Made by a program: the position numbers and the translations under genes. A stretch of 64,000 bases of DNA, from the NCBI GenBank assembly GCA_026874595.1, contig CM049320.1, positions 45,518,714 through 45,582,713 of the forward strand. Direction: 5' to 3'. This DNA is from Sipunculus nudus. Taxonomy: Eukaryota; Annelida; Sipuncula; Golfingiida; Sipunculidae. The notes beneath the pieces are model-generated. The model made no database searches. It saw only the letters and a list, made by a program, of their open reading frames with translations, and was not told the origin of the DNA. This document shows positions 1 to 64,000 of the stretch, one piece after another; position 1 is the stretch's first letter, and each line of letters begins with the position of its first letter.

Positions 1-540
1 TCTGGTTTCGGTGGAGACTTTTCATAGGTCTCTCAGTGTGTCGAAAATGAAGATTCTAGGTCCAGTCGTTACGATTTGTGCCACGCTAACAGATGACAGC
101 ATCCTCAAAGGTCTCAAAAATAGAGAAAAAAATTCGTAAAAAATCAAACAGTACAGGTGTCGCCACCAGTCTGCAGGAACTGATCGAACATCTCATGATC
201 AATATGTGTGCCAAAAATCATGACCATCAGTGATGTAGTTAATGAGATATTGAAGTTTTTGTATGAAATTTTTGACTTTTCTGGGGGGTACTTTGGGGCC
301 ACATAGCTCGAAGGATATGGGTAACAGAGACCTAATTTCTGGTTTCCAAGGAGATTTTTTATGGACCTCTCAGAATCCAAAGTTACAAGGTTCTAGGTCC
401 AGTGGTTACGATTTGTGCCTGGTTAACGGACGGACAGACGGACAGACGGACAGACAGACAGACGGACAGACGGACAGACGGACGACGGACAAAGAGTGAT
501 CGCTATAGCTCAGATGACTTTCAGTCAGCTGAGCTAAAAA
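1..540 (-). mobile_element. Helentron-like family A, terminal fragment
   Basis: This is the high-coordinate end of a family A copy whose other end lies outside the window. It holds about 1.5 copies of the family core unit: a run about calling a 'tctggggggtacttt...ccatagctcgaaggatatgg' stretch, then 'ggtttccaaggagatttttt', then 'ttaggtccagtggttacgatttgtgcc'. Next come the GACG/GACA tract at 427-487 and the terminal hairpin and GCTAAAAA tail at 506-540. The same core unit recurs at 2,590, 8,740, 10,320, 15,170, 41,750, 42,075 and 45,818. No coding capacity; short ORFs here are repeat shadows. Confidence 0.75.
427..487. repeat. (GACG/GACA)n microsatellite
   Basis: Tetranucleotide tract of GACG and GACA units just inside the terminal hairpin of a family A element. 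Equivalent tracts sit at the same place in other A copies (6,793-6,833; 23,495-23,525; 34,781-34,832; 35,330-35,385; 45,726-45,765), so the tract is part of the element and not an independent microsatellite. Confidence 0.9.
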
Positions 541-1128
541 AAAAACATTCCTTCACGCAAGTTATAATTTATTGTTTTTCATATTTAGTTAACAGCTTGC
601 AATATTTATAGTACTTTGACAATATTTAATTGTTTATTAATAGTATTAAAAATACTTTCATAGCATCACAGCTTTTAAATTTTTTATCATTTTGTTTTGT
701 CAGTTTAGGCAACCACAGAAATGCATCGGTGCTTAATTCAGTGCCTAATTTATTTTTATCTGGTGTTTCTTATGACATCATTTTGAATTGTATATGCACA
801 TTTTTTTATATATTTAATAAAATCCTGTTTTGGTCTGTTCCATCATACATTTCCTTTAAACTTTCCTATTTTCACTTTTTTACTAATAAAAAGAAATATA
901 CCACTGAACATTTGAAGAATGAAATGTTATAATAGCCCAGTTTAATCATCGGTTTACATGATCATGACAAATAGTGATTCAGTAGCTGACAGATCCATGG
1001 TGCTAAAAAATAATTTGTACCCAAATTTGAGGCTTAAAATTGGGGGGTCGTCTTATACACGGGGTCGTCCTATACACGAGTAAATACGGTAAGTAAAATA
1101 ATGCACATTAAATTAAAAACTGAAAGAA
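541..1128. other. AT-rich spacer with a short direct repeat
   Basis: AT-rich sequence without a recognisable gene. A 100-codon open frame at 630-932 (+) is low-complexity and matches nothing I know. At about 1,040-1,090 the phrase GGGGTCGTC(T/C)TATACAC occurs twice in tandem and is followed by GAGTAAATACGGTA, which looks like the edge of an old DNA transposon; no partner end was found. Confidence 0.4.
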
Positions 1129-2832
1129 AACAAGGGACCCATGGGTCACAGCGCTCAGCTGTTAAATATGATAAAAAAATATGATTTGGAAATGAAGCAC
1201 ATGCTGGTTTTGTGTGGATTTAAATAAAAGCTGTATTATGAGTTGTTGGTGTTTAGTATATATATGATTTGATAGTATCTTTGGAGACAGGGAAGAGGAT
1301 TGATTTCATTTATTTTATTGACGAATTGAGTGCTACTGTCACACAGATTTTGACTTGGCCATATAACTTATAAGCAGCACATATAATATAAGAGTTTAAC
1401 TATTTATTAAAATACAATAACAAATATTGTGCCAAATATAATTCTTATTAAAAATAATAAGAGAATCATATGATTTTTTAAAAGAAAATATAACTGAAAT
1501 GATTATTAAAATAATATAATAGAATATATTCATGAATGCATTCATGAATACATTTTAAAAGTATTTGCACTGGTATTCAAATACTTTCATTTTTACCTGA
1601 ATTCCCATTCTTATGCAAGAAATTTTGTAATGATTCATATGTGTATTCAAATACATTTGCAAAGTATTTGCACTATGTCTGGTATTTATTCAGTTTTAGC
1701 CAAACAATAATGTTGAGAATCCAGAATATACAAAATTCACAAATTTAAAAAATGATCATAAGTACCAGGTTTATAGCTTTTATTTATATTAAAAAAAATA
1801 AATGTAATATATTCACTTTGGACTACTTTCACATCAATCTACACACTAGAAACAGAAGGAATCTTGATTAACATTATCAACTGCATCTTTGTCTATCATT
1901 AATTTTCTTCATATGATCTCTAATGATTAGTAATGAATAATATGATTTATTTTTGTTATCATGAAAATTGAACTGAAAAATACCAAAGGTGACTGCATGG
2001 TGTTATTTGGAATACTTGACATTCTATCCATCCATACAATTTTCATACATCATCAGTAACTGCAAGTTAATTTCCTGTTACTCAACAACTAACAATTCCT
2101 TTCCTATTAATTTTTCTTTAATTTGTTATTAAAACCAATAAAATCTTATTAATTTATAGTTTATTTTTATGTTGTTGGTCAAAACAACTACTAGATAAAT
2201 TGGGTTGGACACCTGGATCAACTGTGGCTGGCCATTAGCTGCCTGGCTGCCCCAATGTATGCCTTGACTCAAGCGTGCATAATTTGCTTAAAGGTCAATA
2301 TGGTCAACATACAGGTGACTGAAGAGGAGCTGAGGGGAGTCTCGGTCTGACATGGTCTCATAAAAACATTAATAAAAGCTACAATTTTGGGCCAATTTCT
2401 TTCAGGGGATTATTCTTGTAAAATATTAAACAAATTTGCCTCAGTGGCCTCAGTCAAAAAACGTTTTACAGGTTTATAACAAATATGGTAAAAAAACAGC
2501 AAAATGGCTAAGTTAAGCTTCTCATAACTCAGCCAAAATCACTGAACCATGCATTAATTATCAAGATATTGGAGGTTTTGTATTAATTTTTTTACTATTC
2601 TGGGGGGTACTTTCAAGCCCCATAGCTCGAAGGATATAGGTCGCAGTGACCTAATTTCAGGTTTCCAAGGAGATTTTTTATTGACCTCCCTAGATGTTCA
2701 CTTAGAAATTTTAGGACCAGCTGTTACAATTTGTGCCCTGTTAACGGATGGCTGGACGGCCGGACATCCTGACGGACGACAGACAAAGCGCCATTCCTAT
2801 ACCTCAGTTGACTTACAGTCAGCTGAGCTAAA
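1129..2832 (-). mobile_element. Helentron-like family A copy
   Basis: Begins with AACAAGGGACCCATGGGTC at 1129 and the internal repeat GCTCAGCTG. It ends with the hairpin and TCAGCTGAGCTAAAA at about 2,810-2,832. The first ~1.2 kb is paralogous to the copies that begin at 4516 and 32,257. The 2,400-2,720 part holds a B-like 'cataactcagccaaa' segment and one A core unit, so the copy is mosaic. The tetranucleotide tract is reduced to a degenerate stretch near 2,745-2,785. No protein-coding capacity. Confidence 0.6.
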
Positions 2833-4130
2833 AATGATTGTAGCTGGCACCACCAGTCTCTATACAACGAAGCTATCACAGATATATACATTGCCAAAGT
2901 CCAGACTGATATATCGAACCCCTCCTGAGAAATAAGCGGGGACACACTGTGCAAAAATTATTGTAGGTGACACCACCAGTCTTGTATACGACAAAGCTAT
3001 TCGATAGGTATAAATATGCCCGATTTCAGGATGATATATCAAATTCCTCTATAGAAATAAGCAGGCACAAAAGTCACATACTGTGGAAAAGTCATTGCAG
3101 GTGGTGACACCTGTTTCTTAAATGAGAAAGCCATCAAAGACACACAGACAGGTCAAAATATCAGGCCAATTCATCAAACTTACCTTGAGTCTGATGCATG
3201 GGGCTGACCAAGCGTAGGTGAGAAAGGCAGTTGCCCCGAGTGAACTGTGACAATTTGCTGGCTTAGGCTACTGCACTGAGTGAACTCATGACCTGCACCT
3301 GGCTAGACTAGGTGAACTTTTGACCTGTACCTGGCTGCACTGAGTGAACTCTTGACCTGTTGCCTAATCTGATACAGTTGGCAGTCTCAAAAGCTAGAAA
3401 TAGATTGGCTCCACATGCAGCCCTGAGGGGCATGACACCCATGAGGTGATCACATGGTGACCATGAGGTGTTCACATGTCACCCATGAGGGGATCACATG
3501 CCTTGTGCTTGGCTGCACTGACTGAACTCTTGAGCTATATCTGGCTGCACTGAATGAAATCTTGATCTATTGCCAAATCTGAAACAGTTGGCAACTTCTT
3601 AACCTATTTAAATATACAGACACAATCTTGGCCTGTTGGCAAATCTGTTTACACATACTGAAAGACTTTGGCTAAAATGCTTTTTTCAAGGTGAAATATT
3701 CATTGACTTTTTATCAAAATATCTTGAATAATAAAAGATGCAGTACTTTCATTGTTAAAGGTCCAATAATTCTGCCAAAAATCATTCAAGTAAACTTGAA
3801 CAAAGGCCACCTAAGAATAATTTTTGTGCCATGTTACAGAAGTTATAATTGAAACAATAATTTTGTAGAAGAACAGTTTTGCAGTCCTCAGTTGGAGTTA
3901 GACATAATAATGTCCATAAAACCAACTTAAGCTTTTCACAACTCGACCAAAAATCAACAAACTTAGTATATTCTGATATGATTGAAAGAACCATGTCCTA
4001 GGATAATTCTTTTGAAAAATTGAACAATTCAACTTGACAGTTTCATCATTAAGCTGAAAGAGGCTAAAATTATGAGTTATTTGGCCCATAAAAAATACAG
4101 GTCAATGTAGGTGGCACCACAAAATCTGCA
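2833..4130 (-). mobile_element. Helentron-like family B, internal fragment
   Basis: Starts with 'atgattgtagctggcaccac', the same sequence that follows family A ends at 15,522 and 35,431. It continues with B core repeats (tgcactgagtgaactcttgacctg phrases at 3,260-3,360 and 3,520-3,570; 'gtgatcacatggtgaccatgagg' at 3,440-3,490) and the 'aactgaaagaggctaaaattatgag' segment near 4,050-4,080. The B left end is missing here. No gene. Confidence 0.6.
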
Positions 4131-4515
4131 ACTTCAAATACTGTGGTTGTCTTCTTATTTGCGGTGGTTTCAAATTCACGATATTCGCGGTCGCTCTCTG
4201 ACCGCAAAATTGAAACCACACAGTTTTAAATGCATATATACCAGACCATGATCATTAATTTCAGAATCTGCTGATAGTTTGGGACAGTTGAGATTTATCC
4301 TCAGCTACGTAGTGATGTCCATCGAACCTGGTGCATATACGTTAAATGATTCAGGGAGAATGACAGGGCCCATTTAAAAGATTATCAGTTGGCTTAGATG
4401 CAAAAACCGGGACCCTTTGCAGGTGTGTGCTAACGCCGTGGACGTGCCCAGCAGTTTTTCCTGTCCCCAAGTACATTACTGGAAAGTGTCAATGCCCGCT
4501 GGGTAGTAATATTTA
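4131..4515. other. Unassigned spacer with a strong hairpin
   Basis: Contains an interrupted palindrome: arms TGGTTTCAA (4165-4173) and TTGAAACCA (4210-4218), with an inner pair GCGGTC (4187-4192) and GACCGC (4200-4205). The rest (4,220-4,515) has higher GC than its neighbours but no ORF or known feature. Confidence 0.5.
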
Positions 4516-6885
4516 AACAAGGGACCTATGGGTCACGACGCTCAGCTGTTATATATGATAAAAAAATATTATTTAGAAATGAGGCACATGCTGGTTTTGT
4601 GTGGTAATAAATATAAATATATAAATGAAATATTACTGATATGATTATTAAAATAATATTAAAGAATATATTCATGAATGCATTCATGAATACATTTTGA
4701 AAGTATTTGCACGAGTATTCATATATTTTCATTTTTACCTGAATTCCCATTCTTTATGCAAGAAATTTTATAATGGAGTACAAAATCATATTTGTATTTA
4801 AATACAATTACAAAGTATTTGCACCATGTCTGGAATTTATTCAGTTTTCACAAAACAATGATGTTGAGAATCCAGAATATACCAAATTCACACATTTAAA
4901 TAATGATCATAAGTATCTGGTGTTATGGCTTTTATTTATATTAAAAAATAACTAAAAAATTCATTTTGGACTAATTTCACATCAATGTACACACTAGACA
5001 CAGCAGGAATCTAGATTAATATTATCAACTGCATCTTTGTCTAATTTCCTTCATATGATCCCTAATGATTAGTAATGAATAATATGATTTACTTCTTTAT
5101 CATTAAAATTGAACTGAAAAATGCCATAGGTGACTGCATGGTGTTATTTGGAATATGTGACATTCTACCCATCGATACAAGATTCTTATATCATCAGTAA
5201 CTGCAAGTTAATTTCCTGTTATTATAAACTAACAAATTCCTTTTCTATTTTTCTTTAATTTGTTATTAAAAACCAATAAAAATTTATTAATTTATTGTTT
5301 TTTGTTATGTTCTTGGTTAAAACTACTAGATGAGTTGGGTTGGACACCTGGATCAACTGTGGCTGGCCATAAGCTGCCTGGATTCCATGTATGCCTCGCC
5401 TCAAGCGTGCATAATTTGATGAAAGGTCAACAAGGTCAACATACAGGTGACTCAAGAGGGGCTGGAGAGAGCAAAAGTCTGACAGGGTCTCATAAAAAAC
5501 ATTAATAAAAGCTACAATTTTTGGCCAATTTCTTTCAGCTTTTTTAAACTGAAAAGCTGAAATGCTTATGTGTGCATGATATGAAAATTATATCAACAGT
5601 GCTCACGGGAAACAAACGTGCCATGGTCACAGTTGGGCAAAATTTAAGGTACAAATTTTATATTTATACTAAATAAAATTTGAAAAATTCAGAACTAATT
5701 TTGGGTATTCTATGAATCTTGATTAAATAATGTTACATCCCTGACAAAAAAATCTCTAGCTTCAGCAATGCTCTTGTTAAGGGAGTAAATATATTTCTTG
5801 ATTTTTTACAAAGTGCATTATGTTTGGGCCCATAACTTAAAACAATTACACAATACTGACATCATTCTGGCATGTGCATAGAGAATGAAAAATATGTATA
5901 TTATTTATGATTAAAGTCAGATCAGTGGTTTTGATATTAGGCAGTCTTGAAGTGTAACAATGGGTTTTTAATGGAAAAATGAAGTTTTTCATTAATATCT
6001 CTAATGTCCTAGTGACCAAATTCTTGGCATGGTAGGGCATTTTGGAGACATCTAACTGTATGCCGAATTTATGGAAATTAGAGCTGAAGCTGGGGAGCTG
6101 AGCTCTTGCAAACTGCATAACACTAGCTTGATGTAAACAATATGTTACATGGTGCTTGAAAACTTGATTAAAATCTACAGTTTTTGATCAACTGGTTTCA
6201 AATTTTTGGTGTTAACAGTTGAAATGCTAACAAAAACAGGCTGTGAAAATTAAATCCACAGTACTTACAGGAAAAAAACGTGCCATGGTCAAAGTTGGGC
6301 AAAATTTAAGGTACCAATTTTTTATTTTTATTAATATTTTAAAAAATTTAAAAGATTTTCATCTAATTTTGGGTATACAATTTAATTTTGATTTATTAAA
6401 GTTATATTACTGGAAAAAAGGTCCATAGCATTAACATTTTTTGTGTTAAGTGATCAAATATCTTTTCTGATTTTTTACAAAATGCATTATGTTTGGGCCC
6501 ATAACTTTTTTAAATTAAATAATACAGACATAATTTCTGGCATGTACATAGGAACTATATAGAGGAATATTTATGGTAAGTATGAGGTAAAACAGATGAG
6601 TGGTTTTGATATTAGGCAGTCCTGAAGTGTGAAAATAGGTTTTTAATAAAAAATTGAGGTTTTTCCTTAATTTCTCAAAGGAACGAAGTTGCAAACACCC
6701 AGTTTTCGGCTTGGTAGGATATCTTGGGGACATCTAACATTATGCCAAATTTTGGATTCCTAGGTTTTACGGTTTCAAAACGTGCCACATCTACGGACGG
6801 ACGGACGGACGGACAGACGGACGGACGACGGACAATGGACCACGACTATAGCTCAGATGACTTATAGTCAGCTGAGCTAAAAATT
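4516..6885 (-). mobile_element. Helentron-like family A copy, full length
   Basis: Left end AACAAGGGACCTATGGGTC at 4516, internal repeat GCTCAGCTG, and right end hairpin plus GCTAAAAA at about 6,850-6,884. A GACG/GACA tract lies at 6,793-6,833. The interior has a twice-repeated module: a 'tgccatggtcaaagttgggcaaaatttaaggta' block followed by 'cataactt' and 'gtggttttgatattaggcagtcctgaagtg' blocks, starting near 5,610 and 6,280. It is closely paralogous to 32,257-34,882. No coding capacity. Confidence 0.75.
6793..6833. repeat. (GACG/GACA)n microsatellite
   Basis: Tetranucleotide tract beside the terminal hairpin of the preceding family A copy. Confidence 0.9.
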
Positions 6886-8699
6886 ATGTATGTGTGTCAA
6901 GTTAGAAAACATCAAGCGCCGCTTAAAATGAATATTGAGTAGAAGGTACTCTTTCACATTGTGCCATATTTAGTCATGTTAATGAATAAAATTTGCCACT
7001 GAAGTAGTGAATGTAGCCGCTAGGGTTGCGCCACCTTGTAACTGTATAAAGGACTAATTCTGTGAAATCATGACGCGCCAAACGATGTATGATTGGCTAG
7101 TGATGACGTGAATTTAGAATATATTTGAAAGGTCACAGTTCATTTTGGAGTCAAAGTGCCATAAAACAGTGGAATATTATGTTTTGCTCAGATTTTAACT
7201 GTGAGAAACTGAATACTGTTCCTTCTTTCACCTATATGGAAGTAATAAGCAACATAAACGGCACTCAAATTACTCTGGGCACATCCCTGCCTTTAATGAT
7301 TCTGGAACAAGGTGGCTACCTACTGTACAGGTGCACGTCCCTTGTTGTTGGAGCAGGTGATTACGACTCGACTTTTAATTAACAGGAGTAAGATACCCTT
7401 ATCAAGACAGTTTCCCTAAACAAACTTAATATACAGTTTTGTAGTTACAGGTTGGTTTCTCCACACACCTTAATAACATTTGAGTTGTTTTCATGATCCT
7501 CGACCCTGAACTAATTACAGCCGACGGAGTCAATGCTTCCCGCAGGCTTGAAATCACCGGTTAATGAAATTATTTTTGATAATAAAATATACTACTAGAC
7601 CAACTAGAAAACTGACAGGTCAGTAAGGGCCCCGCAAAAGATGCAGTCATTATAAATTGAAGTACTGTGAATTTGGTGTGCTTTGGTAGCATGGGCTGAT
7701 AGAGTGATATTGGAAAATTAAAGAACCTGTAAAGAACAGCTGACATGTATAAACTGGAAGAAAAGATATGGTAAAGTGAAAATGTTCAAAGCTATCAAAA
7801 TAATGATATAAAAGAACTGCATGCATTTTTAGTTTCTGTATTTGTGTATTACCTGTGCCAATTATTCTTGGTTGAAGTCTTGGCTGGGCTGTGTCAAATA
7901 TTTTTCCAGTATTTGTATGTTGAATTGGCCTTATTATATGTGAGGCTTGAGTCTGTACATGAACCTTGTAGTATTAGAGAGAGTCAGCTGCTGGTTAGTA
8001 GTGATAAAATGATCAATCTCTTGAACTGAGATTCAGCTGTTTTTGGGCTTGGGTCTACAGATGCGCTATGTTGTGTAGAATGGCTACATATGAATATCAA
8101 TGTAAATTTGTTGATGGTCACTATAATAGGTCCAAATTCCTTTGAGATGTTGGAAGTGGAGATAGATTTGTCCAAATATGGTCTAAATGAGAGCCACTGT
8201 GATGCGTTGGGCCAAAGTATTTTTTTCTGGGGAAACTTCAAATTGTCTGTACAAAATATGCTGTGAAAATGTAATGCCGCTGTACACGAGTGATTCGAAA
8301 AAGATACATCCATTTCAGGCCTGCTGAAGGAGACACCAGCAACTGAACTGTGTATTATTTTTTTTTTCTTCTGACCCAAATATCAATAAGCTTCTCCCTT
8401 AGGCTATGGGCGATACATATTATGTTTAATCCTATCCATCATATGTTAGGGGAGTTATTATGCAGAAACAAATTTGATTGTTCATCAAATTCTTTGCGAG
8501 TTATTGCATTATCATCATTTAAGAATTGTCGCCTCTGTCAAGGTCATCCATCTTCGAACTTGACCTAGCACTTCATAACAAACATTACTGGTGAAAGTTC
8601 AGTGAGTGTAAGTCAAATTGTTTGCGATCTATTTGGTTAACATCAGTTTAGCATTATCACGTCTGTGACCTTGAAAATCCATCAAGGTCACCCATCTTC
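6886..8699. other. Single-copy-looking spacer with unassigned ORFs
   Basis: About 1.8 kb that I could not align to any repeat family in the window. It holds an 85-codon frame at 7,125-7,382 (+) and a 131-codon frame at 7,984-8,379 (-). Neither has a recognisable domain, signal peptide or splice pattern that fits a known gene. An AG acceptor-like site (taattaacag) follows the first frame at about 7,376-7,385. These may be remnants of a host gene or an unrecognised element. Confidence 0.3.
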
Positions 8700-8930
8700 A
8701 AACATGATGTATGACATCATTTTTCATTATTCTGGGGGGGGGGGGGTTTGGAGCCCGATAGCTTAAAGAATATGGGTAACAGAGACCTAATTCCAGGTTT
8801 CCAAGAAGACTTTTCATGGACCTCTCTTGATGTAAAGTATGAAGATTCCAGGTCCAGGAGTTATGATTTGTGCCCTGTTAACAGATGACGGCATCTTTTG
8901 AGGTCTCAAAAAAAGAGAGAAAAAAACGTT
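8700..8930 (-). mobile_element. Family A core unit
   Basis: One A core unit with a run of G at 8,733-8,745, the 'tagcttaaagaatatgggtaacagagacctaattcc' phrase and the 'ccaggtccaggagttatgatttgtgccctgttaacag' phrase. It stops where the next A copy begins at 8931. Confidence 0.5.
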
Positions 8931-9197
8931 AACAAGTGACCCATGGGTCATGACGCTCAGCTGACTAGGAAGAGATTCGCAAAAGAAAATTTTATCATCT
9001 GAATGGTAGTATATACCCATTCAACTGAAGCATCAAACAGATTAACCAACAGGCCAAGATTGTGTCTGTATTTATATATCTCAAAAATAGAGAAAAATGT
9101 GTAAACTTTAAAAAATACAGGTGGCTCCACCAGTCTGCAGAAACTAATAACAAGAAAAATAGAGATGGTCTACAAAATAAGTTATTGTGAACATCCC

Positions 9198-9210
9198 TGA
9201 CCTATGACCT
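9198..9210 (-). promoter_or_regulatory. DR1-type nuclear receptor motif
   Basis: TGACCTATGACCT on the plus strand is two AGGTCA half-sites spaced by one base on the minus strand. The motif match is seen in the sequence. Receptor binding is not shown and the site lies in a transposon, so function is only a possibility. Confidence 0.4.
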
Positions 9211-9509
9211 TGTCCCTTTGCCCACATATCCACTGGATTCTTTCTAAATGAAGGGTAACTACTAACCACTTACATCTGGCCGGGTGTAATTACTTGGCAA
9301 CCAATGAGTGAATAACTTAGACCTGCAACCTTTAACCTCCTGACCAGCTAACCTCAAAATCAATTAGTTATTTCTTCATGCCAAAAGACCCATAATATGA
9401 AGTTTGAATCACATTCAGTGATGCATAGATGTGGCATATGTGAAAGACTGAAGGTTTGGGTTGAACAGTTTCACTTAAAATATGTTCACAAGCATTTAGA
9501 ACAATATTG

Positions 9510-9528
9510 TGACCTTGACCTTTGACCT
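9510..9528 (-). promoter_or_regulatory. Overlapping ERR/SF-1-type and DR1 motifs
   Basis: TGACCTTGA at 9510-9518 is the complement of TCAAGGTCA, the extended half-site of ERR/NR5A receptors. TGACCTTTGACCT at 9516-9528 is a perfect DR1 (the RXR/HNF4 type). Both lie in the tandem core of a family A copy. Presence is certain, function unknown. Confidence 0.45.
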
Positions 9529-9651
9529 TTTGAACTCAACATCAATAGGCTTTTCCCCTATTGATAGGTAAGCCATATATGACAGATGGAAAGTAGAGAT
9601 TAAAAAGTTTGCCTGAAAATGACTCCACGCAAGAAGAGGGTGCTGTGAACT

Positions 9652-9664
9652 TGACCTTTGACCT
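9652..9664 (-). promoter_or_regulatory. Perfect DR1 motif in repeat unit
   Basis: TGACCTTTGACCT, identical to the DR1 at 9516-9528, in the next unit of the same tandem core. Confidence 0.4.
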
Positions 9665-9947
9665 CAAAATCAACAGGTCTTTTCTCCTGTTGGCAGAGAA
9701 GCGATATCAGTGCTGAAAGGTTTGGAATAAAAGGTCTAGCTTGAAATGTGTCCACAACCTTTTCAAAGAAGTTGAATCCTGTGACCCTGACCTTTGACTT
9801 TGTGACCTGTAATACAGACGTAATTTCTTGCATGTACATAGGATTCTTCTCCCACTTAGTAGGTGAGCTATATGTGAAAGATCAAAGAATTGGGATGAAA
9901 GTTTGGCTTAAAATGCATCCACAGGCTTTTCAAAGAAGTTGGTTCTG

Positions 9948-9966
9948 TGACCTTGACCTTTGACCT
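9948..9966 (-). promoter_or_regulatory. Overlapping ERR/SF-1-type and DR1 motifs
   Basis: TGACCTTGACCTTTGACCT, a 19-base repeat of the composite at 9510-9528, followed by a further half-site (TGACCT) at 9970-9975. Confidence 0.45.
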
Positions 9967-10306
9967 TGTGACCTCAAAATAATTATGGTTCTTCCCCTGT
10001 TGGTAGGTGAGCTGTATGTGAAAGATGGAAGGTTTGGGATGAAAATTTTGGCTAAAAGAATTATTTCTTGGGTGTGCAAACACACCCCATAACTTCGAGA
10101 ATATAGGTCGCAGTAACCTAATTTCAGGTTTGCAAGGAGATCTTTTTTGAACCTCTAAGACTGCATAGGGTTCATGGCCCTAGCCCCTACGGTTACGATT
10201 TGTGCCCTGCTAACGTATGGACAGCCGGCCGGACCGACAGACGGAAGGATGACGGACAAAGACCCATCGCTATAGCCCAGCATGACTGAAAGTCAGCTGA
10301 GCTAAA

Positions 10307-10763
10307 AAAAAATCGAAAAAATACTGGTGGTGCCACCAGTCTGCAGAAACTGATGAAACACTCCATGATCAATATCCATGCAAAGAATCATGGTGATTAA
10401 TGCATTAGTTGTTCAGATATTTGAGCTTTTGTATCAAATTTTTCGTTATTCTCGGGGGTACTTCAGAGCCCCATAGCTTGAAGAATATGGGTAATAGAGA
10501 CCTAATTCCAGGTTTCCAAGGAGATTTTGCATGGACCTTTCTGGATGTAAAGTTAGAAGATTCCAGGTCCAGTGGTTACGATTTGTGCCTTGTTAACGGA
10601 CAGACGGCCGGATAGCCGGAGACCAGATGGCGGACAGACAAAGAGTGATCGCTAGAGCTCAGATGACTTACATCAAATTATAAAAATTATAATTTTTATA
10701 AAATATAAATATTTTAAAGTGTTTCATATACAGCGACCTCCTTGTGGCCTTTTTACAAAAATG
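10307..10763 (-). mobile_element. Family A core unit with decayed terminus
   Basis: One complete A core unit (10,320-10,600) with the GGTGGTGCCACC palindrome at its start, then a degenerate tract (10,598-10,645) and the 'agctcagatgacttaca' start of the terminal hairpin at about 10,657-10,673. The second hairpin arm and the TAAAAA tail are lost. The remainder to 10,763 is AT-rich. Confidence 0.5.
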
Positions 10764-11997
10764 AACAAGGGACCCATGGGTCACATTGCTCAGCTGAATT
10801 TTGGAAAATATTAGTAACTGCAAATAATTTTTATTTCTTTTGGTTTTTCATGTATATTATCATTAGAAAAGCTATGAGAAAATGGCCCTGCTAAAATGAA
10901 ACTCTGTAAATTATAGAATAATGGACATGAGCTAAACCATTAAGTGATGCACCAAGGGAACAAATAGGCCTACGGTAAGTGTTATATAAAAGTAACATTT
11001 CATAAACAAATAATGTGTGAAGGTAATTAAGTTTTCAAATGTTAAATATATTGTCATATGAGTTAAAAATTAATCCAACAAAGTTTGACCAATATTCCTA
11101 ATTTTAATACTAAGTTAACAGTTTTATTCACACCTAGGCCCTGCCAACTTTAAGAGATATGAATGAAATGCTACAAAGTATTTATATCTTCTTAAATTTT
11201 GTCAGTTAGCACTTACATTAGATCCTAATATTTTATCACATTTGAATATTAGGATTAAATTCCTTATTTTTTTTTCTTTAACAACAATCAAAATTGTCCA
11301 AGTCTCATCAAAAAGAATTTATCTAACATTAAAATTACAAGATTCATCTTGTTTATTAGTCCTGTGTATTGAAGGGGTGGGTGGGGGAGGGGTCTCCGTT
11401 GTTACTGCTCGTTGCTGAAAAAAATGTTAATTTTAAGATTCATCTAGTTCATAGTACAGGTCTGTCAACAGAATGGGGGTGAGGTGGGGGGGGGGGGGGG
11501 AGGGGGGGAGGGAGCAGGGGTTGCCAGAGAAAAAGGCTTCCTGTGGTATGGTATTAACTGCAGACAGCCTGATCAAGCTCAACTCATTGGAGAGAGCTGC
11601 ACTGAATGACCTACAGTCACCAAAGTGGACTGCTTGACAATGTAAGGGAATACAACAAGAGCCTCATTTTGCAGCTTTTATTTTCAAATTTCAGATTTTA
11701 ACAGATTAAATCCTTATGTGCACATGCTGTGAAAATTAAATCCACAGTACTTACAGGAAAAAAGCGTGCCGTGGCCAAAGTTTGGCAAAATTTAAGGTAA
11801 CAATTTTTATTTTTGCTAATATTTTTAAAAATTTAAAAGATTTTGATCTTATTTTGGTTATACAATTTAATTTGGATTTATCAAAGTTATATTACTGGAA
11901 AAAAGTCCTTAGCTTTAACATGTTTTGTGCTAAGCGATCAAATATCTTTTCTGATTTTTTACAAAATGCATTATGTTTGAGCCCATAACTTTTTAAA
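10764..11997 (-). mobile_element. Family A copy, left part, interrupted by family C
   Basis: Left end AACAAGGGACCCATGGGTC at 10,764 with GCTCAGCTGA. It contains two poly-G/purine tracts (11,376-11,392 and 11,484-11,512). From 11,690 it carries the family block 'ctgtgaaaattaaatccacagtacttacagg' found in other A copies. The copy is cut at 11,997 by a family C insertion and resumes at 13,181. Confidence 0.6.
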
Positions 11998-13180
11998 CTG
12001 GTATACTGGTAGTCGACAAGCGACTACGTGTATCCGCCAAAATCAGAGAAGGACGGGTGAAGTGAGGCATGGATTGAGTGGCAAGAGGATATAGAGTTAC
12101 TATGTTACATATTAGAATGACTCTCTGCCTAATAAACATGATTGTAGGTGGCGCCACTTGTTATCTGAACGAGAAACTATCCAAGATGTATACATATGCA
12201 AAATTTCATGTGGAAAAGTCAAACCACTGCAGAGATTTGAGTGATTTTATCCAACACCAGACAAACAGATGGACACTTTGCAAACATGGCTGCAGGTGGT
12301 GCCACCATTTTTGTGTATGTTATAAAGCGATCCAAGGGCTACATTTGTGTAAAAAATTTTCCTGATTGGTCAAACGGTTCCAGAGATATAAGCAATAATG
12401 TCTGCAGCGTGAACGTGAATGTAGGTGGCGCCACCTGTCATAAAATCAAGAAAGCTATCCAGGATGTATAAGCATCCCGAATTACAGGTAATTTGGTCAA
12501 ACCACTGCAGAGATATGAGTGATTTTAACCCAAGGCAGACAAACAGATGGATGCTGTGCAAAAATGGGTGCAGGTGGCGCCACTATTTTTGTGTATGTTA
12601 TAAAGCTATCCAAGGGCTACATTTGAGTAAAAAATTTTTTCTGATTGGTCAAACGGTACCCAAGATATGAGCTTTGATGTCTGCAGCATTAACGTGAATG
12701 TAGGTGGCGCCACCTGTCATAAAATCAAGAAAGCTATCCAGAATGTATATGCATGTCGAATTTTAAGTGAATTAGTCAAATCACTGCAGAGGTATGAGTG
12801 ATTTTAACCCAAGGCAGACAAACAGATGGACACTGTGCAAACATGGTTGCAGGTGGCGTCACCTTTTGTTGTGTATGTTATAAAGCTATCCCAGGGCTAC
12901 ATTTGTGTAAAAAATTTTTCCTGATCGGTCAAACGGTTCCCGAGATATGTGGGTTTATGTGTGGAAACAGACGCACAAACGGAAGCTGGGCAAAGAGGAA
13001 AGGTCAGAGGTCAAGGTCACTTGGTTAGGCACCAGTTCACATGTGACCCGATAATTTGTGTAAGTTTCGGAAAAATCCGTCCAGTAGTCTCACAGGATTT
13101 CTCCAGAAACGAACGCCGCAGCGGCAGAGGAACCCGGTCAAAAACATAGTATCCGCAAACCTTCGTTTTGGCGGATACAA
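11998..13180 (-). mobile_element. Helentron-like family C copy (C1)
   Basis: Left end CTGGTATACTGGTAGTCGAC with hairpin arms GTAGTCG/CGACTAC and TGTATCCGCC; right end TTTTGGCGGATACAA at 13,166-13,180. The core is a tandem array of about 278 bp per composite unit. Each unit carries two GGTGGCGCCACC palindromes (perfect at 12,424 and 12,703) and 'tcaaacggttcc(c)gagatatg' phrases. The flanks ('cataactttttaaa' and 'ttatataatacag') rejoin to match uninterrupted A copies near 6,505-6,530, so the element inserted without a target duplication. Confidence 0.75.
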
Positions 13181-13314
13181 TTATATAATACAGTCCTTAT
13201 TTCGGGCATGTATATAGGAACTATATAGAAGAATATTTATGGTAAATATGGGGGAAAAAAGATGAGTGGTTTTGATATTAGGCAGTCCTGAAGTGTGAAA
13301 ATATGTTTTTAATA
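13181..13314 (-). mobile_element. Family A copy resumed after C1
   Basis: Continues the A block (ttcgggcatgtatatagg; 'gatgagtggttttgatattaggcagtcctg') and is cut again at 13,315 by a family B left end. Confidence 0.6.
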
Positions 13315-14547
13315 AACAAGGCCTACAGGCCTAATGCGAACCTGTGCAAAGTTTGGGAGTATGAATGGAGGTTTTTTTTTTTAATTTAATATTGATCCTT
13401 TTAAATCCTGCATATCTACCTTAGTCATTATGATTTCAGCAAAATGTACATTTCGGACCTGCAAGTTTCAGACTAGGACATTTTAAAACTAGAATATGGG
13501 TAGTCGACCAGTGACTGTGTATCCACAGAAATCAGAGTGGGACGGGTGAAGTGAGGCATGGATTAAGTGGCATGGGGAATAGAGTGAGGTGTGTTGCATA
13601 TTAGCTTGGATGTCTGCAGAGTAAATGTGAATATGGGTGGCACAACCTGTCCAAGAGGGCTGTCCAGGATGTATAAACCTGCTAAATTTCAGGTGGATAA
13701 GTCAAACCACTTCTGAGATATGAGTGATTTTAATTCAAGGCAGATGAACAGATGGACGCTGTGCATAAGTGGTTGAAGGTGGCACCACAGGTTTTGCTTA
13801 TGATGAAGAGCTATGTGAGATCTATATACATGCAAAATTTTGGCCAAATTGATCATACGGTTCCTGAGATATGAGCTTGGATGTCTGCAGAGTAAACATT
13901 AATGTAGGTGGCGCCACCTGTCATAAAATCAAAAAAGCTGTCCAGGATGTATAAACCTGCAAAACTTCAGGTGGATAAGTCAAACCACTTCTGAGATATG
14001 AATTATTTTATCTCAAGGCAGATGAACAGATGGGTGATGTGCATTAATGGTTGCAGGTGGCACCACAAGTTTTGCTTATGATGAAGAGCAATGTGAGATC
14101 TATACACGTGCAAAATTTTGGCCCAATCGGTCAAACGGTTCCCGAGATATGAGCTTGGATGTCTACAGAGTAAACCTGAATGTAGGTAGTGCCACCTGTC
14201 ATAAAATATCGAAAGCTGTCCAGGATGTATAAACCTGCAAAATTTCAGGTGGATAAGTCAAACCACTTCTGAGATATGAGTGATTTTATCCCAAGGCAGA
14301 TGAACAGATGGACGCTGTGCTAAAATGGTTGCAGGTGGCGACACAATTTTAATGTATATTATAAAGCTTTCCAAGGGCTACATTTGTGCAAAATCTTTAG
14401 CCTTATCGGTCAAACAGTTCCCGAGATATGGGGGTTTATGTGTGGAAACAGATGCACGAATGGACGCTGGGCAGAGAGGAAAGGTCAGAGGTCAACCAAA
14501 AATGAGGGCGCAGCAGTTCACATGCGACTGATCATAATTCCGAATTT
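13315..14547 (-). mobile_element. Family B left end carrying a truncated family C copy
   Basis: B starts with AACAAGGCCTACAGGCCT and GCGAACCTGTGCA at 13,315. At 13,489 a C copy begins (CTAGAATATGGGTAGTCGAC) and runs to about 14,540. Its ~278-bp units are degraded; one GGTGGCGCCACC survives intact at 13,907. Its terminal TTTTGGCGGATACAA is missing; the sequence breaks into the next B left end at about 14,548. Confidence 0.6.
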
Positions 14548-14725
14548 TAAACAAGGCCTACAGGTCTAATGCGAACCTGTGCATTGGGAAATACACCAGG
14601 TATAATGCTTCAATGCTGGACCATTACTTCTCATGTATATGAACAATGCAGGTACTAAACATTTTGAATAAGAAACAATTACACAAACATCACTGCTGAA
14701 ATTCTGGCATGGGTGCACACAACAC

Positions 14726-15521
14726 AACTAGGGACCCATGGGTCTCAATGCTCAGCTGAATTTGTCTATAAGGATATTTTTAAAGAAATTTTTCAGAATG
14801 ACAGTCCTGTGACCTTAACCAATGACCTTGTGACCAAAAAATCTTAGAACTTAATATCCTTGAACTTGCAGCATTAGGATTATTGTAACAATCTTTTAAA
14901 AAGTGACCTTGACCTCTGACAAGATAACCTCAAATTCTACAGGTTTCCTCACTTCAGGCAAGTAAGCCATGTGTGAACATTGGAAAGTTCAGGATGAAAA
15001 GTTTGATTTACAGTGCATCCATAATCTTTTTAAAGATGTGGCTCCTGTGACCTTCAACTTAGATCGCTGGACCCTGGTAATCAAAATGAATTTACTTATG
15101 TTTAAAGTTTAAAGCCAGTTTAATTTTAGTAAATAAATAGAAAAATATTGGTTAAAATAGAAAAATACAGGTGGTGCCACCACGTTTCAGGAACTGACAA
15201 AACTAGTCATGGTCAATATTCAAGGCAAGAATCATGACAAACCATGCATTAATTATCAAGATATTGGAGGTTTTGTATCAAATTTCTTACAATTCTGGGG
15301 GGTACTTTCAAGCCCCATAGCTCAAAGGATATAGGTCACAGTGACCTAATTTCAGGTTCCCAAGGAGATTTTTTATTGAGCTCCCTGGATTATCACTTAG
15401 AAGTTTCTAGGACCAGCTGTTACCATTTGTGCCCTGCTAACGGACGGCCGGATATCCGAATCGACGACAAACAAAGCGCTATTCCTACACCTCAGTTGAC
15501 TTACAGTCAGCTGAGCTAAAA
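14726..15521 (-). mobile_element. Family A copy nested in family B
   Basis: Left end AACTAGGGACCCATGGGTC and GCTCAGCTGA at 14,726; right end TCAGCTGAGCTAAAAA near 15,507-15,521. It contains the TGACCT-type core (14,800-15,060) and one A core unit (15,170-15,430). It occupies the same B position as the A copy at 29,548-35,431. Confidence 0.65.
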
Positions 15522-16968
15522 ATGATTGTAGCTGGCACTACCAGTCTTGTATACAACGAAGCTATCAGAGATATATACATATGCCCAAGTTCAGACTGAT
15601 ATATCAAACCCCTCCTGATAAATAAGCAGGGACACACACTGTGCAAAAATTATTGTAGGTGGCACCACCAGTCTTGTATACGACAAAACATATCCGATAG
15701 GTATAAATATGCCAAATTTCAGGATGATATATCAAACTCCTCTATAGAAATAAGCAGGCACAAAAGTCACATACTGTGGAAAAGTCACTGTATGTGGTGA
15801 CACCTGTTTCTTAAATCAGAAAGCCATCAAAGACACATAGCCAGGTCAAAATATCAGGCCAATACATCAAACTTACCTTAAGTCTGATGCATGGGGCTGA
15901 CCACGCTTAGGTGAGAAAGGCAGTTGCCCGGAGTGAAGTGTGACAAATTTGCTTGCTCAGGCTACTGCACTGAGTGAACTCATGACCTGCACCTGGCTAG
16001 ACTGGGTGAACTTTTGACCTGTACCTGGCTGCACTGAGTGAACTCTTGGCCTGTTGCCTAATCTGATACAGTTGGCAGTCTGCCAAAGCTATAAATAGAT
16101 TGGCTCCACATGCAGCCCTGAGAGGCATGACACCCATGAGGTGATCACATGGTGCCCATGAGGTGTTCACATGTCACCCATGAGGGGATCACATGCCTTG
16201 TGCTTGGCTGCACTGACTGATCTCTTGACCTATATCTGGCTGCACTGAATGAACTCTTGATCTATTGCCAAATCTGAAACAGTTGGAAGTTTCTTAACTT
16301 ATTTAAATATACAGACACAATCTTAGCCTGTTGGCAAATCTGTTTACACATTCTGAAGGACTTTGGCTAAAATGCATTTTTTCAAGCTGACATATTCATA
16401 AACTTTTTATCAAAATATCTAGAATAATAAAAGATGCAGTTTTTTAATAAATAAGCTGAATCCCACAACATTTGATATATGACAGATTATTGCATAAAAT
16501 CTGGGGATGGTAGTTCCTGCTATTCTGAGAAATTATGGGTTAATGTACAGATGACCAATGACCCCCATACAAAAAAAGGTCAATGCAGGTGACCACCAAT
16601 ACCTGAATTTCATATATGGCTCATGTGACCAACACTGGCAGAAAATTTGGTGATGATAGCTCCAGCCGTTTCTGAGATTGTCATTTTAGTATGCTTTTTC
16701 GGACAGATGACTAGGTTCAACTTCCTGTAATTCGGCAAAAATTCACTGAACTTGAACCATCTGAACAAACTTGAGAGAGATGATTTAAAAGATTATTTTT
16801 GTTAAATATTGAACAAATTGGCTTGACCGTTTTGGAGGAGAAGATTTTTTAAGTTTTTTTAGCTTTTTCTCTATAAAATCTGAGAAAATGCAGATTTTTT
16901 CAGATGGCTAATTTTTTGCATTAAATTTCATGATGCTAGCTCCAGTCAATCCAACAGTATGAGTTAAC

Positions 16969-17882
16969 GTATATGTCGAGGGAAGAATAAGAATCTGGGA
17001 AGATCCGGAATCCTCCCGGGAAAAATTAGAATTCTGATTTTTCCCGGGAAAAATGAGAATCCAGAGATCGTATGAAGTTATTCCCATTCTTCCCGGGAAG
17101 AATGAGAATTCTAATTTTTCCTGGGACAAATCAGAATTCCAGTCTCTCCCGGGAAATTGAGAATTCTAATTTTTCCCGGGAGAGAGTGGAATTCAGTTTT
17201 GAAATTCAAACCTGGGAAAAATGAGAATTCTCATTCTTCCCGGGAAGAATGGGAATTATTGATGCCAACTTAACTCTTTTATTTTTTTTCATACTTAGTC
17301 AATCTAACATAGATGTTTATTTTCATTGAATTGTAGATTTAAAATATTCACATCTAGTAATCTTTATAATTGAATCATGTGTGCTAAGAACTAATACATA
17401 AATATCAGGTGTGGTTGTTTTCAACTTACATGTATGTAATGGGTTTAGTACTATCATGTGTGAATAAAACTTATTTTAGCAAAAATGTGTTTTCTACTTT
17501 TTTTTTCATGACAAAAAATGTTACTGTTCTTTTAGCAATGGTCAGTTAATAACAAAAAAAATTTGGTTATAATACCGTAGTAAAATATGCAAAAAAATAC
17601 CCACCTTAACTAATAAAAGGATATTATTTAACAAATTGAAGCTTGCTGGGAAAAATCAGAATTTTGGTTTTCCGGGAAAAATCAGAATTCTCATTCTTCC
17701 CGGGAAAAATATGAATCAAATCATAGTATGAAATGATTCTCATTTTTCCCGGGAAGAATGGGAATTCTCATTATTTCCGGGAAAAATCAGAATTCTCTTT
17801 TTCCTGGGAAAAATCAGAATTCTCATTTTTCCCGGGAGGATTCCGGATCTTCACAGATTCTCATTCTTCCCTGGACATATAC
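16969..17882. mobile_element. MITE-like element with long sub-repeated inverted ends
   Basis: The ends are GTATATGTC...GATCCGGAATCCTCCCGGG (left) and its complement (right, 17,836-17,882). Each arm runs about 230-290 bp and is built of short units joining TTCCCGGGAA to GAGAATTC in alternating orientation. The central part (about 17,270-17,640) is AT-rich and unique. No ORF. The B sequence on the two sides is not contiguous when compared with other B copies (26,795 and 27,027), so roughly 200 bp of B is missing at the insertion. Confidence 0.65.
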
Positions 17883-19131
17883 CTGTGATTGTAAACATTG
17901 CCTGGCATGAGGAATATCTAAAATCATAAATCTACATTTTTTAAAAGTTTTTAAAAAACATTCTTGTCAATATTAACCAAAGATAACCTGAAATCTAAAT
18001 GTCTGGAGGCATGATGTAACGGATGCTGATAAACTGGTTCCAGGCTAGATGTATCTGCTTCACACAGCTAACATATATGGTAAAATGACTCAATTCAATC
18101 TTTATTATTCAGCCAAAATTCATTCTTTGGAACCATAAAAGACAATTAATTATTATAAAAATTATTCAGGGGATTATTCTTGTAAAATATTAAACAAACT
18201 GGCCTCAGTGACATCAGTCGAAAAACGTTTCGCAGGTTTATAACTCATATAGGATGATACAGCAAACTGGCCAAGTTCAGCTTCCCGAAACTCAGCCAAA
18301 AAGCACTGAACCAAAACCATTTGAACAAACTTGAATTATCAACATATGAGGATAATTAATGTGTGAGATTTAAGAATTTGGCCCAGTGGTTTTTGAGAAG
18401 AAGATCTTTGTAGCCACTGAGCTAAAATGGGCTGTTAGGGCATATGACTAAATTCAGCTTCCCATAACTTAGCCAAAAGTCACTGAAAAGAGACCATTTG
18501 AACAAACTTCAGAAAGCACTACCCTAGGATCATTTCTGTGCGATATTAAACATTTTGGCCAAGAAGTTTTTTGTAGCCCTCAGTGTGATACAGGCACGGA
18601 TGACCCCGTAAAAAAAAGGCCAATGCAGGTGGCACCACCAATACCTCAATTTCAGATAAGACCAATGTTACCAACATTGGCATAAAATTTGGTGATGATA
18701 GCTCCAGCCGTTTCTGAGATTTAAATTTTAATATGCTTTTTTTGCACAGTTAACAAAGTTCAACCTCCTGTAACTCGGCAAAAAATCTCCGAACTTGAAC
18801 CATTCGAACAAACTTGAGAAAGATTGTTCCAGGGATCATTTCTGTGAAATATTGGACAATTTTGCTGGACAGTTTCGGAGAGGAAGATTTTTAAAGCTTT
18901 TTTAGCTTTTTCCCAATAAAATCTAAGAAAATGCAGTTAGAAAAAAAATAAACAAAATCAGATATAGTTTTTGGATGACTGATTATTTGCAAAAAAATTG
19001 GTGATGCTAGCTCCTGCTGTTTTTGAGGTAGCTATGGTTAACGTACAGACGACGCATGACGTATGACACACAACACACAACCAGGATGGACGCCGCCGCA
19101 CCATCGCATAAGCTCACAGGTTCGCTAAAAA

Positions 19132-19998
19132 TGTACTGCACCTCACAAAATTAAATGACTCTGAAGGACTTTAGGGCCAAACACTGAAATTTAAAAGATT
19201 TAATTACCTGAATTTTTTTCCATGCCTGTCCATTTTTCAAAAACTGCTGAAACCTTGATATAATTATAAAAGTTATAATATATGCCCTTTTGGCAAGACA
19301 CATGAGGGGCAGGTAATTTAAAGAGTCAGATGAGGAGGCATGTGACAGGAGAGTAGACAGCACAGTGTAGACAGCACACTGTAGACAGCCCACCATGTCA
19401 AACTACCTTCTTTATCAACATCTCCTCCTGGTCCAGGACCTGTTGTTATTGTTGCTGTGGTGACGTCATCATTCCATGAATCTTCATCACCTGATCTCTC
19501 ACATCCACCAAGTTTCAAACTCTGCACCTAAAAACCATGCCATACATTCATTAAATGACAGGTCACCAACAGGCCCTGATAATTAGCTGACAGCATAACA
19601 GACTAGGATATGGGCACTCCACGATATTTATCGGCATAAATACTAACGAGAAATAAAATTAACAAATAAACACCTGAATATATTTCTTTTGTCAACTGGG
19701 TTCCCGAGGGTCTTGAAGCTAAGCTGAATTTGTCTGTCAGAATATTTTTATGAGCTTCCAAAAATTTGTTCTGTGATTTTGAACCTTGACCTTGTGACCT
19801 AGAATTCAATAGGGTTATTCCCCTACTGGTGAGCCAAAAGTGCAAGATGGAAGATTTGGGATGAAAGGTTGGTAAAGAAGAGCCTCCTATGAGCTTGACC
19901 TTTGACCTCAAAATAAACAATGTTTTCCACTTACTGATAGGTAACCATACATGAAAGATGGAAGGTCTGGGGTGAAAAGTTTGACATTAAATGCAATA
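19132..19998. other. Unassigned spacer, then TGACCT-type repeat core
   Basis: From 19,132 to about 19,735 there is no repeat I can assign. A 69-codon minus frame at 19,318-19,527 is flanked by a repeated 'tagacagcacactg' phrase and is not recognised. From 19,740 to 19,990 it carries two units of the TGACCT-rich core seen at 9,500-10,060. Confidence 0.4.
19896..19908 (-). promoter_or_regulatory. Perfect DR1 motif in repeat unit
   Basis: TGACCTTTGACCT, the same nuclear-receptor-type direct repeat as at 9516-9528, in a separate copy of the core. Function unknown. Confidence 0.4.
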
Positions 19999-20201
19999 AA
20001 CAAGGGACCCATGGGTCATGGTGCTCAGCTGAATTTTGTGAAATTTTTATCACATACGAACTAGAAATTTCTTGGCACTGCATGTGCCATAGTATAGCCA
20101 GACAATCAATCCTCCCCCTTAAAAATAGTCCCCCTCCCCCATCTTCAGCAGCATATACTAACACTTGGCAAGTGACTATGGAACATCTTTCAACTTGAGA
20201 A
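19999..20201 (-). mobile_element. Family A left end, split by a hAT insertion
   Basis: AACAAGGGACCCATGGGTC and GCTCAGCTGA at 19,999 start an A copy. It is interrupted after CTTGAGAA (20,194-20,201) by the hAT element. The flank seems to continue at 28,831 with the duplicated CTTGAGAA. Confidence 0.6.
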
Positions 20202-20213
20202 CAGGGCTGGGGC

Positions 20214-20385
20214 CAGGTACAAGTGAAAGTACCTAGGTACAGGTACAGGTACTTGTGAACTGGCCAGGTACAGGTACAGGTATTTGTGAACTGGCCAGGT
20301 ACAGGTACAGGTATTTGATTTTCACAGAGTACCTAGGTACAGGTACTTTAGAAAGTACCTAGGTACAGGTAAAGGTACATTTATT
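20214..20385 (+). repeat. Subterminal AGGTAC hexamer array, left end of hAT element
   Basis: Dense AGGTAC/AGGTAC(T) units, including GTACCTAGGTAC palindromes and a ~34-bp unit (acaggtac...gtgaactggcc) that occurs twice. Subterminal repeat arrays are often transposase-binding sites in hAT elements. The same hexamer recurs on the same strand at the other end (28,262-28,366 and 28,766-28,818). Confidence 0.75.
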
Positions 20386-20934
20386 TTAGGACACTTCAAA
20401 GATGTTTTGAAGGAAAAAATAGCGGCATAAATTCACGTATATGCAAATTAACATGCCTTTTTACCATCAAACAATACTGAAGTCTTTGCTAAAGTATATT
20501 TTATTAGAACTAATTATCTGTATAGCACCATACATTCACAAACATGATATTCAAGTCTACTGAAAGTCCATTAAGTACACCTAGTACAGTATGACACCAT
20601 ACTTCACAAACATGATATTTGTGAACATTTGCCAGATGTCATACTTTATATATCACTCAAATAAACAGCTACCGTAATGTCTACTTGATTTCATACAAGA
20701 AAAAATAATTATTTTTCTCAGAGTGTGAATTATTATATGTAAAATATGAAAAATTAGAACATTGCAGGAGAGAAGATCGTTTGACACCTGAGAACCTGTG
20801 ATTGGCGATAATAGAGGATGTACGGCAACTCTCATGTTAATTATTACTTAGCACTTGTTCGGGAATATATATGAGCCCTGCTGGTGATGAAAAAGATGTC
20901 CAATATATCCCGTAACTGGCATTTTATAAACCGG

Positions 20935-20939
<5 letters not shown>
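20386..20939. other. hAT interior, left part
   Basis: AT-rich, with a 'catacttcacaaacatgatatt' phrase that occurs twice (about 20,530 and 20,600). No ORF with recognisable features. Confidence 0.4.

Positions 20940-21013
<74 letters not shown>
20940..21013. repeat. (AT)n microsatellite
   Basis: Uninterrupted AT dinucleotide run of about 74 bp. It produces a spurious Tyr-Ile repeat frame. Confidence 0.97.
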
Positions 21014-21018
<5 letters not shown>

Positions 21019-21667
21019 CAGGGTTTTAGCCGCGCCCGTCGGGGGTTACCGGGAAGGCCTCTACTGCCGGCCGGAACAAACTAAACATTCGTAACCCACA
21101 GACCGGCACAAAAGATCATACAGATCGTCAAAAATCCAGCTACCGGCAATAGAACTTCAGTAATTTATTACCCTAAACTGTTAAATTTGTACCTCATTAG
21201 TATGTTAACAGATTTATTTGAGCATGGCTGTGGTGTAAACAGAATTGACAGGAGTCACTGATCACCTTAATATTACACATCAAATAAATAATTGGTAAAC
21301 AAACAAGCCACGAAGTGTTTCAGTTTGGACATGAAAGGAAAACATCATTAGCCAGGGGTCTCTCACGGCGTACAGCGGTGCGTAGCATCATTAGCGGTAA
21401 GAAAATGGGCTATTGTTTTGTAATACTTCATGGCAACATTTAATTCATTTACGAACATTAGTTGTATGGATTGCAGAATACGCCCTAAAAAAATTGTAAT
21501 GGTAATTTTCTTAGGGTGTTAATGAAATTTATTCGGGGTGTCACCTGGCTGAAAGTGAACTTATTACAGCCGTGAATATGTAATCTCACCAGATATATTT
21601 ATACATTTCAATAAATCAAATGTTTATTTTACCAGTTTGGTAATTTTAGTGGAAAGAAATAAATGAA
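21014..21667. other. hAT interior, GC-richer stretch
   Basis: Sequence that matches no repeat family in the window. It begins with a GC-rich patch (21,020-21,100) containing 'ccggccgg' and the phrase 'taccggcaatag', which recurs as 'caccggcaatag' near 24,292. The two could be parts of one older element split by the family A insertion. No gene recognised. Confidence 0.35.
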
Positions 21668-22667
21668 AACAAGGGACCTATGGGTCACTGTGCTCAGCTG
21701 ACATTAACCTTGAAGGTAAAAATCTAAAATAATATCAAATTGAGATAAAGTGTAAGAGGAAGAGGTAATAAAGGCCATGGTTGGTTTATATGATTGGTTT
21801 GTATTGATGAGCAAGAAATTGTTGCAAATAATATTTTGTGACCTGACCATGTGTTTCCTAATGTTGAAACTGAAGTATGTGAGCAGTTTGTGAACAAATG
21901 CTCTGTACAATTACCATGATCATTAGTTGGCTTTTTGATTAACTGTTGACATTTCAGTAATTTACACATTTGTTCAATCGAATCTTTTTTTTGTATATAT
22001 ATATATTATTAAATATATGTTTTTTTATGAAATGTATACAGCTGAAATATAACTAATTAACAACATAAAACATGGCAAACAAAGCCTGATCTCAAATTCT
22101 GCTGATGCAGGAAAATAATGAACAAATGTTTGTAATAAATCCTCATTTTTTTATCACATCAATTTTTTTTTTAATTTAAGTTTATATTTCTATACATTTT
22201 CAATATAACATATATATCTGAATATAAAAGTTGATTCATAATTCTCAATTGCATCATCATAAATCTCAATCTTGTCAGATAACACCACATCATATGCATA
22301 CAAATGTTTATTTATTTTTTACCACAAAAATATATCTTTTAAATCTGAAAAACAATAAATATCTAAAAAAAATACTTGATTTAGATTTCACAATTTTTAA
22401 TTGTGTCTTTATTTATCCATAATGTGCTTCATATTTTATCATAATTTAAGCATACTGATGGGTCCCATTATGATTGGTAAAATCATTTAAAAGAAAAATG
22501 ATTTCTTTAAAAATGCTACATTACACAACATTGCATCTTCTGGATTACACCTTGAATTACTTTTTCATTGAAAGTTTTTGCATATCAGAGTGGAAACAGC
22601 ATTACAATTAAGGAGATACAGTGAAAACAATAACAATACTGCATAACACTTGCTGGGTTGGGTTTGT

Positions 22668-22696
22668 GGGGGGGGGGGGGGCGGGGGGGGGGGGGG
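22668..22696 (+). repeat. Poly-G tract
   Basis: About 29 bases, nearly all G with one C; the paralogue has a similar tract at 43,371-43,389. Possible quadruplex former and length-polymorphic. Confidence 0.9.
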
Positions 22697-23494
22697 CTGA
22701 TTGGGGTGGTGATATGAGAATAACTGTACACCTGTCACAGCAGGGGATCTCCCCCAGTGACTGTAACAAATCAGAAACCCTGGCATAGCTGACTTCCAGT
22801 GACCTGGAGTGGGACCCTGCATCTGTAATCAAAGCAAATGAGTACAATAGAGCCTCAAGAAAAAAAATCAACTAGCTTAATTTTCAAGCTTTTACTTCCA
22901 AATTTCAGATTTAAACAAATTAAATATTTATGTTTACATGCTGTGAAAATTAAATCAATGGTACTTACAGGAAAAAAACGTGCCATGGTCAAAGTTGGGC
23001 AAAATTTAAGGTACTGATTTTATTTTTATGCTAATTACTTAAAAAATTTACAAAATTCAGATCTAATTTTGGGTAAACAATTGAATCTTAATTAAACATA
23101 GTTATATACTTGGGAAAATAGACTCTAGCTTCAAAATTTTTCATGTTAAGTGAGTAAATATTTTTCCTGATTTTTTACAAAGTCCATTATGTTTGGGCCC
23201 ATAACTTAAAGAATTTATACTTAACAGACTTAATATCTGGCATGTACATAGGAACTATATAGAAGAATATTTATGGTAAATATGAGGAAAAACAGATGAG
23301 TGGTTTTGATATTAGGCAGTCCTGAAGTGTGAAAATAGGATTTTAATAAAAAATTGAGGTTTTTCCTTAATTTCTCAAAGGAACGAAGTCGCAAAGACCC
23401 AGTTTTCGGCTTGGTAGGAGATCTTAGGGACATCTAACATTATGCTGAATTTTGGATTCCTAGGTCTTACGGTTACAAAACGTGCCACATCTAC

Positions 23495-23525
23495 GGACGG
23501 ACGGACGGACAGACGGATGGACGAC
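23495..23525. repeat. (GACG/GACA)n microsatellite
   Basis: Tetranucleotide tract beside the terminal hairpin of the family A copy. Confidence 0.85.
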
Positions 23526-23577
23526 GGACAATGGACCACGACTATAGCTCAGATGACTTATAGTCAGCTGAGCTAAA

Positions 23578-24642
23578 AATATATGTTTATCATATTTGTA
23601 AACTGGGACGGGGGACATAGGCACATAGTTCACACTATAACTGTTCATGCACCTCTAACCAAATGGCCATAGTAACCAACGCATTACGCGGAAGTTTTTA
23701 TTTGGGAGATTCTAATCAGATTTATACAGCGGGAAAAAAATTATTTCACGGACATTACCAGGATTTATCAAATAAAAACTCTCGAAGACAGCGGTATATC
23801 CTTTGTAGCTGCCGTTCAAAGCACTCTGACGATCTCCATTTAACCTTTGATGTCTTGTAGCACCAGGTCATGCCTGTGATCAGTGGTCCGTGCGAGGTTT
23901 GTCCCAAGTGGATTACTAGTATATGATCATCAGCTACTGTGATTTTTGTCCCACTTACAAATCCTTCTTATTCTATTATAAAGTAAACAAAATATTATCG
24001 ATTAAAACACATTTTTACCTCGAGTTCTATTGTTCAAATCACATTCATGTTGTAACAAGTCCGAAGCAAAGATGGCCCATCGGTATCAGTTAAGAGACAT
24101 TTTTTCCTTTTAACATACATGAAGTCGCAAATCTGATAAAATTGTTCCGATAAATTATCATGTTACTGCCTTGTACTAGGACATAAAGATGTGTTGTTAT
24201 CAGGTGAACAGTATAGACATTTGATTCATCTCCGTATGCAAAGATGTTTTAATCATAGAACCAATTACTGTTCATACGGACCGCCGATGGTCACCGGCAA
24301 TAGCTAATATCGGCAGAGTATGTTGGTGTACGAATTCATATATGTATTATAGAAATATATGATTCAGGAAATTTATAGTGTGCGAACTAATGGAGGATAC
24401 GAACTGATGTAGACATTACGGTATAAAGATCTGCTCAATTAATTTGTGTCACCTGTGCTCAAACTAGTTGTGGGTAACAGCTCGAATAATTTGCTCAATT
24501 AGTGGTTACAGCTGATTTCACTCGTGAACATTGTGGAGGTATGATAACAATTCAGTTCATGAGCAGTTTATCACACTGATGGCTTGCTGATTATTTTACA
24601 CTACAGGTAACCAAATTTAATACTAAAAGAGAAAAAAACTTA
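23578..24642. other. hAT interior, middle part, with an unassigned ORF
   Basis: About 1.06 kb not related to the Helentron families. A 65-codon plus-strand frame at 23,663-23,860 encodes a Lys/Arg/Ser-rich stretch with two close cysteines (C-S-C). I do not recognise it. It could be a captured or decayed exon of the host transposon. The rest has no visible feature. Confidence 0.3.
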
Positions 24643-27600
24643 AACAAGGCCTACAGGCCTAATGCGAACCTGTGCATTGGGAAATACATCAGGTATAATG
24701 CTTTAATGCTGGACCATTACTTTTCATGTATATGAACAATGCAAGTACTAAACATTTTAAATAAGAAACAATAACACAAACATCACTGCTGAAATACTGG
24801 CATGGGTGCACACAACAAAAAAAAAATGATTCTATATCAAACCCCTCCTGAGATATAAGCAGGGACACACACTGTGCAAAAATTATTATAGGTGGCACCA
24901 ACAGTCTTGTATACTACAAAGCTATTTGATATGTATAAATATGCCCAATTTCAGGCTGATATTTCAAATTCCTCTGTAGAAATAAGCAGACTCATACACT
25001 GTGCAAAATCCATTGTTGGTTGCGACACCTGTCTTGTGAAAGAGAAAGCCATCAAAGACACAGAGACAGGTCAAAATATCAGGCCAATACATCAAACTTA
25101 CCTTGAGTCTGATGCATGGGGCTGACGAAGCTTAGGCCAGAGAGGCAGTTGCCCCGAGTGAACTTTGACAAATTTGCTGGCTCAGGCTACTGCACTGAGT
25201 GAACTCATGACCTGCACCTGGCTTGACTGAGTGAACTTTTGACCTGTACCTGGCTGCACTGAGTGAACTCTTAACCAGTTGCATAATCTGACACATTGGC
25301 AGTCTGCCAAAGCTATAAATAGATCAAGGCTGAACTTTGGTGCCAAATCTGATGCAGTGGGCAGTCTGACAACGCTATAAATAGAATGCAGATACTGCAC
25401 TGATTGAACTCTTGACCTATATCTGGCTGAACTGAATGAACTCTTGATCTGTTGCCAATTCTGAAACAGTTGGCAGTTTCTCAACCTATTTTTAAAGTTA
25501 CAGACACATTCTTGGCCTGTTGGTAAATCTGTTACACATACTGAAAGACTTTGGCTAAAATGTTTTTTTTTTCAAGCTGACATATTCATAAACTTTTTAT
25601 CAAAATATCAAGAATAATAAAAGATGCAGTCCTTTCATTGTTACAGGTCCAATAATTCTGCCAAAAATCATTCAAGTAAACTTGAACAAAGGCCACCTAC
25701 AATTAATTTTTGTGCAATGTTACAGAAGTTATAATTGAAACAATAATTTTGTAGAAGAACAGTTTTGCAGTCCTCAGTTTGTAATAGACATAATAATGGC
25801 CATAAGACCAACTTAAGCTTTTCTGATATGATTGTAAGAACCATGTCCTAGGATAATTCTTTTGAAAAATTGAACGATTCAACTTGACAGTTTCATCATA
25901 AACATTTTAAGCTGAAAGAGGCTAAAATTATGAGGTTTTTGCCCATAAAAAATAGTTCAATGTAGGTGGCACCACAAAATCTGCAACTTCAAATATGAAT
26001 CACGTGACAAACATTTGCACAGTACTTGGTAATCCTAGCTTCTGTTATTTCTGTGTTTACTATGTCAGTATGCTTACTTGGCCAAATGACTGTTCAAATT
26101 TGTGTAACTCCACTAAAATTCATCAAATGCAAACCATTTGAACAAACTTGAGAGGGCTTGCCTCTGGGATCATTTATGTAAAATATTGAACAATTGGGCT
26201 GGACTGTTTACAAGAAGAATACTTTTAAAGGTTTTTCAGCTTTTTCCCTATAAACCTAAGTACATGCAGATAGCAAAAAATAAGCTAATTCCCACAACAT
26301 TTGATATGTGACAGATTATTGCATAAAATCTGGGGATGGTAGCTCCTGCCATTCCTGAGAAATTATGTGTTAATGTACAGATGACCAATGACCCCCATAC
26401 AAAAAAAGGTCAATGCAGGTGGCGCCACCTATACCTGCATTTCATATATGACTCATGTGACCAACACTGGCATAAAATTTGGTGATGATAGCTCCGGCCG
26501 TTTCTGAGACTATCATTTTAGTATGCTTTTTTGACAGATGACCAAGTTCAACTTCCTGTAACTCAGCCAAAATTCACCGAACTTGAACTATTCAAACAAA
26601 CTTGAGAGAGATGGTATATAAGATTATTTCTGTGATATATTGAACAATATGGCTAAACAGTTTTGCAGGAGATGATTTTTAAAGGTTTATTTAGCTTTTT
26701 CTCTATAAAATCTAAGAAAATGCAGAGTTATTCAGATGGCATATTTTTTTGCAATAAATTTCATGATGCTAGCTCCAGTCATTTTCGAAATTGTATGGGT
26801 TAACATACAGATGACGGACGCCCCCACACCATCGCATTAGCTCACAGGTTCGCCAAAAATTACTACAGATGCATAATAAATGCAAAATTTAAATACAGAT
26901 TCATCTCACTGATGGCAAAATCTTGAATTAAGTTGAGTATGGATACCAATTATTTATAATTCACGACAGCCGTCTTTATATACCCACAGAGAGCTGTATA
27001 CCTGTGTTATATACCCACAGAGAGTTGTATACCTGTGATATTAAACATTGTCTGGCATGAGGAATATCTAAAATCATAAATCTACATTTTTTAAAAAGCT
27101 TTTAAAAAACATTCTTGCCAATATTAATCATAGATAACCTGAAATCTAAATGTCTAGAGGCATGATGTAATAGAGGCTGATAAACTGGTGCCATGCTAGA
27201 GGTATCTGCTTCACACAGCTAACATATATGGTAAAATGACTCAATTCAATCTTTATAATTCAGCCAATATTCATTCTTTGAAACCATAAAAGACAATTAT
27301 TATAAGAATTATTCAGGGGATTATTCTTGTAAAATATTTAAAAAATTGGCCTCAGTGGGGTCAGTCAAAAAAAGTTTTGCGGGTTTATAACTCATATGGG
27401 AAAATACAGCAAAATGGCTAAGTTAAGTTTCCCATAACTCAGCCAAAAATCACTGAACCAAAACCATTTGAACAAAATTGAATTATCATCATCTAAGGAT
27501 AATTAATGTGTGAGATTTAAGTATTTGGCCCAGTGGTTTTTGAGAAGATCTTTGTAGCCACTGAGCCAAAATTGGCTGTTATGGCATATGACTAAATTCA

Positions 27601-28249
27601 GCTTCCCATAACTCAGCCAAAAGTCACTGAACTGAGACCATTTGTACAAACTTCAGAGAGCACTACCCTAGGATCATTTTTGTGCAATATTAAACAATTT
27701 AGCCATATGGTTTCAGAGAAGAAGTTTTTTGTAGCCGTCAGTATGATACGGGCACTGATGACCCCCATACAAAAAAGGCCGATGCAGGTGGTGCAGCCAA
27801 TACCTCAATTTCAGATACGACTCACATGACCATCATTGGCATAAAGTTTTGTGATGAAAGCTCCAGCCGTTTCTGAGATTGTAATTTTAGTATGCTTTTT
27901 TGGACAGATGACTAAGTTCAACTTCCTGTAACTCAGCCAAAAATCACCGAACTTAAACCATTCGAACAAATTTGAGAAAGATTGTTCCAGGAATCATTTC
28001 TGTGAAATATTGGACAATTTGGCTGAACAGTTTCGGAGAAGGTTTTTAAAGGTTTTTTTAGCTTTTTCTCTAAAAAATATAAGCAGAATCCGATAGAGTT
28101 TTTTAGATGACTAATTTTTTGCATGAAATTTTGTATTCTAACTCTTGCCATTTTCAAGACAGTATAGGTTAACGTACAGACGCCGGATGACGGCCAACGG
28201 ACAACAGACGCCGCCACACCATCCCATAAGCTCACAGGTTCGCTAAAAA
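24643..28249 (-). mobile_element. Helentron-like family B copy inside the hAT element
   Basis: Left end AACAAGGCCTACAGGCCT with GCGAACCTGTGCA at 24,643; right end CACAGGTTCGCTAAAAA at 28,233-28,249. An earlier B-like terminus (CACAGGTTCGCCAAAAA) lies inside at 26,843-26,859, followed by ~170 bp of linker and a second run of the B module. B core repeats are at 25,150-25,490. No coding capacity. Confidence 0.7.
26978..27040 (+). repeat. Tandem duplication of ~33 bp
   Basis: The phrase 'tatacccacagagag(c/t)tgtatacctgtg' occurs twice in a row within the B copy. Confidence 0.8.
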
Positions 28250-28261
28250 CCCTGAAAATAT

Positions 28262-28366
28262 GAAAATATACCTGGAGTACCTTGTACCAGGTACAGGTAC
28301 TTTAGTTCCAGGTACAAGTACAGGTACAAGGTACTTCCTACTCATGACCGACAGGTACAGGTACCA
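28262..28366 (+). repeat. Subterminal AGGTAC array, right end of hAT element (inner block)
   Basis: AGGTAC-type units between the B insertion and the GC-rich frame; a second block lies at 28,766-28,818 next to the terminal repeat. The units read AGGTAC on the plus strand at both ends of the element. Confidence 0.75.
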
Positions 28367-28393
28367 AGCCAATCCAAAAGAAGTATATGCTCA

Positions 28394-28786
28394 TTGAGCA
28401 GCTACAGGTTGCTGCGGTCAAGACCTCAGCACTGTGCGCTCCTTAAGCATGTTCTCCGAGCCAACAGTCATAGTGCCACGCCAAGCCAAGCAGGGAGCCG
28501 TAGAGGGCGCCATCATCTCTCCTGGGCCGTTGTCCTTGTTAGAAAGCTACAGCATCCACAGCCACAAAGCCAGAAGCAACCCGCATTCCCCCCACCGATC
28601 CCAGCAGCGGAGACCCAGCCATGCCATTCGAGAGCCGAACTCGATCCTTGTGAACGACCCTACTTCGAGACCCAAAGCCCTTTTACTTTCCATTTCGGCC
28701 ATTTGGACCGTTTAACCAGGTTTCCCAGTTATGCAAGTTTTACAATTTTTTTCGTCATCGGCAAGGTACAGGTACAGGTACTCTGA
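28394..28786 (+). pseudogene. GC-rich ORF, possible transposase relic
   Basis: A 130-codon open frame (and an overlapping 93-codon frame at 28,434-28,715) in sequence clearly richer in GC than its surroundings, within 450 bp of the right end of the hAT element. The second frame holds a Phe-Ser...Ile-Val...Arg spacing that faintly recalls the C-terminal dimerisation region of hAT transposases. The match is too weak to call. It could equally be a captured host fragment. Confidence 0.25.
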
Positions 28787-28838
28787 AATGTGTACTTAGG
28801 TACAGGTACAAGTACCTGGCCCCAACCCTGCTTGAGAA

Positions 28839-29368
28839 ACAATATTTTTCACCAAATATAGGGGCCAGACTTTGTCGGGTGATACAAATATATACATATT
28901 CCTATTTTTTTATATATTTATACTAGCATCTGAACTAGAATATCAGCAGAATCTGACAAAAGCCCTCAGCCGAAAGAACCGTGTTTATAGGTGGTAACAG
29001 AAAGTAGGAAATAATTGTTCTCACATGGATGTATATCTGTACATGTCTCAGTTATAAATTTTAACTGGAGAGGTATGTAGTACCTTTGCAAGTATGGTAA
29101 GACTGATCTCATGCAGGACTGAGAGATCATCAAGGCATATCATTATACCATGTTTCATAACAGTCCACCCAGTGATTCCTGAGAAATAAGCTCCTAAGTT
29201 TTTTTTTTATTCTAAGCTTTTTGACCTTGAAAAGTAGGTCAAGGTCACCCATCTTTAAACTTGACCAAGATTTTGTTAATATGCATCAGCACTGAAGAAA
29301 TGAAGTTCCTGTGTTGAAAACCTATTCAGCTCACGCGGCCCAAGTTGAAAAATCTGATAAAAATTCAT
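28839..29368. other. Flank of the hAT element with A-type fragments
   Basis: Resumes the split family A sequence. It contains two receptor-type half-sites in opposite orientation (tgaccttga at 29,221-29,229; tcaaggtca at 29,238-29,246). No gene. Confidence 0.4.
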
Positions 29369-29547
29369 AAACAAGGCCTACAGGCCTAGTGCAAACCTGT
29401 GCATTCTGAATACACCAGGTATAATGCTTCAATGATGGACCATTACTTCTCATGTATATGAACAATGCAAGTACTAAACATTTTGAATAAGAAACAATTA
29501 CACAAACATCACTGCTGAAATTCTTGCATGGGTGCACACAACACAAA
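29369..29547 (-). mobile_element. Family B left end, split by a family A insertion
   Basis: AACAAGGCCTACAGGCCT at 29,369, then the B block ending 'gggtgcacacaacac'. An A copy follows at once (29,548); B resumes at 35,432. Confidence 0.7.
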
Positions 29548-30576
29548 AACAAGGGACCCATGGGTCACGGCACTCAGCTGATCGTGATTGGACCATAAAT
29601 GTTTCTCCACTGTGATACTATATCGAGTCGATAAAGCTTATGAATATCATGGACATGTTGGGCTATTATAAAGGAATGTAATGTAATATGTGAGTAAATG
29701 ATAAATGAAATAACCTGACTGATGGATTAATAGAGTCATATATAGTGGTTTATTTTTTATTTATTAAAGAGGTGTAGAAAATTGTGATATATTTGAGCAA
29801 ATATGAATGCAATGACAGCAGGAAAAAGCAGTAGTAGAATGATGATAAGGCTATTTGTTGAAGGATCTAAAGTGTATGGTAGTCTGCAAGCTTTCAATTT
29901 GACAGATATGATGTTATGATTAACTATGCTGATGAAGTGATTTATGAATTTGTGACTGTATGACACAATATCTCTTTAGTCTTGACAAGGTACATTATTG
30001 TGATGCCCACTATGTCTACATATTACACAATATTGACATAATTTCTGGCATGTACATAGGTACCTATGGACGAATAGTTATACAAAATATTAAAGTATGA
30101 ATATATCTGATTCATCTTGTTCTTGCTTACTGAGGCTGACTTTGGGATGGGGTTTGGAGAAGGGAAAAGTGAGGGCAGCACGAAGGTGGATGTAGAAATA
30201 TTCTATTGTAATGTTTTTCATTTATATAAGAATATGAAAAGCTAAGAGGAAAGGGGCCCTCCTACTTGGTTATAGTAAAGTTCTAAATATATGATTGCAA
30301 ACTAATACTCTGACAAGACTGTCATGAAGAAAAACAGTAAAAGTTTTGAGATACTGTAATGTATGAAAATTTACAGATGGAAAATTTACAGATGGACAGG
30401 CAAGTGGACAGAATGGACTAATACCTTTATTTCACTTTCAAGGGAATAATGCATTTAAGTTTATATATAAGCCTATTTTTTTTAAGCATATCCACTTTTT
30501 CCATTAAGAAGTTTTTATCTGAACCATTTTTTTTATTTACAGGTTTTATAAATTTTAAATGAAAAAACCTGAAAAT

Positions 30577-30714
30577 ATAAGTTAAAATATTAGAATTGTT
30601 GCAAAAGTTGCAATCATTATATATACAGAGTAAAAAACTGAAACTATAAGTTAAAATATTAGAATTGTTGCAAAAGTTGCAATCATCATATATCCAGAGT
30701 GTAGCTCATATTGG
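30577..30714 (+). repeat. Tandem duplication of 69 bp
   Basis: 'ataagttaaaatattagaat' followed by 'tgttgcaaaagttgcaatcat' recurs 69 bp later (30,577 and 30,646) with few changes. Confidence 0.85.
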
Positions 30715-32256
30715 GTCATATTATGCATACACATATATTTTATTATTTTTAAATCATAAATGTTTAAACTGAATTTAAAAGAAAATAATGCCCCAACATG
30801 GCATCTACAAGAATATTCCTTGAATCACTATTAAAAAGTTTTGCACATTGGAGTTTTCAGTACCTGCTTAATTTTATTCCCCAAAATAAAATAAAATATT
30901 CAGTAAATTTGATAAAATAAAACATCTTTTCAAATAAAGTATACATACTGTTGGTTGAATGAGAAACAAACAATATCATTGTGCCAATTACTATCCAAGT
31001 TTTAATTAATTACTGAAATTAATAGTCAATTTCACACCTGGTGAAGTTTTTACTCTTCTGAAGTAAGGAATTACTTATCTCATGAACATCCACACTTTCA
31101 TAGCAATACACCACTTTGTGGACACAATTAAATGTACACTTTAATCATTGTAACCCTGGTGGTACAATACAAAATCTAAAATGTAGCATAGCCTAGAATG
31201 AAAATGAATCACATACAGAAAATAATAACATTCATTTAGTTTATGCACCATTTGGGGGGGGGGGAGGGAGTGCAGAGCAGAGGGGAAGCCTGCTGGTAGT
31301 GGCCAAGCTGGGTCAAGGCAAGCTGCCTGGGGTGGGTTACATAATGCAAGTGAAGGCTGTACTACTAGGTGGGCCAGATATAAACAACACTTGACATGGT
31401 GTATGAAAACTTGAATAAAAGCTACTCTTTTCAAACAATTTCTTTGAAATTTCAGATTTTAAAAGATAAAATCCTTATGTATATATGCTGTGAAAATTAA
31501 ATCAACAGTGCCAAAGTTGGACAAAATTTAAGGTATTGATTTTTTATTTATGCTAATAACTTGAAAAATTTGCAAAATTCAGATCTAATTTTGGGTAAAC
31601 AATTGAGTCTTGATTAAATAAAGTTATATTCCTGAAAAAAAAGTCTCTAGGTTCAGCAATTCTCATGTGAGTAAATATATTTCCTGATTTTTTAACAAAT
31701 TGCATTATGTTTTTGGCCCATAACTTCAAAATAATACCCAATACTAACCTAATTTTTGGTATGTTCATAGAAAATGTATTAAAGAATGTGAATCCTAAAT
31801 ATGAGGAAAAACAGATCAGTGGTTTTGATATTAGGCAGCCCTGAAGTGTAACAATGGCTTTTTTTTATGGAAAACGGAGTTTTTTTTCACTTAATATCTC
31901 GAAGTCCTGAACAAAGTCCTAATGACCCAATTTTCGGTATGGTAGGAGATTTTGGGGACATCTAAAATTATGTCAACAGCCTGGGGAGCATAGAGATGTG
32001 CACTGAATGACCTACAGTCATCAAAGTGGACTGCTTGACAATGTAAGGGAATACAACAAGAGCCTCCAAAAAAATTCAATAACTAGCCTAATTTTTTTTG
32101 CAGCTTTTATTTTCAAATTTCAGATTTTAATAGATTAAATCCTTATGTATACATGGTGTGAAAATTAAATCCACAGTACTTACAGGAAAAAAAAGTGCCA
32201 TGGCCAAAGTTGGGCAAAATTTAAGGTACCAATTTTATATTTTTGCCAATATTTAA

Positions 32257-34882
32257 AACAAGGGACCTATGGGTCACGACGCTCAGCTGTTATATATGAT
32301 AAAAAAATATTATTTAGAAATGAGGCACATGCTGATTTTGTGTGGTAATAAATATAAGCTGTATTATGAGTTGTTGTTGTTTAGCTTATGTATGATTTTG
32401 ATAGTACCTTTGGAGACAGGGAAGAGGATTGATTTCATTTATTTTATTAACAAATGGAGTACTACTGTCACACAGATTTTGACTTGGCCATATAACTTAT
32501 AAGCAGAACATATAATATAAGAGTTTAACTATTTATTAAAAAAATTACAAATATTGTCCCAAATATAATTTTTATTAAAAATAAGAGAATCATATGATTT
32601 TTTAAAATGAAATATAACTGATATGATTATTAAAATAATATTAAAGAATATATTCATGAATGCATTCATGAATACATTTTGAAAGTATTTGCACGAGTAT
32701 TCATATACTTTCATTTTTACCTGAATTCCCATTCTTTATGCAAGAAATTTTATAATGGAGTACATAATCATATTCGTATTTAAATACAATTACAAAGTAT
32801 TCGCACCATGTCTGGTATTTATTCAGTTTTCACCAAACAATGATGTTGAGAATCCAGAATATACAAATTTCACACATTTAAATAATGATCATAAGTACCT
32901 GGTTTTATGGCTTTTATTTATATTAAAAAATAACTGTAAAAAATTCATTTTGGACTAATTTCACATCAATGTACACACTAGACACAGTAGGAATCTAGAT
33001 TAATATTATCAACTGCATCTTTGTCTATCATTAATTTCCTTCATATAATCCTTAATGATTAGTAATGAATAATATGATTTACTTCTTTATCATTAAAAAT
33101 GAACTGAAAAATGCCATAGGTGACTGCATGGTGTTATTTGGAATATGTGACATTCTACCCATCGATACAAGATTCTTATATCATCAGTAACTGCGAGTTA
33201 ATTTCCTGTTATTATAAACTAACAAATTCCTTTTCTATTTTTCTTTAATTTGTAATTAAAAACCAATAAAAATTTATTAATTTATTGTTTATTGTTATGT
33301 TGTTGGTTAAAACTACTAGATGAGTTGGGTTGAACACCTGGATCAACTGTGGCTGGCCATAAGCTGCCTGGATTCTCCCCTCAAGCGTGCATAATTTGAT
33401 GAAAGGTCAACAAGGTCAACATACAGGTGACTCAAGAGGGGCTGGAGAGAGCCAAAGTCTGACAGGGTCTCATAAAAAACATTAATAAAAGCTACAATAT
33501 TTGGCAAATTTCTTTCAGCTTTCTAAACTAAAAAGCTGAAATCCTTATGTGTGCATGATATGAAAATTATGTCAACAGTGCTCACGGGAAACAAACGTGC
33601 CTTGGTCACAGTTGGGCAAAATTTAAGGTACTAATTTTATATTTATACTAATAACTTATAAAATTTGAAAAATTCAGAACTAATTTTGGTATTCAATTGA
33701 ATCTTGATTAAATAATGTTACATCCCTGACAAAAAAAATCTCTAGCTTCAGCAATGCCCTAGTTAAGGGAGTAAATATATTTCTTGATTTTTTTACAAAG
33801 TGCATTATGTTTGGGCCCATAACTTAAAAAAAATACACAATACTGACATCATTTCTGGCATGTGCATAGTGAATGTATAGAAAAAAAATGTATATTATAT
33901 ATGATCAAAGTCAGATCAGTGGTTTTGATATTAGGCAGTCTAAAAGTGTAACATTGGGTTTTCAATGGAAAAATGAAGTTTTTCATTGATATCTCGAAAG
34001 AATTAAGTCCTAGTGACCAAATTCTTGGCATGGTAGGGGATTTTGGAGAAATCTAACTGTATGCCAAATTTAAGGAACTAAGAGCTGAAGCTCGGGAGCT
34101 GAGCTCTAGCAAACTGCATAACACTAGCAATATGTGACATGGTGCTTGAAAACTTGAATAAAATCTAGTTTTTGATCAACTGGTTTCAAATTTTTGGTGT
34201 TAACAGTAGAAATGCTAACAAAAACATACTGTGAAAATTAAATCCACAGCAGTTACAGCAAAAAAACGTGCCATGGTCAAAGTTGGGCAAAATTTATGGT
34301 ACCAATTTTTTATTTTTGCTAATATATTTGAAAATTTAAAAGATTTTGATCTAATTTTGGGTATACAATTTAATTTTGATTTATAAAAGTAATATTACTG
34401 GAAAAAAAGTGCTTAGCTTTAACAAGTTTTGTGTTAAGTGATAAAATTTCTTTCCTGATTATTTACAAAATGCATTATGTTTGGGCCCATAACTTTTTTA
34501 AATTAAATAATACAGACCTAATTTCTGGCATGTACATAGGAATTATATAGAGGATTATTTATAGGAAATATGAGGAAAAACAGATGAGTGGTTTTGATAT
34601 TAGGCAGTCCTAAAGAGTGAAAATAGGTTTTTAATAAAAAATTGAGGTTTTTCCTTTATTTCTCAAAGGAATGAAGTCGCAAGGACCCAGTTTTCCGCTT
34701 GGTAGGAGATCTTGGGGACATCTAACATTATGCTGAATTTTGGATTCCTAGGTCTTACGGTTTCAAAACGTGCCACATCTACAGACGGACGGACGGACGG
34801 ACAGACGGACGGACAGACGGACGGACGACGGACAATGGACCACAACTATAGCTCAGATGACTTATAGTCAGCTGAGCTAAAA
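32257..34882 (-). mobile_element. Helentron-like family A copy (inner)
   Basis: Left end AACAAGGGACCTATGGGTC at 32,257; right end hairpin and GCTAAAA at 34,850-34,882; GACG/GACA tract at 34,781-34,832. It is the close paralogue of 4,516-6,885. The outer element reads 'gccaatattta' before and 'aatttaacaaattttgatc' after it, which together match uninterrupted A copies near 6,325-6,360 and 34,320-34,350; the insertion left no visible duplication. Confidence 0.8.
34781..34832. repeat. (GACG/GACA)n microsatellite
   Basis: Tetranucleotide tract beside the terminus of the inner A copy. Confidence 0.9.
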
Positions 34883-35329
34883 ATTTAACAAATTTTGATC
34901 TAATTTTTGGTATACAATTAAATTTTGATTAATAAAAGTTGTATTACTGGAAAAAAGTCCCTACCTTTAACACTTTTGGTCTTAAGTGACCAAATATCTT
35001 CCTGTTTTTTTTACAAAGTCCATTATGTTTGGGCCCATAACTTTTTTAAATTACATAATACTGACTTAATATCTGGCATGTACATAGGAACTATATAGAG
35101 GAATATTTATGGTAAATATGAAGAAAACCAGATGAGTGGTTTTGATTTTAGGCAGTCCTGAAGTGTGAAAATAGATTTTTAATAAAAAATGAGGTTTTTC
35201 CTTAATATCTCAGGGGAACGAAGTCCTATTGACCCAATTTTTGGCATGGTAGGAGATTATGGGGACATCTAACTGTATGACGAAATTCAGATTCGTAGGT
35301 CCAACGGTGTCGAAACGTGCCAGTCTTAC

Positions 35330-35385
35330 GGACGGACATCCAGACGGACGGACGGACGGACAGACAGACGGACGGACGAGGGACA
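35330..35385. repeat. (GACG/GACA)n microsatellite
   Basis: Tetranucleotide tract beside the terminus of the outer A copy. Confidence 0.9.
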
Positions 35386-35431
35386 ATGGACCATGACTAT
35401 AGCTCAGATGACTTATAGTCAGCTGAGCTAA

Positions 35432-36285
35432 TGATTGTAGCTGGCACCACCAGTCTTGTATACAACAAAGCTATCAGAGATATATACATATACCCATTTT
35501 CAGACTGATATATCAAACCCCTCCTGAGAAATAAGCAGGGACTCACACTGTGCAAAAATTATTGTAGGTGGCTCCACCAGTCTTGTATATGACAAAGCTA
35601 TTTGATATGTATAAATATGCCCAATTAAGGCTGATATATCAAATTCCTCTGTAGAAATAAGCAGGCACATACAAGTCATTGTAGGTAGCGACACCTGTCT
35701 TGTGAACAAGAAAGCAATAAAAGACACATAGGTCAAAATATCAGGCCAATACATCAAACTTATCTTGAGTCTGATGCATGGGGCTGACAAGGCTTAGGTG
35801 AGAAAGGCAGTTGCCCCAAGTGAACTGTGACAAATTTGCTGGCTCAGGCTACTGCACTGAGTGAACTCATGACTTGCACCTGGCTGGACTGAGTGAACTT
35901 TTGACCTGTACCTGGCTGCACTGAGTGAACTCTTGACCTGTTGCATAATCTGACACAGTTGGCAGTCTGCCAAAGCTATAAATAGATCCTGGCTGAACTT
36001 TGGTGCCAAATCTGATGCAGTGGGCAGTCTGCCAACGCTATAAATAGAATGCAGCTACTGCACTGAGTGAACTCCTGACCCATACCTGGCTGCACTGATT
36101 GAACTCTTGACCTGTTGCCTAATCTGATACAGTTGGCAGTCTGCCAAAGCTATAAATAGATCCTGACTGACCTCTAGCCTGTTGCCAAATCTGAAATAGT
36201 AGCCACACCATTGCATAAGCTCATGCAAAGGCCCTGCCCTGAGGGGCATGACACCCATGAAGTGATCATATGGTGCCCATGAGCA
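35432..36285 (-). mobile_element. Family B resumed, truncated
   Basis: Begins 'atgattgtagctggcaccac' and carries the B core repeats (gcactgagtgaactcttgacctg units; 'ccaaagctataaatagatcctg' units at 35,970, 36,040 and 36,150). It stops abruptly at about 36,285 inside 'gtgcccatgag'. Confidence 0.65.
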
Positions 36286-37470
36286 GAGTTTGCGAAATCT
36301 TCCAGTCCTCAGCAGGACAGTGGGTCCTGCTGCAGACGACTTATTGCCGGTCCTGTCAGATCTCTGTAGGACCTGCCGTGAAGTATGTTAATTTATTGAA
36401 CGGTAACAAACAGAAAGCATATATAACAATAAGTGTCAATAGTTTTATTGTGAATTTATGAATATCAATAAAACAAACCTCTTTATGTATGCAAGACTTC
36501 CGTGCACTATTTAGCCTACTCCTGGCTTGGAACTTAAACTGCATTATTTTACCTGTTAATAACCCCTATAATATATAACCATACTGAATATCCTCTCAAT
36601 TTTGTAAACATGTTTATATTTTATATGTGGCGAGAACTGACTTTTCCAAAAATAAATTTTATTGTTACTAATATTTTTACCTTGCTCAATAAAATCAATG
36701 AACTTGAACATTATTCAATGTCTATTGACATATAAATAACAATCAGCCATGAAAATATTAGCTTATTATTATTCTTGTGTCACAATTAGAGACCTATCTG
36801 ATTTTATTTGACTGCGTAAGTCAAAATTTCGCTCTTATACCAGGGCCAGACTTGCACTTAGCGCAGAATCCTACTCAGAATCAATTCTGAATAGAAACGA
36901 CCTCAAGCGTGTGGTAACAGACAGGATCCACTCTGAGAACCCTGGCACTAAATTAACATGAAATCACGTAATTCTTATCTTATCATTCATTTAACCTTAT
37001 GATTATGATCACATCCTAGACTTCGCCAGTGCGAGGATCAATATTAAATTATACTTTATTTGCCCAATTTTACTAAGGGCATATGGTCTTGTTTGAAAAA
37101 TTAGTTTCATGGACACTGTGAGCTTTTTCCGAACAGCGTGACCGATATCCGCACCCTCAAAAATTTTATGAATGAAGTCACTAAGCAGATTCTTACTATG
37201 AATATCTGATTTGCTCTCTGGCTACTGGGATTCGTCACTTAGCCAATCACAGGAACGTAGGCGTGGCAAATCACCAGTCAGTCAACGAGGTCTGTCTGGG
37301 TGTTAAAATAGAATCTGACACTGCTGGTTGACAAATATGGATAACGAAAAGAACTCTGTTTATGCCAAAAGACGATGAACATTCACATTATATATGAGCA
37401 AATGAAAAGGATTTCCTCCTGTTGATGTTTAACGCCACTTGCCTAATTTTAGTGCAATGTGCGCCTATTA
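36286..37470. other. Unassigned interval
   Basis: About 1.2 kb unlike the surrounding repeats. A GCAGGAC...GTCCTGC hairpin lies near 36,312-36,331. No ORF longer than ~63 codons and nothing recognisable. Together with 39,205-39,414 it appears to be one segment that replaced part of family B and then took a family C insertion. Confidence 0.35.
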
Positions 37471-39204
37471 TTGTATCCACCAAAACAGAGTTTTGCGGAT
37501 ACTATGTTTTCAGCTGCACGCCGCCGCCGCCGCCGCGTAGGTGTCCGGAGAACTCCGTAACCGCTGGGCGGAATTTTACGAAACCCAGGATTATGTTCGG
37601 GTCACATGTGAACTGCTGCGCCCCGATTTTGTTTTGACCTCTGACCTTTCCTCTGCGCTCTGCGTCGGTTTGTGCGTCTGTTTCCACACATAAACCCACA
37701 TATCTCGGGAACCGTTTGACGGATCAGGAAAATTTTTTTGCACAAATGTAGCCCTTGGAGAGCTTAATAACATACACAAAAAATGGTTGCGCCACCTGCA
37801 ACCATGTTTGCACAGTGTCCATCTGTTCGTCTGCCTTGGGTTAAAATCACTCATATTTCTGCAGTGATTTGACTAATTCACCTGAAATTCGGCATGCGTA
37901 TACATCCTGGATAGCTTTTCTGATTTTATGACAGGTGGCGCCACCTACATTCACGTTTACGCTGCAGACATCCAAGCTCATATCTCGGGAACCGTTTGAC
38001 CGATTGGGCCAAAATTTTGCATGTGTATAGATCTCACATAGCTCTTTATCATACGCAAAACTGGTGGCGCCACTTGCAGCCATTTTTGCACAGCTCCCCT
38101 CTGTTTGTTTGCCATGGGATAAAATCACTCACATCTCTGCAGTGATTTGACTAATTCACCTGAATTCGGCATGCGTATACATCCTGGATAGCTTTTCTGA
38201 TTTTATGACAGGTGGCGCCACCTTCATTCATGTTCACGCTGCAGACATCCAAGCTCATATCTCGGGAACCGTTTGACTGATTGGGCCAAAATTTTGCATG
38301 TGTATAGATCTCACATAGCTCTTTATCATACGCAAAACTGGTGGCGCCACCTGCAGCCATTTTTGCACAGCTCCCCTCTGTTTGTTTGCCATGGGATAAA
38401 ATCACTCACATCTCTGCAGTGATTTGACTAATTCACCTGAAATTCGGCATGCGTATACATCCTGGATAGCTTTTCTGATTTTATGACAGGTGGCGCCACC
38501 TTCATTCACGTTCACGCTGCAGACATCCAAGCTCATATCTCGGGAACCGTTTGACCGATTAGGCCAAAATTTTGCATGTGTATAGATCTCACATAGCTCT
38601 TTATCATACGCAAAACTGGTGGTGCCACCTGCAGCCATTTTTGCACAGCTATCGTCTGTTTGTCTGCCATGGGAGAAAATCACTCATATCTCGGCAGTGG
38701 TTTGACATATCTGCCTAAAATTTTGCTGGTTTATACATCCCCGACAGCTCTCTTGATTTTATGACAGGTGGCGCCACCTGCATTCTAGTTTATGCAGCAG
38801 ACATCCAAGCTCATATCTTGGGAACCGTTTGACCGATTGGACCAAAGTTTTGCATGTGTATAGTTCTCACATAGCTCTTTATCATACACAAAACTGGTGG
38901 CGCCACCTTCAACCATTTTTGCACAGGGTCCATCTGTTTGTCTGCCACGGGCTAAAATCACTCATAAACATATAGTGGTTTGACTTATCTGCCTCAGATT
39001 TTGCATATGTATACAACTTGGATGGCTTTCTGGATTTTGTGGTAGGTGGCGCAACCTACATACACCATTTGGCTGCAGACATCCATGCTAATATGCAACA
39101 CTTCACTCTATTTCCCCTTGCCACTCAATCCATGCCTCACTTCACCCGTTCCACTCTGATTTAGGCGGATACACGTAGTCACTTGTCGACTACCCGTATT
39201 CTAG
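37471..39204 (+). mobile_element. Helentron-like family C copy (C3), opposite orientation
   Basis: Starts TTGTATCCACCAAAAC at 37,471 and ends with GGCGGATACA, the hairpin GTAGTCACTTGTCGACTAC and CCCGTATTCTAG at 39,204. The core is a regular 278-bp tandem array: GGTGGCGCCACC is perfect at 37,933, 38,211, 38,340, 38,489, 38,767 and 38,896. The array is well preserved, and open frames of ~84-93 codons on the minus strand recur once per unit; they are repeat shadows without known domains. Confidence 0.8.
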
Positions 39205-39414
39205 TTATCTCTAATTTCATCAAACCAGCGGGAAAACTCTTCTGGTTTTGCAGTGTTATGCCCGCGTGGCGAAATTGTGAAAATCTTTTGAATGGTTTGG
39301 GAACCGAATTGTCTGGTCTTGATGCGTCTGGTTAATATGCCACTATGATTGCCACTATGATTGCCACACAATTAATTGTCGATGCTAACAACAATTAGTG
39401 TGATTCTAAAAAAA
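39205..39414. other. Unassigned spacer
   Basis: Short non-repetitive stretch between C3 and the resumption of family B. It includes a 'gccactatgatt' phrase given twice in tandem (39,340-39,364). Nothing coding. Confidence 0.35.
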
Positions 39415-41739
39415 ATTGAACGATTCAACTTGACAGTTTCATCATAAACATTTTAAGCTGAAAGAGGCTAAAATTATGAGGGTTGGCCCATAAAAAAACG
39501 ATCAATGTAGGTGGCACCACAAAATCTGCAAATTCAAATATGAGTCATGTGACCAACACTTGCACAATACTTGGTAATGCTAGCTTCTGTCATTTCTGAG
39601 ATAACTATGTCATTACACTTACTTGGCCAAATGACTGTTCAAATTTGTGTAACTCCACTAAAATTCATCAAATGCAAACCATTTGAACAAACTTGAGAGG
39701 GCTTGCCTCTGCGATCAATTTTGCAAAAAATTGAACATTTTGGCTGGACCGTTTCGGGAAGAAGATTTTTAAAGGTTTTTCAGCTTTTTCCCTATAAAAT
39801 CTTAGTAAATGCAGATAGCAAAAAATAAGCTGAATCCCACAACATTTGATATGTGACAGATTATTGCATAAAATCTGGGGATGGTAGCTCCTGCCATTCC
39901 TGAGAAATTATGAGTTAATGTACAGATGACCAATGACCCCCATACAAAAAAAAGGTCAATGCAGATGGCGCCACCTATACCTGAATTTCATATATGACTC
40001 ATGTGACCAACACTGGCATAAAATTTGGTGATGATAGCTCCGGCCATTTCTGAGACTATCATTTTAGTATGCTTTTTAGACAGATGACTAAGTTCAACTT
40101 CCTGTAACTCAGCCAAAATTCACCCAACTTGAACTATTCAAACAAACTTGAGAGAGATGGTATATAAGATTATTTCTGTGATATATTGAACAATATGGCT
40201 AAACAGTTGTGCAGGAGAAGATTTTTAAAGGTTTATTTAGCTTTTTCTCTATAAAATCTAAGAAAATGCAGTTTTTCAGATGTCTAATTTTTTGCATTAA
40301 ATTTCATGATGCTAGCTCCAGTTGTTTTTGAAATAGTATGGGTTAACGTACAGATGGCGTACGCCGCCACACCATCGCATTAGCTAACAGGTTCGCTAAA
40401 AATTACTACAGATGCATATTGAATGCAAAATTATAATACAGATACATCTCACTGATGGCAAAATTTTGAATTAAGTTGAGTATGGATACCTATTATTTAT
40501 AGTCCATGTACAGCCGTCTTAATATACCAACAGAGAGCTGTATACCCTTGATTGTAAACATTGCCTGGCATAAGGAATATCTAAAATCATAAATCTACAT
40601 TTTTGAAAAGTTTTTAAAAAACATTCTTTTCAATATTAACCATAGATAACCTGAAATCTTAATGTCTAGAGGCATGATGTAATGGATGCTGATAAACGGG
40701 TGCCAGGCTAGATGTATCTGCTTCACACAGCTTACATATATGGTAGAATGACTCAATTCAATCTTTATAATTCAGCCAAAATACATTCTTTGGAACCATA
40801 AAAGACAATTATTATAAAAATTATTCAGGGGATTATTCTTGTAAAATATTAAACAAATTTGCCTCAGTGACCTCAGTCAAAAAACACTTTACAGGTTTAT
40901 AACTAATATGGGAAAATACAGCAAAATGGCTAAGTTAAGCTTCTCATAACTCAGCCAAAAATCACTGAACCAAAACCATTTGAACAAACTTGAATTATCA
41001 ACATCAATGGATAATTAGTGTCAGAGATTTAAGAATTTGGCCCAGCAGTTTTTGAGAAGAAGATCTTTGTAGCCACTGAGCTGAAATGGGCTGTTATGGC
41101 ATATGACTAAATTCAGCTTCCCATAACTCAGCCAAAAGTCACTGAACTGAGACCATTTGAACAAACTTCAGAAAGCACTACCCTAGGATCATTTCTGTGC
41201 GATATTAAAACATTTTGCCATATGGTTTCAGAGAAGAAGTTTTTTGTAGCCGTTAGTATGATACGGGCACTGATGACCCCCATACAAAAAAGGCCGATGC
41301 AGGTGGCATAAAATTTGGTGATGATAGCTCCAGCCTTTCCTTAAATTGTAATTTTACTATGCTTTTTTGGACAGATGACTAAGTTCAACTTCCTGTAACT
41401 CAGCAAAAAATCACCTAACTTAATTCATTCGAACAAACTTGAGAAAGATTGTTCCAGGAATCATTTCTATGAAATACTGGACAATTTGGCTGAACAGTTT
41501 CGGAGAAGAAGATTTTTAAAGCTTTTTTAGCTTTTTCACAATAAAACCTAAGAAAATGCAGTTAGCCAAAAAATAAGCAAAATCCGATAGAGTTCTTTAG
41601 ATGACTAGTTTTTTGGCCTAAAATTTCGTGATGCTTACTCTTGCTGTTTTCAAGATAGTAAGGGTTAACGTACAGACAAAGGACGACAGACACCAGACGA
41701 TGCCACACCATCGCATAAGCTCATATGTTCGCTAAAAAT
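39415..41739 (-). mobile_element. Helentron-like family B, right part with two termini
   Basis: Starts inside B (gaacgattcaacttgacag) and carries two B-type termini, ACAGGTTCGCTAAAAA at 40,387-40,402 and ATATGTTCGCTAAAAA at 41,724-41,739. As in 24,643-28,249, the first terminus is followed by the linker 'attactacagatgcat' and a second B module, so the double-ended structure was copied as a unit. Confidence 0.65.
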
Positions 41740-42411
41740 ACAGGTGCAGCACCAAGTCTGCAGAACTTGATGGAACACCTCATGATCAATATGTATGCAA
41801 AAAATCATGGCCATCAGTGTTGTAATTATTGAGATACTGCAGTTTTTGTATCAAATTTTTCATTATTCTGGGGGATACTTCAGAGCCCCATAGCTCTGAG
41901 GTTTTGGGTAACAAAGCCCTAATTTTAGGTCTCCAAGGAGACTTTTCATGGCCTCCCTGCATTTCAAGAAACAAGATTCTAGGTCCAGTCGTTACGATTT
42001 GTGCCCTGTTATCAGTTGACCGCATCTTTTAAGGTATCAAAAATAGAGAAAAAAAATCGTAAAAAAATTGAAAAAAATACAGGTGGTGCCACCAATCTGC
42101 AGAAACTGATGAAACACTTCATGATCAATATCGATGCAAACAATCATGGTGATCAATGCATAAGTTGTTCAGATACTTGAGCTTTTGTATCAAATTTTCC
42201 ATTTCTCTGGGGGATACTTCAGAGCCCCATAGCTCTGAGGTTTTGGGTAACAGAGACCTAATTTTCGGTTTCCAAGGAGACTTTTCATTGGCCTCTCTGC
42301 ATATCAAGATAGAAGATTCCAGGTCCAGTCGTTACTATTTGTGCCCTGTTATCAGATGACCACATCTTTTAAGGTATCAAAAAAAGAGAAAGAAAATTGT
42401 AAAATATAAAA
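41740..42411 (-). repeat. Two tandem family A core units
   Basis: Two copies of the ~320-bp A core (41,745-42,060 and 42,075-42,400), each starting with a GGTG(G)NGCCACC-like palindrome and ending 'gtatcaaaaa(n)agagaaa'. Confidence 0.7.
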
Positions 42412-43560
42412 AACAAGGGACCTATGGGTCACTGTGCTCAGCTGACGTTAACCTTGAAGGTAAAAATCTAAAATTATATCTAATGGAGATAAAGTGTAAG
42501 AGGAAGAGGTAATAAAGGCCATGGTTGGTTTATATGATTGGTTTGTATTGATGAGCAAGAAATTGTTGCAAAAAATATTTTGTGATCTGACCATGTGTTT
42601 CCTAATGTTGAAACTAAAGCATGTGAGCAGTTTGTGAACAAATGATCTGTACTATTACCATGATCATTAATTGGTTTTTCGATTAACTGTTGACATTTAA
42701 GTAGTTTACACATTCGTTCAATTGAATCTATTTTTTTGTATAATATATATTATTAAATATATGTGTATTTTTTTATGAAATGTATACAGTTGAAATATAG
42801 CTAATTAACAACATAAAACAGGGCAAACAAAGCCGGATCTCAAATTCTGCTGAATTTTTTATCACATCAATTATTTTATAATTTAAGTTTATATTTCTAT
42901 ACATTTCCAATTTAACATATATATCTGAATATAAAAGTTGATTCATAATTCTCAATTGCATCATCATAAATCTCAATCTTGTCAGATAACACCACATCAT
43001 GCATACAAATGTTTATTTATTTTTTACCACAAAAATATATCTTTTAAATCTGCAAAACAATAAATATCTAAAAATAATACTTGATTTAAATTTCACAATT
43101 TTTAATTGTGTCTTTATTTATCCATAATGTGCTTCATATTTTATAATAATTTAAGCATACTGATGGATCCATAAATATTTGTTAAAATCATTTAAAAGAA
43201 AATTGATTTCTTTAAAAATGCTACATTACACAACATTGCATCTTCTGGATTACACCTTGAATTATTTTTTCAAGGAAAGTTTTTGCATATAGGAGTGGAA
43301 ACAGCATTACAATTAAGGAGATACAGTGAAAACAATAACAATTACTGCATAACACTTGGTGGGTTGGGTTTGGGGGGGGGGGGGGGGGGAGTGATGATTG
43401 GGGTGGTGATATGAGAATAACTGTACACCTGTCACAGCAGGGGATCTCCCCCAGTGACTGTAACAAATCAGAAACCCTGGCATAGCTGACTTCCAGTGAC
43501 CTGGAGTAGGACCCTGCATCTGTAATCAAAGCAAGTGACTACAGAAATAAAAATCAATAA

Positions 43561-45103
43561 CTAGAATACGGGGAGTCGACAAGCGACTACTTGTATCCGC
43601 CTAAATCAGAGTGGAACGGGTGAAGTGTTGCATATTAGCATGGATGTCTGCAGCCAAATTGTGTATGTAGGTTGCGCTACCTGCGAAAAAATCCAGAAAG
43701 CTCTATACACATGCAAAACTTTGGCCCAATCGATCAAACGGTTCCCAAGATATGAGCTTGGATATCTGCTGCATAAACTAGAATGCAGGTGGCGCCACCT
43801 GTCATAAAATCAAGAGAGCTGTCGGGGATGTATAAACTTGCAAAATTTTAGGCAGATATGTCAAACCACTGCCGAGATATGAGTGATTTTATCCCATGGC
43901 AGACAAACAGATGGGAGCTGTGCAAACATGGCTGCAGGTGGCGCCACCAGTTTTGCATATGATAAAGAGCTATGTGAGATTTATACACATGCAAAATTTT
44001 GGCCCAATCGGTCAAACGGTTCCCTAGATATAAGCTTGGATGTCTGCAGCGTAAACTTGATTGTAGGTGGCGCCACCTATCATAAAATCAGAAAAGCTAT
44101 CCAGGATGTATAAGCATGCCGAATTTCAGGTGAATTAGTCAAGTCACTGCAGAGATATGAGAGATTTTAACCCAAGGCAGATAAACAGATGGACACTGTG
44201 CAAGCATGGTTGCAGGTAGCGCCACCATTTTTGGTGTATGTTATAAAGCTCTCCAAGGGCTACATTTGTGCAAAAGAATTTTCCTGATCGGTCAAACGGT
44301 TCCCGAGATATGAGCTTGGATGTCTGCAGCATAAACGTGAATGTAGGTGGCGCCACCTGTCATAAAATCAGAAAAGCTATCCAGGATGTATACGCATGCC
44401 CAATTTCAGGTGAATTAGTCAAGTCACTGCAGAGATATGAGTGATTTTAACCCAAGGCAGACGAACAGATGGACACTGTGCAAACATGGTTGCAGGTGGC
44501 GCCACCATTTTTGGTGTATGTTATAAAGCTCTCCAAGGGCTACATTTGTGCAAAAGAATTTTCCTGATCAGTCAAACGGTTCCCGAGATATGAGCTTGGA
44601 TGTCTGCAGCATAAACGTGAATGTAGGTGGCGCCACCTGTCATAAAATCAGAAAAGCTATCCAGGATGTTTACGCATGCCCAATTTCAGGTGAATTAGTC
44701 AAGTCACTGCAGAGATATGAGTGATTTTAACCCAAGGCAGACGAACAGATGGACACTGTGCAAACATGGTTGCAGGTGGCGCCACCATTTTTGGTGTATG
44801 TTATAAAGCTCTCCGAGGGCTACATTTGTGCAAAAAATTTTTCCTGATCGGTCAAACAGTTCCCGAGATATGTGGGTTTATGTGTGGAAACAGACGCACA
44901 AACGGTCGCAGAGCGCAAAGGAAAGGTCAGAGGTCAAAACAAAATCGGGGTGCAGCAGTTCACATGTGACCCGAACATAATCCCGGGTTTTGGAAAATTC
45001 CGCCCAGCGGTTACGGAGGAGTTCTCCGGACACCTACGCCGCGGCGGCGGCGGTGTGCAGCTGAAAACATAGTATCCGCAAAACTCTGTTTTGGCAGATA
45101 CAA
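43561..45103 (-). mobile_element. Helentron-like family C copy (C2)
   Basis: Begins CTAGAATACGGGGAGTCGAC with hairpin and TTGTATCCGCC; ends TTTTGGCAGATACAA at 45,103. The core is a tandem array of 278-280 bp units, with GGTGGCGCCACC perfect at 43,788, 43,937, 44,066, 44,346, 44,495, 44,626 and 44,775. Removing it rejoins 'caataa' and 'ctagcttaatttt', which matches the empty site 'caataactagcctaattttt' in the paralogue at 32,075-32,094. Insertion was therefore clean, without target duplication. Confidence 0.85.
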
Positions 45104-45725
45104 CTAGCTTAATTTTCAAGCTTTTATTTTCAAATTTCAGATTTAGACAAACTAAATATTTATGTTTACATGCTGTGAAAATTAAATCAATGGTGCTTAC
45201 AGGAAAAAAAATTGCCATGGTCAAAGTTGGGCAAAATTTAAGGTACTGATTTTTTTTTTATGCTAAAAACTTTAAAAATTTACAAAATTCAGATCTAATT
45301 TTGGGTAAACAATTGAATCTTAATTAAACATAGTTATATACTTGAGAAAATAGACTCTAGTTTCAAAATTTTTCATGTTAAGTGAATTATTATTTTTCCT
45401 GATTTTTTACAAAGTCCATTATGTTTGGGCCCATAACTTAAAGAATTTATACTTTACAGACTTAATTTCTGGCATGTACATAGGAACTATAGAGAGGAAT
45501 ATTTTTTGGTAAATATGAAGAAAAACAGATGAGTGGTTTTGATATTAGGCAGTCCTGAAGTGTAAAAATAGGATTTTAATAAAAAATTGAGGTTTTTCCT
45601 TAATTTCTCTAAGGAACAAAGTCGCAAAGACCCAGTTTTCGGCTTGGTAGGAGATCTTGGAGACATCTAACATTATGCTGAATTTTGGATTCCTAGGTCT
45701 TACGGTTTCAAAACGTGCCACATCT

Positions 45726-45765
45726 ACGGACGGACGGACGGACGGACGGACAGACGGACCACGGA
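45726..45765. repeat. (GACG/GACA)n microsatellite
   Basis: Tetranucleotide tract beside the terminus of the family A copy. Confidence 0.9.
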
Positions 45766-45816
45766 CAATGGACCACGACTATAGCTCAGATGACTTATAG
45801 TCAGCTGAGCTAAAAA

Positions 45817-46160
45817 TACAGGTTGCGCCACCAGTCTGCAGAAACTGATGAAACCCTCCATGATCAATATCTATGCAAAGAATCATGGTGATCAATGTGT
45901 TAGTTGTTCAGTTACTTGAGCTTTTGTATCAAATTTTCCATTTTTCTGGGGGGTACTTTGGAGCCCCATAGCTCGAAGAATATTGGTAACAGAGACTTAA
46001 TTCCAGGTGTCCAAGGATATTTTAATGGAAATCTCTGGATGTAAATTTAGAAGATTCCAGGTCCAGCGGTTACGATTTGTGCCCTGTTAACGGACAGACG
46101 GCCGACGGACAAAGAGTGATTGCTAAAGCTCAGATGACTTACAGTCAGCTGAGCTAAAAA
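45817..46160 (-). mobile_element. Family A core unit with terminus
   Basis: One A core unit followed by a short GACG-type tract (46,093-46,112) and the terminal hairpin with GCTAAAAA at 46,125-46,160. Confidence 0.65.
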
Positions 46161-46825
46161 CAATAATAGAGCCTATTAGTGATATTATAAGGTACAAAAT
46201 GATGATTAGGTGGTTAGACTGAACTAATCATTACATCACTATTCCCTGATATGCCTATTTCACAGATTAGTGACAAAATGTCACTACAGAATCAACTAGT
46301 TACTAGTAAAATGGTTTTAAATTGTTAACAGGGAAATGACAGAAGGTAGGGCATTATTTCTATAATAGTTAATTAAGCTTTTTCCTCTTTCTGCTCTAAA
46401 GTCAAAAAGTTTTGGGTTCTTTGATTCGCAAAAAAAAATTATCATCGAAAAATAGATGGACAGGGGTACTATATGTCTATAGTTTGACCCGTGTGGGACA
46501 CAAGTAAAGACTTACGTCACCCTTGGTGGCTACCATTTGTCTTGTCAGGGTCACAAGTTGACCACAAATTACATCCATAAACCTCGTGGACGAGTGAAAC
46601 AGTAATGTATCTGCAGGCGCCCTGCTCAAACTAGGAGCTTAATGACCGGAAATAAGTCTAGTCTGGTGCACATAATGCACAAAAAGGTCAAATATGGCTT
46701 TGATAAATATCATAAAATACACTACTTTGAGTGTGTACTTTGAAAACTCCCTTGAATCCTCCATAATTGTACACATAAACGGAGGACCCGTGTATGGGGA
46801 GTTAGCACTATAAGTGACAAGGTGT
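46161..46825. other. Unassigned spacer
   Basis: No repeat or gene recognised. A 111-codon minus frame (46,639-46,974) overlaps the next element's end and shows no known domain. Confidence 0.35.
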
Positions 46826-47029
46826 TCCAGACGGTGTGCACCCGGTGAGACGCATCCCGATAAGACGTACGTCCCAACGGACCGTGCGAAAAAACGCAGG
46901 GCGGCAGGACGCACTATATAAACAATGACGAGTGGCCGGTAGGACGCACTCCATAAACATTGCCCCGTCTCCAATTAGGCGTGTCGTGCTGCGGGACCCG
47001 GCGTGTTTACCTCCTGCCCTGCTACGTCT

Positions 47030-47630
47030 CTTTTTCAAAAGTGTATTTTTATGACTTAAACTACGCTAAACGAACCCTGCGTGTATCTTTCTGCCCGTCT
47101 ACGTCTCTCTTTCATAAGTGCATTTTTTATGACTAAAACTACGCTAAACGAACCCTGCGTGTATACTTTCTGCCCGTCTACGTCTCTCTTTCATAAGTGT
47201 ATTTTTATGGCTAAAACCACGCTAAACGAACCCTGCGTGTATACTTTCTGCCCGTCTACGTCTCTCTTTCATAAGTGTATTTTTTATGGCTAAATCTACG
47301 GTAAACGAACCCTGCGTGTATACTTTCTGCCGGTTTACATCTCTATTTCATAATTGTATTTTTTATGGCTAAAACTACGCTAAACGAACCCTGCGTGTAT
47401 ACTTTCTGCCCGTCTACGTCTCTCTTTCATAAGTGCATTTTTATGACTAAAACTATGCTAAACGAACCCTGCGTGTATACTTTCTGCCCGTCTACGTCTC
47501 TCTTTCATAAGTGTATTTTTATGGCTAAAACCACGCTAAACGAACCCTGCGTGTATACTTTCTGCCCGTCTACGTCTCTCTTTCATAAGTGTATTTTTTA
47601 TGACTTAAACTACGCTAAACGAACCCTCTT
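47030..47630 (+). repeat. 78-79 bp minisatellite
   Basis: About 7.5 units, marked by CGAACCCTGCGTGTAT at 47,071, 47,149, 47,227, 47,306, 47,385, 47,463 and 47,541, and a last one (CGAACCCT) at 47,620. The 78-bp unit is 26 codons long, so frames of 70 and 98 codons stay open until a 79-bp unit shifts them. The repeated peptide has no recognisable function. Confidence 0.92.
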
Positions 47631-47739
47631 GAGTAACATCAATGATCGTCACCACAGCTGAGTCTGTTAGTTCATCTGGAGTCAATCAGTAGTAAGCCAC
47701 AAACATTAATTATAAGTCATTAATTATAATTCCTTTCCT

Positions 47740-48400
47740 TCTTCGCTCCTTCCATCCTTCTTTCTTCCCTTCGTTACCTGATTCTTTCTTTCAGTCTTTC
47801 TTTCTTTCTTTCAGTCTTTCTTTATTTCAGTCTTTCATTCTTTCAGCCTTTCTTTCTTTCAGTCTTTCTTTCTTTCAGTCTTTCCTTCATCCTTCCATTC
47901 GTTACATGATTCTTTCTTTCTTTCTTTTTTTCTTTCTTTCATTCTTTATTTCAGTCTTTTTGTTTTCTTTCTTTCATTCTTTCTTTCAGTCTTTCTTTCT
48001 TTCAGTCTTTCTTTCTTTCTTTCTTTCAGTCTTTCTTCTCTCTTTCAATTATTTTTTCTTTCAGCCTTTCTTTCTTTCAGTCTTTCTGTCTTTCTTTCAG
48101 TCTTTCCTTCATCCTTCCCTTCGATACATTTTTCTTTCTTTCTTTCTTTCTTTCCTCTTCCGGTCTTTCTTTCAGTTCTTTTTTTTTCTTTCTTTCAGTC
48201 TTTCTTTCTTTCAGTTTTTCCTTCTGTCAGTCTTTCCGTATATCCTTCATTCTTCCTTCGTTACATATTCTTGACTTCTTTCTTTCTTCCTCCAGTCTTT
48301 CATTCAATTTTCTTTTAGTCTTTCTTTCTTTCTTTCTTTCTTTTGTCTTTCAGTCTTTCATTCATTCCTCCCTTAGTTACATAACTCTTTCTTTCTTTCC
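47740..48400 (+). repeat. (TTTC)n / TTTCAGTC microsatellite
   Basis: Imperfect run of TTTC with regular interspersed CAGTC. It gives a spurious Phe/Leu/Ser-rich 122-codon frame at 47,906-48,274. Confidence 0.93.
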
Positions 48401-49680
48401 TTTATTTTTGTCTTCTGGTTTTACATGAAGTTTACGGTTGGTTGATGGAAGATGGGTATTCATTAGCGGTTCTTTATGGACTCAATTAGCGGTTAGTTGG
48501 AACTCAAAGGTATAATTGTTATTAGTCATTCACTATTCAGCGGTTTCAACACAGTCTGACCCGTGAAATAAAAAAAAAACACACACACACAATTTGAAGA
48601 GGAATCTTCAATCAGCACGATAGTTTTTAACACTGCGGTTTCAACATGCAGACACACACGAGAAATTAAATATACACATAAAATTTGGAGAGAAATCATT
48701 TTCAGGATAGTTTTATTGTCTACACCAACCGCGGCACTTAATTTGTTCCAAAATAGGTCACCCGCCACCGATCGTACTTGCGCCAGAGCGGATGATACGT
48801 ACTAACTGAATACTACGCACAGGTAGTATTTTCATGTTAACAAAATAACAACCAACCTAATTTTTTATTCTATAAAGTTATTTTTCTCATAAAATTGTTG
48901 TCTATTTATAATGTCTTTTATTCGGAATGTGGTCCTGTCAGAAGTCAAATATAATCCAAATATGTAACTATTTATTCTTTCCTTAATACATTAAGTGCGT
49001 GTAAGAGATCAATATAAATGATTCATCATCCAGAAACCTTAGATCGACATTTTTCGTCCGTTAATTAAAGGTTCATCCTTTGATTTGTACGAGTGGCTGC
49101 GTCGGGTGAATGGTTTCTCGTGACCGCATTTATACTGCAGCTTCGCTGGTCTCTGGTGAGCAATTCGTTCATGTTTGAGCAAACTTAATATGTTCTCACG
49201 ACATGATATACATACTTATAATAGTGAAAATTATAACAGAAATATGGAAAATAATGTAAGATGTTACACGTTAAACCTGTAATTATCAGTCATTTAAACC
49301 TCTGGTTAGACCAATAAATTGGAAAACGCTGATGGGATAACCATACCCGGAGTTTATCACTATTGAGGGATGGTCGTACTTTAAGCCAAAATAATGCTCT
49401 AATTAACAATAAAATTACTAAATATTTTGTCAAACTTCAGTTAAGGAACACAAAGATATAAGTGCATGAGGGTAATATAGTAATAATGGATAACACAGAT
49501 ATACTAGGCATTAACGTGTGCTGATTTGACGTTTGTTGCATCGATCACAGAGCTTAATGATTTCCCAAAGTGACCCAAGAGAGGATTTACTAACGAAAGT
49601 ATAATTAACTATTATTACTTAGTCTTTTTGTTTTAGTACGTGTAAGTTTAGACAGTCAGACAAGTGATACATGTACTCTT
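48401..49680. other. Unassigned interval
   Basis: AT-rich with a short CA run (48,577-48,590). A 80-codon minus frame at 48,526-48,768 is not recognised. No repeat family of the window enters here. Confidence 0.35.
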
Positions 49681-49809
49681 ATTTTAACAATACGTCCTAT
49701 CGGGAAACGCTTCAGTGGGTACGTCCCGGCGGCCTACGTCTGAAAAATCTGCGTCTCACCGGCCTGTAGCCTTCCAGACAACACACCTTTGCCAGCTCCA
49801 GACATGGGG

Positions 49810-49950
49810 TAATAGTAATAAGTAATATTAATAGTAATAGACTATTACAGCTTTTTCCATGTAATAGTAATAGTAATAGACTCAAAAATTTTAGCTGTAA
49901 TAGTAATAGTAATAGAAACAGAAGGCAAAGTAATAGAGTAATACATATTA
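49810..49950 (+). repeat. Subterminal TAATAG array, left end
   Basis: Hexamer TAATAG repeated with interruptions. The same hexamer, on the same strand, is arrayed at the right end (51,725-51,870). Confidence 0.85.
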
Positions 49951-51724
49951 CTTTCTATTACTTCCTGTGAGCCCCTTGATCATGAAGCATACCAGCAAAT
50001 AATGCTGAACACACTCAATTCTTGTCCAGCAATTGCCCAGGAAGTGCCTATTGTTGAGGCAAGCATGGGCCAGCTGCCACACTGCTGGTGACCACTGGTG
50101 CTAATTACATAAGAGTACTGGACAGAGCAGGTCACAGCCAAATAGGTAACCTGGCACAATCTGACCTTTGATTAGTAAACCATGGATAAACAGAGGAATG
50201 TTTGATGTTATGAGACAGATAAATTGTGTATTATTATATTGACATGTAAATCTTATCTCACATCCATCAATCCATATGCATATTCTGAAATGTACCTAGA
50301 TTTATTTTCACAAGCCAGTTTGCATTTTAATCATACAGATTGCAATAACACACATTTAAGAAAAATAGAATATGGAACCAGATGTAATTGCAGTGCAGAC
50401 CCAAAATGTTCATGATAAGCTTATGGTGTTTTCACTACCCATAACGTATGGAAGCCTACAATGCTATATAAACTCATACCAGTACTACAATCACTTTGAT
50501 AAAGTCATACTGCAGGCACATGTATTATCTATTTAATTTATATAAATATTCTTTTAAAATAATTCTTTTAATACTTGTCTGTTATTTCATAGTACCAATT
50601 TTGCAGACCTTCATTCAGTATCTCAAATTATGTTATTTTATATTTTGAAAATTAAATGAACAATTTTTTTAAGATATTAATTTATTTGATTATATAATAT
50701 GAGAATATAAGTAACTGTTAATATTTTACTAATTAATATCTGAAATTTTTATATCAAATGATTAGATCCTGTTATGTACAAAATTTAAAGTATAAGATTG
50801 TTGAATACCAAATTAATTGTGAAAATGATATAAATAATATTTTATTTGTTTTGTAAAATTGATATAAGTTTAAATAACTCTCCATATTCCTAAATTATCT
50901 ATGCTGGTTTTGCTGCAATGAAGAAGGGCATGCCTGAAGAATAAAAGCCATGCAAGCTTCCATTATTGTAAAGTTTACCACCTCTCTGTTCACTCTCAAG
51001 ATGTACTATGTGATAAAATAAAACATGGCATCATATCCAAATGAACATATATACAGTTAAGAAGATGGGGTACTTTTGTCTCCAGTTTAGAATCTGTCCA
51101 GAATCTTGATGTAAACAGTAGAAACAGGACACAGCCCTACCTAAATTCCTCTCCTGATACATACATAAAGGACTAAATTGTCAGCGTTGATACTAAATAT
51201 TAATATTACATAATCATGAATAATTCCTTTGGAGACCATTTTTAGTTACACTGAAAACTTTATTTATTATGCGAAAGAAGATTAAATCTTAACAGAAGTA
51301 TGTACTATAAAATAAATTTATGTAAAATATATATGAAAATAATAAAAAATGTACAAGTATGCATATAATTATAAATCAATATTTTACATATGCCAGGGTC
51401 TTTACAATGGGTTGCTTTTAAATTACATGTACATTCAAGGGTTCATACAATTATCTTATAATTTCGACTTGAAACGCCCCAATAATCATTGAGGTTTCAA
51501 AATATATATATATATATATAAAAACAGAATTAAAGAAGCTGAAATAATTAAGATCTCCAGTATCATTAGGCTTATTGTTAATGACAGACACAGTATAAGA
51601 AAATTGTGTAGGTAACTGGATGATGTAGGTGCTTCTAATATTAATATATAATATAAAAATGTGATTGCAGTGCTAGTTTATAGCACTCATGGCTGCACTA
51701 AGTCTAGAATCCTCCCATCAGTTT

Positions 51725-51870
51725 ATGTAATAGTAATACTAATAGTAATAGATACCCCAGTAACTGTAATAGTAATAGTAATAGAAGATAAAATGTGGTA
51801 ATAGTAATAGTAATATCAGAAATTGAAAGTAATAGTAATAGTAATAGTAATAGAACAACTGTAATAGACC
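51725..51870 (+). repeat. Subterminal TAATAG array, right end
   Basis: TAATAG hexamers in direct orientation with those of the left end; candidate transposase-binding sites. Confidence 0.85.
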
Positions 51871-52128
51871 CCATGTCTGGCCAGCTCACAGCATACCAAC
51901 TCACTCCATACTAACTCACAACCGGGATTAGTCACACTCCAGTGGTTCCAACTCACACCTGAGCCATACCAACTCACACCAAAGTTCATACTGACTCACA
52001 TCAGTACAAACTATAACTATTTACTTGTATATTTTCCTTAGCAAATACTCTTTACATGCACCATTTTTCCTGGGTGTTAAAAAAATTGTGTTTCTATCTA
52101 AGTATAATATTAATATGAAATATGTTTG

Positions 52129-52129
<1 letters not shown>

Positions 52130-52163
<34 letters not shown>

Positions 52164-52400
52164 TGCCTTTTTCTTTTCCTCTCTCTCCATCAAATCACCT
52201 TTTCTTTCACTCTTCTAATTCTCTCTCTCTCTTTGTCTCTCATATTCAGTTTTTTCTTTTTCTCTTTCTCTCACCATCCAATCATCTTTCCTTTCACTCA
52301 TCTAATTCTCTCACTCTTCCTCTCTCTTATCACTCTTTCTAACTTTCTCTCTCTCTCTAAACTCGAACTCTCTCTATCTCTCTTTGAACTCTCTCTCTGA
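52130..52400 (+). repeat. (CT)n-rich microsatellite
   Basis: Pure CT run at 52,132-52,159 followed by interrupted CT/CTTT blocks to about 52,400. Ser/Leu/Phe-rich frames here are low-complexity artefacts. Confidence 0.93.
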
Positions 52401-52740
52401 ACCCAAACTAGTTATCAGATTTGTACAGAAACCTTCATGCATGGACCATATTTCTTTCTTGCTGTACAGAGTTCTATTTATATAGTTGGGACATTTGTTC
52501 ATTCCAATAGTTGTGATTTTGTACTTTGTGTTACATCATTTTATTTTTTGACTTGTAAATGTATTGCATTCAATAAAATTTTATGACTTACCACCATTCC
52601 TGTTAATAACACAAAATTGTTAATTAAGTGGTGTGAGCTGGCATACATGGAGTGAGTTGGTACCACTAGAGTGCACTGGAGTATGACTTGCCCCGGGTGT
52701 GATTTAGTATGGAATAAGTTGGTTTGGTGAGTTGACTGGC

Positions 52741-53767
52741 TTCTGTGACAAGATAATATGCTAGACAAGTCTGGTATTCAAGGTTATTATCATAAATATG
52801 GCGTTATATGAAGATGTTATTTAGCCACCTAAATGTCATATATACCATTTGGTCTTTCCATCGCAGTAAATTATCCAGTCTGAACAGTTCAGGGAGCGAG
52901 TATAGAATCCGGTCTGCATGGACAAGATTATGTGTGTATACGGACATAATGATGTTTAGGATTCATGACCCATGTAATGGAGAAGGAGGCATGTGGATGT
53001 CATATCATCAGGCATGCCATGGCTTACGCTAGCCCATAAGAATGAACTCCTCAATTGCTTTTTTTCAGTGACTGACGCAATGTGGAGTCCATAGATTGCA
53101 CCTGCAGTTAACTGTCATTATAACACTCCATACACAACTGTGAGATTTAACATATATCCACTTATTAATGTTCAGTACATCTACGTGTATTGTATATTTG
53201 ACCACTATAAAACATTACTGTTCTGTTCTCAGCCCTATTTTGCACCAAGGAAGTTAAATTATGAACATAATAGTACACAGGCAAAAAGCCTTATACAGGA
53301 ATGCCACCAAATGCAAGTTGTCTACCGGGGCTGTTAATGCTTCAATTCTCTCTGGACAAATGATATCAGTTGTTGATGTTACGGGTGCTTCATGCTTCCA
53401 GAATGGTTAATTTTTATTACAGGCCTTTCGACATACAACATTATGTGAACATTGGTTTGTTAAAACCATAGGAAATATTTTTATTCAATTTCCTTTCTAA
53501 GAGAAACAGATCGTATCGTGCTATAACCCTAGTTAGCCCTTTGGTGGGCCGGCGACGCAACAGAAATCTGAAACCTGATGCGTCACCGTCAGCGGCTAGG
53601 CTTATGTTGACTACTACCAGTATGAGACGGGCCACTCAGTTTAGACCCATCTTGGAAGTGAAGACCGGATTCTATACTCGGGCCCGGTTCAAAATGTTTG
53701 GGTTTTTCCTTTCATTATGCGCGACCCTGTTTGGGGGTCGCGCTGCAGATACTTTCCCTTATGTATA
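52741..53767. other. Low-repeat spacer with a GC-rich hairpin
   Basis: No element or gene recognised. Overlapping short frames (53,541-53,768 + and 53,441-53,635 -) lie in GC-richer sequence but lack a known domain. A perfect hairpin GCGCGACCC / GGGTCGCGC sits at 53,719-53,743. Confidence 0.35.
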
Positions 53768-54347
53768 GTCCGTCCCAGTACCAGTGTCCGCATGTTTTTC
53801 CGGAATAATTTTTTATACAAGTAAAGCAGTGTAAACCTTTCTTGTCCAAAGGTTGCAGGAGCTATTCCGCCGACTACCTGCATAAAAAGTAATACCTTAC
53901 CTTGCCTTGATTTTATATGAGACAAATAATCCAAAATATGACAAAACAAGCTACAGCGTTTACAACTTATTCCTTGCCTGAGAACTGATAATAAACAAGC
54001 CAATCAAACTTATGACATCAGTCAATTGATGGTGACGTGCGACCGATCACTGTGACGTCTTTGTGACGTCACTGTTGTCTAACAAACACCAAACACAGTC
54101 ACAGACAGAAAGTGTAACATGGAGGAATGTACTGTCTAGCAGTGACAGGAAGACGCCATTCACGGTATTTCAGCAAAAATAACGCAAAAGAGTCGCAAAG
54201 TAATTACGTTTTTCATGATATATAACAACTTTACACAAAATCGGCGGAATATCTGTATATCTGCTTCAGGCCAAAGGGCATTTTTAAAGAATATTTTAAA
54301 AATAATTATCGCGAAAAAAACATGCGGACACGGGTACTGGGACGGAC
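53768..54347. mobile_element. TA-flanked inverted-repeat element (MITE 1)
   Basis: GTCCGTCCCAGTACC at 53,768 pairs with its complement ending at 54,347. Similarity continues through GTGTCCGCATGTTTTT, and a shared TATTCCGCCGA lies further in each arm, so the inverted repeat is at least ~45 bp and probably over 100 bp. TA flanks both ends (53,766-53,767 and 54,348-54,349), as in Tc1/mariner-type insertions. The centre is unique and includes TGACGTCA-like sites at about 54,053-54,071. No transposase. Confidence 0.65.
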
Positions 54348-54349
54348 TA

Positions 54350-55857
54350 GAGTAAGGGGGGGTATTATCGGACACTTTTGGCTTCGTCTGCTTACCGTCA
54401 CATGACTAATCAAAACAACGCCGGCTTCCAGGTATCATTTCAAACCTCACGAACAGAAGATTTTTTTAAGACTAAACATGTCAAGGTCAAGCGCCCTCTA
54501 GTACAAAAAATTTGCAAGAGACGCCGCGGAGGTTCACCTGGGTAATATCGGACACCACCCAGGTAATATCGGACACCGGGCTAAACGGCGATACCTTGTG
54601 CAGGGGTTGACCGTTATATCATGGAAAACTGACGTTGACAGCTGGCACAGACGCAATAACAAGCACAAAACGTATGGTTTTATGGGAAAACATTGTCAAA
54701 TCTTTCATTTGATCAGTTTTTCTACCAATGGTAACCCGTGGATGAGCCGTGTTTGTGGGTTTCTTCTATGGACCTTGGTGCGAGATCGTGACTGGCAAAG
54801 TGCCAGACGATTCGTCGCAGAAAGGCTGTTCTCGAGGATAGCGGAAATTTGCAAACTGAAATGTTTTAAGCTGTCATTTTGTATAAAATATCAATAATTA
54901 CTAACACCCTAGATTAAATGCCGATATAATATGTGTATTTTCCCAGTATATAATCAATAATACCTTTATTTCTGGTAATTCTAAAATACATGCACTGAAG
55001 ACTTCTGTTATGGTAAGGGTAAGATGCATGGAAATGCAAGAACTTATAGTTTTATACTATATGAATATAAAGTGATCATCTAAATGCAAAAAGGCAAATT
55101 AACATTATTATATGCTAAAATAATAATATATAAGTATAACATTTTAATATTTGCAATTTTTTTCATTAAACTGTTCAGTTATAAAAGGTGCATTCAAGCA
55201 ACTTTAAATGCAGATATATATAGCAAATATGTGACATTATGACCCCGTGTACTATGAAATTATATACAGTAGTTCTGCTATAAAAATAACTCCAAATATC
55301 ATAACAATTAATCATATTTGCTTTAGAGGCAATGTGTCGCTGTTTATCCTTCAAAGAGCCCCTTAAAATGATTGCCAGTTTTCATGGTGCCGAGTGTCCG
55401 ATATAACCCAGGTTCCTTTTTGGCCACCCGGGTAATATCGGACACTTAACAAATTACAGTACATTTTAAAATATCTTTGTTTTTAGTCAAGCAAAATGCT
55501 ATGTATGAAAAATAAACAGTCTGACGGTGATATAAACTGGTCAACAGGTCATGACATCACGTCTGACTGTCAAAACTTGACCTAGTTTTGGGGTCACGCC
55601 GATCACGTGTGTCGTGCCTGAACTTTCCAGGACGGCTGAAACCGGTCATTGGTTCCATGGAAGCCGTGTTAAACCAATAAAAAATGACCTTTTATTTAAT
55701 TTTTGGCAGTATTTAACGGAAGTTGTAAACAAAACAAATCATAAACTTTCATTTGTCGCATGCTGTCGGTCGGGATTACCAAAAATGACCATTTCTTGAG
55801 GATTTATAGGCAAGTGTCCGATATTACCCGGGTGTCCGATATTTGCCGGGTTTACTC
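54350..55857. mobile_element. TA-flanked inverted-repeat element with TATCGGACAC arrays (MITE 2)
   Basis: GAGTAA at 54,350 and TTTACTC ending at 55,857 are inverted, with TA on both outer sides (54,348-54,349 and 55,858-55,859). TATCGGACAC occurs near the left end and again at about 54,546-54,581. Its complement GTGTCCGATAT occurs at about 55,395 and twice in 55,814-55,845; a plus-strand copy also lies at 55,436-55,445. Interior frames of 99 codons (54,598-54,897, +) and 61 codons (55,614-55,799, +) are not recognised. Confidence 0.6.
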
Positions 55858-55937
55858 TATAGCGTGCATGACTGAGTCAGGGCCCGTCTCAGTCATGGTA
55901 CATGACAACCATTTGTCATGATTTTATTAAACTTTAC

Positions 55938-56018
55938 CTTTGACGCTGCTAATTTGACCGAGTTATCAGCTGCCCCTTCTTGTTGGTCGACAGCTCTAGA
56001 CCAGGGGTCATCAGACAT
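55938..56018 (-). CDS. Candidate first coding exon, unknown protein
   Basis: On the minus strand an ATG at 56,018 opens a 27-codon stretch with balanced, non-repetitive composition. It begins Met-Ser-Asp-Asp-Pro-Trp-Ser-Arg and ends Ala-Ala-Ser-Lys, at a good splice donor (AAG|GTAAAG, donor GT at 55,937-55,936). The exon would end in phase 0. An in-frame upstream Met at 56,075 would add 19 residues. Downstream exons were not identified; MITE 1 and MITE 2 would lie in the following intron. I do not recognise the protein. It faces a plus-strand candidate exon about 100 bp away, which suggests a shared divergent promoter. This is inference from sequence character only. Confidence 0.3.
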
Positions 56019-56121
56019 TTTTGCAGTAATGACTACTGTGTAGCCCACTTTACGTTCACCAACAAAACTCTGCACGCTGAAATAACCGGTGAAACTTAGG
56101 GATTATCGCCTTAAAATCAGC

Positions 56122-56681
56122 ATGTCGGAAGTCAGATACCGGCTTCCTCGAGAGGGTAAATTCGGGGACTGCCTAAAACGCGTGCGACCTGATTTTGCGG
56201 ACCACATCGTCTGGCCAGAAAAAAAGTGGGGTGTTTTGTTGCCCGACACGTACGCAAGGTGTTTTGTTGATGTGATTGATGGAACTTAATATAATTTATG
56301 CTGGGAATAACATCATATATATTTTCTCACTGTTCATAGTAATATTACATCTGAACAACACCAACATAATTGAACATATGGAGGAAAGATCGTCAAACAT
56401 GTTAAAATTATGTCTGAAAATGACTGAATCTGGAAACAATGATCTGGTAAGTATACCCGATGCAAAAAGCTTTTGTAAAACATGCTACATATTATTTTTA
56501 TTTATTTATTATGACCCCTTGTGTCATTTGTGACTTCATCGTCATGTGTTCAATACTTGTAGAGAAAAAAGATGTAAATGCTAAAAGACAAGCAACACCA
56601 TTTTGAAAAGCGGCTATAAGTTTTTAGTCCAATGCAATTGATTAATTGATATTTCTACTAGAAGCCTACCTATTTAGACAG

Positions 56682-56743
<62 letters not shown>

Positions 56744-57751
56744 TATTGTAATAGTTTTACTTCAGTCAAGTGCAAAGGATTGGTACCAGTGTACATGATT
56801 ACTTTTTACTTGGGTGCCATTAATTCTGGATTGTTGATCTACTAACTTGAAGGAACAGGAGGATATTCAAAATCTTGCCATTAATCTTTATAAAATTATT
56901 TTACATTATACCTACTCGCTAACTAAATAAACATTCTTTGATATATCGATATCAAAGGTATACAAGGCATCAATTGGTCTGTCAAAACATAAACTGGAAC
57001 AACAAGAATGCAATAATACAGCTACTATGACTTACTCAATCAGTCAGTTTGCTCATGCAGTCAATCAAAACGTCAAAGAATCTAATCATTGTTGTTGTCT
57101 CTATATCTAAAAGAAGATTACATGTTGGTAAAGTTACTTATGAATAACTGAACTGTAACATATTTAATCACCTAAAATATTGCGAAATTTGCGAACAATA
57201 AATTATATAATATTACCTAAAACTTGGATAGTGGTAATTAAGTTTCTACACTTGTACACATTTTTAGATTTTGTTGTCATTTTAGGCAAACTAACTGAAG
57301 CACCTGTGTGTATTTAAGAATATGCCCCCCCCCTCAACCCCACCCCAACCTCAAATAATAAATAAAATATTCCATATGGATTCTGAAAAGATATCAAAAC
57401 TTATCATTGTTGAACCATAGTTATATTTGATATCTTTTTATGACAAACATATAAAATTGAATTATTTTACTCATCGATGATCGATGATCGATGATCGATG
57501 ATCATTTTCAAGCAAGCTCTATCTACATGATTATATGGCGATACATTGTTACCTGTATTCCAGTCTTCATCAATTTCTGTTTCATTACATTTCAGGAGCA
57601 GATAACTGTAATAGTGATATTACCAACAAGCCAGGTTCCAACCTTGGAATTTGGTCATGGTCAATGTTTTGCAGTATTTGCATGGTCAAGTTATGCAGAT
57701 ATTTTATTTCAGTATTCTTGGTCGTTACATTGTGTTAACAATTTGCTTTAG
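56122..57751 (+). CDS. Candidate three-exon gene, unknown protein
   Basis: A plus-strand ATG at 56,122 starts a GC-rich frame (Met-Ser-Glu-Val-Arg-Tyr-Arg). A phase-consistent model is exon 1 56,122-56,155 (donor G|GTAAAT), exon 2 56,340-56,446 (acceptor ttctcactgttcatag, donor CTG|GTAAGTAT) and exon 3 57,596-57,751 (acceptor ttctgtttcattacatttcag, ending in TAG). It totals about 98 codons. The exon 2 donor and exon 3 acceptor are strong and keep the frame. The alternative is that exon 1 runs on unspliced to a stop at 56,287-56,289 (56 codons). No domain is recognised. The product could be a small lineage-specific protein or the transcript could be non-coding. An (AT)n tract lies in the second intron. 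Confidence 0.25.
56684..56739. repeat. (AT)n microsatellite
   Basis: Uninterrupted AT dinucleotide run of about 56 bp. Confidence 0.97.
57473..57503 (+). repeat. Short (ATCGATG)n tandem repeat
   Basis: Four units of ATCGATG with a final partial unit. Confidence 0.9.
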
Positions 57752-58553
57752 GATACTGGTGTTTACAAGTCAAATTTTATATTCAATGTCATATATGAAT
57801 ATTCATGATTGGCTAGATTTTTTTAGTGGGACTAGTATTTACATATATGTACAGGTCTTCTGTTTTGATTTTAAATATTACTAATAGGACTGGAGCATCA
57901 TTTTTTTATGCTTTTTGAATGCACTGAATATGTGACGTGGCATATTTTGAGTAATCTAAAAGAAATTGGGTTACATGACGAACACCGTCTGCAAAATAGG
58001 CCGCACGCTTTTTAGGCACTTGTTTAGGTACGCGATACTGCGTGCATGCATGCATGCACGCGTTTTAGGCAGTTCCTTTATTTCGCTGATCAGTGGTCTA
58101 CAGCATAAAACATCAATCAGCGCGCTGATCAGCGAATTTATTTTATGATTTTACAATTCTCGCGCGTATTGAGGATGCAATATTGTAGCTGCTTATTTTT
58201 TCTGGGAGGAAATTGGGCTTGGGCAACATACACTGGCACAATTTAAAGAGATAAAATAACACTTGTTTTACTGGAATAAAATGTAGAGCCTAAACCTTCA
58301 AATTTTCAGGACTGCATATTATTATCTAAACTTATAAATGAAACAGAAAGATACTTACCAGGTTAGATAAAAGGACTGCTCTTTGGTAATCGGTGGCTTT
58401 TCACCTGGGTAGCCGACACTGTCGTAAAACTAACCCCAAGATGAAAAAAAAAGCCATACCCTGGCAAATTAGTAAATGTTCACCAATGTATGTGTGAAAA
58501 AAATAAGCTGAATACAAGGCCCCTACATAAGAAAAGCCATGAACGCTGATCTC
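57752..58553. other. Spacer with palindromes
   Basis: Contains a perfect 22-bp palindrome with a repeated GCAT core at 58,040-58,061. A hairpin follows with 12-bp arms TTCGCTGATCAG (58,082-58,093) and CTGATCAGCGAA (58,125-58,136). No coding feature recognised. Confidence 0.5.
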
Positions 58554-58630
58554 GGGGGGGGGGGGGGGGGGGGCAGGGGCGGTCCGGCGGTCCAACCCGG
58601 GCGGCACATTTTTGGGGGGGGGGGGGGCGG
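58554..58630 (+). repeat. Paired G tracts
   Basis: G tracts at about 58,554-58,573 and 58,614-58,627 enclose a GC-rich stretch; possible quadruplex or Z-prone region. Proline-rich minus-strand frames over it (58,401-58,685) are artefacts. Confidence 0.85.
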
Positions 58631-59965
58631 CGGCATTTCGGTGAATCAGTATAACGAAGTGGCATGAGTAGTTCCTAAAAAACACAAATTTATAGGTACA
58701 AATTTGACTTTTTTTTAAAGATCAGTGGGAAAATTAAAAAATTTGATTTTTTTTAGTTTTTTTTTTTTCTCCATTTCAATTAATTCAGGAATTATAAACT
58801 GTACCAATCAGATGATTCGAGAATTAATTTAACTGTCTCTATATAGAAAAGCTAAAAATACACAGTTATTATTATTATTTTATCAGATCAGGGGTTTTGT
58901 AATACCCAAACGCCATCGAGAATCTTACCAAACAGTCATGCAAACACATGCATGCATTTCAGAGTTGTCTATGTTTACAGAAATACCTAGGGGGCACTTT
59001 ACTCAGGGAGAAGCCCGGCCAGAAGACCGTTGCCCCCTGATCAATGGACTGTCTCTCTTAATTACACATTGTGCGGAAAATGCAATGACGAATTCTGTCG
59101 CTCTTTCTTTAGAATGTATAGAGGATCTCCACTCTTGAATGTGGAGATCCATGATATTTAAAAAGTCGAAAACACCCTTAAATGCCTTCTCCCGAGATTT
59201 CAAATATTCTTGCAACAGTCTTGTTAAAATAAAAACGTTAACACTATTCTGGATATACTAAGTACTAAATAAATTTAATTCTTTTATGTCTTTTGCTTTA
59301 CCCCTAATTTTAAAATTTGATGTTAATATGACCTGAGTTTTCTGTAAGGGTATAATAATAATCTTTCACCCTTAAGTTAACTATTAAGGAGTTATTTTAT
59401 TTTAAGATGACAGATGTAATTAAATATATTGTAAATAAAATAAATTTATCATTAATGGGATGAATCCCCTCTGGCCGCTATGCTACACCTACAAAATACG
59501 TATCAAGTATCAGTGTTACCTTTTAGATTTCAAATCCTTTTAGAGTTAATTCCCAGGCGGGAGCTCATCCGTGCCAATGAAACTTCAAAGAAAGGCGTGT
59601 GAGCATTGGCAGACCAGTTTCAGTACGGAAAGACACAAGCTGCGAATGTTCTGAATCGCAAAGACCGAATATCTAGCCACTTTCGAGGAAAATTCTGTCA
59701 GTGACAGAAAGCGGTTCTGCTCCAAAATGAGGAACTGAACCTCTCGGTATGAGATTGCCCGTACAGCCAACGTTCCGTCCAGCGAACCTTTGTTTCAGGA
59801 AAACGCCCTCAGCTACGCAAGCGAGCTCCGCAAACCTGCCTACTAAGGACAACTGGCTATAAAGGACAAAATATGTATATATTGTTACGGAACCTAATAT
59901 AAACAGATCACATATGCATGATGAACACAAATTTTGTAATGGAGATGAAAAAAAAAATCAGATTC
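58631..59965. other. Low-repeat spacer
   Basis: No gene recognised. Frames of 60-85 codons overlap on both strands at 58,938-59,215 and 59,585-59,930 in GC-richer DNA but lack known motifs. A perfect hairpin GGATCTCCAC / GTGGAGATCC with an 8-base loop lies at 59,123-59,150. Confidence 0.35.
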
Positions 59966-60660
59966 TGTAACACTAGGCAGCGGGAAATGTCTAGGGGAAT
60001 GAATAAAGAAGTCAGTGTTTTTTTGTTAACAAATAACTATAATTTATTCCTAAAACAATCCTAACAATACAATACACTAAATCAATACAATTATACAGTG
60101 AAACGGCGGTATAGCAACAAGTCAATACAATCACACAGAAAGATAATGTGACAATACCTGGATACCAACAGTGTCACCAAGATAAGTCCTTTGATTGTAA
60201 CTCTCAGAGAATGACAGTCCAGTGGAAAGTTCTTGCAACAACACAAAGTAAACTGAAGTCCAATGTATAAAATCCAGGAAAGTTCTTGAAATATCTATAA
60301 TTGCCCCATTCATCGGATAAGGTCTTAGAATCTGACACGCTTCTGCGTCCGCTGGTATCTGCTCTGCTATCTGCCTCCTGGTTCTAAAAAAAAACCAGCC
60401 CTTTATATCCCTTTACACCCTAAGCCGGGAACCTTCAACTTCTCGAACAGTCTATAAGGACCCTACTCCACAGTAAACACGCGTTTCAGGAATTCTCTAG
60501 AAAGACGTAGCCGTGTGTCTCTACACATACCAGCTAAAATCACGTGACCCGCGACCAAGCGTTAAAGCTCATGGCCCACATGACAACGAGAGTTCAACCA
60601 GTACGGAATGTAACAACAACACGAGTTACGCCCGTGTAACATAATAGAGCACCTGTAACA
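59966..60660 (-). mobile_element. 3' LTR of a Ty3/gypsy retrotransposon
   Basis: On the minus strand the LTR starts TGTTACAGGTGC (60,660) directly after a polypurine tract and ends GTGTTACA (59,966), about 695 bp with TG...CA ends. It contains a TATA-like GGATATAAAGG at about 60,401-60,411 and an AATAAA at about 60,038-60,045 (minus strand), fitting U3-R order. The second LTR is not in the window. A target duplication cannot be tested without it. Confidence 0.8.
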
Positions 60661-60670
60661 CTCCCCCTCC
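60661..60670 (-). other. Polypurine tract
   Basis: GGAGGGGGAG on the minus strand, immediately upstream of the LTR start: the expected plus-strand primer site of an LTR retrotransposon. It fixes the LTR boundary. Confidence 0.85.
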
Positions 60671-60794
60671 TGTACAAAAAAAGAGAAAGTTTTCACGGAA
60701 AACTTCATTTTTGCGATCACAATCACTAAAATTTTTACAACATCTCAAAATCATCTTATCTACAACATTACATAAACATCTTGTTTACAACATT

Positions 60795-62092
60795 TCATAA
60801 ACATCTCGATAAGCAATCAGCAAGTACATTGTCTTTCCCTTTAATGTGTTTGATTTCAAGGTTGTAATCTTGTAAGAACAAACTCCATCTCAACAAGCTT
60901 TGATTTTTACACTTCAACTTGTTCATTAACGTGAGGGGATTGTGATCACTGAAGACAATGATAGGCCAGACTGATAAAGTAACATAACCTTCAAAATGCT
61001 GCAATGCCAAAATCAAAGCCAAACATTCTTTTTCAATAGTGGAGTAGTTTTTCTGGTTTGCATTAAACTTTCTTGAGATATAACAAATTGGATGATCTAT
61101 GCCATCATTGCCTTCTTGTAACAACACAGCACCAGCAGCAGTATCACTAGCATCTACAGCTTACTTAAAAGGCACTGAAAAGTCTGGAGCTGCTAAAACT
61201 GGTGAACTTTGCAGAATGGCTTTCAAATTCTGAAATGCATTTTCACACTGAACATTCCATACAAACTTTTGTTTCTTCTTAACCAAATTAGTCAAAGGGT
61301 TAGCTACAGCAGCAAAATTAGGACAAAACTTCCTGTAGTACCCAATCATACCAAGAAAACGCATTATTTGCTTTTTGTTTTCTTGTCTAGGAATCGCAGA
61401 AATAGCACTTATCTTAGCTTCATGAGGTTTTACCTGACCCAGCCCTACAATATGAACCAAAAATGTTACTTGTGCATTACAAAACTCAGATTTCACTAAG
61501 TTGACGGTCAGACGTGCTTCACTGAGTCTTTCGAAGAGGTCGCGAAGAATTTGCAGATGTTAACCCAGGTGTCGCTGTACACGATAAGGTCATCAATACT
61601 GTATATTCGTCGCAGCCCTGAATGTCCTTGACAACCATATGGATGAGGCGCTGGAACGTGGCTGGCGAGCTCTTCATGCCAAACGGCATAACTTTATACT
61701 GGTACAGTCCTTGCGGCGTCACAAATGCGGATACTTCTTTCGCTCGTTCTGTCAGCGGAACTTGCCAGAATCCTTTTAGCAAGTCAAACTTGGAGACATA
61801 TCTGGAGCTACCGACTCTATCAATACAATCATCGATCCTCGGAATGGGGAACGTGTCAGTTTTGGTGACAGAGTTCAGTTTTCGATAATCTGTCCACAGA
61901 CGGTAACTTCCATCCAGCTACTGATACTAGATTCAATAAAATCATTGTCCAGCAAATATTGAATCTCATCCAGTAAATACTTTTGCTTTTCTGGATTCAG
62001 TCTATATGGATGTTACTTGAATGCGCTTGCCTCGCAAACATCGACGTCATGGCACAACATGTCAGTTCGCGTTGGAATGTCACTAAACAAAT
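60795..62092 (-). pseudogene. pol: Ty3/gypsy pol fragment: reverse transcriptase and RNase H, broken
   Basis: Read on the minus strand, this is the 3' half of a gypsy-type pol. Reverse transcriptase finger/palm motifs lie at about 61,885-61,600, including F-D-L-L-K-G-F-W-Q (catalytic Asp) and P-F-G-M-x-x-S-P-A-T-F-Q. The thumb/connection follows at 61,496-61,164 (R-F-L-G-M-x-G-Y-Y-R-K-F), then RNase H at 61,160-60,795 with D-A-S-D, E-K-E and S-D-H-N-P-L motifs and a final L-A-D-C-L-S-R before the stop at 60,795-60,797. Breaks are several: a deletion and frameshift near 61,910, a small insertion that splits the Tyr-x-Asp-Asp catalytic motif near 61,595, a frameshift near 61,500-61,520, and an in-frame stop near 61,161-61,163. 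An earlier stop lies near 62,015. Integrase does not follow RNase H; only ~125 bp separate the stop from the polypurine tract. The upstream part (protease, gag, possibly integrase) is cut off by the satellite. Not functional. Confidence 0.88.
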
Positions 62093-64000
62093 TCATTAGG
62101 CCATTTAGAACCTCTTACGAACGTCGTTTTCGCCGTAATCAGCTCGATTTTCACGTAATTCAAAATCGTGTTTTGTGCAAAAATGGTCGATTTAAATTTC
62201 GAAAGAAGCGTTTTAGAAGCTTCATTAGGCCATTTAGAACCTGTTACGAACGTCGTTTTCGCCGAAATCAGCTCGGTTTTCGCGTAATACAAGATCGTGT
62301 TTTGTGCAAAAATGGCCGATTTAAATTGCGAAAGAAGCATTTTAGAAGCTTCATTAGGCCATTTAGTACCTGTTACAAACGTCGTTTTCGCCGAAATAAG
62401 CTCGGTTTTCGCGTAATACAAGATCGTGTTTTGTGCAAAAATGGCCGATTTAAATTGCGAAAGAAACGTTTTAGAAGCTTCTTTAGGCCATTTAGAACCT
62501 GTTACAAACGTCGTTTTCGCATAAAAATCAGCTCGGTTCTCGCGTAATACAAGATCGTGTTTTGAGCAAAAATGGCCGATTTAAATTGCGAAAGAAACGT
62601 TTTAGAAGCTTCTTTAGGCCATTTAGAACCTGTTACAAACGTCGTTTTCGCATAAAAATCAGCTCGGTTTTCGCGTAATACAAGATCGTGTTTTGTGCAA
62701 AAATGGCCGATTTAATTTGCGAAAGAAGCGTTTTAGAAGCTTCATTAGGCCATTTAGAACCTGTTACAAACGTTTTCGTTGAAAAAACAGCTCGGTTTTC
62801 GCGTAATACAAAATCGTGTTTTGTGCAAAAATGGCCGATTTAAATTGCGAAAGAAGCGTTTTAGAAGCTTCATTAGGCCATTTAGAACCTGTTACAAATG
62901 TCGTTTTCGCCGAAATGAGCTCGGTTTTCGCGTAATACAAGATCGTGTTTTGTGGAAAAATGGCCGATTTAAATTGCGAAAGAAGCGTTTTAGAAGCTTC
63001 ATTAGGCCATTTAGAACCTGTTACAAACGTCGTTTTCCCTGAAATCAGCTCAGTTTTCGCGTAATACAAGATCGTTTTTTGTGCAAAAATGGCCTATTTA
63101 AATTGCGTAAGGAGCGTTTTAGAAGCTTCATCAGGCCATTTAGAACCTGTTACGAACGTCGTTTTCGCCGAAATCAGCTCAGTTTTCGCGTAATACAAAA
63201 TCGTGTTTTGTGCAAAAATGGCCGATTTAAATTGCAAAAGAAGCGTTTTAGAAGCTTCATTAGGCCATTTAGAACCTGTTACAAACGTCGTTTTCGTTGA
63301 AATCAGCTCGGTTTTCGCGTAATACAAAATCGTGTTTTGTGCAAAAATGGCCGATTTAAATTGCGAAAGAAGCGTTTTAGAAGCATCATTAGGCCATTAA
63401 GAACCTGTTACAAACGTCGTTTTCGCCGAAATGAGCTCGGTTTTCGCGTAATACAAGATCGTGTTTTGTGGAAAAATGGCCGATTTAAATTGCGAAAGAA
63501 GCGTTTTAGAAGCTTCATTAGGCCATTTAGAACCTTTTACAAACGTCGTTTTCGCCGAAATCAGCTCGGTTTTCGCGTAATACAAGATCGTGTTTTGTGG
63601 AAAAATGGCCGATTTAAATTGCGAAAGAAGCGTTTTAGAAGCTTCCTTAGGCCATTTAGAACCTTTTACAAACGTCGTTTTCGCCGAAATCAGCTCGGTT
63701 TTCGTGTAATACAAGATCGTGTTTTGTTCAAAAATGGAAGATTTAAATTGCGAAAGAAGCGTTTTAGAAGCTTCATTAGGCCATTTAGAACCTGTTACGA
63801 ACGTCGTTTTCGCCGAAATCAGCTCGGTTTTCGCGTAATTCAAAATCGTGTTTTGTGCAAAAATGGCCGATTTAAAGTGCAAAAGAAGCGTTTTAGAAGC
63901 TTCATGAGGCCATTTAGAACCTGTTACGAACGTCGTTTTTGCCGAAATCAGCTCGGTTTTCGCGTAATACAAAATCGTGTTTTGTGGAAAAATGGCCGAT
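62092..64000. repeat. 129-bp satellite array, open on both strands
   Basis: About 14.8 head-to-tail units, marked by TTC(A/T)TTAGGCCATTTAGAACC at 62,092, 62,221, 62,350, 62,479, 62,610, 62,741, 62,869, 62,998, 63,127, 63,256, 63,385, 63,514, 63,643, 63,772 and 63,901. Spacing is 129 bp in all but three units (131, 131, 128). Every unit but a few has a HindIII site (AAGCTT). Since 129 = 43 codons, frames run open on both strands for up to 191 codons; the plus-strand peptide is Arg/Lys-rich, the minus-strand one has a G-S-K-W-P-N-E-A-S-K start per unit. Neither resembles a known protein. The array runs off the window. Confidence 0.95.

Follow-up and report, generated by a model that had tools for sequence, protein, structure and literature searches.

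Helentron-like ends of three repeat families in Sipunculus nudus and a Rep/helicase partner of one of them

A stretch of 64,000 nucleotides of the Sipunculus nudus genome (assembly GCA_026874595.1, contig CM049320.1, positions 45,518,714 to 45,582,713; hereafter the window) carries copies of three repeat families, labelled A, B, and C, which differ in sequence and yet appear to end according to one plan. We asked what kind of element has such ends, whether an autonomous element with the same ends exists in the genome, and whether a single system moves the three families, the recognition stem being the only part swapped between them, as a preliminary description of the locus had proposed.

Terminal structure of families A, B, and C

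Mismatch-tolerant scans of the window found ten palindromic and ten opposite ends of family A, nine of the latter with an exact GTCAGCTGAGCTAAAA, and four palindromic and five opposite ends of family B, all 29 of them on one strand. Family C gave three palindromic ends (two on the + and one on the - strand), and a fourth, degenerate one lies at position 13500 (Table 1). Since 72.5% of positions 1 to 46,160 matches some other same-strand place within the window, the region is a nest of repeated elements. Five open reading frames of at least 120 aa are present in the window, with no long open frame within its element copies, and Rfam gave no match at gathering scores. All the motif strings named in the preliminary description occur in the window, and the genome counts put them far above chance. 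With up to two mismatches, AACAAGGGACCCATGGGTC, the palindromic end of A, was found 22,935 + 22,770 times (about 45,700; reversed-pattern control, 8 + 4) and that of B 4,865 + 5,015 times (about 9,900; control, 0), while that of C, with up to three mismatches, was found 6,360 + 6,486 times (about 12,800; control, 0). The opposite end of A, searched exactly, gave 16,826 + 16,598 matches (control, 0). A chance origin of the motifs is excluded by these counts and their controls.

Table 1. Ends and copies of families A, B, and C in the windowᵃ
Feature	Positions	Strand	Basis
A 5' end, TTTTTAGCTCAGCTGAC in element orientation; 3' end outside window	524..540	-	scan
A copy, both ends	1129..2834	-	scan; putative pairing
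A copy, both ends	4516..6883	-	scan; putative pairing
A copy, 3' end TGACCCATGGGTCACTTG	8931..10308	-	scan; putative pairing
A 3' end, palindrome and inverted repeat	10764..10797	-	scan
C copy from 3' end (11996) to 5' hairpin end (13180); internal repeats of ~278 bp	11996..13180	-	
Composite: B 3' end, spacer, C 3' hairpin (13500), C body, reaching the next B copy	13315..14549	-	
B copy containing nested A copy	14550..19131	-	putative pairing
Nested A copy, 178 bp into B; A-tract at the site (T-tract on element strand)	14728..15522	-	
A 3' end	19999..20032	-	scan
A copy, both ends	21668..23579	-	scan; putative pairing
B copy, both ends; one mismatch in 5' end	24643..26858	-	scan; putative pairing
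B 5' end	28231..28249	-	scan
B 3' end, with A 3' end 178 bp inside	29370..29402	-	scan
A 3' end, same B site as the copy at 14728	29548..29581	-	scan
A copy, both ends	32257..34883	-	scan; putative pairing
A 5' end with short A-tract (CAGCTGAGCTAA)	35420..35431	-	scan
C copy, both ends, opposite orientation	37471..39206	+	putative pairing
B 5' end	40384..40402	-	scan
B 5' end, two mismatches	41720..41738	-	scan
A copy containing nested C copy	42412..45816	-	scan; putative pairing
C copy, both ends	43559..45103	-	putative pairing
A 5' end	46144..46160	-	scan
ᵃ Ends were located by scan and paired into putative copies by their order in all two-ended rows. The element orientation of (-) rows is the - strand.

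The common terminal plan described earlier was borne out: in all three families a short inverted repeat stands at one extreme end and subterminally at the other, where a palindrome adjoins it. The ends of A are GCTCAGCTGA/TCAGCTGAGC, with the repeat at the extreme 5' end and in a subterminal position at the 3' end; B has an asymmetric inverted repeat and a 3' palindrome; and C has the asymmetric repeat GTATCCGCC/GGCGGATAC together with a 3' and a 5' hairpin. The 3' palindrome is followed as a rule by CT(T/A)GT and then by T. For C this differs from the preliminary description, which had set the terminus at the GTAGTCG hairpin: four copies extend to AACT(A/G)G.ATA..GG before the hairpin, so that C ends, in element orientation, in ...CTAGTT (CCAGTT in one copy), close to the ...CTTGTT terminus of A and B. 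The other end of C reads ...GGCGGATACAA.

Folding of one copy of each end revealed 5' hairpins in A and C that were absent from the preliminary description. That of A, which includes the 5' repeat, has -10.6 kcal/mol and a z score of -5.25, and the 5' and 3' ends of C have z scores of -4.58 and -1.85. The 3' end of B folds at -4.0 kcal/mol (z, -1.27), while no hairpin was predicted at its 5' end (z, 0.11; one copy folded), and we therefore call B Helentron-like rather than Helitron2 in the strict sense. The 3' palindrome of A folds poorly as a single strand (-1.9 kcal/mol; z, 0.77) and for this reason may act as a double-strand site. Across A ends the inverted repeat TCAGCTGAGC is nearly fixed, while the palindrome varies with paired changes: the second stem pair of 39 ends is A-T in 28, G-C in 10, and broken in 1. 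This variation runs mostly along Rep subclades, the match being unclean at L024 and L070 and the v3 copies having no clear placement in the Rep tree.

A Rep/Pif1-helicase element is the partner of family A

The genome contains 143 matches to PF14214 (Helitron_like_N), several of them within open frames of 1,600 to 2,426 aa. Of three Rep loci searched against Pfam, all had Helitron_like_N and PIF1, and two had Exo_endo_phos, with values of 4e-13 in L007 and 3e-4, below the cut-off, in L015, an example of the Rep clade alpha. This clade (16 members in the Rep tree; support, 0.994) is the one to which the A ends belong. A sense A-type 3' end lies downstream of Rep at 19/25 alpha loci and at 0/12 other Rep loci (Fisher p, 1e-5), and the orientation of such ends at Rep loci is sense at 19 and antisense at 2. 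In five v2 copies the A 3' end follows the end of the coding match after 990, 991, 991, 991, and 992 bp, all counted from one fixed start. In two alpha copies, of about 14.9 and 16.1 kb, the A 5' end is present too; both begin at the same TTTTTAGCTCAGCTGAC end and diverge before it, at E5 over the roughly 33 bp of 5' flank read. Family A has a Rep/Pif1-helicase partner, which belongs to a single Rep clade and bears A ends on both sides.

Individual loci deviate from this picture. At L026, L035, and L029 the 5 kb upstream of Rep contained no A 5' end, and neither did 10.7 kb upstream at E4; A 5' ends were met only farther out, at L026 and E5, and the upstream one at L032 is antisense. At six of the 25 alpha loci (E6, L028, L036, L063, L065, and L072) no recognised A end was found. 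The sense match at L024 is weak (three mismatches, an imperfect palindrome, and a position 1,850 bp past a truncated coding match) and is accompanied by an antisense end.

The preliminary description had looked to an autonomous Rep-helicase element with the same ends for every recognition stem. Such an element exists for A, in the alpha clade and with both ends, while none was found for B and C among the 38 Rep loci whose flanks were read. B or C was the first 3' end there at 0/38; the 3' flanks of these loci yielded no C 3' end, and one C 3' end lies upstream of Rep at E5. The Rep clade of E1 to E3 (L007 to L012) showed no A, B, or C ends on either strand and no other convincing 3' end. At L030, whose Rep is not a member of alpha, the end is of a fourth type.

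One system or separate lineages

We consider it unlikely that a single Rep machinery mobilises A, B, and C with only the recognition stem exchanged. The outermost bases noted earlier are indeed common to A and B (TTTTAGC at the 5' and CCTTGTT at the 3' end), C has CTAGTT in common with the A variant v3, and B 3' ends and C 3' hairpins are joined in composites at a nearly fixed spacing, all of which would suit one system. However, exact-pattern searches of the genome found neither an A repeat with a B palindrome nor the reverse (0 and 0), and A ends keep to a single Rep clade. Further points against the proposal are that no B or C partner was met at the 38 Rep loci in the flanks read, that the B 5' end has no predicted hairpin, and that L030 shows a fourth end type. 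Separate Helentron lineages with a common ancestral plan fit the data as well or better.

That A, B, and C move by cut and paste, as MITEs or as other elements with subterminal inverted repeats, is far less probable still. The repeats are short and the window copies have no long open frame, as would be expected of such elements, but the repeats are placed asymmetrically and the protein-coding parent of A is a Rep/helicase element. Moreover, the one nested site compared, an A copy in B against the unfilled B at L041, showed no target duplication beyond the A-tract, with a two-base ambiguity within that tract. That the A ends stand beside Rep genes by chance, through the sheer abundance of the family, is practically out of the question, since even at the high density of A 3' ends (about 16 per Mb and strand) it is at odds with the clade-restricted and mostly sense placement, the constant spacing past the coding match, and the 5' start common to two copies.

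Judged from their ends and from the partner of A, the three families are thus very probably non-autonomous Helentron lineages (HINEs of the Helitron2 type) that would spread by rolling-circle transposition and land in T-tracts. We infer that B and C use Rep lineages of their own. Rep would nick adjacent to the 5' repeat, the displaced strand would be ended at the 3' palindrome, and, as proposed in PMC3627910, the two inverted repeats would pair and so mark both ends of one element.

At least 364 copies in the genome have a B 3' end joined to a C 3' hairpin at a nearly fixed spacing. Adjacent A and B copies tend towards the same orientation within about 20 kb, the pair counts taking A sites on C1 from 3.1 Mb upward. 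C alone showed no excess of runs (z, 0.2), and the A-B agreement at 5 to 100 kb lies inside the shift null, both of which argue against a general orientation rule. Extra ends at Rep loci are mixed as well, being sense at L020, L025, L028, L029, L066, L069, and L070 and antisense at L024, L031, L032, L038, and L071. Abutting head-to-tail A junctions number 106, against about 7 expected from density; a 5' T-tract acting as a landing pad was rejected as the cause of the common orientation because these junctions are too rare.

A more far-reaching joint reading, to which we give little credence, would have the ends form modular codes in which the repeat is a fixed tag of a Rep clade and the palindrome drifts with the subclade. 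Under it, read-through would provide elements with a foreign 3' terminator, the joined 3' ends of B and C being the case in point, and insertion would be strand-directed over tens of kilobases, aligning unrelated families; the aligned orientation would then perhaps record the direction of replication or transcription.

Relation to known Helentrons and meaning

The likeness to Helitron2/Helentron ends pointed out in the preliminary description agrees with the definitions in PMC3627910 and PMC4067079; the end pattern is real, but of an already known Helentron kind. Helitron2 elements, as described by Bao and Jurka (2013, PMC3627910), have asymmetric terminal inverted repeats of 8 to 15 bp and T-rich insertion sites in the examples given. 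Measured against that account, our families are alike in the asymmetry of the repeats, of which the 5' one stands near the extreme end and the 3' one directly before the hairpin, and in the 5' hairpin of A and C, and differ in that B has no predicted 5' hairpin and that A combines a variable palindrome with a nearly fixed inverted repeat. For Helentrons, Thomas et al. (2014, PMC4067079) state that distinct element families may have a common repeat. Their Helentrons and HINEs resemble ours in the subterminal inverted repeats common to autonomous and non-autonomous copies, the 3' palindrome, the combination of Rep/helicase with an endonuclease, and probably the T-rich target; in contrast, A, B, and C, whose ends number from thousands to tens of thousands per family, were here matched to no described family. 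A literature search with the end strings returned no transposon title among the matches listed. The Cg_HINE elements of the Pacific oyster (PMC7492417) carry GTCC/GTCY-type microsatellites in the left flank and satellite-like internal repeats, to which the GTCCGTC runs of A and the ~278-bp internal repeats of C correspond. That study reports no relatable autonomous partner in the oyster, whereas one is linked to A here.

By tying a protein-coding parent to non-autonomous Helentrons whose ends number in the tens of thousands, the present data answer, for one family, a question of the kind unanswered in the oyster study. The composites and the common orientation of neighbours offer a starting point for studying end capture and the steering of insertion, and with paired data on Rep subclade, inverted repeat, and palindrome, it becomes testable which part of the end is read by Rep.

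Terminal anatomy and abundance of the three families

All the end strings named in the preliminary description were found in the window (C15:45518714-45582713; genome, 1.43 Gb), and the observation is sound; the elements are of a known kind. In element orientation, which is the minus strand of the window for most copies, the typical forms are TTTTTAGCTCAGCTGAC ... TCAGCTGAGC nnnn TGACCCATGGGTC CCTTGTT for family A, TTTTTAGCGAACCTGTG ... CACAGGTTCGCATT AGGCCTGTAGGCCT TGTT for B, and TTGTATCCGCC ... GGCGGATACACGTAGTCGCTTGTCGACTACCCGTATTCTAGTT for C. A single strand holds all 29 A and B ends of the window (A 3', 10; A 5', 10; B 3', 4; B 5', 5), and C 3' ends lie on that strand (two) and on the opposite one (one), plus a degenerate one at 13500. 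Within the window, same-strand repeats cover 72.5% of positions 1-46160. A tandem array of 129-bp units is also present, and none of the scanned Helentron ends occurs in it.

The ends of all three families exceed chance. Genome-wide counts, controlled with reversed patterns, were 45,705 for the palindromic end of A (control, 12), 9,880 for that of B (control, 0), 12,846 for that of C (control, 0), and 33,424 for the exact 5' end of A (control, 0). Abutting head-to-tail A junctions, with the 5' end of one copy against the 3' end of the next, numbered 106, about 15 times the density expectation. When single DNA strands were folded, one copy per family, A and C gave good folds at the 5' end (z of -5.25 and -4.58), and B did not (z of 0.11); the 3' ends of A, B, and C had z values of 0.77, -1.27, and -1.85. 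By analogy with published Helitron work, a nick would be followed by strand displacement and then by termination at the palindrome.

Rep elements of clade alpha as the parent of family A

A parent was identified for one family, A, namely, the Rep elements of one clade, alpha. The genome contains 143 matches to the Rep domain (PF14214), and we inspected 38 Rep loci, 6 with long flanks and two batches, of 20 and 12, in which the 3' flank covered about 3.4 kb. A sense A-type 3' end was present at 19 of them; antisense ends were present at two (L024 and L038), both of which also have the sense end. In a midpoint-rooted Rep-domain tree of 26 of the 38 loci plus L001-L006, the A-bearing loci all fell within one clade of 16, alpha (support, 0.994). 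The A 3' end occurred in 19 of 25 assessable alpha loci versus none of 12 other loci (Fisher p of 1e-5), with the 12 loci of the second batch classed by C-terminal coding similarity to E5 or E1 rather than by the tree, and with L067, unclassified, counted as non-alpha. The 3' flanks without the A 3' end were those of alpha loci E6, L028, L036, L063, L065, and L072 and of E1, E2, E3, L019, L021, L022, L023, L027, L030, L034, L067, and L068; L071 was left out of the 25 because its flank ends less than 100 bp from the coding part.

Called on the first sense end of each alpha locus, the A 3' end came in three variants: v1 (GACCCATGGGTC with CCTTG or CCTAG) at E4 and L020; v2 (TGACCCATGGGTCA/CTTGTT) at E5, L025, L026, L035, L062, and, with a different spacer, L070; and v3 (TGGCCCATGGGCCA/CT(A/T)GT) at L029, L031, L032, L033, L037, L038, L066, L073, and, slightly changed, L064 and L069. 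In the alpha tree, v1 and v2 each occupy their own part, and the v3 loci make up the remainder, with no resolved grouping; L024, whose match is weak and whose end is decayed and v1-like, is placed among them. Two successive ends were seen at L020, L025, L029, and L070. The window copies of A are mostly v1. A mask of the A 3' end allowing up to four mismatches gave 39 matches in the sequences scanned, at least one of them chance-like; across these, TCAGCTGAGC is almost invariant. At the second palindrome pair, 28 matches have A-T, 10 have G-C, and 1 is broken; at the outer pair, 22 have T-A and 17 are unpaired.

The A end belongs to the Rep element. The A 3' end lay 990, 991, 991, 991, and 992 bp past the end of the coding match in five v2 copies, 494, 494, 498, 498, 530, and 530 bp past it in v3 copies, and 1,261, 1,288, and 1,338 bp past it in the v3 loci L032, L033, and L064. 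The alignment of two v2 copies, on C17 and C5 of the same genome, starts within one base of TTTTTAGCTCAGCTGAC, and the sequences diverge upstream of that point, with about 33 bp of 5' flank covered for the C17 copy. By coordinates, these copies span about 14.9 kb (C17, read gap-free) and about 16.1 kb (C5, read apart from about 3 kb of its middle part). Both of these long autonomous copies (L080 and L081) have a second, internal 5' end about 0.7-1.1 kb inside. At E4, a search extending to 10.7 kb detected no 5' end.

Composites, nesting, and shared orientation

A B-type 3' end that differs in its spacer has 895 exact occurrences, and in at least 364 copies genome-wide the C 3' hairpin (exact 10-mer required) lies 125-155 bp past it. 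The span, among the 100 matches listed, is 160-179 bp, mostly 172-173. This pairing at near-constant spacing is a composite element family, with a degenerate C repeat in both composites inspected (13500 and the one in L040); the composites may have arisen by nesting of C within a B subfamily or by capture of a terminator by C elements.

At the alpha locus L066, a B end follows the A end by 178 bp, a spacing that recurs twice in the window and that represents A inserted at a fixed A-tract in B (a T-tract on the element strand). The unfilled B site was seen in the comparison sequence L041, with no duplication beyond the A-tract. This tract is a possible insertion hot spot. The A copies at it had the orientation of B in 3/3 seen.

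Coordinates of composites, nested copies, and other features
Feature	Sequence	Position
B-C composite	window	13315-13540
B-C composite	L040	9338-9560
B-C composite	C1	7261372-7261543
A and B ends 178 bp apart	window	14550/14728
A and B ends 178 bp apart	window	29370/29548
A copy at A-tract in B	window	14728
A copy at A-tract in B	window	29548
A copy at A-tract in B	L066	1274-1466
L030-type 3' end	L030	939-975
L030-type 3' end, E4	L014	12849-12885
129-bp-unit tandem array	window	62007-63986

Copies of different Helentron families within about 20 kb tend to share orientation (window 1-46160; C1, 0-28 Mb). Among the first 100 exact sites listed per family on C1 (0-28 Mb; A sites below 3.1 Mb, where the listing is probably incomplete, excluded), pairs 5-20 kb apart had the same orientation in 13/13 (B-B), 14/14 (A-A), 11/12 (B-C), 11/13 (A-B), 5/5 (A-C), and 3/5 (C-C) cases, and the agreement had faded by about 100 kb. 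Orientation runs among these sites had z values of -4.3 for B and -2.8 for A above 3.1 Mb, and C alone showed no excess of runs (z of 0.2). Against 90 label shifts, pairs of listed sites 5-100 kb apart agreed in 43/65 cases for B-C (null mean, 32.3; maximum, 42), 30/38 for A-C (19.1; 30), and 43/54 for the A 5' end with B (25.5; 40); A-B agreement, 44/70, lay inside the null (33.8; 52). The shared orientation is most simply explained by nesting at one-sided T-tracts.

One system or separate lineages

The three families had been read as one mobilisation system in which only the recognition stem was swapped, each with an autonomous Rep-helicase element to be sought. The search yielded alpha Rep for A and nothing for B or C, neither of which was the first 3' end at any of the 38 Rep loci in the flanks covered. 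The stem swap was not supported: exact matches gave 0 hybrids of A repeat and B palindrome and 0 of B repeat and A palindrome. L030, a Rep locus outside alpha, carries a different 3' end, GCGGGGGCATTC GTGTCG TTC CGACAC ATCTAGTTT, and the same GTGTCG-TTC-CGACAC, ATCTAGTTT end recurs at E4, about 4.7 kb past the A end; this is a fourth Helentron 3' end type. Given the lack of hybrids, the Rep loci without B or C as first end, and the L030 end, the outer bases common to the families appear to reflect a constraint, either ancestral or mechanistic.
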